Part shown: piece by piece, positions 1 to 64,000 of the stretch
How positions within the stretch are numbered: position 1 is the stretch's first letter
How the letters are laid out: every line of letters begins with the position of its first letter
Assembly (NCBI GenBank): GCA_017459895.1
Contig: JAFUCA010000036.1
Span: 38,357 to 102,356, forward strand
DNA length: 64,000 nucleotides
Reading direction: 5' to 3'
Origin: Bacillota bacterium
Lineage (GTDB): Bacteria > Bacillota > Clostridia > Peptostreptococcales > Anaerovoracaceae
Program-made: the position numbers and the translations under genes
The notes under the pieces: model-generated
Told to the model about the DNA's origin: nothing
Seen by the model: the letters and a program-made list of their open reading frames with translations, nothing else
Database searches by the model: none

Positions 1-749
1 GTGTCATGGCAGTATATGAGTTTTTCAAGGGCTTTCGGGCCATGGAGATCCACGCCTGTTTTCCCATCGCCGTGTGCGCGGCGGTGGCCCTGTACGGGGT
101 CGGGCTCTATGAACACCGGATGGCCGTGGCCGGCGCGGAGCAGAGCCCGTTCTGGTATATGCTCTGGTTCTTCGCCGTGGTGCTGGCCAGCCTTTTGTAT
201 CTGTTTAAGATCGAAGAGCGGAAGCTGGAGGATGCGCTGGCGACCATCACCGGGATCTTCTATATCGTCTTCTTTTCCTATCACATCGGCCTGATCGCGA
301 CGATGGGAATGGAAGTGGGCGCCATGAAAAATCTGGTCTGGCTGGTGGTCATCACGGCCTTCGGAACGGATATCATGGCCTACTTCACCGGCTATGCCTT
401 CGGAAAGCACAAGCTGTGCCCGAAGATCAGCCCGAAGAAGACCATCGAAGGATCCGTGGGGGGCACGCTGGGGAGCATCATCCTATGCGGCGTGTTCGGA
501 TTCTTTTTCGCCCGGCCGCTGCTGGTGCACTGCCTGATCATCGGGCTTCTGGGGGGCATCATCTCCCAGTTCGGAGATCTGACCGCATCGGTGTTCAAGC
601 GCAAGATGGGCATCAAGGATTACGGCAACCTGATCCCGGGACACGGCGGGATCCTGGACCGGTTTGACAGCGTGCTGTTCACCGGGCCGCTGGTTTATTA
701 CTATCTCTGCTTCGCGATGTCGCTGGGGCAGCTGCAGGTCTGGAATTAA
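1..749 (+). CDS. cdsA: Phosphatidate cytidylyltransferase (5' end outside window)
   Basis: CdsA makes CDP-diacylglycerol from phosphatidic acid and CTP, the entry point to bacterial phospholipids, in the cytoplasmic membrane. The frame is open to the left edge, and the visible 247 residues lack the usual N-terminal membrane segments, so the gene is cut by the window. Several hydrophobic segments are visible. The C-terminal third carries the family signature: SVFKRKMGIKDYG, then PGHGG and DRFDS, with the conserved acidic and basic residues in place. Two bases separate its stop from dxr, in the common cdsA-dxr-rseP-ispG order. Confidence 0.95.
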   Translation, partial: VMAVYEFFKGFRAMEIHACFPIAVCAAVALYGVGLYEHRMAVAGAEQSPFWYMLWFFAVVLASLLYLFKIEERKLEDALATITGIFYIVFFSYHIGLIATMGMEVGAMKNLVWLVVITAFGTDIMAYFTGYAFGKHKLCPKISPKKTIEGSVGGTLGSIILCGVFGFFFARPLLVHCLIIGLLGGIISQFGDLTASVFKRKMGIKDYGNLIPGHGGILDRFDSVLFTGPLVYYYLCFAMSLGQLQVWN

Positions 750-751
750 GG

Positions 752-1909
752 ATGAAACGAATTTCGATTTTAGGGAGCACCGGATCCATCGGGACCCAGG
801 CGCTGGATATCATAGATCATAACCGGGAGGAGCTGCGGGTCGCGGCTCTTTCCTGCGCGAGGAGGCTGGATCAGCTGCGGGAGCAGATCCGGCGGTTTTC
901 ACCGGAGGCGGTCTGCGTCGCCGCAGAAGATGATGCGAAGGCGCTGCAGCAGGAGTTTCCGGACATCGAGGTGTACTGGGGCATGCAGGGTCTCGTGTCC
1001 ATCGCGTCCATGGAGGGCTGCGATATAGTGCTGAACTCGCTTCTGGGCATGCAGGGCCTGGAGCCGACGCTGGCCGCTGCAAAGGCTGGCAGGGACATTG
1101 CCTTCGCCAACAAGGAGACGCTGGTGGCGGGGGGAGAGCTGGTGATGAAGACCGTCCGGGAAAACGGCGTGGCGCTGCTTCCGGTGGACAGTGAGCACAG
1201 CGCCATCTTCCAGTCCCTGCAGGGAAGCACTGATTGTCCCATCCGGCGGATCCTGCTGACGGCCTCCGGCGGACCCTTCCGCGGGTTCACCAGGGAGCAG
1301 CTGGAGGAGGTCACCCTGGAGCAGGCCCTGAAGCATCCCAACTGGTCCATGGGAGCCAAGATCACCATCGACTCCGCGTCCATGATGAACAAGGGACTGG
1401 AGGTCATCGAAGCCAGATGGCTGTTCGATGTGCCTCTGGAGAAGATCCAGATCGTGGTGCATCCCCAGAGCGTGCTTCACTCCGCGGTGGAGTTCATGGA
1501 CGGTTCGGTCATCGGGCAGATGGGAAATCCCGATATGCGGGTGCCCATCGCCTATGCCTTCAGCTATCCGAGGCGCCTTGCCATGAGCGGCAGCATGCAG
1601 CCGCTGGACCTGTTCGGGTATCCCGGCGGACTGAGCTTTGAGCGGGCGGATGAGGAGGTGTTCCGCACGATCCATCTGGCCTACGAAGCCAGCCGGCGGG
1701 GTGGGACCTATCCGGTGGTGCTCAACGGAGCCAATGAAGCTTTGGTGGCGGCATTCCTTCATCGCAGGATCCGTTTCTGCGAGATCCAGCAGCTGCTGGA
1801 GGCGATCCTGGAAGAGCACCAGCCTTTGCATGAGCCGGATCTGGAGACGATTCTGGCGGCGGATGAACAGGCCCGCCGCGCAGCGGAAGAAATGATTGAG
1901 AAGATATGA
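752..1909 (+). CDS. dxr: 1-deoxy-D-xylulose 5-phosphate reductoisomerase
   Basis: Dxr (IspC) converts DXP to MEP with NADPH, the committed step of the non-mevalonate isoprenoid pathway, in the cytoplasm. The 385-residue protein is full length. It opens with the NADPH-binding motif ILGSTGSIGTQAL, has FANKETLVAGG near residue 120, the metal and substrate region PVDSEHSAIFQ, and ASGGPFRG further on. It starts 2 bp after cdsA with AAGG just upstream and overlaps rseP by 4 bp. ispG, a later enzyme of the same pathway, lies two genes on. Copies of the dispersed repeat at 1079 (read AKAG) and 1819 (read QPLH) lie inside it. Confidence 0.97.
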   Translation: MKRISILGSTGSIGTQALDIIDHNREELRVAALSCARRLDQLREQIRRFSPEAVCVAAEDDAKALQQEFPDIEVYWGMQGLVSIASMEGCDIVLNSLLGMQGLEPTLAAAKAGRDIAFANKETLVAGGELVMKTVRENGVALLPVDSEHSAIFQSLQGSTDCPIRRILLTASGGPFRGFTREQLEEVTLEQALKHPNWSMGAKITIDSASMMNKGLEVIEARWLFDVPLEKIQIVVHPQSVLHSAVEFMDGSVIGQMGNPDMRVPIAYAFSYPRRLAMSGSMQPLDLFGYPGGLSFERADEEVFRTIHLAYEASRRGGTYPVVLNGANEALVAAFLHRRIRFCEIQQLLEAILEEHQPLHEPDLETILAADEQARRAAEEMIEKI

Positions 1910-2916
1910 CGATTATTTACGCGATACTGATATTCTGTGTCCTGATTTTTGTTCATGAATTCGGACACTTCATAACGGCGAAGGCCTGCGGAGTGAAGGT
2001 CAACGAGTTTGCCATCGGCATGGGTCCGGCGTTTTTCAAGAGACGGCGGGGCGAGACGCTGTACGCGCTACGGGTGTTCCCCATCGGCGGATACTGCGCC
2101 ATGGAAGGGGAGGACGAGGACTCTCCGGATCCCCGGGCCTTCAACAACAAGCCGGCCTGGCAGCGGGCCATCGTTCTGGCGGCGGGATCTCTGATGAACC
2201 TGCTGACCTGCGTGGTGCTGCTGATCATCATCGCTTTTTACGCGGGACAGGCTACTACCACCATCGACACGGTGGAGCCGGGCTCCCCTGCGGAGGCCGC
2301 CGGACTGATCCACGGAGATACGATCGAGAAGATCGACGGGCAGCAGATCCGGGAATGGAATGATATCATTCAGACCATCGGCTACAGCAAAGAAAAAACA
2401 GCTCAGCTGACCTTCGACCGCGGCGGCGAGGAGATGACGGCAGGCGTCGTGCTGAAGTACAACGAAGAGCAGAAGCGCAACATGATCGGAATCACGCCCG
2501 CGATGGAGCGGCACCTGCTGGGATCGATCGGCGCCGGGGTAAAAAACACCGGCGACATGGCGGTCATGATGTACGATACCCTGCGGCAGCTCTTTACCGG
2601 CGGTGTCTCCGTGAAGGAGCTTTCCGGGCCGGTAGGCATCGTCTACGCGGTGAACGAGACGGCGAAATCCGGCGTGCTCTACGTGGTCTACCTGGCGGCG
2701 CTGCTAAGCCTGAACCTGGCGATCATCAACCTGCTGCCGCTGCCTGCCCTGGACGGGGGAAGGCTCCTGTTCCTGCTGATCCGCAAGCTCACCGGCAAAC
2801 GGGTGACGGATGAGATGGAGGGACGGATCCACTTCATCGGGATCATGCTGCTGCTGCTTCTGATGGTGTACGTCACCTTCAACGACGTGATCCGGTTCAT
2901 CGTGCCGATCTTCTAG
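1906..2916 (+). CDS. rseP: Site-2 zinc metalloprotease RseP/RasP
   Basis: Intramembrane protease that cuts anti-sigma factors and signal-peptide remnants inside the membrane. The first helix holds HEFGH near residue 14, the zinc-binding and catalytic motif. A PDZ domain follows at about residues 115-180. The C-terminal region has NLLPLPALDGG, whose Asp is the third zinc ligand, and a final hydrophobic helix. At 336 residues it is family length. The start overlaps dxr (ATGA), implying translational coupling, and ispG begins 10 bp downstream. Confidence 0.96.
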   Translation: MTIIYAILIFCVLIFVHEFGHFITAKACGVKVNEFAIGMGPAFFKRRRGETLYALRVFPIGGYCAMEGEDEDSPDPRAFNNKPAWQRAIVLAAGSLMNLLTCVVLLIIIAFYAGQATTTIDTVEPGSPAEAAGLIHGDTIEKIDGQQIREWNDIIQTIGYSKEKTAQLTFDRGGEEMTAGVVLKYNEEQKRNMIGITPAMERHLLGSIGAGVKNTGDMAVMMYDTLRQLFTGGVSVKELSGPVGIVYAVNETAKSGVLYVVYLAALLSLNLAIINLLPLPALDGGRLLFLLIRKLTGKRVTDEMEGRIHFIGIMLLLLLMVYVTFNDVIRFIVPIF

Positions 2917-2926
2917 GAGATTCAAT

Positions 2927-4054
2927 ATGAAACGACAGGTAATATGCGGGGATGTGAAGATCGGGGGAGGCGCTCCCATCAGCATCCAGTCCATGACAAA
3001 TACGAAGACTGCCGATGTGCCCTCGACCATGCGGCAGATTGATGCGCTGACGGAGGCCGGCTGTGAGATCATCCGGCTGGCGGTCCCGGACCGGGACGCG
3101 GCGGAGGCGCTGAAGGAGATCAAGCGCAGATCCCGGATTCCCGTGGTGGCGGACATTCATTTCGATTACCGGCTGGCCCTGGCCTCCATGGAAGCCGGCG
3201 TCGATAAGATCCGGATCAACCCGGGGAACATCGGCGGTGAGGAAAACGTCCGGAAGGTGGTGGAGATGGCAAAGGCCCGGCGCATTCCCATCCGGGTCGG
3301 TGTCAATTCCGGCTCCCTGGAGAAGGATATTGTGGCCAGGGACGGGGGCGTCAGTGCAGAAGGCCTGGCGGAAAGCGCCCTGCGCAACGTTCGCCTTCTG
3401 GAGAAATTCGATTTTGAGGACATCGTGATCTCGCTGAAGTCCTCCAATGTGAAAATGAACGATCAGGCATACCGCATCGTCGACGATCGGTGCGACTATC
3501 CGCTGCACATCGGCGTGACGGAAGCCGGAACCCCGGCCAGGGGACGGACCAAGTCGGCGGCGGGTATCGGCGCGCTGCTGCTTTCCGGCATCGGCGACAC
3601 CCTGCGGGTCTCCCTGACGGCGGATCCGGTGCAGGAGGTGCTGTTTGCCAGAGAGCTGCTGGACGTGCTGGACATCCGCAAATCCGGCATCGAGATCGTT
3701 TCCTGTCCCACCTGCGGCAGAACCGAGGTGGATCTGGAACGGATCATCGATCGGATCGAGCAAAGGCTGGAGCCGCTGAAGAAGACCTTCGAAGCACGGC
3801 GGCAAAGGCCCGGCGTCCTCAGCGGCGGCGCCGGCGGTGCTGCCAGCATGAAGATCGCCGTCATGGGCTGCGTCGTCAACGGTCCGGGGGAAGCCCGGGA
3901 AGCCGATATCGGCGTGGCCTGCGGCAAGGGTAAAGGCGTACTCATCCGCAAGGGAGAGATCCTCCGGCAGGTGACCGAGGAGAACATACCAGAAGAAATT
4001 TGCAGACTGGCAGAGGAATATGCAGAAATCACTTACGGAATCCATACAATTTGA
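2927..4054 (+). CDS. ispG: 4-hydroxy-3-methylbut-2-enyl diphosphate synthase (flavodoxin)
   Basis: IspG (GcpE) reductively opens MEcPP to HMBPP in the MEP pathway using a [4Fe-4S] cluster. The TIM-barrel part opens with the SIQSMTNTKTADV region, and the C-terminal part has the cluster motifs SCPTCGRTEVDL and CVVNGPGEA. The length of 375 residues is slightly above the usual 350-360. The ribosome binding site is AGGAGA. The 3' end overlaps the polC start by 35 bp in another frame. Confidence 0.97.
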   Translation: MKRQVICGDVKIGGGAPISIQSMTNTKTADVPSTMRQIDALTEAGCEIIRLAVPDRDAAEALKEIKRRSRIPVVADIHFDYRLALASMEAGVDKIRINPGNIGGEENVRKVVEMAKARRIPIRVGVNSGSLEKDIVARDGGVSAEGLAESALRNVRLLEKFDFEDIVISLKSSNVKMNDQAYRIVDDRCDYPLHIGVTEAGTPARGRTKSAAGIGALLLSGIGDTLRVSLTADPVQEVLFARELLDVLDIRKSGIEIVSCPTCGRTEVDLERIIDRIEQRLEPLKKTFEARRQRPGVLSGGAGGAASMKIAVMGCVVNGPGEAREADIGVACGKGKGVLIRKGEILRQVTEENIPEEICRLAEEYAEITYGIHTI

Positions 4055-7000
4055 CCAATACAAGGGCTGCCGGCCGGAGGACATCCGGCCGGAAGTGCGG
4101 CAGGCATTCCTGTCCAAAGACCGGCGGGTGCTCCATCTGGACATGGTGCTCAATTTCATCATGTCCGCGGACGAGATCGAGCAGTTCAAGCAGCGTCTGC
4201 TGAAGAAGCTGCCGGGGATCCGGCAGGTGGACCTGACCATCGAGCCGCGCAATGCCCTGAACGAAGCGCAGCTGAAGCAGCAGGAGCAGGAGCGGGCCGC
4301 CAGAGCGGCCGAGGCCGCCGCGCAGCGGGGTGAATACGGAGGCCTGGGAAGTTTCGCCGAAGGAGGTTCATCTGCGGCGGGAGCATCCGGCGCGGCAGGA
4401 AACTCCGGAAAAGGCGCCGGGGGAGCACCGAGGCGCGGCCGCAGGCGCAGGAAGTTCGTTCCCGCGCAGGGAAACCGGATCATGGGTGATCCGGTCAATG
4501 CTCCCGTGCTCCCCATCAGCGAGATCACTTCCGAAAGCGGCACCGTCGCCATCGAAGGCGAGCTGTTCAACAAGGACTGCCGCACCACCAGGAGCGACAG
4601 CAAGCTGGTCAGCCTTTTTGTGACGGATAAGCGCACCAGCCTTTGCGTGAAAGCCTTCGTCGTCAACGAGAAATGGGACGAGATCGACGGGATGCTCTCT
4701 CCGGGCGACGGGGTGAGGATCCAGGGACTGGCCCAGTGGGACCGGTTCGACAACTGTGTCACCATCATGGCGGATACCATCGAGAAGACCGAGGTGAAGG
4801 AACGGACGGACACCTGCGAGCGCAAGCGGGTCGAGCTGCACGCCCACACCAAGATGAGCGCCATGGACGGGCTCAACGACGTCAAGCACATGGTCAAAAC
4901 CGCAGAGAAGTGGGGCCATCCCGCGGTGGCCATCACCGACCACGGCGTGGTGCAGGCCTTTCCGGACGCGTCCCATGCGGCGAAGAACATCAAGATCCTC
5001 TACGGCTGCGAAGGTTATCTGCTGGACGACCGGGAGCTGATCCGGGAAGACGGCAGCATCGACTACAAGGCACGGCCGACCAACCACGTGATCCTGTTCG
5101 CGAGGAATCGGGAGGGGCTGAAGAACCTGTACCGGCTGGTTTCCATTTCCCATCTGGAGTATTTCTATAAGAAGCCGCGGCTTCCCAGATCCGTCATCGA
5201 AAAGTACCGGGAGGGACTGATCATCGGTTCCGCCTGCGTCATGGGGGAGATCTATCAGGCGATCCTGAGGGATGCCCCCGAAGAGGAGCTGGAGTACCTC
5301 GTACGCTTCTATGACTACCTGGAGATCCAGCCTTTGGTCAACAACCACTTCCTGATCGACGGGAAGAAGATCAAGGACGAGGAGGATCTGAAGGAGCACA
5401 ACCGGCGCATCATCGCCCTGGGCGAGAAATACGGCAAGCCCGTGGTCGCCACCTGCGACGCCCACTATTTTGACGCGGAGGAAGCGCTGTACCGGCGGAT
5501 CCTGATGGCCGGGCAGGGCTTTAAGGACGTGGAGGGCGATGAGGGCCTGTATTTTCGGACCACCGACGAGATGCTGGAGGAATTCTCCTACCTGGGAGAG
5601 GAACTGGCCTATCAGGTGGTGGTGGAGAACACCAACCGGATCGCGGACATGATCGAGCCGATGATGCCCGTGCCCGACGGCAAATTCCCGCCGAAGATCG
5701 ACGGGGCCGAGGATGCGCTGCGAGAGGCCTGCGCCGAGCGGGCCGCCGCCATGTACGGGGATCCGCTGCCGGAGGAGATCCGGCAAAGGCTGGACAAAGA
5801 GCTCAATTCCATCATCGATAACGGATACGCGGTCATGTACCGCTCCGCCGAAATGCTGGTCAAAAAGTCCCTGTCGGACGGATACCTGGTGGGATCCCGG
5901 GGGTCCGTCGGATCCTCCTTTGCCGCCACCATGTCCGGCATCACCGAAGTCAATCCGCTGCCGCCCCACTACCTGTGCCCGAAGTGCAAGCACCTGGAGT
6001 GGGGGGATCTGCAGGAGTACGACTGCGGCGTGGACATGCCGGATAAGGTCTGTCCGGAGTGCGGAACGCCGTACCGGAAGGAAGGATTCAATATTCCCTT
6101 TGAGACCTTTCTCGGATTCAACGCCAACAAGGAGCCGGATATCGACCTGAACTTCGCGGGGGAATACCAGGGCACCGCGCAGAAATACGTGGAGGAGATC
6201 TTCGGTGCGGAGAACGTTTTCAAGGCCGGCACCATCGGCACCATCAAGGATAAGACAGCCTTTGGATACGTAGCGAAATACTTCGAAGAGCGGGGGATCA
6301 GCGCCAACCGGTTCGAGCTGGACCGGCTGACCGGCTGCTGCGCCGGCGTGCGAAGGACCTCGGGACAGCACCCCGGCGGCGTCATCATCGTGCCCCGGGG
6401 CCACGAGATCTACGAGTTCTGCCCCGTGCAGCACCCGGCCAACGATGTGAATTCCGACATCATTACGACCCATTTCGATTATCACTCCATCGATCAGAAT
6501 CTGCTGAAGCTGGATATCCTGGGGCACGACGCGCCGTCCATGATCCGCCAGCTGCAGGATATGACCGGGATCGACCCCATGGACGTTCCCCTGAAGGACG
6601 AACGGGTCATGTCGATCTTCATCGGAACCGACGGCCTTGACATTCAGGATCCGGACTACCGGTTCTCCCACGGATCCTTCGGTATCCCGGAATTCGGAAC
6701 CAAGTTTGTCCGCCAGATGCTGGATGACATTCAGCCCACCTCCTTCGAGGAGCTGATCCGGATCTCCGGACTGTCCCACGGAACCGATGTCTGGCTGGGC
6801 AACGCCCAGGACATCGTGGTAAACGGCATCGCCACCATGAAGGAAGCCATCGCCACCCGGGATGACATCATGAACTACCTGCGAAAAAAAGGTCTTCCCA
6901 ACGCCGACGCCTTCACCATCATGGAGAAGGTCCGAAAGGGCAAGGGGCTGACGGAGGAACAGGAACTGCAGATGCGGGAGCACGACGTGCCCGACTGGTA

Positions 7001-7562
7001 CATCGATTCCTGCAAGAAGATCAAATACATGTTCCCCCGGGCCCATGCGGTGGCCTACTGCATGATGTCCATGCGGATCGCCTGGTTCAAGGTCTATCAT
7101 CCCGTGGAATTCTATGCGGTGTACTTCACGGCGAAGGTGGCGAACTTCGACGAGAAGGTCATGCTGCGGGGACAGCACGCCATCGAGGAGCGGATGGATG
7201 AGATCATCCGCAAGGGCAAGGACGCCTCGGCCAAGGAGCAGGACGATATGCCGGTGCTGGAGCTGGCCTATGAGATGTGCGCCAGAGGCTATGAATTCGC
7301 GCCGGCGCGGCTGGGGATCTCCGATGCCATGAAGTTCCGCGCCTATGAAGGCAAGGTGCTGCTGCCCTTCGTCGCCATCACCGGCATGGGTGAGGGGGCG
7401 GCCAGGCAGTTTGCGGCGGCCTACGAGGAGCGGCCCTACGAAACCGTGGAGGACATCGCTGACCGGGGCAAGGTCAACAAGTCCGCCATCGAGGAGCTGC
7501 GGGAGCACGGGGTACTGGAAGGACTGCCCGAGACGGCGCAGATTTCTTTCTTCCAGCTGTAG
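4020..7562 (+). CDS. polC: DNA polymerase III PolC-type alpha subunit lacking the 3'-5' exonuclease domain
   Basis: Replicative polymerase of low-GC Gram-positives. In order: an N-terminal domain; a low-complexity Ala/Gly linker at roughly residues 85-145; an OB-fold domain; a PHP domain starting VELHAHTKMSAMDG near residue 270; the zinc motifs CPKC and CPECG; and the polymerase core with VGSRGSVGSS and the catalytic PDIDLNF. At 1180 residues it is about 250 shorter than Bacillus PolC (about 1440). Much of the deficit is the proofreading exonuclease normally inserted in PHP: the sequence passes from GCEGYLLDD (about residue 335) to NHVILFARN with only about 20 residues between, without frameshift or stop. 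The start at 4020 is preceded by AGAGGA. Confidence 0.95.
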   Translation: MQKSLTESIQFDQYKGCRPEDIRPEVRQAFLSKDRRVLHLDMVLNFIMSADEIEQFKQRLLKKLPGIRQVDLTIEPRNALNEAQLKQQEQERAARAAEAAAQRGEYGGLGSFAEGGSSAAGASGAAGNSGKGAGGAPRRGRRRRKFVPAQGNRIMGDPVNAPVLPISEITSESGTVAIEGELFNKDCRTTRSDSKLVSLFVTDKRTSLCVKAFVVNEKWDEIDGMLSPGDGVRIQGLAQWDRFDNCVTIMADTIEKTEVKERTDTCERKRVELHAHTKMSAMDGLNDVKHMVKTAEKWGHPAVAITDHGVVQAFPDASHAAKNIKILYGCEGYLLDDRELIREDGSIDYKARPTNHVILFARNREGLKNLYRLVSISHLEYFYKKPRLPRSVIEKYREGLIIGSACVMGEIYQAILRDAPEEELEYLVRFYDYLEIQPLVNNHFLIDGKKIKDEEDLKEHNRRIIALGEKYGKPVVATCDAHYFDAEEALYRRILMAGQGFKDVEGDEGLYFRTTDEMLEEFSYLGEELAYQVVVENTNRIADMIEPMMPVPDGKFPPKIDGAEDALREACAERAAAMYGDPLPEEIRQRLDKELNSIIDNGYAVMYRSAEMLVKKSLSDGYLVGSRGSVGSSFAATMSGITEVNPLPPHYLCPKCKHLEWGDLQEYDCGVDMPDKVCPECGTPYRKEGFNIPFETFLGFNANKEPDIDLNFAGEYQGTAQKYVEEIFGAENVFKAGTIGTIKDKTAFGYVAKYFEERGISANRFELDRLTGCCAGVRRTSGQHPGGVIIVPRGHEIYEFCPVQHPANDVNSDIITTHFDYHSIDQNLLKLDILGHDAPSMIRQLQDMTGIDPMDVPLKDERVMSIFIGTDGLDIQDPDYRFSHGSFGIPEFGTKFVRQMLDDIQPTSFEELIRISGLSHGTDVWLGNAQDIVVNGIATMKEAIATRDDIMNYLRKKGLPNADAFTIMEKVRKGKGLTEEQELQMREHDVPDWYIDSCKKIKYMFPRAHAVAYCMMSMRIAWFKVYHPVEFYAVYFTAKVANFDEKVMLRGQHAIEERMDEIIRKGKDASAKEQDDMPVLELAYEMCARGYEFAPARLGISDAMKFRAYEGKVLLPFVAITGMGEGAARQFAAAYEERPYETVEDIADRGKVNKSAIEELREHGVLEGLPETAQISFFQL

Positions 7563-7598
7563 GTAGTTGCCTCAAACCGTGAAATTGCAAGGTTTTTC

Positions 7599-7627
7599 TT
7601 GCAATCTGCGAAATGATGTGGTAAGAT
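7599..7627 (+). promoter_or_regulatory. Promoter of the rimP operon
   Basis: TTGCAA (7599-7604), 17-bp spacer, TAAGAT (7622-7627). It lies between polC and the rimP leader hairpin. Just upstream, TTGCAAG and CTTGCAA around a GTTTTT loop (about 7585-7604) form a hairpin that overlaps the -35 box. Confidence 0.6.
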
Positions 7628-7656
7628 AACGACAGTCAATAAGTTAACGTTATGGT

Positions 7657-7680
7657 AAGAGTGGGTCTGAGCCCACTCTT
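7657..7680 (+). promoter_or_regulatory. rimP leader hairpin
   Basis: Perfect 9-bp arms AAGAGTGGG and CCCACTCTT with a 6-nt loop, 22 bp before the rimP start and downstream of the promoter, so it is in the 5' UTR. Only ATTTG follows, so it is a poor intrinsic terminator. Hairpins of this kind are frequent before rimP-nusA operons in Firmicutes; the role is inferred to be leader control or RNA processing. Confidence 0.6.
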
Positions 7681-7702
7681 ATTTGTTGGATATGAGGCAT
7701 AA

Positions 7703-8227
7703 ATGGCAAAGAAAAAAGTAACCCAGGTCGCAGAGGAACTGCTGGGGGATTTCCTGGAGCAGGAAGGCTACGAGCTGTACCACAGCGAGTTTGTCAAGGA
7801 AGGCAGCGACTGGTTTCTCCGGGTCTACATCGACCTGAAGCCGGAGGCTGCCGGCAGCGAAGAGCGCTACGTCAGCACCGATGACTGCGAGAAGGTCAGC
7901 CGGTTCCTCAGCGAGGCGATGGACGAAGCCGACCCCATCGAGCAGAACTACTACCTGGAGGTCTCCTCACCCGGGATGGACCGTCCGCTGCTGAAGCCCG
8001 AGCACTGGCGCCGCTACATCGGCCGGCAGGTCGAGGTGCGTCTGTACCGGGGCAAGGACGGAACGAAGAACATCACCGGCACGCTGCAGCGTTTTGATGA
8101 GGCACCGCAGGATGGCGGCACGCAGACCGGCGAAGGTCCTCTCGTCACCATCACAGACGAAACCGGCAAACCATGGGAACTTGCACTAACAGAGATCGCG
8201 AAAGCCAGACTGGCAGTCGTATTCTAG
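7703..8227 (+). CDS. rimP: Ribosome maturation factor RimP
   Basis: Needed for 30S subunit maturation in the cytoplasm. The 174-residue protein has the RimP features YELYHSEFVKEG and LRVYID in the N-terminal domain, then SPGMDRPLLKP at the junction to the C-terminal SH3-like domain. It is the first gene of a nine-gene operon running to ribF. The start is preceded by GAGG. Confidence 0.95.
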   Translation: MAKKKVTQVAEELLGDFLEQEGYELYHSEFVKEGSDWFLRVYIDLKPEAAGSEERYVSTDDCEKVSRFLSEAMDEADPIEQNYYLEVSSPGMDRPLLKPEHWRRYIGRQVEVRLYRGKDGTKNITGTLQRFDEAPQDGGTQTGEGPLVTITDETGKPWELALTEIAKARLAVVF

Positions 8228-8254
8228 ATAACTTCAATTATCGGAGGAAGAGCA

Positions 8255-9466
8255 ATGAATGATTTTATGAACGCAATCGATGATCTGGTCAAAGAGAAAG
8301 GGATCACGAAGGAACTCCTGATGGATGCCATCGAGTCCGCACTGGTCGCCGCCTACAAGAAGAACTATGGCACGGCCCAGAACGTCAGAGTCGTGTTCGA
8401 AGGCGACATGGAAGGCATCGAGGTGCTGATGAGAAAGGACGTCGTGGAGGAAGTCGAAGACGAATTCACTCAGATTTCTCTGGAAGAAGCTCTGGAGATC
8501 GACCCGCGTTATCAGGTAGGAGACGTGGTCGAATATCAGGTGACACCGCAGAATTTCGGCCGGATCGCGGCCCAGACCGCCAAGCAGGTCGTGGTACAGA
8601 AGATCCGGGAAGCCGAGCGCGGCATGGTCTTTGACAACTACATCAACCGGCAGGGCGATCTGATCACCGGCGTCGTTCAGCGAATCAGCAACGAGACGAT
8701 CTTCGTCAACATCGGCAACACCGAGGGCATTCTGGTCGCCGGCGAGCGGGCCAGAGGCGAGCGGTTCCGTGTCAACGACCGGATCAAGGCATACATCATG
8801 GACGTGCGCAAGAGCACCAAGGGACCTCAGATCTTCCTCTCCAGGACCCACCCGGGATTTGTGGAGCGGCTGTTTGAGCTGGAGGTTCCCGAGATCGAGG
8901 ACGGCATCGTCGAAATCAAGAGCATTGCCAGAGAGGCGGGCTCCCGGACCAAGATCGCGGTCTACACCGAGGACGAAGATGTGGATCCGGTGGGCGCCTG
9001 CGTCGGCACCGGCGGCAGCAGAGTCCGCAACATCGTGGACGAGCTGTTCGGCGAGAAGATCGACATCACCACATGGGATGACGATCCGAAGATCCTGATC
9101 AAGAACGTGCTCAGCCCGGCCAAGGTAGAGGAAGTCCTGATCGACGAGGAAGAGAAGGCAGCGACGGTCATCGTACCGGATTATCAGCTGTCCCTGGCCA
9201 TCGGCAAGGAAGGACAGAACGTCCGCCTGGCAGCCAGACTTTGCGGATGGAAGATCGACATCAAGAGCCACTCCCAGTACTTCGGAGACGAAGAAGACGA
9301 GTACTACGATGATGACGAGTACTACGACGACTACGAGGACGGCGAGTACATCGAAGAGGCTGAGGAAGCCGAAGCAGCGGAAGAGACTGAGGAATCGGAA
9401 GAAACCGAAGAGGCCGATGCAAAGGCTGGCGAGGCTGAGGAGGTCGAAACAGCCGAAGAGGAATAA
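8255..9466 (+). CDS. nusA: Transcription termination/antitermination factor NusA
   Basis: Binds RNA polymerase and nascent RNA to modulate pausing and termination. The order is NusA N-terminal domain (about 1-125), S1 domain (GVVQRISNETIFVNIG, about 135-200) and two KH domains (GSRVRNIVDELFGEKIDI; LAIGKEGQNVRLAARL). The last 60 residues form a very acidic tail rich in Glu, Asp and Tyr, beyond the usual Firmicutes end. The ribosome binding site is GGAGG. One dispersed repeat (9419) lies in the tail, where it encodes AKAGE. Confidence 0.97.
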   Translation: MNDFMNAIDDLVKEKGITKELLMDAIESALVAAYKKNYGTAQNVRVVFEGDMEGIEVLMRKDVVEEVEDEFTQISLEEALEIDPRYQVGDVVEYQVTPQNFGRIAAQTAKQVVVQKIREAERGMVFDNYINRQGDLITGVVQRISNETIFVNIGNTEGILVAGERARGERFRVNDRIKAYIMDVRKSTKGPQIFLSRTHPGFVERLFELEVPEIEDGIVEIKSIAREAGSRTKIAVYTEDEDVDPVGACVGTGGSRVRNIVDELFGEKIDITTWDDDPKILIKNVLSPAKVEEVLIDEEEKAATVIVPDYQLSLAIGKEGQNVRLAARLCGWKIDIKSHSQYFGDEEDEYYDDDEYYDDYEDGEYIEEAEEAEAAEETEESEETEEADAKAGEAEEVETAEEE

Positions 9467-9468
9467 CT

Positions 9469-9741
9469 ATGAAGACACGCAAGACCCCCATGCGGCGCTG
9501 CGCCGGGTGCATGGAATCAAAACCGAAGAACGAGCTGCTGCGGATCGCCTGCTACGAAGGAGTCGTCAGCGTGGATCCCACCGGCAAGGCCAAGGGAAGG
9601 GGCATCTACATCTGTCCCTCCGAGGACTGCCTGGCAAAGGCCAAAAAGAAAAAGGCACTGCAGCGCAGCTTCGGAGCCGAGCTGACACAGGAGCAGGAAG
9701 ACCAGCTTTTGCAGGAGATCAGAGAATATGATGCCCGATAA
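9469..9741 (+). CDS. rnpM: YlxR family RNA-binding protein (RNase P modulator)
   Basis: Small protein of 90 residues with the family signature TPMRRCAGCMESKPKNELLRI and GRGIYICPSEDC, including conserved Cys pairs. YlxR is a conserved nusA-infB neighbour, reported to bind and modulate RNase P and renamed RnpM. It begins 2 bp after nusA and overlaps ylxQ by 14 bp. Confidence 0.9.
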   Translation: MKTRKTPMRRCAGCMESKPKNELLRIACYEGVVSVDPTGKAKGRGIYICPSEDCLAKAKKKKALQRSFGAELTQEQEDQLLQEIREYDAR

Positions 9742-10060
9742 AGTGCTCCGCTATCTGGGGTTTGCGAAAAAAGCAGGGCAGCTCGTTTCGGGCGTGAACA
9801 CCTGCACCTATACGATGCACCGGGGCAAGGCGGCTCTGGTGATTCTCGCGGAGGATATCTCGGAGAACAGCGAGAAAAAGATAATGAAAGAAATCCGCAA
9901 AAGCGGATCGGATTTCGTGAAATACGGAACCATAGAAGACCTGTCCCACGCCGTGGGGCAGGCAGGAAGAAGTGTATTTGCTATCACAGATGATCAATTC
10001 GCAAAAACGATTCTGAATGAAATCATGCGGGAAAAGGATAAAAGGAGGATGTGCGAATGA
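9728..10060 (+). CDS. ylxQ: Ribosomal protein L7Ae family RNA-binding protein YlxQ
   Basis: 110 residues with the L7Ae/L30e fold pattern: LRYLGFAKKAGQLVSG at the N-terminus and ALVILAEDISENS in the middle. The family binds kink-turn RNA. The exact role of YlxQ is unknown, but it is a fixed member of the nusA-infB operon. It overlaps infB at ATGA (10057-10060). Confidence 0.9.
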   Translation: MMPDKVLRYLGFAKKAGQLVSGVNTCTYTMHRGKAALVILAEDISENSEKKIMKEIRKSGSDFVKYGTIEDLSHAVGQAGRSVFAITDDQFAKTILNEIMREKDKRRMCE

Positions 10061-13000
10061 AAATCAGGGATCTGGCGGCAGAACTGAAGCTGACCGGCGA
10101 GGAGGTGCTGGAAAAGGCTAAGAACATGGGTGTTGCCGTCACCAAAGTGACAGATGAACTGTCAGACATCGACCTGACGGCGATCCGAAACACGATCGTC
10201 CGGGGCAGAGAAAAGGCGGAGACCAAGGTGGTCCGGGCCAGCCGCGCGAAGAAGGAGGACAGCGAGAAGAAGGCAGAGGAGCCGAAGCGTACGGTGAAGG
10301 CTGCCAACATTAAGCTGCCCGAAATCAAGAAGCCGGCCAGAAAGACCAGACCGGCTGCAGGAAAGACGGCACCGGCTGCAGGACAGACATCCGGACGGAC
10401 CGCCGCAGCAAGGCAGGAAGGAAGACCGAAGGCGACGGCAGAGAAACCGAAGGTCTCCAAGGCCATGCTGGAGGAGCGGATCGCCCGGGAGAAGGCCGAG
10501 GCGGAAGCAGCCAAGCGCCGCGCCTTTGAGGAAAAGCTGGCCGAAGCCAACCGCCGGCCGCAGGAAGCAGCGGAGGCACCGAAAGCTCCGGAAACAGAAG
10601 AAGTGAAGAAACCGGCCCAGGTCCCGGAAGAGGCGCTGAAGACCGAAGCACCGGCCGCGGCAGAGAAGGCGGCAGAAGCTCCGAAGGCAGAAGCAGCGGC
10701 TCCGGAAGCGCAGCCTGCCGACCAGAAACCGGAAGCACCGGCACAGACCGCGCCGGAGGTCAAGGCGGCACCGGCTGCAGCGGAGACACCCGCTCCGGAG
10801 AAGAAGGCTGAAGCACCGGCCGCAGAACCGAAGAAAGCAGAGAAGACCGAAGCAGCGAAGGAAGCGGCTCCGGCAGAGGCTGCGAAGGCGAAGGAAGCTG
10901 CTAAGCCCGCCGAGGAGAAGCCGCGCAAGCGCAGCGGACTGAAGGTCATCAAGAGAGCTGAGGAAGTCCACAGAGAAGAAGCGCAGGCGGCGGAACGCCG
11001 CAAGGCAGCGCGTGAGAAGAGAGAAGAAGCAAGACGCGGATCAACCGATCGTAAAACCTCCGACCGCAGACCGGCTGACCGCAGAGAGAGAGACAAAGAC
11101 AGAGACGGCCGCAAGGGGGACGGAAGACAGAAACCGTCCGGAGCATCCTCACGTCCATCCCGCAGGACGGATGCGCCGCAGACAGCCGCAGCACCGAAAT
11201 CATCCTCCCACAGAAGCGAGAAGAAGGGCAAGGAACGCGACCGGGATAAGGATCGCGATAAGTTCTCAAGACTGGAGCGGGGCGGCAAGAAGACCGGCAA
11301 GCCCCAGTCCCTGGAGAAGCAGACCAGAAACAAGCGGCACAACAAGCCGAAGGCGGCACCGGAGCCGGAGGTCGAGATCATGGATCTGCCGGCAGGAACC
11401 GTGCTGATCAACGTACCGATCACCGTTGCCGGTTTCGCGGAGCAGACCCAGACCACGGTCTCTCAGATCATCATGACTCTGATGCGCATGGGCGTCATGG
11501 CCAACGTCAACCAGAACCTGGACGAGGATACCGTCGTCCTGCTGGCGGAGGAGCTGGGCATCCAGATCGCCATCGGCAATGTCAATAAGGAAGAAGAATA
11601 TCAGGAAGAGGAAGGCATCGAAAACTTCGAGGACAGAGAGTCCGATCTGAAGCCGAGACCGCCGATCATCACCGTCATGGGTCACGTCGACCACGGCAAG
11701 ACCTCCCTGCTGGATGCCATCCGCAAGACCAACGTCACCGAGTCCGAGTCCGGCGGCATCACCCAGCACATCGGTGCATCCGAGGTCGAGATCAACGGAC
11801 AGAAGATCGTCTTCCTGGATACGCCGGGACATGAGGCGTTCACGGCGATGCGTGCCAGAGGAGCTCATGCCACCGATATCGCGGTGCTGGTCGTCGCGGC
11901 AGATGACGGCGTCATGCCGCAGACCATCGAGTCCATCAGCCACGCCAAGTCCGCCGGTGTTCCCATCATCGTTGCCATCAACAAGATGGATAAGCCGGGG
12001 GCCAATCCGGATATCGTCAAGAAGGAACTGGCCGAGCAGAACATCCTGGTAGAGGACTGGGGCGGCGACGTCATCAGCGTTCCCGTTTCCGCCAAGACCG
12101 GCGAGGGGATCAAGAACCTGCTGGAGATGATCCTGCTGCAGGCGGAGGTCCTGGAGCTGAAGGCCAACCCGGACCGTCTGGCTATGGGTACCGTGCTGGA
12201 AGCCCGTCTGGACAAGGCCAAGGGCCCCGTCGCAAGCCTTCTGGTACTGAACGGTACGCTGAAGGCCGGCAGCAGCATCGTTGCCGGAACCTGCGCGGGA
12301 AAGATCCGTCTGATGACCAACGACAAGGGCGAGAAACTGCGTAAGGCAGGCCCGGCCACGGCGGTGGAGATCCTGGGACTGACGGATGTGCCGGAAGCCG
12401 GCGACGTGTTCAACGCCGTCAGAACTCCGGCCCAGGCCAAGGAGATCGCATACAACCGTCAGCAGAAGGTCAGGGAAGAGGTCCTGGCGAGAAACGCCAG
12501 CACGACGCTGGAGGAACTGTTCAGTCAGATCCAGGCCGGTGAGGTCAAAGAACTGAACCTGATCATCAAGGCGGACGTGCAGGGCTCCGTGGGAGCGATC
12601 GTCACCTCCCTTGAGAAGCTGTCCAACGACGAGGTCAAGGTCAACATCGTTCATACCGGCGTCGGCGCCATCAACGAATCCGACGTCATGCTGGCAGGCA
12701 CATCCGATTCCGTTATCATCGGATTCAACGTCCGTCCCAGCGCGGCCGTTTCCTCCCAGGCGGAGCGGGACGGCATTCAGATCCGTACCTACAACGTCAT
12801 CTACAACATCATCGATGATGTGGAGAACGCCATGAAGGGTATGCTGGATCCGGAGTTCAAGGAAGTCGTTCTTGGCCGGGTCGAGATCCGGACCACCTTC
12901 AAGGTTCCGGGAGTCGGCATCATCGGCGGCGCCTACGTTACCGACGGCAAGGTCGTTCGAAACGAGCAGGTCCGTCTGGTCCGCGACGGCATCGTGATCC

Positions 13001-13155
13001 ACGAGGGCAAGATCTCGTCTCTGAAGCGGTTCAAGGACGATGCCCGGGAGGTCAACCAGGGCTACGAGTGCGGTATCGGCATCGAAAACTACAACGACAT
13101 CAAGGAAGGCGACATCATCGAATGCTTCACCATGGAGGAGATCGAGCGCGCCTAG
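10057..13155 (+). CDS. infB: Translation initiation factor IF-2
   Basis: GTPase that places initiator tRNA on the 30S subunit and promotes subunit joining. AAAGGAGG ends 8 bp before ATG 10057, which I prefer to the in-frame GTG at 10051 that sits too close to it. Residues 1-50 form the IF2_N domain. Residues 60-440 are a low-complexity, Ala/Pro/Glu/Lys-rich stretch followed by a basic Arg/Asp stretch, unusually long. The G domain has GHVDHGKT near residue 545, DTPGHEAF and NKMDKPGA. Domains II-IV follow to the end at about residue 1032. No dispersed repeats occur in this gene. Confidence 0.97.
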   Translation: MKIRDLAAELKLTGEEVLEKAKNMGVAVTKVTDELSDIDLTAIRNTIVRGREKAETKVVRASRAKKEDSEKKAEEPKRTVKAANIKLPEIKKPARKTRPAAGKTAPAAGQTSGRTAAARQEGRPKATAEKPKVSKAMLEERIAREKAEAEAAKRRAFEEKLAEANRRPQEAAEAPKAPETEEVKKPAQVPEEALKTEAPAAAEKAAEAPKAEAAAPEAQPADQKPEAPAQTAPEVKAAPAAAETPAPEKKAEAPAAEPKKAEKTEAAKEAAPAEAAKAKEAAKPAEEKPRKRSGLKVIKRAEEVHREEAQAAERRKAAREKREEARRGSTDRKTSDRRPADRRERDKDRDGRKGDGRQKPSGASSRPSRRTDAPQTAAAPKSSSHRSEKKGKERDRDKDRDKFSRLERGGKKTGKPQSLEKQTRNKRHNKPKAAPEPEVEIMDLPAGTVLINVPITVAGFAEQTQTTVSQIIMTLMRMGVMANVNQNLDEDTVVLLAEELGIQIAIGNVNKEEEYQEEEGIENFEDRESDLKPRPPIITVMGHVDHGKTSLLDAIRKTNVTESESGGITQHIGASEVEINGQKIVFLDTPGHEAFTAMRARGAHATDIAVLVVAADDGVMPQTIESISHAKSAGVPIIVAINKMDKPGANPDIVKKELAEQNILVEDWGGDVISVPVSAKTGEGIKNLLEMILLQAEVLELKANPDRLAMGTVLEARLDKAKGPVASLLVLNGTLKAGSSIVAGTCAGKIRLMTNDKGEKLRKAGPATAVEILGLTDVPEAGDVFNAVRTPAQAKEIAYNRQQKVREEVLARNASTTLEELFSQIQAGEVKELNLIIKADVQGSVGAIVTSLEKLSNDEVKVNIVHTGVGAINESDVMLAGTSDSVIIGFNVRPSAAVSSQAERDGIQIRTYNVIYNIIDDVENAMKGMLDPEFKEVVLGRVEIRTTFKVPGVGIIGGAYVTDGKVVRNEQVRLVRDGIVIHEGKISSLKRFKDDAREVNQGYECGIGIENYNDIKEGDIIECFTMEEIERA

Positions 13156-13176
13156 CATAGAGAAAGAGAGGGGATT

Positions 13177-13560
13177 ATGGCAAAGGGATACCGACCGGAC
13201 CGCATCGGCGAGGAGATCCGCAAGATCATCAGCGATATGCTCCTGCATGGCCTGAAGGATCCGCGGCTGCACTCGCTGATCAGCATCACAGCGGTGGACG
13301 TGACGAGCGACTACAGCTATGCCACCGTCTACTTCACCGTTCTCGGCGCAAAGGCAGGCGAGGGCGAAGATGAGATGGCGGATGTGGCGGCTGGTTTTGA
13401 GAGCTCTAAGGGGTTCATCCGCCGGAGGATCGGCAGCGAGCTTCGCTTGAAGCATACGCCGGAGCTGATCTTCAAGGCGGACCGCTCCGAGGAATACGGA
13501 CGTCACATTGACGAGATCATCGATACGCTGGAATATCACAACGAAGACGAAGAGCAGTAG
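13177..13560 (+). CDS. rbfA: 30S ribosome-binding factor RbfA
   Basis: Assists late 30S maturation by binding near the 5' helix of 16S rRNA. The 127 residues show the KH-like fold pattern: RIGEEIRKIISDML, DPRLHSLISITAVDVTSDYS, then the C-terminal FIRRRIGSELRLKHTPEL. The ribosome binding site is GAGGGG. It lies between infB and nrnA, as usual. Confidence 0.95.
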   Translation: MAKGYRPDRIGEEIRKIISDMLLHGLKDPRLHSLISITAVDVTSDYSYATVYFTVLGAKAGEGEDEMADVAAGFESSKGFIRRRIGSELRLKHTPELIFKADRSEEYGRHIDEIIDTLEYHNEDEEQ

Positions 13561-13569
13561 AAGGCGAAG

Positions 13570-14622
13570 ATGAGCATATTTGCGAACGCAACATTAAAAG
13601 AACTGGGAAAACTACTGGCAGGCGCAGACAGCGTCCTGCTTTTTTCCCATGTAAACCCGGATCCGGACGCCATCGGATCCGCCATGGCGCTGTGCCTGGC
13701 CCTTCGCCGGCAGGGAGTGCGCTCCTTTGTCGTGCTGGATGAGCCGGTGCCGAGATACCTGCGCTTTCTGGAGGAAGGTCTGGAAGAGGCGGAAGAGACC
13801 GGAGCCGGCCTTTGGGGCTCCCCGCTGACGACGGATCCGGATGTGATCCCGGATCCTGAGATCAGCCTTTGCATCGACTGCTCCGAGGATTACCGGATCG
13901 GGGAACGCAGGACGAGCTTCGCCCGGGGAGAGGTGACGGCGGCCATCGACCATCACCAGGCAAAGGAATGCGACCGGGACTATTACTATATCGATAACGA
14001 GGCGGCGGCGTGCTGTCAGATCGTGTATCAGCTGATGCGGGAGATGGACTGGCCGCTGGACCGGAAGTGCGCGGAGCTGCTTTACACGGGGCTGAACGGG
14101 GATACGGGCTGCTTCATGCACTCCAATACCACGGCTCAGGTTCACCGGATGGCGGCGGATCTGCTGGAATTTGGAGTTGACATAAACAAGGTTAATGTCA
14201 ACTTGTATCAAAGCAAGGACCTGCGGGAGGTACGGCTGGAATCCCGCATTCTGCAGCATCTGGAGCTGTTCGCGGACGGAAAGGCTGTGATCTCTGCGGC
14301 GTCACAGGAGGACTACGATGCCTGCGGCGCAGGGCCGGAGCACGCCGGTCAGGTGATCGATCAGCTGCGGGTGATCGACGGCGTCGAGATCGCCGCATTT
14401 CTGCGGCAGGACGGCGATAAGGTCCGGGGAACCATGCGGTCGAAGACCGCCGGTAATGTGGCACGGATCGCCGGAGAATTCGGCGGCGGAGGTCACATTA
14501 AGGCGGCCGGCTTTACGTCGGAGCTTCCGATGGAGGAACTGTATCCCAGGGTGCAGAAGGCGATCGCAGCGGAGATCCGGCGGATGGACGGTGCGGGCGA
14601 AGCATCGCGAGGCGTGCGATGA
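13570..14622 (+). CDS. nrnA: DHH family oligoribonuclease / 3'-phosphoadenosine phosphatase
   Basis: NrnA degrades short oligoribonucleotides and hydrolyses pAp, acting in RNA turnover. DHH-domain motifs are HVNPDPDAIGSA near residue 25, CIDCS and AIDHHQ; the DHHA1 domain ends in GGGHIKAAGF, which binds substrate. All Asp/His manganese ligands are visible. Its length of 350 residues is slightly above the typical 310-330. It overlaps truB by 4 bp. Confidence 0.93.
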   Translation: MSIFANATLKELGKLLAGADSVLLFSHVNPDPDAIGSAMALCLALRRQGVRSFVVLDEPVPRYLRFLEEGLEEAEETGAGLWGSPLTTDPDVIPDPEISLCIDCSEDYRIGERRTSFARGEVTAAIDHHQAKECDRDYYYIDNEAAACCQIVYQLMREMDWPLDRKCAELLYTGLNGDTGCFMHSNTTAQVHRMAADLLEFGVDINKVNVNLYQSKDLREVRLESRILQHLELFADGKAVISAASQEDYDACGAGPEHAGQVIDQLRVIDGVEIAAFLRQDGDKVRGTMRSKTAGNVARIAGEFGGGGHIKAAGFTSELPMEELYPRVQKAIAAEIRRMDGAGEASRGVR

Positions 14623-15686
14623 AAGACGGAATCCTGGTGCTGAACAAGCCCCGCAGCTGGACTTCCCACGACTGTGTTGCTCTTTGCCGCAGAGTGCTGC
14701 GGCTCAAGGGCGTAAAAAAGATCGGCCACGGAGGAACGCTGGATCCGATGGCGGAAGGCGTGCTCCCGATCTTCATCGGTCAGGCGACCCGGATCATGGA
14801 ATATCTGGATCTGGATTACAAGACCTACACCTGCCGGGTGCAGCTGGGGCTGGTCACCGATACCCAGGATATCTGGGGAACGGTGCTGGAAGAGAAGTCC
14901 TTTGGCGGGATCCGGGAAGAGCAGGTGCGGGAGGCGCTGGCATCGTTTGAAGGAGTCATAGAGCAGATCCCGCCGGTGTATTCTGCGGTGCGCATCGACG
15001 GCAAACGGCTGTACGAGTATGCCCATCAGGGCAGGACGGACGAAGCCGCGCAGCTGGCGAATCTGGCCGCCCGCCGGGTGCACGTGCGGCGGATCACGGT
15101 GCACGAGATCGATATGGAGCAGGGGACACTTTGTTTTACAGCGGAGTGCTCCAAGGGGACCTATATCCGGACCATCTGCGCGGACCTGGGGCAGGCCCTG
15201 GGCTGCGGCGCGGTGATGACCGGCCTGGTGCGAACCGCCATCGGCGGGATCACGCTGGAGGGGGCCGTCAAGGAGGACCCTGCCGCGGGATCCGGCAGGG
15301 CCGTCAGCCCGGAGCAGATCAAAGCCATGGAAGGAGATCCCGCGCTGCTTTCCAGGCTGGAAGGAATGCTGCTTTCGCCCGACCAGCCTTTGCATCGGTT
15401 CGGAGAGATCGTGATGCCGGCGGACCGGGCGAAATACTTCCGGCAGGGAAACAGTATCCGCCTGTATCAGCTGCGAAAGACGGCGCTGCCGCAGATCGAA
15501 GTCAATCCGCTGACCGGAGAGATCCCCCGCAATGCCCGGGGACGGCGCTATGACCGGATCTACCGGGTGTACCAGCAGGAGAACGGACTGTTTCTCGGGA
15601 CCGGCTGCGAGGATCTGCAGGAGGGCGTACTGAAGGCGGACAAGGTGTTTCAGGCTCTGAACGAGCCGAAGAATCAGAAGAAGTAA
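14619..15686 (+). CDS. truB: tRNA pseudouridine(55) synthase TruB
   Basis: Makes pseudouridine 55 in the T-loop of tRNAs. Motif I NKPRSWTSHD is near residue 7, and the catalytic motif GHGGTLDPMAEGVLPI follows, its Asp being the nucleophile. CSKGTYIRTI lies in the middle. At 355 residues it is longer than the usual 300 owing to an extended C-terminal PUA-like part. It overlaps nrnA (ATGA). The repeat at 15383 lies in the 3' third. Confidence 0.95.
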   Translation: MKDGILVLNKPRSWTSHDCVALCRRVLRLKGVKKIGHGGTLDPMAEGVLPIFIGQATRIMEYLDLDYKTYTCRVQLGLVTDTQDIWGTVLEEKSFGGIREEQVREALASFEGVIEQIPPVYSAVRIDGKRLYEYAHQGRTDEAAQLANLAARRVHVRRITVHEIDMEQGTLCFTAECSKGTYIRTICADLGQALGCGAVMTGLVRTAIGGITLEGAVKEDPAAGSGRAVSPEQIKAMEGDPALLSRLEGMLLSPDQPLHRFGEIVMPADRAKYFRQGNSIRLYQLRKTALPQIEVNPLTGEIPRNARGRRYDRIYRVYQQENGLFLGTGCEDLQEGVLKADKVFQALNEPKNQKK

Positions 15687-15707
15687 CCTGAGAGGAAACT
15701 GTTTCAG

Positions 15708-16643
15708 ATGAAATATTTCGAATCACTGGATGATATAAAGCAAATCGACGAGACGGTGGTCGCCCTGGGCAATTTCGACGGGGTGCACAAGGGCCACCAG
15801 CAGATCATCACCCGGACGGTGCGCAGCGCGAAGGCCGTGGGGCTTTCCAGCGCGGTGTTTACCTTTTCGAACCATCCCAGCACGGTGCTGGGGCGCGGGG
15901 AGCCGGTGAAGAACATCCTCTATGCCGAGCAGAAGACGCGGATCATCGAGGAGATGGGGGTGGATTACCTGATCAACATCCCTTTCACGAAGGAGATCCT
16001 GACCATGGAGCCGGAGCGGTTCGTCAAGGAGATCCTGGTGGACCGGCTGCGGATCCGCGAGGCCTACTGCGGCTTCAATTACTCTTTCGGCTATAAGGCG
16101 TCGGGCACGCCGGAGGTGCTGATGCATGAGGGGCTTCAGCACGGCTTCGGTCTGCATGTGCAGGAGCCGTATAAGATCGACGACATCGTGGTCAGCAGCA
16201 CCTACATCCGCCAGCTGATCGCGGAAGGCCGCATGGAGGAGGTCACGAAGTTCATGGGCCGGATGTACGACATTGGCGGGGAGGTCATCGTCGGCAACAA
16301 GCTGGGGCGCACCATCGGTTTTCCGACCATGAATCTGGTGATCGATGAGACCATGGTCACGCCGCCCAACGGCGTCTACATCACGTTCTGCACCGTCGAC
16401 GGGATCCGTTATCCGGCGGTGACCAATGTGGGGAACAAGCCCACCATCGGCGAATACGCCAAGAACATCGAGACCCATGTGTTTAACTACGACGCAGATG
16501 CCTACGGCAAGCACATCGAGGTGGAGTTTGTCAAGTGGACCCGCCCGGAGCAGAAGTTCGCCGGAATCGAGGAGCTGAAGAAACAGATCCAGAGCGACTG
16601 CATCACAGCCAAGGCGTTCCACCGGGAGAAGGGGATGCTTTAG
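15708..16643 (+). CDS. ribF: Bifunctional riboflavin kinase / FAD synthetase
   Basis: Makes FMN from riboflavin, then FAD. The N-terminal adenylyltransferase part has VALGNFDGVHKGHQ near residue 18 and VSSTYIRQLI; the C-terminal kinase has GRTIGFPTMNL and NGVYITFCTV. Full length at 311 residues. It is the last gene of the rimP operon, with ribosome binding site GAGGAA. The many flavoenzymes encoded in this window depend on its product. Confidence 0.96.
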   Translation: MKYFESLDDIKQIDETVVALGNFDGVHKGHQQIITRTVRSAKAVGLSSAVFTFSNHPSTVLGRGEPVKNILYAEQKTRIIEEMGVDYLINIPFTKEILTMEPERFVKEILVDRLRIREAYCGFNYSFGYKASGTPEVLMHEGLQHGFGLHVQEPYKIDDIVVSSTYIRQLIAEGRMEEVTKFMGRMYDIGGEVIVGNKLGRTIGFPTMNLVIDETMVTPPNGVYITFCTVDGIRYPAVTNVGNKPTIGEYAKNIETHVFNYDADAYGKHIEVEFVKWTRPEQKFAGIEELKKQIQSDCITAKAFHREKGML

Positions 16644-16673
16644 GCAGAACAGCCTTTGTACGAAAATTAGTAC

Positions 16674-16702
16674 TTGCATCTGCGGGGCAGAAGTGTTATA
16701 TT
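16674..16702 (+). promoter_or_regulatory. Promoter of tRNA-Pro
   Basis: TTGCAT (16674-16679), 17-bp spacer, TATATT (16697-16702), about 30 bp before the mature tRNA. Confidence 0.6.
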
Positions 16703-16732
16703 AGTACCGTTGCCGATTCAATTAGGCAATGC

Positions 16733-16809
16733 CGGGATGTGGCTCAGCTTGGTAGAGCGTTGCGTTCGGGACGCAAAGGCCGCTGGTTCGAATCCAGTCA
16801 TCCCGACCA
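16733..16809 (+). tRNA. tRNA-Pro, anticodon CGG
   Basis: A 77-nt cloverleaf. Acceptor arms CGGGATG and CATCCCG, D arm GCTC/GAGC, anticodon stem TTGCG/CGCAA with loop TTCGGGA (anticodon CGG), T arm GCTGG/CCAGT with TTCGAAT, and an encoded CCA end. It has its own promoter upstream and a terminator downstream. Confidence 0.96.
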
Positions 16810-16812
16810 GAG

Positions 16813-16858
16813 AAAAACCGCTTGGTTATTGAATTTTCAGTAATCAGGCGGTTTTTTA
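16813..16858 (+). terminator. Intrinsic terminator after tRNA-Pro
   Basis: AAAAACCGC and GCGGTTTTTT enclose an imperfect inner stem; the second arm runs into a T tract. It starts 4 nt after the CCA end. Confidence 0.85.
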
Positions 16859-16971
16859 TTTCTCCAATGTTGCAAATCAGACTGAAATCGTCTACAATGG
16901 AACCTGTATAATTATAAACCGAAACCTTGGGATGTTTAGGTTTTCGATCATAGAGAACGGGAGAAAAGACC

Positions 16972-18240
16972 ATGAAAGACGCGACAAAATGCCTGCACGC
17001 AGGATACCATCCGAAGAATACCGAACCCAGAGTTCTGCCGATCGTTCAGAGCACGACCTATGTGTACGATTCCACAGAGGACGTAGCCGCGGTGTTCGAC
17101 GATCCGACCAGATCCCTGATCTATTCCCGATTCGCCAACCCGACGGTCATGGCGGTGGAGGAGAAGATCGCGGAGCTGGAGGGCGGCGTTGCGGCCATGT
17201 GCACTTCCTCCGGTCAGGCGGCATCCCTGCTTTCGGTGCTGAACCTCTGCCAGGCGGGGGACAGCATCATCAGTTCCGCCGAGATCTACGGCGGGACAAT
17301 CAACCTGTTTGCCTTCACCCTGAAGAAGCTGGGGATCGAGTGCATCTTTGTTGACCGGGACGCAAGCGATGAGGAGATCCACGCGGCATTCAAGCCCAAT
17401 ACCAAGCTGATCTTCGGCGAGACGCTGGCCAATCCGGCGCTGACCGTGTTCGACATCGAGCGGTTTGCAAACATTGCTCATGAGCATCGCGTGCCGCTGA
17501 TCATCGACAACACCTTTGCCACACCGATCCTGTGCAAGCCCTTCGAATTCGGCGCGGACATCGTGGTGCATTCCACGACCAAGTACATGGACGGCCACGC
17601 GGTGCAGGGCGGCGGCGTCATCGTCGACTCCGGCAAGTTTGACTGGACCAGCGGCAACTTCCCCGAGCTGACAGAGCCGGACGAATCCTATCACGGGATC
17701 ATTTACACAGAAACCTACGGCAATCTGGCCTATATCCTGAAAGCCCGGATGCAGCTGATGCGTGACTTCGGATGCTATCCCGCAGCCCATTCAGCCTTTC
17801 TGCTGAACCTGGGGCTGGAGACGCTGCCCGTGCGGATGAAGCAGTACTGCGAAAACGCCCTGGCCGTTGCGAAGTACCTGGAGGCCTGCGATCTCGTGGA
17901 GAGCGTCCACTATCCGGGGCTGGAGTCCGATCCGTGCTATGAGCTGGGCAGGAAGTATCTCAAAGGCTGCAGCGGCGTCATTTCCTTCGTGATCAAGGGC
18001 GGCCGGGAGACGGCGATGAAGTTCATGGATTCCCTGCAGCTGGCTTCCAACGAGGTTCACGTTGCCGACATCCGCACCTGCGTGCTCCATCCGGCCAGCG
18101 AGACCCACCGGCAGCTGACCGACGAACAGCTGGTGGCCGCCGGCATCGAAGCGGGGATGATCCGGCTTTCGGTAGGCCTGGAGGATATCGATGATATTCT
18201 GGCGGATCTGGAGCAGGGATTTGCAAAGGCTGGAGCATAG
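16972..18240 (+). CDS. metY: O-acetylhomoserine sulfhydrylase (Cys/Met PLP enzyme)
   Basis: PLP enzyme of the Cys/Met metabolism family that makes homocysteine from O-acetylhomoserine and sulfide. Seen: TKCLHAGYHP at the start, YSRFANPTV, SSGQAA, DNTFATPILC, and the PLP lysine in STTKYMDGH. The length of 422 residues suits the OAH sulfhydrylase branch better than gamma-lyases (about 400). metA lies one gene downstream. A TATAAT (16907-16912) upstream is the likely -10; the ribosome binding site is GGGAG. I see no S-box or T-box in the leader. Methionine gamma-lyase is the alternative. The repeat at 18223 sits at the C-terminus (FAKAGA). Confidence 0.85.
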   Translation: MKDATKCLHAGYHPKNTEPRVLPIVQSTTYVYDSTEDVAAVFDDPTRSLIYSRFANPTVMAVEEKIAELEGGVAAMCTSSGQAASLLSVLNLCQAGDSIISSAEIYGGTINLFAFTLKKLGIECIFVDRDASDEEIHAAFKPNTKLIFGETLANPALTVFDIERFANIAHEHRVPLIIDNTFATPILCKPFEFGADIVVHSTTKYMDGHAVQGGGVIVDSGKFDWTSGNFPELTEPDESYHGIIYTETYGNLAYILKARMQLMRDFGCYPAAHSAFLLNLGLETLPVRMKQYCENALAVAKYLEACDLVESVHYPGLESDPCYELGRKYLKGCSGVISFVIKGGRETAMKFMDSLQLASNEVHVADIRTCVLHPASETHRQLTDEQLVAAGIEAGMIRLSVGLEDIDDILADLEQGFAKAGA

Positions 18241-18258
18241 ATATAGGAGAATTCACGG

Positions 18259-18711
18259 ATGAATATTGAAGAAAAAGTTCAGGAAATCGTCAGCAATGTC
18301 CGTCATAACGGCGGCGGTATGCTGAGCAATATGCTGGAACCGGAGTATCTTTCCTGTGATCCGGTGAAAAAACAGACCAGGATCCGTTATAAGCGGTTCA
18401 AATGGGAAGAGAACGGCCGGGGCGAGGTCCACGGCGGAGTCATCTCCGCGATGATGGATACCGCCATGGGTGTTACAGCGATGGCATTTCTCGATCACGA
18501 CGTGTCGACAGCGGATATGTCCATCAGTTTTGTCCGGCCTTTCGCGGGAAGAGCCTTTGTGATCGAGTCCGAGGTAATCCACCTGGGGCAGAGGATCGTC
18601 CGGCTGACCGCCCGGGCCTTTGACGAGGAGACGGGTAAGCTCCTCGCGTCCGGCACGACCAACTTCATGCCGGTCAGCTATGAGAAGCATAAGGGAATTT
18701 TGGGAGTATAG
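18259..18711 (+). CDS. PaaI-family hotdog-fold thioesterase
   Basis: 150 residues with the hotdog pattern GEVHGGVISAMMDTAMGVTA, which resembles the PaaI/YigI acyl-CoA thioesterases (HGG and the helix after it), then MSISFVRPFAG. Substrate cannot be read from the sequence. Ribosome binding site ATAGGAG. It lies between metY and metA with short gaps, so probably co-transcribed, although no link to methionine is evident. Confidence 0.75.
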   Translation: MNIEEKVQEIVSNVRHNGGGMLSNMLEPEYLSCDPVKKQTRIRYKRFKWEENGRGEVHGGVISAMMDTAMGVTAMAFLDHDVSTADMSISFVRPFAGRAFVIESEVIHLGQRIVRLTARAFDEETGKLLASGTTNFMPVSYEKHKGILGV

Positions 18712-18727
18712 ACAGGAGTTTAGAAGT

Positions 18728-19687
18728 ATGCCACTGATCATACCGGATCAGCTTCCCGCAGCGGAGGCTTTGAAGGAAGAAAACATATTTACCATGAACC
18801 GGGCCCGCGCCCAGAATCAGGACATCCGTCCGCTGAAGATCATCATTGTGAATCTGATGCCGACGAAGATCGCGACGGAGACACAGCTGGCGCGGGTGCT
18901 GGCCAACAGTCCGCTGCAGGTGGAGATGAATCTGCTGGGGATGGATTCCCATACGTCGACCCATACCTCCCGGGATCACCTGCAGACCTTTTATCGTACG
19001 CTGGATGAGGTGCGGGAGAACTATTACGACGGTCTGATTATCACCGGATCGCCGGTGGAGCAGATGCCCTTCGAGGATGTCGACTACTGGCCGGAACTGT
19101 GTGAGATCTTTGAGTTTGCCAAGACCCACGTCTACAGCAATATGTTTATCTGCTGGGGCGCGCAGGCGGCGCTGTATTATTACTACGGCATCCAGAAGCA
19201 TCTGCTGGACAAGAAGCTGTTCGGCGTCTTCGAGCACCGGGTGGTCCGGCCGAGAAACCCTCTGATGCGGGGCTTTGACGAGGTGTTCTACGCGCCCCAT
19301 TCCCGCCACACGGAGGTGAAGCGCGCCGACATCGAGGCGGAGCCGCAGCTGCGGATCCTGGCGGATTCTCCGGAGGCCGGTCCCCACATCCTGTCCACCG
19401 AAAACGGACGGCAAATCTTCGTCCTGGGTCATCAGGAATACGACAAGGCGACCCTGGCGACGGAGTACTTCCGGGATGTGAACAAAGGCCTGGACATCGA
19501 CGTTCCAAAGAATTATTTCAAAAACGACGATCCGGACGAGGAAATCCTGTTCCGGTGGCGTTCCCACGCCAATCTGCTGTTCAGCAACTGGCTCAATTAT
19601 TACCTTTATCAGGCGACCCCGTACAACCTCGAAGACCTGCGGGACGGCCGGGCCGATGCCTGGCGCGCCACCAGCGGAGAGGAGTAG
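18728..19687 (+). CDS. metA: Homoserine O-acetyltransferase (MetA family)
   Basis: Activates homoserine for methionine synthesis. I place the start at ATG 18728, after AGGAG, because family similarity begins with MPLIIPDQLPAAEAL. The catalytic Cys is in CWGAQA and the His-Glu pair in LGHQEYD. The acyl-CoA specificity site reads GSPVEQM: Glu at this place is known in the Bacillus enzyme to select acetyl-CoA, whereas E. coli has Gly (GAPLG) and uses succinyl-CoA. So despite the usual homoserine O-succinyltransferase label I call an acetyltransferase, consistent with metY upstream. 319 residues. Confidence 0.9.
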   Translation: MPLIIPDQLPAAEALKEENIFTMNRARAQNQDIRPLKIIIVNLMPTKIATETQLARVLANSPLQVEMNLLGMDSHTSTHTSRDHLQTFYRTLDEVRENYYDGLIITGSPVEQMPFEDVDYWPELCEIFEFAKTHVYSNMFICWGAQAALYYYYGIQKHLLDKKLFGVFEHRVVRPRNPLMRGFDEVFYAPHSRHTEVKRADIEAEPQLRILADSPEAGPHILSTENGRQIFVLGHQEYDKATLATEYFRDVNKGLDIDVPKNYFKNDDPDEEILFRWRSHANLLFSNWLNYYLYQATPYNLEDLRDGRADAWRATSGEE

Positions 19688-19690
19688 TCC

Positions 19691-20362
19691 ATGACAGAAG
19701 ACAAGCGTGCCGGTGCACCCGGTACGGGCAGGGTCCAGTTCCCGCCGGGAACGATGCTGAACCCGGTGCCTGCGGTCATGGTCAGCTGCGGTACCCTCGA
19801 AAAACCGAACATCATCACCATCGCCTGGACGGGCACGATCTGCTCCGATCCGGCGATGACTTATATTTCCGTGCGTCCATCCCGCTATTCCTATGATATC
19901 ATCCGACAGTCCGGCGAGTTCACCATCAACCTGGTCAGCCGCGACCTGGTGTTTGCCGCGGATTACTGCGGTGTCCGCTCCGGGCGGGATGTGGATCAGG
20001 CGGGCGGCCAGCGGAATAAATTCCGGGAGCAGAACCTGACTCCGATCCCCGGCACGGAGGTATCCTGTCCGTCCATTGCCGAATCGCCGGTCAGTCTGGA
20101 GTGCCGCGTCACGGAGGTCAAGCCCCTGGGCTCCCACGAGATGTTCCTCGCGGAGATTGTCTGCGTGACGGCAGACGAGTCGCTGATGGACGCGTCGGGT
20201 GCGCTGCGTCTGGACCGGGCCGGCCTTGTGGCTTATAACCACGGGCATTACTACGGCCTGCAGCGGGAAGAGCTGGGCCGCTTCGGCTACTCTGTCATGA
20301 AGCCGAAGACCCGCCGGCGCTACGAAGCCGCGAAACGGGCGCGGCGGCGGAGACGGAAGTAG
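19691..20362 (+). CDS. Flavin reductase-like FMN-binding protein (flavoredoxin type)
   Basis: 223 residues of the FMN-binding split-barrel family. Seen: PVPAVMVSCG, NIITIAWTGTICSDP, SVRPSRYSYDII and EFTINLVSRDL, as in flavoredoxins and the FMN reductase domain of diiron flavoproteins. The C-terminus ends in a strongly basic tail of Arg and Lys. It starts 3 bp after metA with GGAG upstream, so it is the last gene of the met operon. Substrate unknown. Confidence 0.8.
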   Translation: MTEDKRAGAPGTGRVQFPPGTMLNPVPAVMVSCGTLEKPNIITIAWTGTICSDPAMTYISVRPSRYSYDIIRQSGEFTINLVSRDLVFAADYCGVRSGRDVDQAGGQRNKFREQNLTPIPGTEVSCPSIAESPVSLECRVTEVKPLGSHEMFLAEIVCVTADESLMDASGALRLDRAGLVAYNHGHYYGLQREELGRFGYSVMKPKTRRRYEAAKRARRRRRK

Positions 20363-20397
20363 CCGGCGGCGGAAGCGGCAGGTGATAATCCAAGCCG

Positions 20398-20669
20398 TTT
20401 TGTACCTAAACAATGTTTCGGGCAATAATATACAAAAATCCGCAGAGGAATTTGTACCTAAACGGGGACTCCGCGCGAAAATTTACAAAAAACATGGGTG
20501 CAGGCGCCTGATAACGGGCATGAAAGCGCTGATATTTAGCAAAATAAAACATTAATTACAATATATAGCTATGAATTTTGTAAATAAATGTTTGAAACCC
20601 GGGTTTAGGTACAATTTCCCGTGATTATTTTTGTAAATACCGTCCTCAACTCTGGTTTAGGTACAAAAG
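20398..20669. repeat. Alternating inverted-repeat cluster 1 (TTTTGTA motif, 8 copies)
   Basis: Eight copies of a short motif with core TTTTGTA in alternating orientation. Forward TTTGTACCTAAAC at 20399 and 20451; reverse-type ATACAAAAATCC at 20429 and AATTTACAAAAAAC at 20480; then, mirrored, AATTTTGTAAATAA at 20574, GTTTAGGTACAA at 20603, TTTTTGTAAATAC at 20628 and GTTTAGGTACAA at 20655. The copies pair as nested inverted repeats (first with last, and so on) while the spacers between them are not complementary. The centre (20494-20573) is AT-rich. It occupies the gap between the convergent flavin reductase gene and the PD-(D/E)XK-like gene, 55 bp past the latter's stop. No ORF is supported here. 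Confidence 0.8.
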
Positions 20670-20724
20670 CTTGCCTTCAGGCCATACAAAAGCTGGCCCG
20701 AACATGGCAGGCCAGCCTTTGCAG

Positions 20725-21564
20725 TTACATATACGGGAGGATCCGGCGGACGATGATGTCACGAATGAAATTGCCGTCTTCCAGATCCCGCTCCACTGTC
20801 ATGATCAGCATTTCCTCGCTGACATAACCGCCCTGACGGGCAGCGGCGAACTTTTCGGCATTGCGCATGCGGTAATCCAGGAGATCCAGACGTCCGAGAT
20901 GCTCCCAGACGATCTTCTCGCCGGATGCGGTCAGAATGATGAAGTCAGGATAGTAAGCCTTCCAATCATCGTAGACATTGCCGCGGACACCTTCCACCCA
21001 GCCGATCTTCAACATCACCTTCTGACCGTAGCGGTAGGGGATGCCTTCCATCTCAAGCTCGTTGCCAATGTCCCGTTCGGACTTGGAACGCATCCGAATC
21101 CCGGAATAGGTCTCGTAGTATTTTTCCCCTGGCTGAATCACATCCCGGGGGTAGTCTTCGTGGACCCAGTGGTACTGCTCCGGCGAAAGAGTGATGCGAA
21201 GCAGATCCAGATGGGCTTTTTTGTATCGATCCAGAAGGAACCGGATCTGCTTCGAGGCGGGCAGGGGTTTCGGATTCAGAACATACTGCCCGCGCCTGAA
21301 ACCGTACTGCTTCTCATGCTCCTGCAGTTTCAGCTTCAGATATTTCTTTCGCGCGAGTTTATAGATGAGGTCCAGATCGTGGGTGATGGAGGACCGCTCG
21401 CCGCTCAGTACCCGGTCAAAGTAATACCGGCCCCCGGCAGGCTTGATTATGAGGCCGCCTTCCGGCATTTTTCGCAGTTCCTCCCGCCAGAGCTTCGCGC
21501 TCTTTTCCTCAAGGCGCAGGATGATCAGCAGTGCCTGCTGAAAGGAAGATAATTCCGGCTTCAT
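20725..21564 (-). CDS. PD-(D/E)XK nuclease-like protein, paralogue 1
   Basis: 279 residues; the domain assignment is my reading of the pattern. The C-terminal half has GIRMRSKSE (Glu163), IPYRYGQ, YYPDFII (Asp207) and IVWEHLG (Glu221), the spacing of a PD-(D/E)XK nuclease core. The N-terminal half is helical and basic (LARKKYLKLKLQ). It is paralogous to the protein at 42758-43600, which shares RSKSE, IP.RYEQ, PD and EHLG. It is the last gene of a leftward operon, overlapping its upstream neighbour by 4 bp. Cluster 1 follows its stop, and a dispersed repeat (20712) lies in the 3' flank. Biological role unknown. Confidence 0.7.
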   Translation of the reverse strand: MKPELSSFQQALLIILRLEEKSAKLWREELRKMPEGGLIIKPAGGRYYFDRVLSGERSSITHDLDLIYKLARKKYLKLKLQEHEKQYGFRRGQYVLNPKPLPASKQIRFLLDRYKKAHLDLLRITLSPEQYHWVHEDYPRDVIQPGEKYYETYSGIRMRSKSERDIGNELEMEGIPYRYGQKVMLKIGWVEGVRGNVYDDWKAYYPDFIILTASGEKIVWEHLGRLDLLDYRMRNAEKFAAARQGGYVSEEMLIMTVERDLEDGNFIRDIIVRRILPYM

Positions 21565-21836
21565 CCCGGAAGCCTCTCATCCGGCGCATTCCGCCGCAGA
21601 GCAAAATAAACGGACACAGCGCAGATTGCAAGAGACAGCACGTATCCCGCGATCAGAAATGCCAGCGCGGCAGGGTGGATGAACTGGGAAAGCGCCGGCA
21701 GCAGCGTATCATCTGTAACCGCCTGGCCGCGCATGAAGTCCGCCCACTGGATCAGCAGGGCGCTCCCGGCAAGGCAGATGCACAGCGGCATCTGGCACAG
21801 CACTAGCAGCAGAACGCGTACGGAAATATTTATCAT
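21561..21836 (-). CDS. Small two-helix membrane protein, function unknown
   Basis: 91 residues from ATG 21836, chosen because AAAGGAG lies 6-7 bp upstream; a longer frame to 21899 has no ribosome binding site. Two hydrophobic stretches (about residues 5-27 and 57-80) suggest two membrane helices with a basic C-terminal tail. Its stop overlaps the start of the PD-(D/E)XK-like gene (ATGA) and it follows the secreted protein gene, so the three are probably one transcript. I recognise no family. Confidence 0.6.
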   Translation of the reverse strand: MINISVRVLLLVLCQMPLCICLAGSALLIQWADFMRGQAVTDDTLLPALSQFIHPAALAFLIAGYVLSLAICAVSVYFALRRNAPDERLPG

Positions 21837-21861
21837 CGGTAACTCCTTTCTGTGTTTGACC

Positions 21862-22443
21862 TTATTTCGGCGCGGTAGTGGAACAGAGCTGATAGGCAAA
21901 GTGAGCGAACTTCTTCGCCTTGATCCAGCGGGTGTTTCGGGTCTTGTGCCACTTGCCGTCGTAAAACGAGTACTGCCGCGCCTTGATCTTGTAATTCTTG
22001 TAGACCCGCTTGTACTTGATGGCCCACCAGGAGCCTTTCTTCTTGCCCGTCAAACCGTAGGACTTGGAGGCCGTGGTCGACCAGGTTTTGCTCACATTGA
22101 ACTGAAACGATGCGTTCAGCTTCTTGATGGGAATCCCGACGTTGCCGGACACGCTGTTGGAGACGCTTTTGGAGGAACCCATGGAAATGGAGTCCCCCGC
22201 GCCTCCGTCCGCTTTTGCGCGGATGCCGATGGCCCAGCCTCCGCTGGATTCACCGGCAGAGATCCGTTTGCCCTCCAGCTTCCACATGGTTCCGCCGCTG
22301 TCCCGGGCCGCGAAGGTGTGCGCCGGCTGCACCCAGACGTTGAGCAGGAAGAGGCAGGCGGCAGCCGCACAGATCATGCAAAGGCTGGCCCGCCGGTGAT
22401 GGGCCAATAACAGCCGCATTTCATCGATAAGATTTCTGTTCAT
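21862..22443 (-). CDS. Exported or membrane-anchored protein, function unknown
   Basis: 193 residues. A basic N-terminus is followed by a hydrophobic segment at about residues 20-38, a signal peptide or anchor. The mature part is Ser/Gly-rich then Lys/Trp/Tyr-rich (SVSNSVSGNVGIPIKKLNAS; FNVSKTWSTT; KKGSWWAIKYKRVYKNYKIK), suggesting beta structure. I recognise no family; the look recalls small secreted beta-sandwich proteins, but that is only an impression. First gene of the leftward operon that ends with the PD-(D/E)XK-like gene. A dispersed repeat lies at 22378. Confidence 0.6.
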   Translation of the reverse strand: MNRNLIDEMRLLLAHHRRASLCMICAAAACLFLLNVWVQPAHTFAARDSGGTMWKLEGKRISAGESSGGWAIGIRAKADGGAGDSISMGSSKSVSNSVSGNVGIPIKKLNASFQFNVSKTWSTTASKSYGLTGKKKGSWWAIKYKRVYKNYKIKARQYSFYDGKWHKTRNTRWIKAKKFAHFAYQLCSTTAPK

Positions 22444-22559
22444 TTCTAAATACCCCCTTAGATGTTAAATTATGGTAAATGAATGTGATGAACACGTGAT
22501 GGGAATATATGGAATTGGTGAACAAACACAAATTATTTCTTATAAATTTGTTAAAAATG

Positions 22560-22587
22560 TTGACAAAATCACAAAAAAGCGTAAAAT
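22560..22587 (+). promoter_or_regulatory. Promoter of the trp operon
   Basis: TTGACA (22560-22565), 16-bp spacer, TAAAAT (22582-22587), just upstream of the T-box leader. Confidence 0.75.
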
Positions 22588-22599
22588 ACTACTCAACAA

Positions 22600-22937
22600 G
22601 ACAACAGAACGAAACCGATGACGTGGAGATAAAGGTAAGAAAGACACTCCCAGAGAGCCGGCGATGGTGAGAATCCGGCAGCAGTCGCTTATCAAATGGA
22701 CCACCGAGGGCATGGTCAAAGGGACGCCGGATGGCGAAACGAGTATTCCATGACGTGAAGGCATACGTCAGTTGCCGGGGATATGATGGTATCCCGCAGA
22801 GAGCAGAGTCCCGGGATCTCGGAGGGTGTGCGAGGGAGCATACGGATCCGGTGAGCCGGGGAGACTCTGAACCGAGGTGGCACCGCGGATGAGAATGTCC
22901 GTCCTTGATGAATGTATCAGGGACGGTTTTTGTTTTT
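22600..22937 (+). promoter_or_regulatory. T-box leader, tRNA-Trp type
   Basis: Stem I distal elements (CAGAGAGCCGG, GGTGAGAATCCGG) lie near 22650-22680. A TGG specifier candidate (22696-22698, context AAATGGACC) fits tRNA-Trp. The T-box sequence GAGGTGGCACCGCGG is at about 22874-22888. The antiterminator/terminator switch follows. The RNA senses uncharged tRNA-Trp and allows read-through into trpE when tryptophan is short. The specifier choice is supported by the downstream genes rather than by full folding. Confidence 0.93.
22899..22937 (+). terminator. T-box regulated intrinsic terminator
   Basis: CCGTCCTTGAT and ATCAGGGACGG pair (one G-T), followed by TTTTTGTTTTT. It lies immediately after the T-box sequence and 40 bp before trpE. 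Confidence 0.92.
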
Positions 22938-22976
22938 GAGACAGCCCGGGCAGGCTGTCAGAAAAGAGAGGAAGAT

Positions 22977-24461
22977 ATGGTTTATCCCACTTTACAGGAA
23001 CTGGAACAATACCGGCAGGAATACCGGGCGGTTCCGGTAAGCAGGAGCATTTACGCGGACCTGTATTCACCCATTCTGGTGCTTCAGAAGCTGAAGGCAG
23101 TGAGCCATCACTGCTTCCTTCTGGAGAGCGTGGAGGACAGCCGCCGGTGGGGGCGGTACACCTTCCTGGGTTACGACCCGAAGCTGGAGCTGACCTGCCG
23201 GGACGGACGGGTGGTGATCAACAGCGGGACGCATTTTACCATCGAGACCGAAACGCCCCAGCAGTACATCCGGCAGGTGCTGGAGGAATACCGCAGTCCC
23301 AGAATTCCGGGACTGCCCACCTTCACCGGAGGACTCACCGGGTATTTCTCCTACGATTTCATGAAGTATGAGGAGCCGGGGCTGCAGCTGGATGCGGCGG
23401 ACGATGAAGGCTTCAATGATTTTGACCTGATGCTCTTCGACCGGGTCATCGCCTTCGATCACCTGAAACAGCAGATCATCTGCATCGTCAACATCAAGAC
23501 GGACAATCTGGAGGAGAACTATCGCCGGGCGCAGATGGAACTGGACACCATGGTGCGGCTCATCGAGGAGGGGCAGCGAAAGGAAGACCAGCCTTTGGAG
23601 CTGACCACGGAGTTTTCGCCCCTCTTCGGAGAGGAACAGTTCTGCCGGATGGTGGAGCGGGCGAAGAAACACATCTTCGAAGGAGACATCTTCCAGGTGG
23701 TGCTGTCCAACCGGATGGCAGCGGAAGCGCGGGGGAGCCTGCTGGACACCTACCGGGTGCTGCGGGTCATCAACCCTTCGCCCTATATGTTTTACTTTTC
23801 CTCGGATGACATCGAGATCGCCGGTGCATCTCCGGAGACCCTGGTGAAGCTGGAGCAGGACACGCTGTACACCTATCCGCTGGCCGGTACCCGTCCCCGG
23901 GGAAGGACGTCGGAGGAGGACCAAAGGTTGGAGCAGGAGCTTTTATCGGATCCGAAGGAGCTGGCGGAGCACAATATGCTGGTGGACCTGGGCCGAAACG
24001 ACATCGGCCGGATCAGCCGCTTCGGGAGCGTCTGTGTGGAGGATTACCTGTCCATTGAACGGTATTCCCATGTGATGCACATCGGTTCTACGGTGCGGGG
24101 GAGCATCCGGGAAGACAAGGACGCGGTGGATGCGGTGGGCGCCATCCTGCCCGCCGGGACTCTGTCGGGAGCACCGAAGATCCGGGCCGCCCAGATCATC
24201 AATGAACTGGAGGACTGCCGCCGGGGAATCTACGGAGGGGCCATCGGCTACATCGATTTCTCCGGCAATCTGGATACCTGCATCGGCATCCGCATCGCCT
24301 GGAAAAAGAACGGCCGGGTGTTCATTCGCACCGGCGCCGGCATTGTCGCAGACAGCGTGCCGAAGGCCGAGTATCAGGAGACCATCAACAAGGCGAAGGC
24401 CGTGGGTCAGGCCATCCGCCTGGCCGAAGGGGGACTGAAGGAAAGGGGGACGAAGGAATGA
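22977..24461 (+). CDS. trpE: Anthranilate synthase component I
   Basis: Makes anthranilate from chorismate with ammonia from TrpG. I use ATG 22977 after AGAGAGG, giving 494 residues; the frame is open further upstream but into the terminator. Chorismate-binding motifs: IFQVVLSNRM, GASPETLVKLE, YPLAGTRPRGRT, NDIGRIS, AGTLSGAPKIRA and GIYGGAIGY. The N-terminal LLES element of the tryptophan feedback site is present (CFLLESVED). It overlaps trpG by 4 bp. Confidence 0.96.
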   Translation: MVYPTLQELEQYRQEYRAVPVSRSIYADLYSPILVLQKLKAVSHHCFLLESVEDSRRWGRYTFLGYDPKLELTCRDGRVVINSGTHFTIETETPQQYIRQVLEEYRSPRIPGLPTFTGGLTGYFSYDFMKYEEPGLQLDAADDEGFNDFDLMLFDRVIAFDHLKQQIICIVNIKTDNLEENYRRAQMELDTMVRLIEEGQRKEDQPLELTTEFSPLFGEEQFCRMVERAKKHIFEGDIFQVVLSNRMAAEARGSLLDTYRVLRVINPSPYMFYFSSDDIEIAGASPETLVKLEQDTLYTYPLAGTRPRGRTSEEDQRLEQELLSDPKELAEHNMLVDLGRNDIGRISRFGSVCVEDYLSIERYSHVMHIGSTVRGSIREDKDAVDAVGAILPAGTLSGAPKIRAAQIINELEDCRRGIYGGAIGYIDFSGNLDTCIGIRIAWKKNGRVFIRTGAGIVADSVPKAEYQETINKAKAVGQAIRLAEGGLKERGTKE

Positions 24462-25096
24462 TCCTGCTCATCGATAATTACGACAGCTTTTCGTACAACC
24501 TGTACCAGCTCATCGGGAGCATACTCCAGGGGGGCGAACCGGATGCAGGGGCGGAGCCGGACATCCGGGTGATCCGAAACGACGCCATGACCTGCGAAGA
24601 GATCGAAAAGCTGCAGCCGGATCGAATCATTATTTCACCGGGACCGGGGCGGCCGGAGGACGCGGGGATCTGCGTGGAAGCCGTCCGGTACTTTCAGGGG
24701 AAGGTGCCCATTCTGGGGGTGTGCCTGGGACACCAGGCCATCTGCCAGGCTTTCGGAGGGGAGATCACCTACGCGAAGGAGCTGATGCACGGGAAACAGT
24801 CCGCAGCACGTCTGGACCGGGAAAGCATCCTGTTTCACGATCTGCCGGAGGAGATCGCGGTGGCCAGATACCATTCTCTGGCGGCGGACGCGGAGAGCCT
24901 GCCGGAAGAGCTTCGGGTCATCGCCGCCACAGGCGACGGCGAGATCATGGCAGTGGAGCATCGGAAACATGAAATCTACGGACTGCAGTTTCATCCCGAG
25001 TCGGTGCTGACACCTCAGGGAGAGCCGATCCTAAGAGCATTTCTGGGAAACAGAAGAAATACCGCGAAAGAAGAAAAGGGGGAAGAGAAGAAATGA
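24458..25096 (+). CDS. trpG: Anthranilate synthase component II (glutamine amidotransferase)
   Basis: Class I glutamine amidotransferase feeding ammonia to Trp[15 protein letters not shown] opens the protein; the catalytic Cys is in GVCLGHQ, and His-Glu in QFHPESVLT. At 212 residues it is slightly longer than average, with an insertion near residue 28 ([13 protein letters not shown]). Overlaps both trpE and trpD, implying coupling. Confidence 0.95.
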
Positions 25097-26115
25097 TCAA
25101 AGAAGCCATTGAGAAGATTGTAGATAAACAGGATCTGACCTTTGAGGAGGCCTTTGCCGTGATGAATGAGATCATGGACGGGAGGACCACGCAGACCCAG
25201 AACGCCGCGTTTCTGGCGGCGCTGTCCACGAAGAGCACCAAGGCCGAGACCATCGATGAGATCTCCGGCTGCGCCAAGGCCATGCGGGAGCACGCGCTGC
25301 GGCTGGAGACAGGCCTCGATACCATGGAGATCGTGGGGACCGGCGGTGACCGCTCCGGAACCATCAATATCTCCACCGCAGCGGCCTTTATCATAGCCGC
25401 CGCCGGAGTGAAGGTGACGAAGCACGGCAACCGGGCGGCCTCCTCCCGCAGCGGAGCGGCGGACTGTCTTGAGGCGCTGGGGCTGGATCTGCAGGCGGAT
25501 CCGGAGAAGAACCGCAGGCTCCTGGAGGAGACCGGGTTCTGCTTCATGTTCGCGCAGAAATACCACGCTTCCATGAAGTACGTGGGTGCCATCCGGCGGG
25601 AGCTGGGCTTTCGGACCGTGTTCAACATTCTGGGGCCTCTGACCAATCCGGCCTATCCCAGATACATGCTGCTGGGAGTTTATGACGAATCCCTGGTGGA
25701 GCCTCTGGCCCGGGTGCTTTCAGCGCTGGGGGTCACCGACGGCATGGTGGTATACGGCCAGGACCGGATGGATGAGATATCCCTTTCCGCGCCCACCAGC
25801 GTTTGCGAATTCCATGGGGAAGAGTATACGTCCTATGTGCTGTCACCGGAACCTTTCGGGCTGAAGCGCTGCCGCAAGGAGGAGATCGTAGGGGGCACGG
25901 CACAGGAGAACGCCCAGATCCTCACAGATACCCTGAAGGGAGAGCTGACCGGGCCCAAACGGGACGTGGTGCTGCTGAATGCGGGAGCGGGGCTGTACGT
26001 CGCGGGAAAGGCGCCGAACTTCCAGGCGGGCATCGACCTGGCCAGGGAAATGATCGACACCGGCAGGGCCTGCGAGACCCTGCAGAAAACGCTGGCGCTG
26101 TCCGCGCAGGCTTAA
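25093..26115 (+). CDS. trpD: Anthranilate phosphoribosyltransferase
   Basis: Transfers phosphoribose from PRPP to anthranilate. The PRPP-binding motif [15 protein letters not shown] is near residue 80, followed by [15 protein letters not shown] and the [19 protein letters not shown] segment. 340 residues, full length. Overlaps trpG by 4 bp. Confidence 0.96.
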
Positions 26116-26180
26116 AGAAGGCGGACCACAGAAGGACGGCAGAAGCCGTGCCGCAGAAGTGCGGCGGAAAGGAACCGACG

Positions 26181-26972
26181 ATGGCAGACATCCTGCAGAC
26201 GATAGCAGAATACACGAGGGGGCGGATCGCGGAGGAGAAAAGGCGCATCCCGGAGAGCACGCTCCGCCGGATGGCCTTCGAAAGAGGCGGCGAGACCGGC
26301 TTTCCCTTCGAGCGGGCCCTGGCGGGGGAGCATCTCAGCTTCATCTGTGAGTGCAAGAAAGCCTCTCCCTCCAAAGGGCTGATTGCACCGGACTTCCCGT
26401 ACCTTGCGATTGCCCGGGAGTATGAGGCGGCGGGAGCATCCTGCATCTCGGTGCTGACGGAGCCGAAGTGGTTTTTGGGGAGCGACCGGTATCTGGAGGA
26501 GATCGCCTCGGAGGTGAAGGTTCCCTGCCTGCGAAAGGACTTTACGGTGGATCCCTATATGATCTACCAGGCGAAGCTGCTGGGAGCCGGGGCGGTTCTT
26601 CTGATCTGTTCCCTGCTGGACACGGCGCAGCTGCGGGAATATATCGCTGTGTGCGATGCCCTGGGGCTCTCCGCGCTGGCAGAAGCCCACGATGAAGGGG
26701 AGGTCGAATCGGCCCTGCGGGCGGGAGCGAGGATCATCGGTGTCAACAACCGGAACCTGCGGGATTTCTCGGTGGACGTGAACAACAGCACACGGTACCG
26801 GCGAATGATTCCGGAAGAGGTGCTGTTCGTCTCGGAGAGCGGCATCCACACAAAGGCTGACGTTGACATTCTGAAGTCCAACGGAACGGACGCCGTCCTC
26901 ATCGGTGAGACCCTGATGCGGGCTGCGGACCGACGGGGACTGCTGGAGGAGCTGAACGGAGGTGCGCTGTGA
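26181..26972 (+). CDS. trpC: Indole-3-glycerol phosphate synthase
   Basis: TIM-barrel enzyme closing the indole ring. I take ATG 26181 after GGAAAGGA; the frame is open far upstream, but similarity begins with MADILQTIAEYTR. Active-site elements: CECKKASPSKG, LTEPKWFLGS, CLRKDF, GVNNRNLRDF and VSESGI. 263 residues. It overlaps trpF by 4 bp. Confidence 0.95.
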   Translation: MADILQTIAEYTRGRIAEEKRRIPESTLRRMAFERGGETGFPFERALAGEHLSFICECKKASPSKGLIAPDFPYLAIAREYEAAGASCISVLTEPKWFLGSDRYLEEIASEVKVPCLRKDFTVDPYMIYQAKLLGAGAVLLICSLLDTAQLREYIAVCDALGLSALAEAHDEGEVESALRAGARIIGVNNRNLRDFSVDVNNSTRYRRMIPEEVLFVSESGIHTKADVDILKSNGTDAVLIGETLMRAADRRGLLEELNGGAL

Positions 26973-27556
26973 CAAGAATCAAGATCTGCGGACTTCGCCG
27001 GCCCCGGGACATCCGTTACGTCAACGAGGCGGAGCCGGATATGGCAGGTTTTATATTGAGCCCGGGCTATCGCAGGAGCATCGGCTGGGAGCACGCCAGG
27101 CAGCTGAGAGAACTTCTGAAGCCGCAGATCCGGGCGGCAGGGGTGTTCGTGGATGAACCCCGGGAGCAGGTCGCAGAAGCGGCACGCCGGATCGGGCTGG
27201 AGATCATACAGCTTCACGGAAGGGAAGACCGGGATTACATCCGCTGGCTTCAAAGAGAAACCGGCCTTCCGGTGATCAAGGCCATGAGGGCCCGAGAGTA
27301 CGATCCGGAGTGTCCTGCGGAGATGGTTCTGCTGGACAGCGGCAAGGGGAGCGGCCGGACGTTTGACTGGGAGCAGGTTCCTCCCATCCGGCACCAGAGG
27401 TGGTTTCTGGCCGGCGGGATCGGGTATCGCAATGCAGCAGCGGCCATCGAAAGCCTGCATCCCTGGGGGATCGATCTCAGCAGCAGCGTGGAAACGGATG
27501 GGGCGAAAGATCGGGGGAAGATCATCGCCATCACAGCAAGGATCAGGAGGATATGA
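26969..27556 (+). CDS. trpF: Phosphoribosylanthranilate isomerase
   Basis: Isomerises PRA to CdRP. The GTG start overlaps the trpC stop (GTGA), with GGAGG upstream. KICGLRRPRD carries the catalytic Cys, and AGVFVD, IQLHG and FLAGGI mark the barrel. At 195 residues it is a little short but complete, ending in SSVETDGAKD, the expected C-terminal phosphate-binding part. Confidence 0.94.
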   Translation: MTRIKICGLRRPRDIRYVNEAEPDMAGFILSPGYRRSIGWEHARQLRELLKPQIRAAGVFVDEPREQVAEAARRIGLEIIQLHGREDRDYIRWLQRETGLPVIKAMRAREYDPECPAEMVLLDSGKGSGRTFDWEQVPPIRHQRWFLAGGIGYRNAAAAIESLHPWGIDLSSSVETDGAKDRGKIIAITARIRRI

Positions 27557-27559
27557 GCA

Positions 27560-28750
27560 GTGGAGAAGAAAAAAGGCAGATTTGGGGTTCACGGAGGACA
27601 GTACATACCGGAGACGCTGATGCATGCGGTCACCGAGCTGGAGGAGGCGTACCGGAGCTGCAGCGCGGACCCTGCATTTCAGAAAGAACTGGAGCAGCTG
27701 TATAACGATTACGCGGGAAGGCCCAGCCGGCTGTATTACGCGGCCCGGATGAGCGAGGATCTGGGCGGGGCGAAGATCTATCTGAAGCGGGAGGACCTGA
27801 ATCACACGGGATCCCATAAGATCAACAACGTGCTGGGGCAGATGCTGCTGGCGCAGAAGATGGGAAAGACCCGGGTCATTGCCGAGACCGGCGCCGGACA
27901 GCACGGCGTGGCCACCGCCACCGTAGCGGCTATGATGAACATGGAATGCGAGATCTACATGGGACGGGAGGACTGCGAGCGGCAGGCGCTGAATGTCTAC
28001 CGGATGCGGCTTCTGGGAGCGAAGGTGCACCCGGTGGACTCCGGAACAGCCACCCTGAAGGACGCGGTGTCGGAGACTTTTAAGGAATGGACCCGGCGCA
28101 TCGATGATACGCATTACGTGCTGGGGTCGGTGATGGGGCCCCATCCCTTTCCGCAGATCGTCCGGGATTTTCAGGCGGTCATCTCCCGGGAGATCCGTCA
28201 GCAGGTGCTGGAGAAAGAAGGCCGGCTTCCGGATGCAGTGATGGCCTGCGTGGGGGGAGGCTCCAACGCTATGGGAGCCTTCTATCACTTCATCAATGAT
28301 CCGGGGGTGCGGCTCATCGGATGCGAGGCCGCGGGCCGGGGAATTGATACGGCGGAGACGGCAGCCACCATCAGCACCGGGCGGCTGGGGATCTTCCACG
28401 GGATGAAGTCCTACTTCTGCCAGGATTCCTACGGGCAGATCGCGCCGGTCTACTCCATCTCCGCGGGGCTGGACTATCCCGGCATCGGGCCGGAGCACGC
28501 GCATCTGTATGACATCGGCCGGGCGGAGTATGTGCCGGTGACCGACGATGAGGCGGTGAAGGCTTTTGAGTATCTGTCCCGTATCGAGGGAATCATTCCC
28601 GCCATCGAGAGCGCCCACGCAGTGGCCCATGCCATGAAGCTCGCTCCGTCCATGAAGCGGGACCAGATCCTGGTCATCAACATTTCCGGCCGCGGAGACA
28701 AGGATGTGGCGGCCATTGCCAGATACAGAGGGGAGGAGCTCTATGAGTAA
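27560..28750 (+). CDS. trpB: Tryptophan synthase beta chain
   Basis: PLP enzyme joining indole and serine. The PLP lysine is in [14 protein letters not shown] near residue 85; GAGQHG, the phosphate loop GGGSNAMG and the C-terminal SGRGDKD are present. 396 residues. GTG start after GGAGG. The 3' end overlaps trpA by 8 bp. Confidence 0.97.
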
Positions 28751-29531
28751 CATCAGCAAAGCATTCGATCACGGGAAGGCGTTCATTCCTTTCATCACCT
28801 GCGGTGACCCGGATCTGGAGACCACGAAGCGGATCGTGGTGGAGATGGAGAAGGCCGGGGCGGACCTCATCGAGCTGGGAATTCCCTTCTCGGACCCCAC
28901 AGCGGAGGGGGCCGTCATCATGGAGGCCAATATGCGCGCTCTGGCGGGGGGCGTCACCAGCGACGATGTGTTTCAGATGGTCCGGCAGCTGCGCCGGGAG
29001 GAGGGCGTACAGGTTCCCATGGTGTTCATGACCTACGCCAACGTGCTGTTCTCCTACGGCAAGGAGCGGTTCATCGCAAACAGTCTCGAGGCGGGCATGG
29101 ACGGCTTCATCCTGCCGGACGTACCCTACGAAGAAAAGGACGAGTTTGACAGCCTTTGCAGGGAGGCCGGACTGGATCTGATCTCCATGATCGCCCCCAC
29201 CTCCATGGACCGGGTGCGCCGGATCGCAGCAGATGCGGAGGGCTTCCTGTACTGCGTTTCCTCTCTGGGGGTCACGGGAACGCGTGATTCCATTGGGACG
29301 GATATTTCAGGAATGATCGATATTGCAAAGGCTGAAGCGCCCCAGATCCCGTGCGCAGTGGGATTCGGCATCTCCACGCCCCAGCAGGCGGCCCAGTTCG
29401 CGGAATTTGCCGACGGGGTCATCGTCGGCTCCGCCATTGTGAAGCTGTGCGCTCAGTACGCAAGCGAGGCGCCGGAGTACATCGGTGATTACATCCGGAG
29501 CATGAAGGCGGCCATGGCCGGGCAGGACTGA
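28743..29531 (+). CDS. trpA: Tryptophan synthase alpha chain
   Basis: Cleaves indole-glycerol phosphate to indole, which is passed to TrpB. ATG 28743 follows GGGGAGGAG inside the trpB end. [11 protein letters not shown], the catalytic Glu in [11 protein letters not shown], the [12 protein letters not shown] segment and GFGIS are present. 262 residues. It ends the trp operon; a dispersed repeat copy (29559) lies just after the stop. Confidence 0.96.
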
Positions 29532-29621
29532 CAGCATTGCGCAGGAAAACAGGGAAGACCAGCCTTTGCATGAGATCGAAGGGAAAACACCACGAATCCT
29601 ATACCACGGGACGGGTTTCTA

Positions 29622-29630
29622 TGATACAAT
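29622..29630 (+). promoter_or_regulatory. Extended -10 promoter of fbp
   Basis: TGATACAAT, an extended -10 box (TGn plus TACAAT), 40 bp before the fbp start. The -35 region is weak. The same TGATACAAT occurs at 38505, 48042 and 58573. Confidence 0.5.
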
Positions 29631-29669
29631 AAATCTGTAAGCCGCAGGTGTACAGAGGAGGAACAAGCC

Positions 29670-31631
29670 GTGGTAGATAAGAATCTGTTAAAGAACCTTT
29701 CGAAGCAGTATCCCGATATCAAATCGGCGACCCAGGAGATCGTGAATCTGAGCGCGATCCTGAGTCTGCCGAAGGGGACGGAGTATTATCTCAGCGACCT
29801 GCACGGGGAGCATGAGGCATTCATTCATATGATCAAGAGCGCGTCCGGCGTCATCGCGGGAAAGATCAACGAGATCTTCGGACCGGACCTGACCATAGAA
29901 GAACGGGAAGGGCTGGCATCCCTGGTCTACAACGCGGAGGCCGAGATCGCCCGCCGCAAGAAGACCGAAGAGAACTTCGACCGCTGGTGCCGCCAGTCGA
30001 TCCTGCACCTGGTCTACATCTGCAAGTCCGTCTGCAACAAGTACACCCAGTCGAAGATCCGTAAGCGCCTGCCCAAAGCCTACGCCTACATCATCGACGA
30101 GCTGCTCCACGCGGACGACGAAGCCAACATGGGCAACTACTACACCCAGATCATCAACACCATGGTGGAGTGCCGGGTGGCGGAGGAATTCATCATCGAG
30201 ATGGCCGACGTCATCAGCAGCCTGGCGGTGGATAAGCTCCACATCATCGGCGATATCTGGGACAGAGGATCCCACCCCGACCGGATCATGGAATACCTGA
30301 TGGATTTCCACGACGTGGACTTCCAGTGGGGCAACCACGACATCGTCTGGATGGGGGCGGCCACCGGCAACTGGGCCTGCATCGCCAACTGCCTGCGGAT
30401 GAACATCTCCTACAACAACTTCGACATGCTGGAGGTGGGCTACGGTTTCAACCTGCGGCCGCTGTCTCTGCTGGCGGAGAAGTACTATAAATACGACCCC
30501 TGCATCAAATTCTGGCCGAAGGTCATCGAAGAGAACAAGCTGGATCCCATCGATCCGGGCCTGGCGGCGAAGATGAACAAGGCCATCGCCATCCTGCAGT
30601 TCAAGATCGAGGGGCAGCGGATCAAGGCCCATCCGGAATATCATATGGAGCACCGGATGATGCTGCACCGGATCGATTTCAAGAACGGCACCATCCGCAT
30701 CGGCGATACGGTGTATCAGCTCAACGACACCAACTTCCCGACGGTGGATCCCGACGATCCCTACAAGCTCAACGACGACGAGGAACAGGTCATGCGGGGA
30801 CTTTCTCTGGCCTTCCTGCAGAACGAGAAGCTGCAGCGCCACGTGCGGTTCATGATGACCCACGGAGCCCTCTATCAGATCGTCAACGGCAACCTGATGT
30901 ACCACGGGTGCATCCCGATGAACGAGGACGGCACCTTCAAAGACGTGGAGTTCATGGGCAAGACCCTCCACGGCAAAGCCTACATGGATTACCTGGATCA
31001 GCTGGTCCGGGAAGCCTATTTCCGGGAGGAACCCCCCAAGCGCAAGGGCAAGTCCGGCGACCTGATGTGGTATCTGTGGCTTTCCGCCAACAGCCCGCTG
31101 TTCGGCAAGGATCAGATGACGACCTTCGAGCGGTGCTTCATCGACGACAAGAAGTCCCACAAGGAGCACACGGTTCCGTACTACAAGCTGATCAACGACC
31201 AGAAGGTCTGTGAGAACATCCTGCGGGAGTTCGGACTGGATCCGGAGGATTCCGTCGTGCTCAACGGCCACGTGCCGGTCAAGATCAAGGACGGCGAGAG
31301 CCCGGTGAAGGGCGGGGGGAGGCTCTTCATCATCGACGGCGGCATGTCCAAGGCCTACCAGAAGACCACCGGCATCGCGGGATATACCTTCATCTTCAAC
31401 TCCCGCTACATGGCCCTGTCGGAGCACAAGCCCTACAGCCCGCTGCAGCCCGACGGCACCCAGGTGTTCCATTCCCCGGTCATCACCATCGTGAAGAACA
31501 TGCGAAAGAGGGTGCTGATCCAGGATACGGACATCGGCAAGGAACTGATGCGGGAGCGGGAAGAGCTGAAGGAGCTGGTCGCGGCCTACCGCAGCGGCGC
31601 CATGAAACAGAAGGTATCGCCCCGCGGATAG
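29670..31631 (+). CDS. fbp: Fructose-1,6-bisphosphatase, class III
   Basis: Gluconeogenic phosphatase of the Firmicutes type. 653 residues match class III, which is much longer than other classes. Metallophosphoesterase motifs: YYLSDLHGEHEAF near residue 38, IIGDIWDRGSHPDRIME, WGNHDIVWMGA and LNGHVPVK. GTG start after AGAGGAGG. Single gene, bracketed by the trpA-side repeat copy and the inverted repeat pair at 31636-31707. Confidence 0.95.
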   Translation: MVDKNLLKNLSKQYPDIKSATQEIVNLSAILSLPKGTEYYLSDLHGEHEAFIHMIKSASGVIAGKINEIFGPDLTIEEREGLASLVYNAEAEIARRKKTEENFDRWCRQSILHLVYICKSVCNKYTQSKIRKRLPKAYAYIIDELLHADDEANMGNYYTQIINTMVECRVAEEFIIEMADVISSLAVDKLHIIGDIWDRGSHPDRIMEYLMDFHDVDFQWGNHDIVWMGAATGNWACIANCLRMNISYNNFDMLEVGYGFNLRPLSLLAEKYYKYDPCIKFWPKVIEENKLDPIDPGLAAKMNKAIAILQFKIEGQRIKAHPEYHMEHRMMLHRIDFKNGTIRIGDTVYQLNDTNFPTVDPDDPYKLNDDEEQVMRGLSLAFLQNEKLQRHVRFMMTHGALYQIVNGNLMYHGCIPMNEDGTFKDVEFMGKTLHGKAYMDYLDQLVREAYFREEPPKRKGKSGDLMWYLWLSANSPLFGKDQMTTFERCFIDDKKSHKEHTVPYYKLINDQKVCENILREFGLDPEDSVVLNGHVPVKIKDGESPVKGGGRLFIIDGGMSKAYQKTTGIAGYTFIFNSRYMALSEHKPYSPLQPDGTQVFHSPVITIVKNMRKRVLIQDTDIGKELMREREELKELVAAYRSGAMKQKVSPRG

Positions 31632-31635
31632 AGGT

Positions 31636-31707
31636 ATGCAAAGGCTGGATGTGGCTCGCCCCTAGGGCGAGCAGCCGGGTCAACACGGAGTGATCCAGCC
31701 TTTGCAT
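31636..31707. repeat. Perfect inverted pair of the dispersed repeat with nested hairpin
   Basis: Arms ATGCAAAGGCTGGAT (31636-31650) and ATCCAGCCTTTGCAT (31693-31707) are perfect over 15 bp. They enclose a second hairpin, GCTCGCCC and GGGCGAGC (31654-31672) around CTA. It starts 5 bp after the fbp stop. No T tract follows, so it is not a classical intrinsic terminator, although paired uptake sequences serve that role in Neisseria and Haemophilus. Confidence 0.85.
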
Positions 31708-31744
31708 GAGGTTAAAACCAACATACCAACAAAGTATCAATAAA

Positions 31745-31820
31745 ACACCAATATAATTGCGATAAACCTTGAAATATCCCTTGCAAAAGGCATACAAAAG
31801 TGGTTTAATTATGTTGGTGT
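31745..31820 (+). promoter_or_regulatory. bcd promoter with flanking inverted repeat (candidate operator)
   Basis: TTGCAA (31781-31786), 17-bp spacer, TTTAAT (31804-31809). ACACCAATATAATT (31745-31758) and AATTATGTTGGTGT (31807-31820) match as an inverted pair in 13 of 14 positions, the right arm covering the -10 box. A partial ACCAACATA lies near 31715. The regulator is unknown. Confidence 0.5.
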
Positions 31821-31900
31821 ATTTTGTTACAAAAATAACAATTCTACATCCATCATAAAGCGTTAAAATCGCTGTTAAATAATTCTAAGGAGGCATTTAC

Positions 31901-33043
31901 ATGAACTTTCAACTGACGAAGGAACAAGAATTCGTAAGAAAAATGGTAAGCGATTTTGCCACTACTGAGGTTGAACCTCTTGCTGCAGACATCGACGCGG
32001 AACACAGATTCCCCGAAGAGACTGTAGAGAAGATGGCAAAGTACGGTTTACTGGGCGTTCCGTTCCCAACACAGTATGGTGGAGCAGGCGGAGATCACAT
32101 CTCCTATGCGATCACAGTTGAAGAGCTGTCCAAGAAGTGCGCGTCTACCGGCGTTATCTGTTCGGCTCATACATCATTGTGCTGCTGGCCGATCTTCAAC
32201 TGGGGAACCGAGGAACAGAGACAGAAGTATCTGCCGGATCTGCTTTCCGGTAAGAAACTGGGCGCTTTCGGACTGACCGAGCCGAACGCAGGAACCGACG
32301 CATCCGGTCAGCAGACCAGAGCAGAGGACTGCGGAGATTACTGGCTCCTGAACGGCGCTAAGGTGTTCATCACCAATGGTGGATATGCAGACGTATTCGT
32401 CGTTATGGCAATGACCGACAAGTCCAAGGGCAACCACGGAATCAGTTCCTTCATCGTTGAGAAGGGCGACGAGGGATTCTCCATCGGTAAGACCGAGGAT
32501 AAGATGGGTATCTGCGCATCCTCCACAACCGAGCTTATTTTCCAGAACTGCAAGATTCCGAAGGACAGACTCCTCGGCGAGATCGGCGACGGATTCAAGG
32601 TAGCTATGTCCACGCTGGACGGCGGCCGTATCGGTATCGCTTCCCAGGCTCTGGGTATTGCGCAGGGCGCTCTGGACGTAACCATCGAATACATGAAGGC
32701 GAGAAAGCAGTTTGGCAAGGCACTGTCCAAGTTCCAGGCGCTGCAGTTCGTCGTTGCTGACCTGGCGACACAGATCGAGGCTGCAAGACTGCTGGTCTAC
32801 AGAGCGGCTGACATGAAGGACAAGCACCTGCCTTACGGACCGGCTGCTGCAATGGCGAAGCTGTTTGCTGCTGAGACAGCGATGCACGTCACCACCAAGT
32901 GCGTACAGCTCCACGGCGGATATGGTTACACGAAGGACTATCCGGTAGAGAGAATGATGAGAGACGCGAAGATCACTGAGATCTATGAAGGTACTTCAGA
33001 AGTTCAGAGAATGGTCATCGCTGCATCCGTTCTTGGTAAATAA
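31901..33043 (+). CDS. bcd: Butyryl-CoA dehydrogenase (acyl-CoA dehydrogenase family)
   Basis: Flavoprotein reducing crotonyl-CoA to butyryl-CoA, probably in an electron-bifurcating complex with EtfAB. 380 residues. Seen: FGLTEPNAGTDASGQ (FAD binding), FITNGGYADVF, GYGYTKDYPVERMMRDAKI and the catalytic Glu in EIYEGTSEVQRMVIA. Short-chain specificity is inferred from the adjacent etf genes and crotonase at 58.6 kb. Ribosome binding site AAGGAGG. Codon use shifts to GCT, GTT and AGA relative to the GCC/CGG-rich neighbours, typical of strong expression. Confidence 0.9.
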   Translation: MNFQLTKEQEFVRKMVSDFATTEVEPLAADIDAEHRFPEETVEKMAKYGLLGVPFPTQYGGAGGDHISYAITVEELSKKCASTGVICSAHTSLCCWPIFNWGTEEQRQKYLPDLLSGKKLGAFGLTEPNAGTDASGQQTRAEDCGDYWLLNGAKVFITNGGYADVFVVMAMTDKSKGNHGISSFIVEKGDEGFSIGKTEDKMGICASSTTELIFQNCKIPKDRLLGEIGDGFKVAMSTLDGGRIGIASQALGIAQGALDVTIEYMKARKQFGKALSKFQALQFVVADLATQIEAARLLVYRAADMKDKHLPYGPAAAMAKLFAAETAMHVTTKCVQLHGGYGYTKDYPVERMMRDAKITEIYEGTSEVQRMVIAASVLGK

Positions 33044-33064
33044 GCACAGAGGGAGGAAAATATA

Positions 33065-33871
33065 ATGGCATTTAATATTATCGTATGCGCGAAGCAAGTT
33101 CCTGATACCAACGTTATCAAGATCAACCCGAAGACCGGTACTCTGATCAGAGATGGCGTTCCGAGCATCCTGAACAACGACGACGCGAATGCTCTGGAAG
33201 AAGCGCTGGCAATCAAAGACAAGTTTGATGACGTTCACATCACCGTCATCACCATGGGACCTCCGCAGGCGAACGATCTGCTGTTCGAGTGCATCGCCAA
33301 GGGCGCTGACGAAGGTATCCTGGTATCCGACAGAGCAGTCGGCGGTTCCGACACATGGGCTACTTCCAACACACTGGAAGCTGCAGTCCGCAAGTGGGTC
33401 AAGGAGAACGGCGACTACAACCTGATCTTCACCGGCCGTCAGGCGATCGACGGAGATACCGCGCAGGTTGGCCCGCAGCTCGCAGAAAAGCTGGGACTGC
33501 CGCAGGTTTCCTACGTTGAGGAATTTGAAATCGCAGAAGACAGAAAATCTGTTACGGTCAAGAGACAGCTGGAAGACGGCTATGAACTGATCGAAGTTCA
33601 GCTTCCGTGCCTGCTGACCACCATCAAAGAACTGAACACTCCGAGATACATGACCGTTGCCGGCATCTATGGCGACAAGAACATGATCACCTGGAACGCG
33701 AAGGACATCGAAGTTGACCTGACCAAGGTAGGTCTGGAAGCTTCCCCGACCAACGTATTCAGATCGTTTACTCCTGCTCCGAAAGAACCTGGAATCAAGA
33801 TCGAGGGCGACACCGAGAAGGAACAGGCTAAGAACTTACTGATCAAGCTCAAGGGCAAGCATGTAATCTAA
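33065..33871 (+). CDS. etfB: Electron transfer flavoprotein beta subunit
   Basis: Together with EtfA accepts electrons from NADH and splits them between crotonyl-CoA/Bcd and ferredoxin in bifurcating complexes. The 268 residues begin NIIVCAKQVPDTNVIKINP, with GRQAIDGDTAQVGPQLAE and TVKRQLEDGYE further on. Ribosome binding site GGGAGGA, 21 bp after bcd. Confidence 0.93.
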   Translation: MAFNIIVCAKQVPDTNVIKINPKTGTLIRDGVPSILNNDDANALEEALAIKDKFDDVHITVITMGPPQANDLLFECIAKGADEGILVSDRAVGGSDTWATSNTLEAAVRKWVKENGDYNLIFTGRQAIDGDTAQVGPQLAEKLGLPQVSYVEEFEIAEDRKSVTVKRQLEDGYELIEVQLPCLLTTIKELNTPRYMTVAGIYGDKNMITWNAKDIEVDLTKVGLEASPTNVFRSFTPAPKEPGIKIEGDTEKEQAKNLLIKLKGKHVI

Positions 33872-33891
33872 GCGAGAAGGAGGAAACATAA

Positions 33892-35199
33892 ATGGCTATT
33901 AATATTATCAAAGAAAAATGTATCGGTTGCGGACAATGCTTCAAGTCCTGCCCGAAAGACGCATTTTATTTCGAACCATACGATGGCAACAAGCTGGGCA
34001 AGGTTGCTGCTATCGGACCGAGCTGCGACTTCTGTAACCAGTGTCTGACTTCCTGTAAGTTCGGCGCGATCGAAGAGAAGAAGGTCGAAGTTCAGGCGGA
34101 CCTGGGCGACTACAAGCACGTTTGGGTATTCGCAGAGCAGAGAGACGGCAAGCTGATGAACGTTGCTCTGGAGCTGATCGGTGAAGGCTACAGACTGGCG
34201 AAGGAGATCTCCGAGGATACACAGGTCTGCGCAGTCCTGATCGGATCCGAGGAAGACATCGCTCCGCTGGCTGACGAGTGCTTCGCTTACGGCGCTGAGA
34301 AGGTCTACAAGATCGCTTCCCCGCTGCTGCAGCACTACACCACAGACGCTTACACCTATGCTCTGAAGGAAGCCATCGATGAGTACAAGCCGGAGATCGT
34401 TCTCTACGGCGCTACCCACATCGGACGTGACTTCGCTCCGAGAATCGCTGCAAGATGCAACACCGGTCTGACCGCTGACTGCACCAGACTGGACGTTAAG
34501 GTTGCTTCCTACATCGACTATGCGAAGAAGAACACCACTCTGGACACATCCACACTGGACCCGAACGATCCTTCCACAGGCATCAAGCAGACTCGTCCGG
34601 CATTCGGCGGTAACCTGATGGCTACCATCATCTGCCCGAGAACCAGACCGCAGATGTCCACCGTACGTCCCGGCGTTATGCAGAAGAGAGAGCCGGTTGA
34701 AGGCGCTACCGGTGAGATCGTCGATGTGAAGACCACCGTTTCCGCGGATGACATCCACATCCAGATTAAGGACGTTGTCAAGTCCGCCAAGGAAATGGTT
34801 TCCCTGACCGACGCTGACATCATCTGCTCCGGCGGACGTGGCCTGGGCGATGCTTCCGGTTTCGAGCTGATCAAGAAGTTCGCTGACAAGGTCGGCGGCG
34901 TTGTCGGTTCCTCCCGTGCGGCAGTAGACGCAGGCTGGATCGATCACTCTCACCAGGTTGGACAGACCGGTACCACCGTTAAGCCGAAAATCTACTTCGC
35001 CTGCGGTATCTCCGGTGCGATCCAGCACCTGGCAGGTATGCAGACTTCTGACATCATCGTCGCAATCAACAAGGATTCCGACGCTCCGATCTTCGAAGTT
35101 GCCGACTACGGTATCGTAGGTGACCTGTACAAGGTCATTCCGGAAATCATCGAAGAGTGGGACAATGCAGAAGCTCTCTATGATGCCTCCACGAAATAA
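33892..35199 (+). CDS. etfA: Electron transfer flavoprotein alpha subunit with N-terminal ferredoxin domain
   Basis: 435 residues, about 90-100 longer than plain EtfA. Residues 1-65 hold two 4Fe-4S motifs, [16 protein letters not shown] and [16 protein letters not shown], as in CarE of the caffeyl-CoA complex of Acetobacterium. The Etf part has the FAD-binding end [40 protein letters not shown] and [10 protein letters not shown]. Last gene of the bcd operon, followed by a terminator. Confidence 0.94.
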
Positions 35200-35232
35200 G
35201 TTATTTAACAGATAACGATCTTAGAATTATAG

Positions 35233-35258
35233 GGACCGCCCGAATGGGCGGTCCTTTT
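35233..35258 (+). terminator. Terminator of bcd-etfBA
   Basis: GGACCGCCC and GGGCGGTCC around GAAT, followed by TTTT; 33 bp after the etfA stop. Confidence 0.92.
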
Positions 35259-35308
35259 ATGGTGGCGCTTTTATGGTGGCGCCGGGCGCAAGCGGGGCGC
35301 GCGCTGGT

Positions 35309-35343
35309 ATAAGAAACCGGGTAGTACGTTTGTACTACCCGGT
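35309..35343 (-). terminator. Terminator of the PBP gene
   Basis: Perfect 12-bp arms ACCGGGTAGTAC and GTACTACCCGGT (35316-35343) around a 4-nt loop. On the minus strand the stem is followed by TTTCTTAT, about 60 bp after the PBP stop. Confidence 0.8.
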
Positions 35344-35402
35344 GAACTGGTGGGATAGTGAAATGGGCTGGTGCCTGTTCGGCCTGTTCGAATAGGTTCG
35401 GT

Positions 35403-38400
35403 TTATTCGCCGCCTTCATCGCCGCCGCCGGTATCCTCCGTCGGTTTTTCCGTCGGTTTCTCCGTCGGCTTTTCGGTCGGTTTCTCGGTCGGCTTCTCGG
35501 TCGGCTTCGCTGTGGTCGGTTCCGTCGGCGTCTGCGTGGTCGGCTTCGCGGTGGTCGGCGCCTTAGTGGTCGTCGACTTGGTTACTTTCTTTTCGGTCGT
35601 TTTGTCGTTATCGTCCTTATCGTTGTCCTTGTCTTTGTTTTTCTTAAGCTTCGAATAGGTTCCGTCGGTGTAGTATTCGCCGTTGATCTTCTCGACGTTA
35701 TCCGGCATTTCGCGGAAATCCTGGTAGGCGAGGGGCTCGCATACGCGGGACATGATGGTGGACCAGAAGCGGGCTGCCGCGCCGGACATCTCGTACAGCT
35801 GAATGTTCACATCGTTGCCTTCCCAGAGAGCCATGGTGTACTGCGGGGTGAATCCGGCGAACCAGATGTCGTACTGGTCACTGGTGGTACCGGTCTTGCC
35901 GCCCACCGGCTGATTCGGGATCGCCGCACTGGCACCGATTCCCTGAGTAACAACGGAGTGGAGGATGTCGGTCATGATCCAGGCAACGCCTTCATCGTAG
36001 ACGCGCTCAGCGCGGGTCTTTTTCTCCATGATCGTCTCATCCCGGCTGTTCAGGACCTTCGTGTAGAACACCGGCGTCTTATAGGATCCGCCGTTGGGGA
36101 AGGTGGCGTAGGCCGCGGTCAGCTCCAGCGGTGTAATGCCGTTGGTAAGACCGCCCAGAGCCAGGGCTGCCGGGTTCATATCGCTGACGGCGCCTTCCTC
36201 ATCCAGGGTCGTAATACCGACCTTCTTCAGCATCTTGAGGGACCAGTCGGCTCCGATCTTCTGGAACACCTTGACCGCGACGACGTTCAGGGATTGCTGC
36301 ACGCCCTTGCGGAGCGTTACCTTGCCGGAATAGCCGCCGCCGAAGTTCTTCGGCCATTGCTTGCCGTTGACATACATCGGCTTGTCGTTGATGATGCTGC
36401 CGGCGGTAATGTAGTTGCCCCAGCTGCTGCCGTCCTTGTTGCTCAGCTTCATGGTCTTGTTATCGGCTTCCCTCTCAAAACTCAGCTGCAGGGCAGGGCC
36501 GTAGACGCCGATGGGCTTGATGGAGGATCCGGGCTGCCGCGGGTGGACCGCACGGTTGTAGAGCTGCTTGCCGGTCGCTCCTCGTCCGCCGATCATGCCC
36601 TTGATCTCGCCGGTCTTGTTCTCCATGATGACCGCCGCCGCCTGGGGCTGGCGGATCTTCTGCTTGAGGGTGTACCGCTCATCGTTGACGATCAGTCGGT
36701 CGCCCTTGTCCTTGAAGTAATCCGGATACTCCTGGAAGAAGGTACCGGAGATGACGCAGTTGCCGTTATCATCCAGCGTTTTGATCGGATTGCCCGCCGA
36801 GTCAAACTGCGGGATCGACAGGGCGCCGCTCTCGATAAAGTAGAAGACACCGTCCTCATTCACGTACATGCTCTTGAATTCGATGCTGACGTCCTGGGCG
36901 CCATTGCTCTCCACCGGGTAGAGGTTCAGCCGTTTGCCGGCCTTGATGGTGATGCCGCCGTCTTCATTTCTCGTGAACTCATCATCCCGGAGAATGAACC
37001 GGTCTTTTTCGTCGAAGTATTCGTCGTAGGACTGCAGCAGCACCTGCCCGGTATCGGAACTGATCAGATCGCCCTCCGAATTGGTGCTGATGTAGGCGAT
37101 GGAGGTGAAGTTATCGCTGTCCTCAAACTCCTCATCCAGAATGCTCTGGATCCTGGAATCCATCGTCGTATAGATCTTCAGTCCGGTGGAGTAGATCATG
37201 TTCTGCGCTTCGGTGGAGGTGATGCCGTATTCCTCAACGATATCCTGCTGCAGCTGCTGCACCGCGTAGTCCGTAAAGTAAGAGGATTTCTCGCTTCCGG
37301 CATCGCCCAGATTGATCCTCTTCTTAAGCTTCTTTTTTTGCACCTTGGCATAACGATCTGCATCGATGTAGCCCAACTCGTACATATTCTTCAGGACCAG
37401 ATTGCGTCGGGCCTCAGAAGCTTCTCCGTTGTACAGGTAATTGATGGCAGAAGTCTTCTTGATGATCGGAAGATCCGTAATGGTCTTGTAATAGTCGGCG
37501 ATCACCAGCGCGTTCAGGTCCGGGGACTGGGGAATGGCGGCCAGCGCCGCACATTCGATCAGCTTCAGCTTGCCCACCGGCTTGTCGAAGTAGGACTGGG
37601 CCGCGGCCTCCACACCATAGCTGTTGAAGCCCAGGTAGATGGTGTTCAGGTAGGCTTCCATGATCTTTTCTTTTGATAAATTCTTCTCCAGCACGATGGT
37701 GATGTACATCTCCGTCAGCTTACGGCTCATAGACCGCTCGCTCTTGATGTCCGCCAGATAGAAGTTTCGGGCCAGCTGCTGGGAGATGGTACTGGTGCCG
37801 CTGATGCTGCCGCCGCCGAAGACGCTGTCCTTGATCGCGCCCACCATACGGATGAAGTTAAATCCGTGGTGGGTCCAGAACTTATTGTCCTCAATGGAAA
37901 CGATGGCGTTGACCATGTCCTCGGGGATGTCCTTGTATTCGACGATGGTACGGTTGCCGCCGTCAAAATAGAGGGCATCGATCTCCTGGCCGTCGGCATC
38001 ATAGACGATCGAACGCTGTTTGATCTGTGAATAAATGTTATCCGTTTCAATGTTCGGCGCCTTCAGGAAAACAACGCCGACGATAATCCCCACGCCAAGA
38101 ACCGCCATCATACAGAGAATCAGCGCGAAACTCAGGATGGATTTGCCCGGGGAGAGTTTCCTGGGAGGTTTCTTAGGCTTCCCCTTGTTGACCGCTGCCT
38201 TGCCGGCGGATTTCGCGGCACGGGCGGTATTCTTGAGGCCCTGTTCGGCCATATGGGTCACTTTCGCTGCGTTCTGTCTGGCGTGTCCCTTCCCGGAGGA
38301 GCGGTGGGCGGTGCCTTTGGCCGGGCCTCCGGCGGCAGCTCTGCCAGCCTTTGCAGTTCCATAATAAAATTCGGTATTGTTATCGGCATTGGTCCGTTCG

Positions 38401-38426
38401 GTTTTCGAATTCGTGTTGTCTGACAA
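35403..38426 (-). CDS. Class A penicillin-binding protein (PBP1a-type) with TEKP-repeat tail
   Basis: Bifunctional glycosyltransferase/transpeptidase that polymerises and cross-links peptidoglycan outside the membrane. A Lys-rich cytoplasmic N-terminus of about 90 residues precedes one membrane helix (ILSFALILCMMAVLGVGII). Glycosyltransferase motifs: EDNKFWTHHGFN and GTSTISQQLARN. Transpeptidase motifs: SSIK and KTGTTS. The last 80 residues are low complexity, Lys/Asp then Thr/Pro, ending in about six tandem TEKP units. An ATG at 38441 has no ribosome binding site; GGAGGG lies ideally before TTG 38426, which I prefer. A dispersed repeat lies at 38344. Confidence 0.93.
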   Translation of the reverse strand: MSDNTNSKTERTNADNNTEFYYGTAKAGRAAAGGPAKGTAHRSSGKGHARQNAAKVTHMAEQGLKNTARAAKSAGKAAVNKGKPKKPPRKLSPGKSILSFALILCMMAVLGVGIIVGVVFLKAPNIETDNIYSQIKQRSIVYDADGQEIDALYFDGGNRTIVEYKDIPEDMVNAIVSIEDNKFWTHHGFNFIRMVGAIKDSVFGGGSISGTSTISQQLARNFYLADIKSERSMSRKLTEMYITIVLEKNLSKEKIMEAYLNTIYLGFNSYGVEAAAQSYFDKPVGKLKLIECAALAAIPQSPDLNALVIADYYKTITDLPIIKKTSAINYLYNGEASEARRNLVLKNMYELGYIDADRYAKVQKKKLKKRINLGDAGSEKSSYFTDYAVQQLQQDIVEEYGITSTEAQNMIYSTGLKIYTTMDSRIQSILDEEFEDSDNFTSIAYISTNSEGDLISSDTGQVLLQSYDEYFDEKDRFILRDDEFTRNEDGGITIKAGKRLNLYPVESNGAQDVSIEFKSMYVNEDGVFYFIESGALSIPQFDSAGNPIKTLDDNGNCVISGTFFQEYPDYFKDKGDRLIVNDERYTLKQKIRQPQAAAVIMENKTGEIKGMIGGRGATGKQLYNRAVHPRQPGSSIKPIGVYGPALQLSFEREADNKTMKLSNKDGSSWGNYITAGSIINDKPMYVNGKQWPKNFGGGYSGKVTLRKGVQQSLNVVAVKVFQKIGADWSLKMLKKVGITTLDEEGAVSDMNPAALALGGLTNGITPLELTAAYATFPNGGSYKTPVFYTKVLNSRDETIMEKKTRAERVYDEGVAWIMTDILHSVVTQGIGASAAIPNQPVGGKTGTTSDQYDIWFAGFTPQYTMALWEGNDVNIQLYEMSGAAARFWSTIMSRVCEPLAYQDFREMPDNVEKINGEYYTDGTYSKLKKNKDKDNDKDDNDKTTEKKVTKSTTTKAPTTAKPTTQTPTEPTTAKPTEKPTEKPTEKPTEKPTEKPTEDTGGGDEGGE
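35440..35520 (-). repeat. Tandem 12-bp repeats in the PBP tail
   Basis: About six 12-bp units encoding TEKP, with TTC/TTT and CTC/TTC-type third-base differences on the + strand, so the units are not freshly duplicated. They encode the extracellular C-terminal tail. Confidence 0.8.
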
Positions 38427-38466
38427 AATGATTCCCTCCATTTTCGGATCATACTATACATCCGAT

Positions 38467-38513
38467 ATTATACCATAGGTTGGCTGGCATTTGTGAACTA
38501 ATTATGATACAAT
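38467..38513. promoter_or_regulatory. Divergent promoters of the PBP and MFS genes
   Basis: Minus strand: TGGTATAAT (TATAAT over 38467-38472), an extended -10 for the PBP gene. Plus strand: TGGCAT (38485-38490), 17-bp spacer and TGATACAAT (TACAAT 38508-38513) for the MFS gene. The two overlap within 50 bp. Confidence 0.6.
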
Positions 38514-38567
38514 ACGTCGGGCCGCTTCGGGGATGCAAAGGCTGGAGCGGCTTCGTGAGGTTTGCTG

Positions 38568-39788
38568 ATGAATGAAGATATGCGGGTAGCCCAGCCCCGG
38601 CTCGGAAGGGGCGGAATGATCGCTCTGATCACCATGTGCAATGCCATCGCTCCGCTGTCGACGGATATGTATATGCCGGCACTTCCGGACATGGCTTCCT
38701 ATTTTCACACCACCGATGCCGTCATGAACATGACGCTGGTCGTTTTCTTTTTGTTCTTTGCCATCGGGATGCTGGTGTTCGGGCCGGTGTCGGACCGGAT
38801 CGGCCGGCGGCCGTCGATGCTGGGTGGGATCGTACTCTACGTGCTGGCCAGCGTTGCCTGCGGACTGGCGATGAACGTATACTTTCTGATCGGTATGCGG
38901 GTGCTGCAGGCCATCGGCGCAGGATGCATGGTGGCGGTGAGCACGGCGATCGTCAAGGATCAGTTCACGGGGCAGACCCAGGGGACGGTGCTTGCCATCG
39001 CCCAGGCATTCAGCGTGCTGGGACCGGTCCTGGCTCCGCTGATCGGTGCGCAGATCTACCGGTTCTTCAGCTGGAGGGCGGACTTCTTCATGCAGGCCCT
39101 GATCACCCTGGCGGCTCTGACCCTGGCGCTGCTCATGCGGGAGCCGCTGCCCCGGGAGGAACGGCTGGAAGGTTCGATGCTGCAGACCTTCGGCCGGCTG
39201 GGCGCGGTGCTCCGCAATTCCACGTTCCGCCGGTTCCTGCTCTGCATGGTCATGATCCAGATTCCGATGATGGCCTATATCTCTTCCAGTTCCTACATTT
39301 ATGAAAACCAGTTCGGACTGTCCTCCACAGGTTACAGTCTGTACTTTGCAGCGACGGCGCTGGCTTCGGTGCTGGGCCCCGCGGTGTATGTTTACGTGCG
39401 CCGGCTGAACAGCTACACGGTCACGTTTCTGATCTATGGGTCCTGTCTTGTCTTCGGACTTCTGATCTTCCTGTTCGGCCACCGGGCCCCGGGGTTCTTC
39501 GCCCTGTGCTTCGCGCCGATCATGATCACCTCGGCGGTGTCCCGTCCCTTCGGCACATCGATCCTGCTGAACCTGCAGAGCGGGGACACCGGTTCCGCCT
39601 CCTCGCTGTCCAATTTCTCCTTTACGCTGTCCGGAACCGTCGGGATGCTTCTGATCACGTCTCTCTGGACGGACTACATTCTGGGCATCGCGGTCCTGGC
39701 TATGTCGGCGGCCCTCGCCGGCGGGCTTCTCGGCCTTCGTCTTCGCGCAAAGGCTGGGGCATCGGCTCTGTCGGTGTTCCGCAAGTAG
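38568..39788 (+). CDS. MFS multidrug exporter, Bcr/CflA type
   Basis: 406 residues with 12 predicted membrane helices. Family features: LSTDMYMPALPDM in helix 1, GPVSDRIGRRPSML (motif A) between helices 2 and 3, RVLQAIGAGCM in helix 4, and GPVLAPLIGAQIYRFFSWR near helix 5. Bcr/CflA proteins export antibiotics or amino acids; the substrate here is unknown. Start ATG 38568 rather than the in-frame TTG at 38562. One repeat copy lies just upstream (38535), another at the 3' end (39747). Confidence 0.88.
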   Translation: MNEDMRVAQPRLGRGGMIALITMCNAIAPLSTDMYMPALPDMASYFHTTDAVMNMTLVVFFLFFAIGMLVFGPVSDRIGRRPSMLGGIVLYVLASVACGLAMNVYFLIGMRVLQAIGAGCMVAVSTAIVKDQFTGQTQGTVLAIAQAFSVLGPVLAPLIGAQIYRFFSWRADFFMQALITLAALTLALLMREPLPREERLEGSMLQTFGRLGAVLRNSTFRRFLLCMVMIQIPMMAYISSSSYIYENQFGLSSTGYSLYFAATALASVLGPAVYVYVRRLNSYTVTFLIYGSCLVFGLLIFLFGHRAPGFFALCFAPIMITSAVSRPFGTSILLNLQSGDTGSASSLSNFSFTLSGTVGMLLITSLWTDYILGIAVLAMSAALAGGLLGLRLRAKAGASALSVFRK

Positions 39789-39843
39789 ATTTGCCGGGAG
39801 AGGGCAGCGGACTGTGATTTCTTAAAACTGGTATTGTCTCTGG

Positions 39844-40120
39844 CTGCAGTTTTGATTCGCGATTTGAAAAATCTGCAACAAGGGCCTGAGCATATGGTTG
39901 TTTTCCTGGATTTCCAGTGGGTTTTTCGAATTATCAGAGGTCCTTTTGCAGATTCATTTTAAGTGATAGTCATAACTGCAACAGATCCGCATTTTTGTTG
40001 CAGAAATGATCAGTTCGGCTGATGAAACTGCAAAGCTGAAGTGGTTAAGCTAATCTAAACGAGCAAACAATAAGGCCTTGTTGCAGATATTGGATATTGA
40101 ACAGAAAAACTGCAACACTC
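39844..40120. repeat. Alternating inverted-repeat cluster 2 (CTGCAAC motif, 8 copies)
   Basis: Eight copies of CTGCAAC-like sequence in strict alternation: reverse TGCAGTTTT (39845), forward ATCTGCAACAAGG (39871), reverse TTTTGCAGATTC (39944), forward AACTGCAACAGATCC (39974), reverse TTTTTGTTGCAG (39992), forward AAACTGCAAAGC (40025), reverse CCTTGTTGCAGAT (40076), forward AAAACTGCAACACTC (40106). Copies 2 and 7 are perfect inverted repeats over 13 bp, and the set nests 1-8, 2-7, 3-6, 4-5. It fills the gap between the MFS gene and the comEC promoter. I see no gene in 39789-40160. Confidence 0.8.
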
Positions 40121-40161
40121 GGAATCGAAAGTTCTTTTTTTCACATATCCCCTGTTTGTAA

Positions 40162-40189
40162 TTGACATATTCTGGAAATGGAATATAAT
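40162..40189 (+). promoter_or_regulatory. comEC promoter (leaderless transcript predicted)
   Basis: TTGACA (40162-40167), 16-bp spacer, TATAAT (40184-40189). ATG 40197 follows 7 nt after the -10 box, where transcription should begin, and there is no ribosome binding site. Confidence 0.75.
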
Positions 40190-40196
40190 GGTAAAC

Positions 40197-42737
40197 ATGA
40201 GAATCCGAAGACCATTGTATTTCATCGCGGCCGCGTTCACCGCGGCAATCCTGATACGGTTCTATTTCGGCCTGGCAGCAGCAGCCGGAGCCGGGATCGG
40301 TCTGGCAATGATCTGGCTTGTGCGCAGCGGGGCAGCAAGGCGGCCGGATCGGAATCCCCGGATTGTGATCACACTGATCCTGATCGCATATTCCGTGAGC
40401 CTGCTGAGCTGCTGGATCTGTGACCGGCGCCTTGCCGCCGATCCGCTTATCGGGATGGCCAATCAGAAGATCACGGCAGTCGGCGTTGTCCGGGAGCCGG
40501 AAATCTATACGGATTCCCGGGGGAATCTGATGCTGCGCATTGATACGCAGGTACGTGAAGTCGGCGGCTCCGAGATCCCTCCGAGCCGGCTGCTTCTCAC
40601 TGTCCCCGCGGAGGCCGCGGCCGGGCAGGGCATCAAGTCCGGCGACAGCAGGTCCGGCGATGTGGAATCCGAAGTTACGGAGGCCGCGGCCGGGGATCCG
40701 TCTGCGATCTGCCGCGCCATGTCCGCGGCGCCGCCGGGCTGCGTGATCCGCTTCACCGGAACCGTGCAGCAGCCGGACCCAAAGCGCAATCCCAACTGTT
40801 TTGACTACCGCCTGTATCTGAAAACAAAGGGCATACAGACGACGCTGCGGGGGGAAGGGATTCAGGTGCTGGGACTGTCCCTGCGCGCGGCAGGAAGACC
40901 GGGCCTTGGCGGGCGCCTGTTTCTGATGCGGGAGCATGCCCTGGAGCGGATCGGAGTCCGCGGGGGAGCGGAGACAGAATCCCTGCTTCGGGCGATCCTG
41001 TTCGGTGAAAAGGGAATGCTGGATGAGGAGATCCAGAATGTGTTTCAGCGGAACGGAACGGCCCACGTGCTTGCGGTCAGCGGCCTTCATGTGGGGATGA
41101 TCTACGGCGCGCTGACAGCGGTCTGGAACCTTCTTTCCGGGTGGTTCCCCTTCATTTTCGGCCTGCGAAAGGGGAAGCGGTTCTTCATTTGCACGGCGGT
41201 TTTCTTCATGGGGTATGCGTTTCTGGCCGGGTTTTCACCGTCGGTGGTGCGGGCTGTTTGCATGGTGCTCCTGCATGCCTTCGCGTCGATGACCGGCCGG
41301 CGCTACGATCTCAGCTGCGCCGCTTTTGCGGTGGGGATCGGAGCGCTTCTTCGCAATCCGTATCTTCTGTTTCAATCGGGATTTCAGATGAGCTTTCTGG
41401 CGATCCTGACCCTCGGCCTGATCGCGCCCTACATCCACCGGGTCTACAGCGGAGCACTGGCCGGGAGCATCGCCATCCAGATCGGTCTTGGACCGTACAT
41501 GGCGTGCCAGTTCAACGTGCTCCCGCTGCTGGCGGTGTTTATCAACATACCTGTGATTTTCCTGACCGGGATCCTCGTTCCCGCAGGCCTGGCCTCCATG
41601 ATGCTCCCAGATGCGCTGCCGATCCTTCCAGGACTCTTGAATAAGGCCCTGTCCAGCCTTTGCACAGGCCTGGTAAGAATGAATGAACTGTGCGGCGCCG
41701 GACGCTTCACTTCGGTAACCTGCGCCAGCCCCCCGAGAAGCCTTCTCGCCACATATTATCTGGGCCTGCTGGTTTTCGCTTCAGAGGAGGGGCGGCTGCT
41801 GTTTCTGCGCCGCAGGAAGAAGACGCTGCAAAGGCTGGTGATCGGGGTGGTGATCGCTTCCGCTGTCTTCGGTCAGGCGGCGGACGACGGATTCACCCGC
41901 GCGCAGATGGTGTTTGTGGATGTGGGGCAAGGCGACTGCATGCACCTGCGGTGCGGGGGGAGCAGTTTCCTGTTTGACGGCGGCGGAAGTCACGATTATG
42001 AGGTGGGCATGAAGACACTGCGGCCATACCTTCTGAAAAACGGGGTGCGCCGGATCGACGGGGCCTTCGTGACTCATCTGCACACCGACCATTATCAGGG
42101 GATCTGTGAGCTTGCAAAGGCAGGAATGGTCCGGCGGCTCTTCCTGTATGAAGGCAACCGGCTGAAGGAGGAGCAGGTCTGCCGGGAGACGGGACTGAAG
42201 CCGTCCCAGCTGACCTATTTGCGGCAGGGGCAGCGGGTGGAGCTTCCCGGAGGCAGCGCGGCGGTGCTGTGGCCCCGGGCGGAGTCCGAGGCGCGCTACC
42301 GCCAGATGATCGAAAACGAAGAGGATGAGAACGCGTCCAGTCTGATCCTGCGGGTGGAGGTGCGCGGGGTGAGCCTGCTGGTCACCGGCGATCTGGGGGA
42401 GGAAGGAGAGCGGGAGCTGCTCCGGAAGTACGCACCGGACGACGGGACGGCTTCTGGTGCAGGCCTGCTTCATGTGGATGTGCTGAAGGTCGGCCACCAC
42501 GGATCGAAAACCAGCTCTTCGGATGCCTTCCTGGATGCGGTGGATCCGCGCCTTGCGGTGATCCAGGTGGGAAAGAACAACCTGTACGGACATCCGACGC
42601 CGGAGGTGCTGGAAAAGCTGAGTACGCGGGGGATCCCGGTGTACCGCAACGACCGGCAGGGGGCGGTCGGTCTGAAACTAAAGGCCGGACGGATCCGGGA
42701 GGTGATGACGATGATCCGGCCGGAGGATGAAAGCTGA
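40197..42737 (+). CDS. comEC: DNA internalization channel ComEC/Rec2
   Basis: Membrane channel that carries single-stranded DNA into the cell during transformation. About 846 residues from ATG 40197. An N-terminal OB-like part (FTGTVQQPDPKRNPNCFDYR) is followed by the Competence domain with LLRAILFGEKGMLDEEI, AVSGLHVGMI and many membrane helices. The C-terminal metallo-beta-lactamase domain has FVDVGQGDCMHLR, FDGGG, THLHTDHYQGI and KVGHHGSKTSS. All three regions of the family are present, so the gene looks intact. It carries repeat copies at 41653 and 41828. An earlier in-frame ATG (40188) falls inside the -10 box. Confidence 0.95.
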   Translation: MRIRRPLYFIAAAFTAAILIRFYFGLAAAAGAGIGLAMIWLVRSGAARRPDRNPRIVITLILIAYSVSLLSCWICDRRLAADPLIGMANQKITAVGVVREPEIYTDSRGNLMLRIDTQVREVGGSEIPPSRLLLTVPAEAAAGQGIKSGDSRSGDVESEVTEAAAGDPSAICRAMSAAPPGCVIRFTGTVQQPDPKRNPNCFDYRLYLKTKGIQTTLRGEGIQVLGLSLRAAGRPGLGGRLFLMREHALERIGVRGGAETESLLRAILFGEKGMLDEEIQNVFQRNGTAHVLAVSGLHVGMIYGALTAVWNLLSGWFPFIFGLRKGKRFFICTAVFFMGYAFLAGFSPSVVRAVCMVLLHAFASMTGRRYDLSCAAFAVGIGALLRNPYLLFQSGFQMSFLAILTLGLIAPYIHRVYSGALAGSIAIQIGLGPYMACQFNVLPLLAVFINIPVIFLTGILVPAGLASMMLPDALPILPGLLNKALSSLCTGLVRMNELCGAGRFTSVTCASPPRSLLATYYLGLLVFASEEGRLLFLRRRKKTLQRLVIGVVIASAVFGQAADDGFTRAQMVFVDVGQGDCMHLRCGGSSFLFDGGGSHDYEVGMKTLRPYLLKNGVRRIDGAFVTHLHTDHYQGICELAKAGMVRRLFLYEGNRLKEEQVCRETGLKPSQLTYLRQGQRVELPGGSAAVLWPRAESEARYRQMIENEEDENASSLILRVEVRGVSLLVTGDLGEEGERELLRKYAPDDGTASGAGLLHVDVLKVGHHGSKTSSSDAFLDAVDPRLAVIQVGKNNLYGHPTPEVLEKLSTRGIPVYRNDRQGAVGLKLKAGRIREVMTMIRPEDES

Positions 42738-42757
42738 ATCAGAGGAAGGGGGATCTA

Positions 42758-43600
42758 ATGACATTGTTCAAAGAATCATTAGAAGAAATACTGAACTATT
42801 ACGAGGGGATTACAGACAGTTACCGCCAGGTTTTACAGCGAAGCCCGCAGGGGAGTCTGCTCTGGCAGGAAAACCACGGCAAGGACCAGCTTTTGCATTA
42901 CTGCCCAAACCAATCGAAGAAGCGGCAGGTCATTACGAAGGACGAACCGATGCAGCGGCTGCTGGCGAGAAAAGAATTCGCACGCCGTTCGCTCCAGGTG
43001 CTGGAGCCGAATGTGGAAACGCTTCGCCGGGCAATGGCAGAGCTGAAACCCTTCGATCCGCAGGAAATTCTCGGATCGATGCGCCATGCATATTCAAAGC
43101 TTCCGGAGGATTACTTTTTTGACTGGACCGATCTGGCGGCGGAGCTGCACCTGGACCGGGAAACGGAAGCCAGGATCGAGCGGCATCGCGACTGGGGAAA
43201 CGCGCCGTATGAGCAGAGTGATTACAAGCCCTGGCAGAAGAGGCATTCTACGTCGCGGGGGCTGAAGGTCCGCTCCAAGTCGGAGGCGCTGATCATTGAG
43301 TCACTGTATCATTACCATGACATTCCGCACCGGTATGAACAGGTGCAGCAGATTGGGAATCTGATCATTGCACCGGATCTTACATTCGAAGGATACGACC
43401 ACAGGGAGTTTTATCTGGAGCACCTGGGGATGATGGATGATCCGGAATACGCGCAGCGGAACTTTCGTAAGCTGGCCAGCTATTACAGCATCGGATTGAT
43501 TCCGGGGGACAATCTGCTATTGACTTTTGACCGGAACGGGACATTGGATCTGCAGGTGATTCAGGCGATGATTCAGTATCAGATCATTCCGAGGCTGTGA
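42758..43600 (+). CDS. PD-(D/E)XK nuclease-like protein, paralogue 2
   Basis: 280 residues. Nuclease-like core: GLKVRSKSE (Glu176), IPHRYEQ, IIAPDLTF (Asp207) and YLEHLGMMDDPEYAQRNFRKL (Glu221). The N-terminal half is helical, with ITKDEPMQRLLARKEF. Same layout as the protein at 20725-21564, so the two are paralogues, though diverged. It begins 20 bp after comEC with GGGGG upstream, so may share that transcript. Cluster 3 begins 93 bp after its stop, the same gene-then-cluster order as paralogue 1. Function unknown; nuclease activity is inferred from residue pattern only. Confidence 0.7.
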   Translation: MTLFKESLEEILNYYEGITDSYRQVLQRSPQGSLLWQENHGKDQLLHYCPNQSKKRQVITKDEPMQRLLARKEFARRSLQVLEPNVETLRRAMAELKPFDPQEILGSMRHAYSKLPEDYFFDWTDLAAELHLDRETEARIERHRDWGNAPYEQSDYKPWQKRHSTSRGLKVRSKSEALIIESLYHYHDIPHRYEQVQQIGNLIIAPDLTFEGYDHREFYLEHLGMMDDPEYAQRNFRKLASYYSIGLIPGDNLLLTFDRNGTLDLQVIQAMIQYQIIPRL

Positions 43601-43693
43601 GTTATGATGAAAAACGATTGTGTACATGGAATTTATCCCGTGTTTCATAAAACGGAGCACGGGTTCTGGAGGATCCGGCCCAGCATTGACGGA

Positions 43694-43934
43694 GTTACTG
43701 TAGTTTCCGAGTTGTCGGAGAAGTCTGATCAGTAGAATCACCAACTCGGACGATGAAAGCAGGTGGCTACTGTAATATGGTGCCAACTGCAGGTTTCTGA
43801 TCAGTGGATTATGTTGATTCCACTGATCAGAGAGGCTTGGGACGAGGAATATTACAGTAGGCAGAAGAAATCGAAGGATCGGGAGACCGTAATACTGAAC
43901 CAAGCCCACTCAATGGGCCAAAGTTACAGTAAAA
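43694..43934. repeat. Alternating inverted-repeat cluster 3 (TACTGTA motif, 8 copies)
   Basis: Eight copies alternating in orientation: GTTACTGTAG (43694), TGATCAGTAG (43726, reverse), CTACTGTAATAT (43767), CTGATCAGTGGA (43797, reverse), TCCACTGATCAG (43819), ATATTACAGTAG (43849, reverse), GTAATACTGAAC (43889), GTTACAGTAAAA (43923, reverse). Copies 3/6 and 4/5 are perfect 12-bp inverted repeats; 1/8 and 2/7 are partial. CCGAGTTG (43706) and CAACTCGG (43742) add another pair. The stretch 43601-43693 holds only a weak hairpin (CCCGTG/CACGGG). The subtilase gene starts just after. Confidence 0.82.
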
Positions 43935-43966
43935 ATGTGTTTCTTATCCGCGGCGCGGAGGATATA

Positions 43967-45985
43967 ATGAAAGAAAAGGAGAACGGGAAGTTGAATTCAA
44001 ATCGACGGATGACAATTTCATGCAAAGGCTGGTTGATCCCGGTGCTGGTTTTCGCGTTTGCCCTTGCCCTGGCGGTGGCGCTGGGGATGGGAACATCCGA
44101 TGTCGCAGCGAGTACGGCAGATCCGGCAGGGGAGGCGGCGGATCCCGGCGCAGAAGTCCAGCAGGCGCAGAGCCTGGATGAGTTCATCGACCGGACTGCG
44201 CCGGATCTGGCGGAAGGCATGGATGATCCGGATGCCTACGCACTGAAACGGGTTCTGGTCGATGTGCCGCTTGACGACCTGTGCGGTGCGGAAAGCGCTG
44301 TAGAATACAACGGGCAGACCGTGCTTACGTTTGCCAGTGAGGAAGATACAAAAGCTGGCTTTGCAAAACTGCGAGAAGACCTTGGGGAGGAGCATGTTCT
44401 GCTGGACGAGGTGATGCTCCTGGACGATGATTCGCAGTCCCAGCCGGAAGATGATCCGGCAATCACTGCGCCAGAGGGACTGGCAGAGGATCCGGCGGAG
44501 GAATCTCCGCCTCGCTTTCACGGATGGGGAACAGAATATATGGGGCTTTCCTATCAGCTGGCCCGGTATGAGGCCGGAGCGGCCGATGAGCCGGAACCAG
44601 ATGGTGAGTCGGGACTGACCGATGAGCCGGAAGTGGATCCTTCGGCGGGGGACGATCCGGTTACCGTCGCGGTACTCGATTCGGGAATCTGCCGGGAGCA
44701 CGAGATCTTTGACGGTGTAACGATCTCGGACAGCAGCCGCAATTTCGTGGCGGGGGAGGATCAGAAGGTCGATCCCGCCGACATCAGCGATGATTTCAAA
44801 ACCGACGGGCACGGCACCGGGGTGTGCGGGATCATCGCGGAGTCCCTGCCGCCGAACCGGACGGAGCTGATGGTTCTGAAAATCGCAGACAGCGCCGGCC
44901 GCACAACGGCCATTCAGCTGCAGCAGGCATTGTCCTACGCCCTGGAGCATGGCGCTGAGGTCATCAACCTGTCAATGAGCGGCGGATACAGCAACCCTGC
45001 CCGGACGGCGATGGCTGAGGAAGTTCTGAAGGAAGCTGCCGCCCGGGGTGTCATCGTCTGCGGCAGCAGCGGAAACAACAGGGAGAATATGGACCGGGCA
45101 GGGCTGTACCAGTTCCCGGCCGAAAGTCCTTATGTTGTCTGCGTCGGCGCAATCGACAATACAGGCCGTATGTACAGAGACGAGAACTACGGAAGCCGGA
45201 TGGATTTCACCGCGCCGGGGGCGAAAGTTCGAGTGGCCTCCGCTGCGGGACAATCGGAATATCATGACGGTAATGGGACCTCCTTCGCCTGTCCCTACAT
45301 TGCCGCCTGTGCTGCCTACCTGAAGCTGGACCGCAGGGATCACAGCCTTTGCTCCGCGCGCATCCTCATGCAAAATCTGGCCGCCGCCTTTCAGGGGAAG
45401 GAAAGACCTGTCCACAGCATTACCCTCGGATACGGAACACCAGCCTTTGCAGAAGATACAGCGCTGGGACCGGTAAAGACCGGCGAAGCTCCGCGCCTGC
45501 AGCTGCCGCAGCAGACCTATACCTATAACGGCAGAGTGAGACGGCCGGTGCCCGCCGTCACCTTCGGAGGTCTTGCCCTCAGCGCCTTTGACATCCGCTA
45601 TCTGACGGACGGGAAGAACATCGGAACGCACCGGGTGCGCGTCACTGTGCGGGGCTGCTTCGTGGATCCGCCGCAGGCCGAAGCTTCCTACAAGATCGTC
45701 CCCGGGAAGGTCCGCATCAAAAAAGTAAAGACCAGGCGCACCGGACGAAAATCCGGAAGGGCACGGATCACCTGGACCAAGGGCCAGACGTATTATCAGA
45801 TTCAGCTCTCCCGCAAGGCCAGCTTTTCCGCGAAAAAAACCTGGACCACCAAGAAACGCTCCAAGCTCGTCAAAGGACTGAAACGGGGCAAGACCTACTA
45901 TGTACGGGTGCGCACCATGAAAAAAGCCGGCGGAGGCAAATACTGGTCCGCCTGGAGCAAGACCCGAAAGATCAAAATAAAATAA
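43967..45985 (+). CDS. Secreted subtilisin-family (S8) serine protease
   Basis: 672 residues from ATG 43967, chosen for GGAGG 4-5 bp upstream; the frame is open further 5' but into cluster 3. A signal peptide or anchor spans about residues 20-45 (LIPVLVFAFALALAVALG). A propeptide-like acidic region follows, then the catalytic domain with Asp238 (VAVLDSGI), His282 (GHGTGVCG) and Ser439 (GTSFACPYIAA). The last 100 residues are very basic and resemble a fibronectin III-type module (GRARITWTKGQTYYQIQLSR; SWSKTRKIKIK-like end), shared with the C1 protease at 56557. Extracellular or surface protease; substrate unknown. Three repeat copies inside (44022, 45343, 45440). Confidence 0.9.
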   Translation: MKEKENGKLNSNRRMTISCKGWLIPVLVFAFALALAVALGMGTSDVAASTADPAGEAADPGAEVQQAQSLDEFIDRTAPDLAEGMDDPDAYALKRVLVDVPLDDLCGAESAVEYNGQTVLTFASEEDTKAGFAKLREDLGEEHVLLDEVMLLDDDSQSQPEDDPAITAPEGLAEDPAEESPPRFHGWGTEYMGLSYQLARYEAGAADEPEPDGESGLTDEPEVDPSAGDDPVTVAVLDSGICREHEIFDGVTISDSSRNFVAGEDQKVDPADISDDFKTDGHGTGVCGIIAESLPPNRTELMVLKIADSAGRTTAIQLQQALSYALEHGAEVINLSMSGGYSNPARTAMAEEVLKEAAARGVIVCGSSGNNRENMDRAGLYQFPAESPYVVCVGAIDNTGRMYRDENYGSRMDFTAPGAKVRVASAAGQSEYHDGNGTSFACPYIAACAAYLKLDRRDHSLCSARILMQNLAAAFQGKERPVHSITLGYGTPAFAEDTALGPVKTGEAPRLQLPQQTYTYNGRVRRPVPAVTFGGLALSAFDIRYLTDGKNIGTHRVRVTVRGCFVDPPQAEASYKIVPGKVRIKKVKTRRTGRKSGRARITWTKGQTYYQIQLSRKASFSAKKTWTTKKRSKLVKGLKRGKTYYVRVRTMKKAGGGKYWSAWSKTRKIKIK

Positions 45986-46003
45986 GACCCCGCGCAGAAG
46001 ATG

Positions 46004-46012
46004 TGATATCAT
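46004..46012 (+). promoter_or_regulatory. holA promoter (leaderless transcript predicted)
   Basis: Extended -10 TGATATCAT ending 6 nt before ATG 46019; no ribosome binding site between them. No good -35 box. Confidence 0.5.
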
Positions 46013-46018
46013 AGACCC

Positions 46019-47128
46019 ATGGCATACACCAAAGCACCGACGGAACACGCATTTATCAAGATCGAACGGGACCTGAAGGCCGGCGATATACCGCGCCTGG
46101 TTTTGCTGTGCGGCCGGGAAGATTACCTGACGGATCACTACGCCCATGTGCTGATCGACCGGTTCGTGGAGCCCGCCAGCCGCGCGATGGATCTGGTGAG
46201 CCTGAGCGGCGCCGAGGTCACCGCCCAGGCCGTCGAAGAGAACGTTGAAGTCTTCAGCCTGCTGTCCCAGCGGCGGGTCATTTTTCTTCCGGGACTGGTG
46301 AATCAGCGGGGCAAGGTGCCGAAACAGCTGGAACAGGGGAAGAAGTTCGATGAATTTCTCGCGGGGCTGGCCGGTGTTCCGGAGGGGGTGCTTCTTCTGA
46401 TCACCGCCGAGAAACCCATCACCACCGGCGACTACCAGAAACAGAGCGACGGAAGGCGCCTGAAAAAGCTGCAGACCGCCGTCACCAAAGCCGGGGGGCG
46501 GGTGTACGATTTTACCTCCCTGGAGCAGGGACAGCTGCGGGGATTCATCGCCAAACGCTTTCAGAACGCAGGCAAGGAGTGCAGCTACAGCGTTCTGGCA
46601 CGGATCACCCGGGATACCGGCTACGGAAGCCGCTATAACGACTACGATCTGTTCGGCCTGGAAAACGACCTGCGGAAGATCATCGCTCACAGCGGAAACC
46701 GCCGGGAAATCACCGAGGCGGATCTGGAGGGGACGCTGACCGTCAGCCCTGAGAACAACGTGTTTCGCATGCTGGACGCCATCAGCCAGGGACGCAAGGA
46801 TCAGGCGCTGGTCTATCTCAACACGCTTCTGGAGGACGGGGATTCGGAGTTCGGGATCCTGATGAACATCGTCCGGCAGGTGGAGATGATGCTGACTGCC
46901 CGGCAGATGCAGGACGAGGGACAGCCCCGCGCATCAATCATCCAGTGGCTTAAGAAAGAAGATCACGCGGCAGAGTTTCGCGCGAAGACCGCTGCGGACG
47001 CCGCATCCCGCATCCCGTCGGACCGGCTGAAGCACATGCTTCTTGCCGCGTACGCGGTGGAGGAACACATCAAGACAGGACTGATGAGCCCACGGCTTTC
47101 TCTGGAGTATTTCATTTCTGAGGCATAA
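46019..47128 (+). CDS. holA: DNA polymerase III delta subunit
   Basis: Clamp-loader subunit that opens the sliding clamp. 369 residues with RLVLLCGREDYLTDHYA near residue 22, RRVIFLPGL, the LLLITAEKP strand, and the C-terminal LEDGDSEFGILMNIVRQ region. Diverged, as delta subunits usually are, but length and domain order fit. It starts 33 bp after the subtilase gene without a ribosome binding site. Confidence 0.9.
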   Translation: MAYTKAPTEHAFIKIERDLKAGDIPRLVLLCGREDYLTDHYAHVLIDRFVEPASRAMDLVSLSGAEVTAQAVEENVEVFSLLSQRRVIFLPGLVNQRGKVPKQLEQGKKFDEFLAGLAGVPEGVLLLITAEKPITTGDYQKQSDGRRLKKLQTAVTKAGGRVYDFTSLEQGQLRGFIAKRFQNAGKECSYSVLARITRDTGYGSRYNDYDLFGLENDLRKIIAHSGNRREITEADLEGTLTVSPENNVFRMLDAISQGRKDQALVYLNTLLEDGDSEFGILMNIVRQVEMMLTARQMQDEGQPRASIIQWLKKEDHAAEFRAKTAADAASRIPSDRLKHMLLAAYAVEEHIKTGLMSPRLSLEYFISEA

Positions 47129-47131
47129 ATC

Positions 47132-48010
47132 ATGACGACCCAACGAAAAGCAGACCTTGCTCTGGTACTGGTGACGATGTGCTGGGGCATTTCCTATTTC
47201 CTCATGGACCTCTGCCTGGAGGAGATGGATCCGTTTACTTTGAATGCCTGGCGCTTTCTGGGCGCCTTCGCCGTTGCCGCCATCGCTACCTTCCCAAGGC
47301 TCCGGGGCGTGAACCGGGAAACGCTGAAATACGCCCTGTTTGTGGGAATGGCCCTGACGGTGGTCTACATCGGCTGCACCTTCGGCGTGCGCTACACCAG
47401 CCAGTCTAACGCCGGGTTTCTCTGTGCCATGACCGTGATCTTCACGCCGATCTTCGCGTTTTTGTTTAAGCGGGTGGTGCCGGGGAAAAAGCTCTTCGCG
47501 GTGCTGGTGCTGTGCCTTGCGGGAATCGCGCTGATGAGCCTGAACGAGCAGCTGCAGATCGCCAGCGGCGATCTTCTTTGCCTTATGTGCGCCTTCGCCT
47601 ACGCCTTCGACCTTCTGATCACAGAGCACGCGGTGGCCCGGCCGGAGGTGAACGCCTATCAGCTGGGGGTGTTCCAGCTTCTGTTCTGCGGGATCTTCAT
47701 GCTCGTGCTGGCATTCCTGTTCGAGACCCCGTGTCCGCCGTCCAGCGGGATGGGCTGGTTCGGCGTCATCTTCCTGGCGATCTTTTGCACGGGGGTTTCG
47801 TTTATCGCCCAGAGCGTGGCACAGCAGTATACCACGTCGACCCACGTGGGAGTGATCTTCTGCCTGGAGCCGGTGTTCGCCGGCATCGTCGCGTTCTTTC
47901 TGGCAGGGGAGGTGCTCCTGCCCCGGGCCTACTTCGGCGCCTTTCTCATGCTGGCGGGGCTGGTGATCATGGAGGTGGATCTGCCGCCGCGGACACAGCG
48001 CAAAGGCTGA
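47132..48010 (+). CDS. EamA/DMT-family transporter
   Basis: 292 residues, ten predicted helices in two EamA repeats: TMCWGISYFLMDLCLEEMDPFTLNAWRF in the first (position and spacing typical, Trp-Gly in helix 1), and VFCTGVSFIAQSVAQQYTTS followed by LEPVFAGIVAFFLAGEVLLP in the second. Small-metabolite exporter by family; substrate unknown. Starts 3 bp after holA with GAGG upstream. The stop overlaps a 10-mer repeat copy at 48000. Confidence 0.85.
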   Translation: MTTQRKADLALVLVTMCWGISYFLMDLCLEEMDPFTLNAWRFLGAFAVAAIATFPRLRGVNRETLKYALFVGMALTVVYIGCTFGVRYTSQSNAGFLCAMTVIFTPIFAFLFKRVVPGKKLFAVLVLCLAGIALMSLNEQLQIASGDLLCLMCAFAYAFDLLITEHAVARPEVNAYQLGVFQLLFCGIFMLVLAFLFETPCPPSSGMGWFGVIFLAIFCTGVSFIAQSVAQQYTTSTHVGVIFCLEPVFAGIVAFFLAGEVLLPRAYFGAFLMLAGLVIMEVDLPPRTQRKG

Positions 48011-48021
48011 TCATGTATACA

Positions 48022-48141
48022 TTGCTATTCCGTACGGCGTTTGATACAATAATATTGGATATTTACAGCTTCGGATAAATGCAAATTCGCAAGAAAAATT
48101 GCATAAAGAATATTGTATACACAATCAGGGGCTGTTAAAAT
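48022..48141 (+). promoter_or_regulatory. Tandem promoters of the NADH-dependent oxidoreductase operon
   Basis: P1: TTGCTA (48022-48027), 17 bp, TACAAT (48045-48050) with extended TGA. P2: TTGTAT (48113-48118), 17 bp, TAAAAT (48136-48141). The leader between P2 and the gene is AT-rich. Confidence 0.6.
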
Positions 48142-48192
48142 ATCAGTGCATATCATTTTATATCAACTAATTATATGGATTGGAGGAAGCTC

Positions 48193-48723
48193 ATGAGTGA
48201 AAACGTATGTGGCTGCAACTGTGCAGAGAACAGAGCAGCAATGTTCGCGGATCTCGCCCCGACACTGGAGAAGTACGCGAAGGTGCCGGGCAGTCTAATC
48301 ACGATCCTGCAAAAGGCGCAGGAGATCTACGGCTATCTTTCACCGGATGCCATCAACTACATTTCCGAGTGCACCGGCATCGCGCCGGCCAAGATCTACG
48401 GCGTAGCGACGTTCTACGCGCAGTTCCGTCTGGAGCCGATCGGCAAATACCTGATCATGCTCTGCAAGGGAACCGCCTGCCACGTTAACGGCGCGGATAT
48501 GATCGAGGAAGCCATTTCCGAGCACCTGGAGATCCAGGACGGAGAGACCACCGAGGACGGCATCTTTACGCTGAACAACGTGGCATGTCTGGGATGCTGC
48601 TCCCTGGCACCGGTCATGATGGTCAGAAGCGCAGACGGTGACGAAACCTATGGCAACCTGACGAAGGATTCGGTCAGAGAGATCCTTGACGAGATCAAGG
48701 GGAAAGCAGAGGTGAGCGCATGA
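48193..48723 (+). CDS. NuoE-like [2Fe-2S] subunit (StnA/HndA type)
   Basis: 176 residues from ATG 48193 after TGGAGGAAG. Thioredoxin-like [2Fe-2S] fold: the Cys ligands are in LCKGTACHVNGAD and NVACLGCCSLAPVMMV. The N-terminal helical part (LITILQKAQEIYGYL) and YGVATFYAQFRL are typical of the 24-kDa subunit. It passes electrons between the flavin of the next subunit and the rest of the complex. Overlaps the next gene by 4 bp. Confidence 0.9.
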   Translation: MSENVCGCNCAENRAAMFADLAPTLEKYAKVPGSLITILQKAQEIYGYLSPDAINYISECTGIAPAKIYGVATFYAQFRLEPIGKYLIMLCKGTACHVNGADMIEEAISEHLEIQDGETTEDGIFTLNNVACLGCCSLAPVMMVRSADGDETYGNLTKDSVREILDEIKGKAEVSA

Positions 48724-50468
48724 GAGTAGTCGTAGGACAGGGCAGCTGCGGCGTTGCGACCGGAGCGAAGAAGACCGCTGCTGAATTTGAGAAGCAGATC
48801 GCAGAGAAGAATTTGGGAATCGAAGTCGGCGTCACCGGGTGTGTCGGTACCTGCTACCTGGAGCCCATCGTCGACGTTTATGAGGATAACGGCGAGCTGA
48901 CAAGATACGTCAAGGTTCAGCCGGAGAACGTAGCGAAGATCGTTGAAGACCATCTGGTGGGAGGAACTCCCGTGGCAGAGCAGGCCATCAGCGAGGAGGA
49001 CAAGGGATTTACCGGCGGACAGCAGAGAATCGTTCTGAGAAACTGCGGCGTCATCAACCCGGAAAACATCGACGAATACATCGCCGTGGACGGATACAAG
49101 GCCATCGAGAAGGTCTTAAGCTCCATGAAGCCGGAGGAGGTCATCGAGGAGATCAAGGCCTCCGGACTGCGGGGCAGAGGCGGCGCGGGATTCCCGACCT
49201 GGTTCAAGTGGAACGCCGCCAAGGCTTCCCCGGGCAATGAGAAATACCTGGTCTGCAACGCGGACGAGGGTGACCCGGGTGCATTCATGGACCGTTCCGT
49301 TCTGGAGGGCGACCCCCATTCCCTGCTGGAAGGCATGATCATCGGCGGCTACGCCATGGGAGCGGGTGAAGGCATCATCTACTGCCGTGCGGAGTATCCG
49401 CTGGCCATCAAGCGTCTGGAGATCGCCATGGCTCAGGCCAGAGAAAAGGGATTTCTGGGCAAGAACATCTTTGACAGCGGATTCGATTTCGACATCCGCA
49501 TCAAGGCCGGCGCCGGCGCGTTCGTCTGCGGTGAGGAGACGGCGCTGATCGCTTCCCTGGAGGGCGAGCGCGGTATGCCGAGACTCAAGCCGCCGTTCCC
49601 GGCAGCCAAGGGTTACTGGCAGAAGCCGACCGATATCAATAACGTTGAAACACTGGCCAACGTACCGTGGATCATCTACAACGGCGGCGCAGCCTTTGCA
49701 GAATACGGCACGGAGAAATCCCCGGGCACCAAGGTGTTCGCGCTGGCCGGCAAGATCAAGAAGGGCGGCCTGGTGGAGGTGCCGATGGGCATGACCATCC
49801 AGGATGTCATCTTCGGCATCGGCGGAGGCATCAAGAAAGACCGTCAGTTCAAGGCAGTGCAGATGGGCGGACCGTCCGGCGGATGCGTACCTTCCCACCT
49901 GGCAGAGACCCCGGTCACCTATGAGGATATCACCAAGACCGGCGCCATCGTCGGATCCGGCGGTATGATCGTCATGGACGAGGATACCTGCATGGTGGAC
50001 ATGGCCAGATACTTCCTCAACTTCACGAGAGATGAGTCCTGCGGCAAGTGCAACTACTGCCGGATCGGGACCAAGAGAATGCTGGAGATCCTGGAGCGGA
50101 TCACCGAGGGCAAGGGCGAAGACGGCGACATCGAGAAGCTGGAAGAGCTGGCCATCAAGATCAAGGACGGCAGCCTTTGCGGCTTGGGCCAGACGGCGCC
50201 GAACCCGGTTCTGACCACGATCCGTTACTTCCGCAACGAGTACGAGGATCACATCTACAACCACAAGTGCACGGCGAAGTCCTGCAAGGCGCTGATCACC
50301 TACAACATCACCGACGCGTGCAAAGGCTGTACGCTCTGCGCGAGAAACTGCCCGGTGGATGCGATCAGCGGCAAGGTCAAGGAGCTGCACGTCATCGATC
50401 ATGACAAGTGCATCAAGTGCGGCAAGTGCATGGATCACTGCAAGTTCAACGCGATCGTGAAGGAATAA
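48720..50468 (+). CDS. NuoF-like NADH-binding flavoprotein (StnB/HndC type)
   Basis: 582 residues. N-terminal thioredoxin-like [2Fe-2S] domain (about 1-85, CGVATGAKKT and VGVTGCVGTCYLEP), then the NuoF core with GLRGRGGAGFPTWFKW (NADH), CNADEGDPGAFMDR (FMN), GAGAFVCGEETALIASLEG and the [4Fe-4S] motif ESCGKCNYCRIG, then two C-terminal ferredoxin motifs (CKGCTLCARNCPVDAI; CIKCGKCMDHCKFNAI). This is the architecture of NADH-binding subunits in bifurcating hydrogenases and Stn complexes. 10-mer repeat copies at 49690, 50171 and 50321. Confidence 0.92.
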   Translation: MRVVVGQGSCGVATGAKKTAAEFEKQIAEKNLGIEVGVTGCVGTCYLEPIVDVYEDNGELTRYVKVQPENVAKIVEDHLVGGTPVAEQAISEEDKGFTGGQQRIVLRNCGVINPENIDEYIAVDGYKAIEKVLSSMKPEEVIEEIKASGLRGRGGAGFPTWFKWNAAKASPGNEKYLVCNADEGDPGAFMDRSVLEGDPHSLLEGMIIGGYAMGAGEGIIYCRAEYPLAIKRLEIAMAQAREKGFLGKNIFDSGFDFDIRIKAGAGAFVCGEETALIASLEGERGMPRLKPPFPAAKGYWQKPTDINNVETLANVPWIIYNGGAAFAEYGTEKSPGTKVFALAGKIKKGGLVEVPMGMTIQDVIFGIGGGIKKDRQFKAVQMGGPSGGCVPSHLAETPVTYEDITKTGAIVGSGGMIVMDEDTCMVDMARYFLNFTRDESCGKCNYCRIGTKRMLEILERITEGKGEDGDIEKLEELAIKIKDGSLCGLGQTAPNPVLTTIRYFRNEYEDHIYNHKCTAKSCKALITYNITDACKGCTLCARNCPVDAISGKVKELHVIDHDKCIKCGKCMDHCKFNAIVKE

Positions 50469-50486
50469 GGAGGGGAGGAAACGTCA

Positions 50487-53400
50487 ATGGATAAATTCAG
50501 ACTGAATATCAATGGCAAAGAAGTGACCGGCGTTCCCGGTCAGACGATCCTTGAAGTCGCCAGAGAAAATGACATTTTCATTCCGACTCTCTGCTACGAT
50601 GAAAGGACCAGAATCTACGGATCCTGCGGCATCTGCATGTGCGAGGTCGAGGGCAATCCGAAACTGTGCAAAGCCTGCGCGACGGTGATCGCGCCGGGAA
50701 TGGTGGTCCGCACCAACACCGAGCGTGTCATCGAATCAAGAAAAACCAACCTGGAGCTGCTGCTGTCCAACCACACCGGTGACTGCAGACCTCCGTGCGT
50801 CCTGGCCTGCCCGGCGGGCACCGACTGTCAGGGCTACGTCGGCCTGATCGCCAACGGCGAATACGAGAAGGCCAACGAGCTGGTCAAGGACAAGATTCCG
50901 CTTCCGGCATCCCTGGGTCGTGTCTGCCCGCATCCCTGCGAGGATGACTGCCGGCGCGGATTGATCGACGAGCCCATCGCCATCCAGTCCCTGAAGCGTT
51001 TTGCATCGGATGTGGACCGGGCCGGAGCGAAGTTCATCCCGGAATGCGATCCGGATACAGGCAAGAGCGTTGCCATCATCGGCGGCGGCCCGCTGGGACT
51101 TTCCGCGGCGTACTTCCTGCGGCAGATGGGTCACGACGTGACGATCTTTGAATCTATGCCAAAGGCCGGCGGTATGCTGCGCTACGGCATTCCGGAATAT
51201 CGTCTGCCGAAGGCGGAGCTGGACGATGAGATCGATACCATCGAGCAGATGGGCGTGGATATCATCACCAATACCAAGATCGGCGTGGATATCCCGTTCC
51301 AGAGCGTCCGGGATGACTTTGACGCGGTGCTGCTGGGCATCGGCGCTTGGATCTCCACCGGCGTAGGATGCCCGGGCGAGGACGCGGAGGGCGTCATCGG
51401 CGGCATCGATTTCCTGCGCCACGTGGTCCGCAACGAGCCGATCGCTCTGGGCGACAAGGTCGCCATCGTCGGCGGCGGAAACACCGCGATGGATGCCTGC
51501 CGTACGGCAGTCCGTCTGGGAGCCAAGGAAGTCTACAACATCTACCGCCGTACCAAGGACGAGATGCCGGCGGATATGATCGAGATCGAAGAAGCCGAGG
51601 AAGAGGGCGTTATCTTCAAGAACCTGACCAACCCGCTGGAGATCATCAAGGATGATAACGGCCACATCAAGGAAGTCGTTCTGCAGTGCATGGAGCTGGG
51701 TGAGCCGGATGCTTCCGGACGCCGCCGTCCGGTACCCATCGAGGGCAAGACCGAGACGATCGCTCTGGACAACATGATCCTGGCCATCGGTCAGGCGGTT
51801 GACGCATCGATCTTTGACTGCGACAAGACCCGCAAGGGCGCGATCGCATACGATAAGGAAACCTTCATGACTTCTATGGAAGGCGTGTTCGCCGGCGGTG
51901 ACTGCGGTAACGACAAGATCAGCATCGCGGTGGAGGCCATTGCGGATGCCAGGAAGGCTTCCGAGATCATCGACGCGTATCTGAACGGTGAGACAGTACG
52001 TTACGAAAAACCGTATTTCGTCACCCGTGATGATATCACTGAAAAGACCTTCGAAGACAGAGAGCGGCAGTGCCGTCCGCAGATTCCGCAGCTTTCCGCG
52101 GAGCAGAGAAAGGACAACTTCACCGAAGTCATTCCGGACGGATTCACGCCGGAGCAGGCGGAGGAGGAAGCATCCAGATGTCTGGAGTGCGGATGCCACG
52201 ACTACTTCGAGTGCAAGCTGATCGACCTGGCCCATCAGTACGATGTAGAGCCGAGCCGCTTCTGTGGCGATAAGAATACCATCGACTACGATGATGAGCA
52301 CCCGTTCATCGTTCGGGATCCGAACAAGTGCATCCTGTGCGGTCTGTGCGTGCGTGTCTGCGACGAGGTCATGGGCATCGGAGCTCTGGGTCTGGTCCAC
52401 AGAGGATTTGACACAGTGGTCAAGCCGAACATGGAAAAGCCTCTGGCTGAGTCCGGCTGCGTATCCTGCGGTCAGTGCGTCAGCGTCTGCCCGACCGGCG
52501 CTCTGCAGGAGAGAACTACCATGGTCAAGGAAGTTCCGGTGGACACGGAGGTCACCGAGACGACCTGTTCCTACTGCTCCGTCGGCTGCAGCCTGCTGCT
52601 GGAAAGCTACGGCGATATGCTGATCAAGGCGAATCCGGACAAGGGAGGCTCGGTCAACGCAGGTCTGGCCTGCGGCAAGGGCAAGTGGGGCTTCGACTGC
52701 TCCATGCTGGAGGATAAGCTGGAAACCCCGCAGATCAAGGACGGCGATGGATTCCGCGATGCGGATTACCACGAGGCGCTGGTCCTGATCGCCAAGAAGG
52801 CGCAGTCCATCGGAACGAGATACGGCAAGGACGCCATCGGCGTTGCGATCTCCGACCGTTATACCAATGAAGAAGCTTACGCCTTCAAGAAGATGGCGGA
52901 GGTCATCGGCGGGAAGGTCTTCTGCCTGAACAACCGGGCATCCGGTCTGGCGGAGGTCCTGGGAGTGGATGCTTCCCCGAACACCATCGACGAGCTGCTG
53001 TCCACGAATTATATCCTGGCCATCGGCTACAACATGGTGGACAATCCGGTCATCGAGCTGAAGATGAAGCAGGCGGCGGAAGCCGGCGCGAAGGTGGCTC
53101 TGGTCAATCCGAAGGGATTCGAGCAGAACATCAAGTTCCTGGCGGATGAGGTCTATGCGGACGATCTGGGCTTCGTGAAGCAGATCGCCAAATGCCTGAT
53201 CGACGCCGGCAAGGGTGAAGGCTTCGTCGGCATCGACGCGCTGAAGGAATCCCTGGCGGATGTGACCGTCTCCGATGAGGCGGCGAAGATCGCCGGCGAC
53301 TACCTGGCGGCAAAGAAGGCGATGATCGTCTTCAACCAGAATCTGGTCTCCGTGGATACGGCCCGCCTGATTGCGGACATCGCGGCGATTTCCGGTCACA

Positions 53401-53987
53401 TCGGAAGCCCGCGGGACGGCATCCTGCAGGTCAAGGCGAAGAACAATTCCCAGGGCCTGATCGATCTGGGCATCACAGCCGGTGCCGAGGAGCTGGAAGG
53501 CCTGAAGGCGCTGCTGGTCTTCGGCGAGGAGGCGGACATCGATACGTCGGCTCTCGAGTTCCTGGCGGTCAGCGATACCCACATGACGGGCCTTGCTGCA
53601 AAGGCTGACGTGGTCCTGCCGGGAACGGGCTTTGCTTCCACCGACGGTACCTATACCAACACGGAGCGCCGGCTCCAGCTGGTCCAGGCGGCCATCGATG
53701 AGGACATCGAGTATGTCAACTGGGAGCTGGCTGCGGCCATCGCCGAGGTCTTCGAGGAAGACTTCGGATGGACCTGCACCGACGATATCTCCGATGAGAT
53801 GGATGATCAGGTTGCCGCGTACAAGTACGCTTCCCTGGACGAGGTCCTGGGCGGCGTCATCGTACCGGAGGATGTCACTCTGACCCCGGCGGAAGGAAAT
53901 ACCTTCGCCGAGCCGCTGGAGTGCACCGACAGCCTGATGAAGACCATCGCGGAGCGTCTGCCGGAAGTGAAGAGCATGACGGCATAA
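50487..53987 (+). CDS. Fusion of 2Fe-2S ferredoxin, NfnB/GltD-like FAD-NAD(P)H domain and NuoG-like domain (StnC type)
   Basis: 1166 residues. About 1-75: plant-type [2Fe-2S] (CYDERTRIYGSCGICMCEVE). About 90-170: Cys-rich CRPPCVLACPAGTDCQGYVG and CPHPCEDDCRRG. About 190-520: NfnB/GltD-like flavoprotein with IIGGGPLGLSAAYFLRQMG (FAD), IVGGGNTAMDACRTAVRLGA (NADPH) and FAGGDCGND. About 600-690: two ferredoxin motifs (CILCGLCVRVC, CVSCGQCVSVCPTGAL). Then a molybdopterin-oxidoreductase-like domain with CSYCSVGCSLLL, but no catalytic Cys/Sec seen and no final MGD-binding domain, so NuoG-like rather than a formate dehydrogenase. The three-gene set matches my recollection of StnABC of Sporomusa, a bifurcating transhydrogenase linking NADH, NADPH and ferredoxin. 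Confidence 0.85.
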   Translation: MDKFRLNINGKEVTGVPGQTILEVARENDIFIPTLCYDERTRIYGSCGICMCEVEGNPKLCKACATVIAPGMVVRTNTERVIESRKTNLELLLSNHTGDCRPPCVLACPAGTDCQGYVGLIANGEYEKANELVKDKIPLPASLGRVCPHPCEDDCRRGLIDEPIAIQSLKRFASDVDRAGAKFIPECDPDTGKSVAIIGGGPLGLSAAYFLRQMGHDVTIFESMPKAGGMLRYGIPEYRLPKAELDDEIDTIEQMGVDIITNTKIGVDIPFQSVRDDFDAVLLGIGAWISTGVGCPGEDAEGVIGGIDFLRHVVRNEPIALGDKVAIVGGGNTAMDACRTAVRLGAKEVYNIYRRTKDEMPADMIEIEEAEEEGVIFKNLTNPLEIIKDDNGHIKEVVLQCMELGEPDASGRRRPVPIEGKTETIALDNMILAIGQAVDASIFDCDKTRKGAIAYDKETFMTSMEGVFAGGDCGNDKISIAVEAIADARKASEIIDAYLNGETVRYEKPYFVTRDDITEKTFEDRERQCRPQIPQLSAEQRKDNFTEVIPDGFTPEQAEEEASRCLECGCHDYFECKLIDLAHQYDVEPSRFCGDKNTIDYDDEHPFIVRDPNKCILCGLCVRVCDEVMGIGALGLVHRGFDTVVKPNMEKPLAESGCVSCGQCVSVCPTGALQERTTMVKEVPVDTEVTETTCSYCSVGCSLLLESYGDMLIKANPDKGGSVNAGLACGKGKWGFDCSMLEDKLETPQIKDGDGFRDADYHEALVLIAKKAQSIGTRYGKDAIGVAISDRYTNEEAYAFKKMAEVIGGKVFCLNNRASGLAEVLGVDASPNTIDELLSTNYILAIGYNMVDNPVIELKMKQAAEAGAKVALVNPKGFEQNIKFLADEVYADDLGFVKQIAKCLIDAGKGEGFVGIDALKESLADVTVSDEAAKIAGDYLAAKKAMIVFNQNLVSVDTARLIADIAAISGHIGSPRDGILQVKAKNNSQGLIDLGITAGAEELEGLKALLVFGEEADIDTSALEFLAVSDTHMTGLAAKADVVLPGTGFASTDGTYTNTERRLQLVQAAIDEDIEYVNWELAAAIAEVFEEDFGWTCTDDISDEMDDQVAAYKYASLDEVLGGVIVPEDVTLTPAEGNTFAEPLECTDSLMKTIAERLPEVKSMTA

Positions 53988-54021
53988 ATAAGCGCGCCCC
54001 GTGCATTGCAATAAGGCATCT

Positions 54022-54050
54022 GAGCCCCGCCACCCGCGGGGCTCTTATTA
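54022..54050 (+). terminator. Terminator of the NADH-dependent oxidoreductase operon
   Basis: GAGCCCCGC and GCGGGGCTC (54022-54044) followed by TTATTA, 35 bp after the stop. Confidence 0.9.
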
Positions 54051-54099
54051 TGGGAAGATAGTGTAAAATAGTTGTGGAACTTTTGAGATAAGAATATAG

Positions 54100-54192
54100 A
54101 GATCAAGAGAAGCCGGACGGAAGACGCGCTACGGTACAGAGCAGATCGAGCAGATACAGGAACTGGCCCGATCCGGGATTGATCATGATTAA
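54100..54192 (+). pseudogene. Possible remnant of a helix-turn-helix (resolvase/transposase-like) gene
   Basis: An in-frame fragment reads AGRKTRYGTEQIEQIQELARSG then IDHD and a stop. The GRKTRY...EQIEQIQELARSG pattern resembles the start of HTH domains in resolvases and IS transposases, cut before the recognition helix. No start codon or ribosome binding site is visible. The region from here to 54785 (apart from cluster 4) contains no supported gene. Confidence 0.3.
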
Positions 54193-54251
54193 AATCCGAG
54201 GGCACACGCCCGACAGCTGGTCGCAGCCATGTTCTCTCTACGGAAAGGAAC

Positions 54252-54450
54252 TTTCGAGATTTTAGCGATTGGGAGTATATCTGATCTCGAATATTCCTTC
54301 CGCAAAGTCTGGAAGTCTCCCTTCAGTTCGAGATTTCGACCTATACGAAGGGTCAAAATCACGAATCAAGGTCGCCTTGAAACTGATATTCATAAAGTTA
54401 AGAAGGAATATTCGAGATCCATCTTTTTTTAGAAGCCGCAAATCTCGAAT
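54252..54450. repeat. Alternating inverted-repeat cluster 4 (TTCGAGAT motif, 6-7 copies)
   Basis: TTTCGAGATTTT (54252), GATCTCGAATATTCCTTC (54283, reverse), AGTTCGAGATTTCGACC (54325), AATCACGAAT (54357, reverse, degenerate), GGTCGCCTTGAAACT (54370, reverse, degenerate), GAAGGAATATTCGAGATC (54402, forward), AAATCTCGAAT (54440, reverse). Copies at 54283 and 54402 are perfect inverted repeats over 18 bp; first and last pair with one mismatch. The flanks (54451-54722) hold a GC-rich hairpin (about 54538-54575) and CTTTGGAGTTGT/ACTCCACAACT near 54691-54720. Confidence 0.75.
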
Positions 54451-54749
54451 GCCCGTTTCTGATCAGGGAACAGACGAGCGCAGCTGCGAAGCGCCCGGAC
54501 AATCGGATGCTGCGCAGTCGCCGGCCCTCTCTAAAGGCCGGCGCAAGAAGCAGGCCTTAAAAAGAAAGGCGCCGATGTTTTTACGAAACACGTGAACAGC
54601 TGCAGCGAAGTCTGCCGAGAATCCCAAACGTACTGGAGCAATCAATGAATCAAGAAGTTATCAACAGATTTGAGTGATTCCGAAAAAACTTTGGAGTTGT
54701 CAAGCAAAAACTCCACAACTAGTTGACACTGCCTTATGGGAACATAGAC

Positions 54750-54778
54750 TTTACCAAAAGAAAGCAATCATGTATAAT
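54750..54778 (+). promoter_or_regulatory. Promoter of the second EamA gene (leaderless transcript predicted)
   Basis: TTTACC (54750-54755), 17-bp spacer, TATAAT (54773-54778); ATG 54786 lies 7 nt further. No ribosome binding site. A TTGACA at 54723 is too far for this -10. Confidence 0.6.
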
Positions 54779-54785
54779 CATACAC

Positions 54786-55730
54786 ATGAAGCAAACAACG
54801 AAGGCCCACATTTTAATGACGCTTCTGGTGATTTCCTGGGGATTTGACTACGTTCCGGCGAAGCTGGGACTGGAGATCCTGGAACCGATGAGTCTGCTGT
54901 TCCTGAAGTACTCCTTCGGACTGGTCACACTGCTGATCATCAAATTTATCATTACCAGGAATATGGTCCTGCCAAAACTCAGAGACATCCCGATTTTCCT
55001 GCTTTGCGGACTGTTCGGAGAGATCCTGTATTTTTACTGCGAATACAGCGCCATGGACCATCTGCCGGTCTCCCTCCTGACCATCATCCTCGGGTTCGTG
55101 CCGGTGATATCGGTGGCGGCGGAGCGGATGATTTACAAGCGAAGCCCCAACCGGGTCATCATCATCGGCATCGGATTCTGTATTCTCGGGATCATCTTCG
55201 TCATCGGAAGCGACTGGCACATCATCTTCGAGGGAAGGGCCATCGGATACATCCTCGCCTTCGGCGCGGTCATCAGCTGGAACATCTACAACTTCATTAC
55301 CGCATCCGAAAAACTGCAGAAATACGACTCAGCGACCCTGTCCTGCACACAGCTCATCTGCACGCTGTGCCTCTGCGCGCCGATGGCGTGGCACAGTATG
55401 CCTCCGATGGCGGAAATCACGACGACCGTCTGGGCAGGCATCGCATGGATCGGCATCGTCGACTCCGGCTTCGGATTTCTCATCATGGTCTATGGCCTGC
55501 AAAAGCTGGGGCCGACCACGTCCGCCCTCTATTCGGATTTCATGCCGGTGTCATCCACCTTCTTCAGCGCGGTCCTGCTGCACGAGACCATCACCAGGCT
55601 GCAGGTGGTGGGAGGAATCATCGTCGTCATCGCAGGCTTCTTCGTCATACGGGAAAAGGGCCGGCTGGACGAAGCCCGGCAGGCCCGGCTGCAGGCAGAA
55701 GACAGTCCTCAAACTCCAGCGAACTGCTGA
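54786..55730 (+). CDS. EamA/DMT-family transporter
   Basis: 314 residues with ten predicted helices and two EamA repeats: LLVISWGFDYVPAKLGLEIL at the start, LPVSLLTIILGFVPVIS at the end of the first half, and SALYSDFMPVSSTFFSAVLL in the second. Probable exporter of a small metabolite. The C-terminal tail is charged. The 3' end overlaps the convergent coiled-coil gene by 22 bp. Confidence 0.85.
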   Translation: MKQTTKAHILMTLLVISWGFDYVPAKLGLEILEPMSLLFLKYSFGLVTLLIIKFIITRNMVLPKLRDIPIFLLCGLFGEILYFYCEYSAMDHLPVSLLTIILGFVPVISVAAERMIYKRSPNRVIIIGIGFCILGIIFVIGSDWHIIFEGRAIGYILAFGAVISWNIYNFITASEKLQKYDSATLSCTQLICTLCLCAPMAWHSMPPMAEITTTVWAGIAWIGIVDSGFGFLIMVYGLQKLGPTTSALYSDFMPVSSTFFSAVLLHETITRLQVVGGIIVVIAGFFVIREKGRLDEARQARLQAEDSPQTPANC

Positions 55731-56386
55731 AGACTGCGGATGTTAACGTGATGATTGGTCACAAGCTTCTTCATCACATCCTGCTCTGCGTCGATTTTAT
55801 CCATACGGCTTGTGATTGTCTCAAGGGACTGTATGCCGGTCGGACAATTCTCTGCAAACAGCTGCATCATATAGCCATAATCATTCTCGAAGGTGAGTTT
55901 CATACGGGTATCCAGATCCTCACACAGCTGCGCAGTCCACACTTCGAACTGCTCGTCCATCCATTTCTTAAGCCGCTTCTCAAGCCGTTCCTCAAGGCGG
56001 CGTTCCATAGCATCCATCTTCTCTTCGAGCCTGCGTTCGAGGGCTTCGATCTTCTCATCAAGCCGTTCGTCCAGCCACTTCTCAAGCCGCATCTCAAGCC
56101 GGCGTTCGAGAGCTTCGATCTTCTCATCAAGCCGCTCGTCCAGCCACTTCTCAAGCCGCATCTCAAGCCTGCGTTCGAGAGCCTCGATCTTCTCATCAAG
56201 CCGCTCGTCCAGCCACTTCTCGAGCCGTTCCTCAAGCCTGCGTTCGAGGGCTTCGATCTTCTCATCAAGCCGCTTCTCAAGGCGTTCCATGAGTCGTTCC
56301 TCGAGCCGCTCCGCAAGTCGATCCACGAGCCGATCCTCAAGGCCGTCCAGGGCTTCCAGAATTCTGTTTTCGGTTGTTTCAGTCAT
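55709..56386 (-). CDS. Coiled-coil protein with 23-residue tandem repeats, function unknown
   Basis: 225 residues. The central part repeats LDEKIEALERRLEMRLEKW-LDER units of 23 residues about four times, with Leu/Ile heptad spacing and high Glu/Arg: a long, highly charged coiled coil. The N-terminus (ENRILEALDGLEDRLVDRLAERLEERL) continues the pattern. The C-terminal 100 residues are less repetitive. No signal peptide or membrane segment, so cytoplasmic. AGAGGAACAAG precedes the ATG and TATAAT lies at 56444-56449 (minus). Structural or scaffold-like role is only a guess. Confidence 0.75.
   Translation of the reverse strand: MTETTENRILEALDGLEDRLVDRLAERLEERLMERLEKRLDEKIEALERRLEERLEKWLDERLDEKIEALERRLEMRLEKWLDERLDEKIEALERRLEMRLEKWLDERLDEKIEALERRLEEKMDAMERRLEERLEKRLKKWMDEQFEVWTAQLCEDLDTRMKLTFENDYGYMMQLFAENCPTGIQSLETITSRMDKIDAEQDVMKKLVTNHHVNIRSLQQFAGV
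56043..56318 (-). repeat. 69-bp tandem repeats in the coiled-coil gene
   Basis: Four units with an exact period of 69 bp, beginning near 56043, 56112, 56181 and 56250; the middle units are almost identical in DNA, so recent expansion or contraction is likely. 69 bp keeps the frame (23 codons). Confidence 0.88.
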
Positions 56387-56544
56387 TTCTTGTTCCTCTC
56401 TAATTTCAATACCTCTTTGTCCTCTATACCTTTTGGGAATTCTATTATAGCGCCTGGAGGTGCCGTGTCAATACCATTTGATGGAAAAAAATAACATTTT
56501 TTCGAGTTCGTGTAAATTGATGAAAATCTGTTTCCATTTCGTGC

Positions 56545-56550
56545 TATAAT
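56545..56550 (+). promoter_or_regulatory. -10 box of the C1 protease gene (leaderless transcript predicted)
   Basis: TGCTATAAT (extended -10, hexamer 56545-56550), 6 nt before ATG 56557. No ribosome binding site and no clear -35. Confidence 0.5.
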
Positions 56551-56556
56551 ACCCAT

Positions 56557-58548
56557 ATGAAAAAGTATTTACCAGCCTTTGCATTCATACTGCTGCTTGC
56601 GGCCTTCCTGCCGGCCGCTGTTTTTGGCGCGCAGACGGAGGAACCGCAGGGACACAAGACACTTTCGGTCGATGCGCAGCCGATCAGCGAAGAGCAGCTT
56701 GAGCTGAACGAGGAGGAGGCGCAGGGGCTTCCGCAAAGGCTGGACCCCCGAAGCGAAGCATGGTTTGCGGACAATATCCATGTCAGAGATCAGGCGGATA
56801 CGGAGCTCTGCTGGGCCTTCGCCGCAGCGAGCGCAGCCCAGATCTCCTATGCGAAAGAAACCTACGACCCGGAACATCCCCAGCCGGTACCGGAGCTGTC
56901 GCCGGCTCATCTGGGGTACTTCTTTTATCATCGGGTGGACGATCCGCTGGGGAACACTCCGAAGGATCGAAACCTGCTGATGAAATACGACTGGAAGAAG
57001 GAAGGGGGAGCCAGCGCCTACACCTATCAGCATCTGGCCACCTGGAGCGGAGCAGGGCCCGAAGAGAACACGCCCTTCGTAGCCGCAGAGGGCAAGTACA
57101 CCGGCCCGGGAAGCTTTGCCGCTGGTCTCGCCTATCAAAACGCGCTGACCCTGCAGAGCAGCGAATTCTATCTGGACCTTCCTGATACGGAGGCGGGCCG
57201 GGATACCCTGAAGAACATGATCGATCGCTACGGGGCGGTCGTCGGCTCTCTCAGCTGGTCGGAGGATTTTCAGAGGACGATCGAGGCAGAACCGGAGGAG
57301 ACGGATCCGGGGGAGGAAATCGATACGGGGGAGGAGACTGCGCCGGCGGCAGAGACAGAGCTCACGTTTTTCAATACCAATCCGAAGGCGGTGATCAACC
57401 ACGAGATCACCATCATCGGCTGGGACGACAGCTACCCGAAAGAAAACTTCGTTTCAACTCCCAATGGAGACGGTGCCTGGCTGATCCTGGACAGCCATGG
57501 GGCGGAGGAGCCGGGAGGGGGCTACGTCTGGGTATCCTACGAGAGTGTGGATATCATGGAGCAGGGCCTTTTGGGCATGGATATGCAGGAAGCGGATCCG
57601 AAGCTTTCCCTGTATCAGTACGACGGAACGGCCGTCTACGATTCTTACGATCTGGATGCCGGGGATACGGCGGCGAATGTATTCACTGCGCCGAAGAACC
57701 ATCAGATCCAGCTGGATCAGGTGGGATTTACAGCAATGAACGCAGAAGAGACCTGCTGCACCATCACGATCTACGCGGGGCTCACCGACCGGAATAAACC
57801 GGACAGAGGATTGGAACAGCTGCGGCAGGAGGTGATCATCGATTCACCCGGATACAAGACCTTTGAACTGACCAGGCCGGTGACCATTGATGCCGGTGAG
57901 ACCTTTGCTGTCTGCGTAACAGCCCGGGAAGCTGCCGGGTTTGGAACGGAAATGGATTATCTGGGCACGAACGACATCTTCCAGGCAGAGGCAGGGATTC
58001 AGGCAGGCCAGAGCTTCTACTATTACAAGAAAAATCATACGTGGTATGACGCAGGTATTGATACGGACGGTTCGGGAGGGTACTGCTTCCGGATCAAAGC
58101 GGTTTCCGAAGCCGCAAGCTGTGTCCACAGGTATGTTTCCGAGCGCAGGGTCGACCCGAAAAAAGGCGTCAGCGGTTACAGCATCGGACAGTGCAGCCTT
58201 TGCGGACACCGGGCCAGGATCGAGATTCCGGCGCTGAAGCCGGTACCGAAGGGCACCTCCGTCACGAAACTCGTGAAGGCTCGAAAAGCTGTAACCGTCA
58301 AATGGAAGAAGTCTTCCGAGAAGATCGCCGGCAAGAACATCGGCGGCTATCAGATCCGATACAGCCTGAAGAAGACCATGAAGAACCCGAAGAAAATCAC
58401 GGTCAAGGGCTACAAGAAGACCTCCGTGAAGATCACCGGGCTCAAGGCGAAAAAGAAATATTACGTCCAGATCCGTACCTATAAGAAGACCGGCGGCAAG
58501 AATTATTATTCTGCCTGGTCCGCCGTCAAATCCGTAAAAACCAAGTAG
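56557..58548 (+). CDS. Secreted C1-family (papain-like) cysteine protease with C-terminal fibronectin-like domain
   Basis: 663 residues. Signal peptide at 1-24 (FAFILLLAAFLPAAVFGA). The papain domain has RDQADTELCWAF with Cys85 and INHEITIIGWDD with His282. The usual third residue lies in a KNSWG motif; here the sequence is LILDSHG, so Asn is replaced by Asp312 and Trp by His. A middle domain (about 390-540) of beta type follows, then a Lys-rich C-terminal fibronectin-like module (YYVQIRTYKKTGGKNYYSAW) shared with the subtilase. Surface or secreted; may be active with reduced efficiency or act as a binding protein. Repeats at 56572, 56733 and 58194. Confidence 0.85.
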   Translation: MKKYLPAFAFILLLAAFLPAAVFGAQTEEPQGHKTLSVDAQPISEEQLELNEEEAQGLPQRLDPRSEAWFADNIHVRDQADTELCWAFAAASAAQISYAKETYDPEHPQPVPELSPAHLGYFFYHRVDDPLGNTPKDRNLLMKYDWKKEGGASAYTYQHLATWSGAGPEENTPFVAAEGKYTGPGSFAAGLAYQNALTLQSSEFYLDLPDTEAGRDTLKNMIDRYGAVVGSLSWSEDFQRTIEAEPEETDPGEEIDTGEETAPAAETELTFFNTNPKAVINHEITIIGWDDSYPKENFVSTPNGDGAWLILDSHGAEEPGGGYVWVSYESVDIMEQGLLGMDMQEADPKLSLYQYDGTAVYDSYDLDAGDTAANVFTAPKNHQIQLDQVGFTAMNAEETCCTITIYAGLTDRNKPDRGLEQLRQEVIIDSPGYKTFELTRPVTIDAGETFAVCVTAREAAGFGTEMDYLGTNDIFQAEAGIQAGQSFYYYKKNHTWYDAGIDTDGSGGYCFRIKAVSEAASCVHRYVSERRVDPKKGVSGYSIGQCSLCGHRARIEIPALKPVPKGTSVTKLVKARKAVTVKWKKSSEKIAGKNIGGYQIRYSLKKTMKNPKKITVKGYKKTSVKITGLKAKKKYYVQIRTYKKTGGKNYYSAWSAVKSVKTK

Positions 58549-58552
58549 ACGG

Positions 58553-58581
58553 TTTACCAAATCCCGCGCCCATGATACAAT
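58553..58581 (+). promoter_or_regulatory. Promoter of the crotonase gene
   Basis: TTTACC (58553-58558), 17-bp spacer, TGATACAAT with TACAAT at 58576-58581; 55 bp before the start. Confidence 0.65.
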
Positions 58582-58636
58582 GTGAGCAACGAGAAAGTAA
58601 CCATCATTTTTAGTGATATCAAGAAAGGAACCACCC

Positions 58637-59413
58637 ATGTACGAAACAATCAAATGTGAATTGAACGAAGGCATCGCAACCGTTACCGTAAACCGCCCCA
58701 AGGCAATGAACGCCCTGAACAGCCAGGTTTTGGATGAGCTGTTCGACGCCTTCACAGCGCTGGCAGCTAACGCGGACGTGCGGGCGATCATCCTGACGGG
58801 TGAGGGCAAGGCATTCGTCGCCGGCGCCGACATCGCCGAAATGTCCAAGCTGGGCGCGGTGGAAGCGAGAGCCTTCGCGAAAAAGGGCCACAGCGTCATG
58901 AACCTGATCGAGACCATCGAAAAGCCGGTCATCGCGGCGGTCAATGGCTTCGCTCTGGGCGGCGGATGCGAGCTCGCCATGGCATGCGACATCCGCATCG
59001 CGTCCGCTAAGGCCAAGTTCGGCCAGCCGGAAGTTGGCCTTGGCCTGATCCCGGGATTCGGCGGCAACCTGCGCCTGCCGCGTCTGGTGGGCAAGGGCAA
59101 CGCCAAGTACCTGATCTACTCCGCGGATATGATCGACGCGGCGGAAGCGTACCGGATCGGTCTGGTCCAGAAGGTCGCCGAGCCGGAAGAACTGATCGCT
59201 GAGGCGGAGGCGATGGCAGCCAAGATCGCGAAACAGGCACCTATCGCCGTCGCGGTCGCTAAGGATGTGGTGAACAACGGCTACGATGTGGACATGAAGT
59301 CCGGCTCCAACTACGAAGTCAATGCTTTCAGCCTGATCTTTGACTCCGAGGACATGAAGGAAGGCACCGCCGCGTTCCTGGAGAAGCGCAAGGCGGAGTG
59401 GAAGAACAAGTAA
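58637..59413 (+). CDS. crt: Enoyl-CoA hydratase / crotonase
   Basis: 258 residues of the crotonase family. Oxyanion-hole segments GKAFVAGADIAEM (about 60-72) and NGFALGGGCELAMACD (about 105-120); both catalytic Glu are visible, one in GCELAM and one in GQPEVGLGLIPGFGG. Likely hydrates crotonyl-CoA in the butyrate pathway next to Bcd. ATG 58637 follows AAAGGAACC. Substrate chain length is inferred. Confidence 0.9.
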   Translation: MYETIKCELNEGIATVTVNRPKAMNALNSQVLDELFDAFTALAANADVRAIILTGEGKAFVAGADIAEMSKLGAVEARAFAKKGHSVMNLIETIEKPVIAAVNGFALGGGCELAMACDIRIASAKAKFGQPEVGLGLIPGFGGNLRLPRLVGKGNAKYLIYSADMIDAAEAYRIGLVQKVAEPEELIAEAEAMAAKIAKQAPIAVAVAKDVVNNGYDVDMKSGSNYEVNAFSLIFDSEDMKEGTAAFLEKRKAEWKNK

Positions 59414-59440
59414 GCCGCGCTGATAACGAAAGGAGCAACC

Positions 59441-59995
59441 ATGGAGAAATACGCATTTATTGAAAACGTTCCGGGTCTGAGCTCGGACCGCTACACGGAT
59501 TCCTTCAATGACGGCGAGTGGGAAAGTTTCGTCATCGGTCTGGACGGCATGGACAAGGTCGTTGACTGCGCGAAGCAGATGATTGCCGATGGCGCCAGCC
59601 TGATCAATCTGTGCGGTGACTTCGGTGAGGAGCACGTGGCCGAGATCCTGAAGGACGCGCCGGAGGGCACCGAGGTCCACTACGCAGCCTACCTGCCGAC
59701 CGAGCTGGCAAAACTGGAGGCCCTGCCTCAGTACGTCGAGTATGGGCAGATCATTTTCGGCGGGGTGGAGGAGCCGGTTCATCTGGAGCTGGCGGATCCG
59801 GCAATGAACACCCATACGGTCTTTGTCAAGAACCTCGACCAGGCCATCGAGGCGGCCCGGGAATTTGCAAAGGCTGGCGTTGACGGGATCGAGCTGTGCA
59901 GCAGCTTTGACCTGGACATGACCCGGCAGATCATCGCCGCCGTGGAAGCCATCGACCCGAAGATCCCGGTGGGAAGCAACGGGATTATAGTTTAG
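59441..59995 (+). CDS. Conserved hypothetical protein (possibly DUF6506-like)
   Basis: 184 residues, soluble and acidic. Starts MEKYAFIENVPGLSSDRYTD; then alternating strands and helices (GASLINLCGDFGEEHVAEIL; HTVFVKNLDQAIEAAREFAKAGVDGIELCSSFD), which looks like a small TIM-barrel-like or ferredoxin-like alpha/beta fold. I believe similar short proteins are catalogued as DUF6506, but am not sure. 27 bp after crt with AAAGGAG, so co-transcribed. Repeat at 59867 encodes AKAG. Cluster 5 follows the stop within about 10 bp. Confidence 0.6.
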   Translation: MEKYAFIENVPGLSSDRYTDSFNDGEWESFVIGLDGMDKVVDCAKQMIADGASLINLCGDFGEEHVAEILKDAPEGTEVHYAAYLPTELAKLEALPQYVEYGQIIFGGVEEPVHLELADPAMNTHTVFVKNLDQAIEAAREFAKAGVDGIELCSSFDLDMTRQIIAAVEAIDPKIPVGSNGIIV

Positions 59996-60005
59996 GTACG
60001 AATAA

Positions 60006-60213
60006 CCGGCATTCCTTAAATTTACGTTCAAGAAAGCCAATAATAAGGAATATTGCTCCGATGCGTCTTGTCGTGAGAGAGCGATTCCTTATTATTGGCT
60101 TAATATTGCGGACAATTAAGGAATCGCGCCTTGCCGGGAAGGTCCTGGCGGCCGCTAAAACAATGAAATTCATTAAATCTATACAATTTAGGAGCCATTT
60201 TAAGGAATGCCGG
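60006..60213. repeat. Alternating inverted-repeat cluster 5 (ATTCCTTAA motif, 6 copies)
   Basis: CCGGCATTCCTTAAA (60006), GCCAATAATAAGGAAT (60036, reverse), ATTCCTTATTATTGGC (60084), AATTAAGGAATCGC (60114, reverse), AATTCATTAAAT (60167, degenerate), TTTAAGGAATGCCGG (60199, reverse). The outer pair is perfect over 15 bp and the second/third pair over 16 bp. The third copy can instead pair with the fourth (GCGATTCCTTA with TAAGGAATCGC, 11 bp), so two alternative folds exist. Upstream at 59990 is GTTTAGGTAC, the same 10-mer as the motif of cluster 1. The HAD gene starts 20 bp later. Confidence 0.8.
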
Positions 60214-60233
60214 ATAATTCGACAGGAACCAAC

Positions 60234-60911
60234 ATGAATATCATTTTCGACATGGACGGAGTCATCTTCGACACGGAGCGATTCTGGCTGAACTGCTGCA
60301 TCCCGGCGGCGAAGGAGCTGGGAATGAGAAACTTCGCCGAGGTCTATCCGCGCTGCATCGGTCTGACGGAGCCGGAGACCTGGCGGGTCATGATGGACGC
60401 CTACGGCGACCGGCCGCTCCTGGAAGAAATGTATGCAAAGGCTGGTGCGATCTTTCATAAGCGCTATGAGGAGGAGGGCCTTCCCGTCAAGCCGGGTGCC
60501 CGGGAGATTCTGGTCTGGCTGAAGGAACAGCAGATTCCCACGGCGCTGGCATCGTCCACCAAGGAGGAAATCGTCACAAAGGAGCTGACCGACGCCGGCC
60601 TGCTCCAATATTTTGATACCATTACCTGCGGCGATCACGTAGAGCGAAGCAAGCCCGCGCCGGATATTTTCATCGAAGCGGCGCGGCGGCTGGGCGAAGT
60701 GCGAAGGATCGGCGGCACCGATATCGCCCCGCAGGACTGCTTCGTCATCGAGGATTCTTTTAACGGCATCCGGGCGGCGGCAGCGGCGGGAACCAGGCCG
60801 CTGATGGTGCCGGATATGCTGGAGCCTACCGATGAGATCCGCGCCATGGCCCACCTGGTGTTTCATGATCTCTATGAGGTGAAGGAATACCTGCAGGATA
60901 TCGAATCGTAA
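60234..60911 (+). CDS. HAD-superfamily phosphatase (beta-phosphoglucomutase-like)
   Basis: 225 residues from ATG 60234 (AGGA upstream; an earlier ATG at 60207 lies in cluster 5). HAD motifs: IFDMDGVIFDTE (nucleophile and acid Asp), ALASSTKEEI (Thr/Ser), KPAPDIF (Lys) and CFVIEDSFNGI (Asp). The helical cap makes it a subfamily IA phosphatase or phosphomutase; substrate unknown. Repeat at 60435. Confidence 0.85.
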   Translation: MNIIFDMDGVIFDTERFWLNCCIPAAKELGMRNFAEVYPRCIGLTEPETWRVMMDAYGDRPLLEEMYAKAGAIFHKRYEEEGLPVKPGAREILVWLKEQQIPTALASSTKEEIVTKELTDAGLLQYFDTITCGDHVERSKPAPDIFIEAARRLGEVRRIGGTDIAPQDCFVIEDSFNGIRAAAAAGTRPLMVPDMLEPTDEIRAMAHLVFHDLYEVKEYLQDIES

Positions 60912-60945
60912 TTTGAAGCAACAGTCATACCAATAGGAGTAACCC

Positions 60946-61926
60946 ATGAGCATCCGACCACATACATCCACCATCACAACCAAAGTCACCCACCGCCGGG
61001 TGGTCATCGTCGGCGCGGGCTACGTCGGCGCATCCATCGCCTATGCCCTGACCATCACCAACCTGGCCCGGGAGATCATCCTGATCGACATCGACGAGCA
61101 GAAGGCCATCGGCGAATCCCTGGACATCCAGCACGGCATCCCGTACATGGGCGTCTCGAAGGTCCGGGCCGGCGGCTATGAGGACTGTGCGGAGAGCGAT
61201 CTGATCATCGTCACCGCCGGAAGAAACCGGCGGGTGGGAGAGACACGGCTGGAGATGGCGGCGGACAACATCGGAATCATCCGGGACGTGGCAGGCAAGA
61301 TCAAGCCCCATTACAACCACGGGCCGATCATCATCGTCTCCAACCCGGTGGATATCCTGACCTGGGAGTTCGACCGGATCATGGGCCTTCCCAACGGGCA
61401 CGTCTTCGGCACAGGGTGCATTCTGGATACCTCGCGGCTCATCCGGAGCATCGCCCGCTATACGCACCTGAAGATCGAGGCAATCAAGTGCAACGTGGTA
61501 GGGGAGCACGGGGATTCCCAGTTCCCGGTGTGGAGCCGGCTTGCCATCGCAGGACAGCCCATGGAGGAGTACTGCGAGAACGTGGGCCTGGCCTGGGGCA
61601 AACGGGAGCAGGACATGCTCTATAACTACGTCCGGGACATGGGCGCCCACATCATCGCCGCCAAGGGCAAGACCCACTACGGCATCGCCACCTGCGTATG
61701 TTCCATCGCCGACGCCGTCCTGAACCAGCGGCTCACCATCGCCCCGGTGACCAGCCCTTTGCAGGGGGAATACGGCATCAAGGGGGTGTCCCTGTCCGTT
61801 CCGTCGATCATCGGCGTCAACGGCGTCGAGCAAAGGCTGGAGGAGCGCTGGTCCGATGAGGAGTACGAGAAGCTAAAAAAAAGCGCTGCCGCAGTGGAGG
61901 CAGCGATCCGGGAGATACCGGTATAG
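60946..61926 (+). CDS. L-lactate/malate dehydrogenase family enzyme
   Basis: 326 residues. Rossmann motif VVIVGAGYVGASIAYAL, NAD-binding Asp in LIDIDEQKA, catalytic Arg/Asp in LDTSRLIR and the proton-relay His in VGEHGDSQFPVWS. Overall most like L-lactate dehydrogenase (GETRL loop). The specificity position (Gln102 in LDH, ANQKPGETR) reads RNRRVGETR, an Arg, which is the malate dehydrogenase residue. So oxaloacetate or a larger 2-oxo acid is possible. Ribosome binding site AATAGGAG. A palindromic terminator follows. Repeat at 61830. Confidence 0.8.
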   Translation: MSIRPHTSTITTKVTHRRVVIVGAGYVGASIAYALTITNLAREIILIDIDEQKAIGESLDIQHGIPYMGVSKVRAGGYEDCAESDLIIVTAGRNRRVGETRLEMAADNIGIIRDVAGKIKPHYNHGPIIIVSNPVDILTWEFDRIMGLPNGHVFGTGCILDTSRLIRSIARYTHLKIEAIKCNVVGEHGDSQFPVWSRLAIAGQPMEEYCENVGLAWGKREQDMLYNYVRDMGAHIIAAKGKTHYGIATCVCSIADAVLNQRLTIAPVTSPLQGEYGIKGVSLSVPSIIGVNGVEQRLEERWSDEEYEKLKKSAAAVEAAIREIPV

Positions 61927-61962
61927 AAGGACATTACTTGACGTTACTTATGGCGATTTATC

Positions 61963-62003
61963 ATCCCGACCAAAAAATACAATTTGTATTTTTTGATCGG
62001 GAT
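61963..62003. terminator. Near-perfect 41-bp palindrome, bidirectional terminator
   Basis: Arms of 20 bp with one mismatch around a single central base: ATCCCGACCAAAAAATACAA and its mirror TTGTATTTTTTGATCGGGAT. It has A- and T-runs in the stem, suiting a terminator for the dehydrogenase gene. It marks the switch to AT-rich DNA, and TATTATAT just after may be the -10 of the AAA gene. Confidence 0.7.
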
Positions 62004-62031
62004 GTGTTATTATATGTCTGAGGTGAGTGAC

Positions 62032-63360
62032 ATGAATTCGTTTTTCTATTTATTGAACTTAAAAATATCAGGCATCAAGAGTCTTGAAAAAGAGATAAGG
62101 CTTGATTTTTATAAGAAAAAAGTTACAAATGACTTTAACCCTGACAGGTACCGCGTCAAAGCTATTTATGGGGAGAACGGTTCCGGCAAAACCGGTATTG
62201 TTACCGCTGTTCAAATTCTGAAAGAGCTTCTGACAAATAGGAACTATCTCAACGAGTCTTCGAACCAGGTGTTTCTTAACGAGATCGTTAACAAGAAAAC
62301 ACAATCGCTATGTATAACGTGTGAGTTTGTTTTCGATCTGGCGGAAACGATACAGGTTTATAAGTACAATGTTGAGCTATCAAGACAAGCAACTGGAGAG
62401 TATGAAATCATCAGAGAGAAACTGTTGTTTAAGAATGCAGGTGCAGGATCGACCACATATAAACCAGTTTTCGAAATCACTGAAAAAAGTATTGTTGAAT
62501 TGCGAGTGAAACAGGAAGCTCGTGGATTGGTTGAGAGTGTTACCACAAATCTATTGGGGGCCAGCACATTAAACAGCATATTGATCAAAAATGGTATGCA
62601 GAAGGCTTTACGGGAAATTGAGCCGGATTTCTCGAGGAATATGATGGCTTTATTGGGGCTTGGAGTATTTATGAGAGTTTTCCTTCCATCCTCAGATGAA
62701 CATGACATGTATTTCCTGCATGAAACTCTCAAAGAACCAGCTAATTACGATAAAGTGACGGAAAGCTTGAATGAAATTCTTGCCAGAACCAGACAGTTCA
62801 GCGGAATCAACAGCAGGCGTGTGCCGAAAGATCAAATCGATGTGTTTGAAGAGAAGATCCAACGCCTTTCTCGGTTTCTGCAGTTGTTTAAGACAGATAT
62901 TCAATCGATCGATATCGAAAAACAAGAAAACGTTAACACATATGAATGTGATTTGCTTCTTAATTACGGTGACTATCGAGTTCACACGGAATTCGAGAGC
63001 ACGGGAATCAAGAAACTTATCCGACTTTTTGATGCACTGAATGCCGCGGCGGCCGGAGATATCGTATTCATCGATGAAATGGACGCAAATATCAATGACA
63101 TATATCTGACTAAGTTGATCGAATATTTCATGTTGTACGGAAAAGGACAGCTGTGTTTCACGACACACAATACCAGCCCCATGGCAGTGCTCATGAGAAA
63201 CAAAAAATCTATTGACTTTCTTTCGAATGACAACCAGATCATTCCATGGAGAACAAACGGCCATTATACTCCGGAAAGTTTGTATAGAAAGGGCATGATT
63301 CAATATCTTCCATTCAATGTTGAACCGGAGGATTTCATCGGGATTTTAAGAGCACAGTAA
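62032..63360 (+). CDS. AAA/ABC-type ATPase (AAA_15/OLD-like), probable defence gene
   Basis: 442 residues from ATG 62032 (GAGGTGAG upstream). Walker A GENGSGKT near residue 43 in the context RVKAIYGENGSGKTGIV; a late Walker B with IVFIDEMDANIND and a His switch in CFTTHNTSP. This is the layout of the AAA_15 / RloA-like ATPases that often form two-gene antiphage systems. Base composition is clearly more AT-rich than the rest of the window, and there are no dispersed repeats from 61841 on, both signs of recent acquisition. The next frame starts inside its stop (TAATG). Confidence 0.85.
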   Translation: MNSFFYLLNLKISGIKSLEKEIRLDFYKKKVTNDFNPDRYRVKAIYGENGSGKTGIVTAVQILKELLTNRNYLNESSNQVFLNEIVNKKTQSLCITCEFVFDLAETIQVYKYNVELSRQATGEYEIIREKLLFKNAGAGSTTYKPVFEITEKSIVELRVKQEARGLVESVTTNLLGASTLNSILIKNGMQKALREIEPDFSRNMMALLGLGVFMRVFLPSSDEHDMYFLHETLKEPANYDKVTESLNEILARTRQFSGINSRRVPKDQIDVFEEKIQRLSRFLQLFKTDIQSIDIEKQENVNTYECDLLLNYGDYRVHTEFESTGIKKLIRLFDALNAAAAGDIVFIDEMDANINDIYLTKLIEYFMLYGKGQLCFTTHNTSPMAVLMRNKKSIDFLSNDNQIIPWRTNGHYTPESLYRKGMIQYLPFNVEPEDFIGILRAQ

Positions 63361-63660
63361 TGGGAAAACAACTGATCATCTGCATTGAGACAAACAGAAG
63401 ATCCGGACCGAAAACGAGAATTTGATACGATTCTGCAATACTGCCAGGACCAAGGGTACGACCTTGTTTGGTTCTGTCGGGATATCGAAGAAGTGTACTG
63501 GGGAGAACGTGCGTCTGCATCAGAGAAGACAAGGCTTGCAGAACAGTTTCGGTCGCAAAATAGGATTCATGAAGTTCCAAAGAGTAATCTGAGAGCAAAC
63601 CTGCCTGCAGTGAGAAGAAGTAACATACTTTCAATTTTGGGAAAACACTTAGATTCGTAG
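63360..63660 (+). pseudogene. Broken partner gene of the AAA ATPase
   Basis: ATG 63360 overlaps the ATPase stop and reads MGKQLIICIETNRRSGPKTRI then a stop (63423). A second frame, open from about 63385 to 63660, continues with REFDTILQYCQDQGYDLVWF and ends ILGKHLDS. I read this as one gene with an out-of-frame internal deletion: beginning and end of a small partner protein, with the middle lost. The family may be the RloB-like/TOPRIM-type partners, but I cannot confirm it. Confidence 0.55.
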
Positions 63661-63846
63661 CTATCGCAGATCCTTCAGTTTTTTTAAGTAGAACAGCGTG
63701 ACGATCCCGCCGAGGACCAGCAGAGCGTAGCCACTTTTGGGATTCGATACCTGAAAATATCCGGTGATGAAGCAGATGCCGGTGATGGCGACGACCATGC
63801 CGAAGGCGCAGGCCAGGATGGTGAATAATTTCTTGCCGTAGTTCAT
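63661..63846 (-). CDS. Small membrane protein, function unknown
   Basis: 61 residues from ATG 63846, with AAGGAGG 7 bp upstream, a strong start; a longer frame to 63975 has none. Two hydrophobic segments (LFTILACAFGMVVAITGICF and YALLVLGGIVTLFYL) and a basic C-terminus (KKLKDLR). The stop is adjacent to the end of the broken partner gene. Confidence 0.7.
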   Translation of the reverse strand: MNYGKKLFTILACAFGMVVAITGICFITGYFQVSNPKSGYALLVLGGIVTLFYLKKLKDLR

Positions 63847-63953
63847 GAAAGAGCCTCCTTCGTTTGTTAATATTGTAACACGCAGAGGGCGAAATAATAG
63901 CAAAAAAGTACATATTAAAACCGTTTTTTTTGTATCTATTTTGTATACTGTAT

Positions 63954-63961
63954 GGTATAAT
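63954..63961 (+). promoter_or_regulatory. Possible promoter for a gene beyond the right edge
   Basis: TGGTATAAT, an extended -10 (hexamer 63956-63961), facing right; no gene begins before the edge. Confidence 0.35.
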
Positions 63962-64000
63962 CGAAAATGCGTCACTGCAGAACAGGATTTTCTTGGGGGG

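Follow-up and report, generated by a model that had tools for sequence, protein, structure and literature searches.

Sequence-specific uptake of DNA is attributed, in the cited part of a 2016 review, to two families, the Pasteurellaceae and the Neisseriaceae (PMC5031613). The tag of the Neisseriaceae (DUS) is described as a nonpalindromic sequence of 10 to 12 nt whose copies number in the hundreds to thousands and lie in genic and intergenic DNA, and its dialects share a short invariant core and track the core-genome tree (PMC3630211 and PMC5031613, sections cited). The tag of the Pasteurellaceae (USS) comprises two types with a conserved inner core, and a single motif suffices for an uptake-sequence system, inverted pairs being a common companion rather than a defining feature (PMC12616744); orientations of the USS inside genes are unequal (PMC2346458, passage cited). 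Within the Bacillota, Veillonella parvula is competent and has a pilus-like competence locus. Because genomic DNA transformed it better than a PCR product did, over-represented tags were sought, and the authors report no sequence of at least 10 bp that occurs 100 times or more (data not shown in that paper; PMC5397411).

Abundance of the motif in the window and genome

The window (i.e., the whole 64-kb stretch of DNA that was analyzed) carries 35 exact copies of GCAAAGGCTG (19 on the plus strand and 16 on the minus strand, approximately one per 1.8 kb; Table 1), 25 of which extend to GCAAAGGCTGG. The sequence TGCAAAGGCTGG occurs 19 times. The counts of GCAAAGGCTG and of its extension reproduce those of an earlier note on this DNA, and dinucleotide shuffles of the window predict 0.09 copies of GCAAAGGCTG and 0.00 copies of TGCAAAGGCTGG. 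We propose that (T)GCAAAGGCTG(G) is a DNA uptake sequence of this Clostridia species, which arose convergently in the Bacillota (probability, roughly 0.8).

Table 1. Copies of the motif and the comEC gene in the window (G numbers denote genomes of relatives).
Feature	Position	Strand	Remarks
Motif copy GCAAAGGCTG	1079..1088	+	inside DXP reductoisomerase gene; same in G011, G001; GCAAAGGCAG (other dialect) in G045
Motif copy	1820..1829	-	exact match; same in G010, G045; 1 base different in G001, G011
Motif copy	3760..3769	+	exact match
Motif copy	4637..4646	-	exact match; same in 4/4 same-dialect relatives compared
Motif copy	5783..5792	+	exact match; same in G011
Motif copy	9419..9428	+	exact match
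Motif copy	13863..13872	-	exact match; same in G011
Motif copy	15384..15393	-	exact match; same in G011
Motif copy	18223..18232	+	exact match
Motif copy, between called genes	20713..20722	-	exact match; same in G011
Motif copy	22378..22387	+	exact match
Motif copy	29150..29159	-	exact match
Motif copy	29325..29334	+	exact match
Motif copy, between called genes	29560..29569	-	exact match
Motif copy, left arm of intergenic inverted pair	31638..31647	+	exact match
Motif copy, right arm of intergenic inverted pair	31696..31705	-	exact match
Motif copy	38345..38354	-	exact match; same in G011
Motif copy, between called genes	38535..38544	+	exact match
Motif copy	39747..39756	+	exact match; same in G011
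comEC (849 aa), DNA channel of transformation in the inner membrane	40188..42737	+	Competence, DUF4131, Lactamase_B domains; Pfam PF03772 E 1.7e-46
Motif copy inside comEC	41654..41663	-	exact match; aligned G001 site is the other dialect, GCAAAGGCAG
Motif copy inside comEC	41828..41837	+	exact match
Motif copy	44022..44031	+	exact match
Motif copy	45343..45352	-	exact match
Motif copy	45441..45450	-	exact match
Motif copy	48000..48009	+	exact match
Motif copy	49690..49699	-	exact match
Motif copy	50171..50180	-	exact match
Motif copy	50320..50329	+	exact match
Motif copy	53598..53607	+	exact match
Motif copy	56573..56582	-	exact match
Motif copy	56733..56742	+	exact match
Motif copy	58194..58203	-	exact match
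Motif copy	59867..59876	+	exact match
Motif copy	60435..60444	+	exact match
Motif copy	61830..61839	+	exact match

The enrichment holds genome-wide: the 55 contigs (2,495,951 bases) contain 864 copies (442 + 422; one per 2.9 kb, a density below that of the window), while the reversed motif, used as a control, occurs 10 times (4 + 6). The genome count is slightly inflated by assembly redundancy, a 9.1-kb contig duplicating part of C34 at 99.99%. Finer tests (i.e., phase, codon shuffle, strand, and pairs) were conducted on four stretches of the genome totaling 464 kb, with 202 copies. Nine pairs of copies in these stretches lie <120 bp apart; four are inverted, and one is intergenic. The latter is the window's own pair (31637-31706), which has 15-nt perfect arms directly after the FBPase_2 gene, exactly as the earlier note described. 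With one intergenic case among nine close pairs, its broader appeal to inverted pairs at gene ends finds no general backing and contributes little. The core-versus-acquired comparison likewise contributes little: infB, bcd-etf, and the AAA gene do lack copies, but this is a weak argument because they cover only ~8 kb, and copies are spaced 2.3 kb apart on average.

Dialects and conservation among relatives

A dialect structure of the genus adds to what had been noted before. The core GCAAARGC is shared by the dialects (the relatives being mostly metagenome bins), and the 3' end varies between TG and AR. The TG ending characterizes G000, G001, G010, G011, and G045 (332 to 864 copies each), and the AR ending occurs in many other genomes, with up to 360 copies. 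In the genome under study, the AR form TGCAAAGGCAR has only 8 copies (control, 6), and the bases following GCAAAGGC in the 464 kb are TG in 202 cases and AG in 8; the corresponding numbers for eight AR-ending genomes pooled are 45 for AG, 40 for AA, and 6 for TG. The dialects are not fully exclusive, as G045 combines 332 TG forms with 89 of the AR type, and 50 to 62 TG forms are present in several AR genomes.

The dialects with their common core follow the phylogeny based on ComEC (one gene, 40 of 49 genomes, midpoint root). One branch (support, 99) parts 29 motif-bearing genomes, in which one of the two forms reaches at least 33 copies/Mb, from 11 genomes without the motif (at most 24 copies/Mb), and the four TG-dialect genomes with ComEC form a single clade (support, 85). 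Site conservation exceeds the background level among same-dialect species only. In 42 aligned, nonindependent comparisons (20 distinct sites), these relatives kept 18 sites versus 7.0 expected, and the nearest one, G011, kept 10 of 13. In the controls, the numbers were 8 of 93 for other stretches of the genus (7.4 expected) and 1 of 94 for other NusA loci (5.9 expected).

Uptake genes and alternative explanations

The presence of comEC, reported in the earlier note, was confirmed by profile (Table 1), and the search for further com genes that it recommended recovered ComEA, DprA, and a prepilin peptidase. The genome also encodes a divergent pilus operon, which comprises a T2SSF platform, an ATPase of the PilT family, and four small proteins with a single helix each (L142, 7138-8816); these four are candidate receptors. 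The predicted structure of one of these proteins resembles a T2SS minor pseudopilin; the solved folds nearest to this minor-pilin-like model are EpsI/EpsJ and XcpV/XcpW, with middling Z scores. The ATPase scored 411 bits against the PilT-family model (above the cut-off of 319; TIGR01420) and 121 bits against ComGA (below the cut-off of 300; NF041000), and the platform scored 124 bits against ComGB (below the cut-off of 240). The N_methyl model (PF07963), which is short and can miss divergent signals, had 0 matches in the genome.

The frequency of the motif across the genome would also suit an oriented Chi-, KOPS-, or SRS-like signal for a recombination or segregation translocase. Such a signal is very improbable given the absence of replication-direction skew: the copies are divided 104/98 relative to the majority gene strand of the four stretches (P = 0.73), which was taken as a stand-in for replication direction because the genome consists of 55 contigs, and 442/422 over the whole genome. 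HIP1 is a self-complementary motif; a HIP1-like palindrome was rejected, since GCAAAGGCTG is not self-complementary. Even less credible is a dispersed mobile repeat, or a by-product of a common peptide or of base composition. Small mobile elements could give rise to 10-nt repeats, but the composition around the 35 window copies is near random from the second flanking base outward (i.e., outside ~12 bp), without the longer conserved flanks that the earlier note associated with such a repeat. All six reading phases are used, encoding many different peptides, and 39 of the 202 copies lie outside called genes, in line with its description of several frames, both strands, and intergenic copies. Shuffling predicts ~0.1 copies in the window, and the 163 copies within 336 called genes compare with a codon-shuffle mean of 3.2 + 0.9 (40 shuffles; i.e., ~4 in the 464 kb). 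The use of all phases, the codon-shuffle excess, and the random flanks together argue against a mobile repeat.

The motif might instead be a site that is bound or modified, regardless of strand, by a cytoplasmic protein (e.g., a nucleoid organizer, a methyltransferase, or a self-marking system), selected for its frequency and drifting in specificity between species, although we consider this unlikely. The motif is sharp, and decayed copies are scarce (~12 copies one base off at core positions versus 101 exact copies), whereas more one-off copies would be expected of tags balanced between drive and mutation. The pilus ATPase has no significant link to motif density (Fisher P = 0.09 to 0.22 across six cut-off choices) in a count that includes PilT of other pili, as the ATPase class was set from a profile range; six genomes have the ATPase without a known motif (G009, G019, G024, G031, G041, and G044), and four have the motif without the ATPase (G045, G025, G047, and G029). 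Additionally, ComEC, ComEA, and DprA are retained in the 11 genomes of the tree that lack the motif. Against a cytoplasmic-protein site, the motif is nonpalindromic and spread across coding DNA in all phases, its sites are at the background level outside the dialect, and all strand-neutral tags of such length and density are, to our knowledge, uptake sequences.

Proposed function and comparison with known systems

The enrichment, the lack of skew and of conserved flanks, the dialects, the site conservation, and the uptake genes support the selective uptake of self-DNA suggested in the earlier note. Of the refuting results named there (no genome-wide enrichment, skew by replication strand, or a mobile repeat with longer conserved flanks), none was observed, with gene strand standing in for replication direction. 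For a DNA uptake sequence, we infer that the cells are competent and have a receptor for the tag, which would be among the small pilin-like proteins encoded by the PilC/PilT operon. Such a receptor, whether a surface pilin or another protein, would favor tagged free DNA in natural transformation, and preferred uptake followed by chromosomal recombination may cause copies to spread and to persist where the protein code allows. Relatives in the genus have the same core (GCAAARGC) with another 3' end, presumably because the receptor drifted together with the tag.

It is probable, if less assured than the uptake sequence itself, that this is the third independently evolved uptake-sequence system and the first in the Bacillota, with several dialects spanning about thirty genomes of a single genus from gut and rumen, and that it is read by a noncanonical PilT-driven competence pilus whose minor pilins diverged with the tag. 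The literature searched yielded no earlier report of such a system. If true, tag-based self-recognition arose anew in another phylum, in gut anaerobic Clostridia, probably with another pilus; recombination would be frequent within mostly uncultured species, species barriers would be readable from the dialect, and adding the tag to DNA would be a suggested route to transformability.

Veillonella parvula offers a parallel as a competent member of the Bacillota with a pilus-like locus, but no such tag is reported for it. The Com pilus of Firmicutes (ComG operon) is matched here by an operon that encodes an ATPase, small pilin-like proteins, and a platform resembling ComGB/GspF, with ComEA, ComEC, and DprA elsewhere in the genome; it differs in that the ATPase here is of the PilT family, the ComGA and ComGB models remain under their cut-offs, and N_methyl is without matches. 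Terminator-forming tag pairs are common in Neisseria and Pasteurellaceae but rare here. The USS (9-nt core, two types; ComN/PpdA is the predicted receptor) has another sequence in another phylum, and its A/T-rich extension is absent beside the 35 window copies, but it shares with the present motif the layout, a conserved inner core with two types, and unequal orientations inside genes (96/67 here). The DUS of the Neisseriaceae likewise differs in sequence and phylum, in its inverted pairs (rare here), and in being read by the minor pilin ComP, but it shares with the present motif the tag length, the nonpalindromy, the copy number, the genic and intergenic occurrence, and the dialects with a common core.

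Abundance and placement of the motif

The 35 exact copies of GCAAAGGCTG counted earlier in the window were reproduced on both strands (19 on the plus and 16 on the minus strand, versus 0.09 in shuffled sequences), and 19 of them have the extended form TGCAAAGGCTGG. The proposed enrichment extends to the whole assembly (2,495,951 bases, 55 contigs; 93% complete, 5% contamination), in which 442 + 422 copies were counted versus 4 + 6 of the reversed pattern; these counts are slightly too high because a 9.1-kb contig (L145, on C14) duplicates part of C34 (stretch L142; 99.99% identity), an assembly redundancy. In a 400-kb sample of this genome, GCAAAGGCTG was the top-ranked 10-mer (167 copies versus 3.4 expected under a Markov model of order 4). 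The motif is sharply defined when single-base variants of the 12-mer are counted: besides 101 exact copies, positions 3 to 6 and 8 to 11 together yielded about 12 such variants. Tolerated changes are G7A (16 copies), G2C (20 copies), and those at positions 1 and 12.

The window and 400 kb of fetched sequence (464 kb in total) contain 202 copies. Genes were called by a simple score based on ORFs and codons; 163 copies lie inside such a gene, and the other 39 lie at least partly outside. As the earlier note had described, copies fall in several frames (all six phases) and in intergenic DNA, with an intergenic excess (39/202 copies versus 13.5% of the DNA; P = 0.023). The genic copies are oriented along the gene in 96 cases and against it in 67 (P = 0.028). 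Some minus-strand calls without a family match may be shadow ORFs. The inverted pairs that the earlier note had stressed proved rare: its pair in the window is intergenic, but 4 of the 9 pairs less than 120 bp apart are inverted and no other close pair is intergenic. The motif is, as claimed, absent from an ATPase gene of low G+C content that was perhaps acquired.

Coordinates of features in the window and in stretch L142
Feature	Location	Strand	Content	Motif copies
Intergenic close pair	window 31637-31706		inverted	2
Calls without family match	e.g., window 18674-20425, 58619-60040	-	shadow ORFs (possible)	
AAA_21/AbiEii-like ATPase gene	window 61984-63360	+	low G+C, GC3 0.45	0
Site with GCAAAGGCAG aligned in G045	window 1079			
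Site with GCAAAGGCAG aligned in G001	window 41654		inside comEC	
Operon	L142 5062-9891 (own genome, C34)		transglutaminase-like protein, GspF platform, four small single-helix proteins, PilT-family ATPase	

Three other origins of the motif were rejected. Codon usage does not account for the 163 genic copies, since 40 rounds of synonymous-codon shuffling in 336 genes gave means of 3.2 + 0.9 copies (maximum, 8 and 4). A Chi-like signal is contradicted by the lack of replication skew, with copies divided 104/98 relative to the strand that carries most genes in each of four stretches, a stand-in for replication direction. A repeat is contradicted by the flanks of the 35 aligned window copies, which show T before (25/35) and G after (25/35) and little base preference beyond.

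Dialects and the ComEC tree

Among 149 genomes, GCAAAGGCTG reached 332 to 864 copies in the own genome (G000) and four relatives (G001, G010, G011, and G045) and 5 to 89 copies in the remaining 44 genus members. Outside the genus, 1 to 46 copies were found in 41 family genomes and 1 to 49 in 59 order genomes. Another form, TGCAAAGGCAR, emerged in de novo k-mer scans and was then counted in 91 genomes, with maxima in the genus of 360 (G017), 333 (G038), 302 (G016), and 261 (G008). The own genome has 8 copies of it (reversed control, 6). Dialect exclusion is strong in this genome and incomplete elsewhere: G045 carries 332 TG-ending and 89 AR-ending copies, G001 carries 332 and 51, and the TG form has 50 to 62 copies in G047, G004, G014, and G008. 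The scans also pointed to further endings: GCAAAGGCAACG in G003 and possibly ATGCAAAGGGCA in G022, with a relaxed GCAAARGC in both G013 and G018.

The core GCAAAGGC occurs at 517 per Mb in the own genome versus 95 per Mb in seven motif-free genomes. It is followed by TG (202) or AG (8) in the own 464 kb; by AG (45), AA (40), AT (13), or TG (6) in eight pooled AR-ending genomes (298 kb); and by TT (20), AT (14), CA (10), or TG (9) in G013 and G018 combined. These two genomes also repeat other 10-mers, namely, AAAACCCCAC and its neighbors 10 times in 100 kb of G013 (L061 and L122 to L125) and GGCTAGGGTA 6 times in 100 kb of G018 (L064 and L126 to L129). G066, of a different genus in the family, shows a mild excess (GCAAAGGCTG, 46 versus 10 in the control; GCAAAGGCAR, 81 versus 20), which may be an older or weaker version of the tag.

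Most of the relatives found through NusA are Bacillota bins from gut and rumen. One of them, L013, is assigned to Anaerovoracaceae, which is probably the family concerned. ComEC is present in 40 of the 49 genus genomes; G009, G010, G019, G032, G033, G036, G039, G042, and G044 had no match and are absent from the tree (a quick, midpoint-rooted, single-gene ML tree). One branch (support, 99) splits 29 motif-rich genomes (33 or more copies per Mb of the better of the two forms) from 11 motif-poor ones (at most 24; about 9 or less in ten of them). The TG dialect (G000, G001, G011, and G045) forms a single clade (support, 85) amid AR-form genomes.

The L142 operon, seemingly encoding a pilus without a recognized prepilin signal, keeps its order in 16 relatives and lies partly on a 3-kb contig of G010. 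Unlike the own genome, G003, G009, G035, and G041 carry N_methyl pilins together with a full-length T2SSE ATPase (E value of 7.5e-125 or better); these probably belong to a second type IV pilus or secretion set of the classical type.

Turnover of sites

Across genomes of roughly 70 to 85% DNA identity, copies are retained beyond the background level for as long as the dialect persists and otherwise come and go, because an excess of identical sites was seen in same-dialect relatives and not in others. In four same-dialect relatives, own sites were identical in 18 of 42 nonindependent comparisons (20 distinct sites) versus 7.0 expected given how often other 10-mers are identical (P = 6e-5), i.e., 10/13 in G011, the nearest, and 2/8, 4/12, and 2/9 in the others. 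No excess was found in all other fetched genus stretches (8/93 kept versus 7.4 expected; GCAAAGGCA was read in 6/93) or in the other NusA loci, L003 to L049, covering just 7 own sites (1/94 versus 5.9). The other dialect's form, GCAAAGGCAG, stands at the aligned place in G045 and in G001. Such turnover is what would be expected of uptake-driven tags.

Comparison with known uptake systems

Among the matches listed, with subscription papers and preprints outside the scope, none described an uptake sequence from Clostridia or Bacillota; for Veillonella parvula, another competent member of Bacillota, a screen is reported to have found no such motif (PMC5397411). DUS and USS are described as occurring in many copies on both strands, with invariant-core dialects that follow the tree (PMC3630211, PMC12616744, PMC5031613), and the present motif resembles them in each of these respects. 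It differs in that its sequence and phylum are others and inverted pairs are rare, and the pilus probably differs as well. The motif behaves like an uptake sequence and is a candidate member of the DUS/USS kind.
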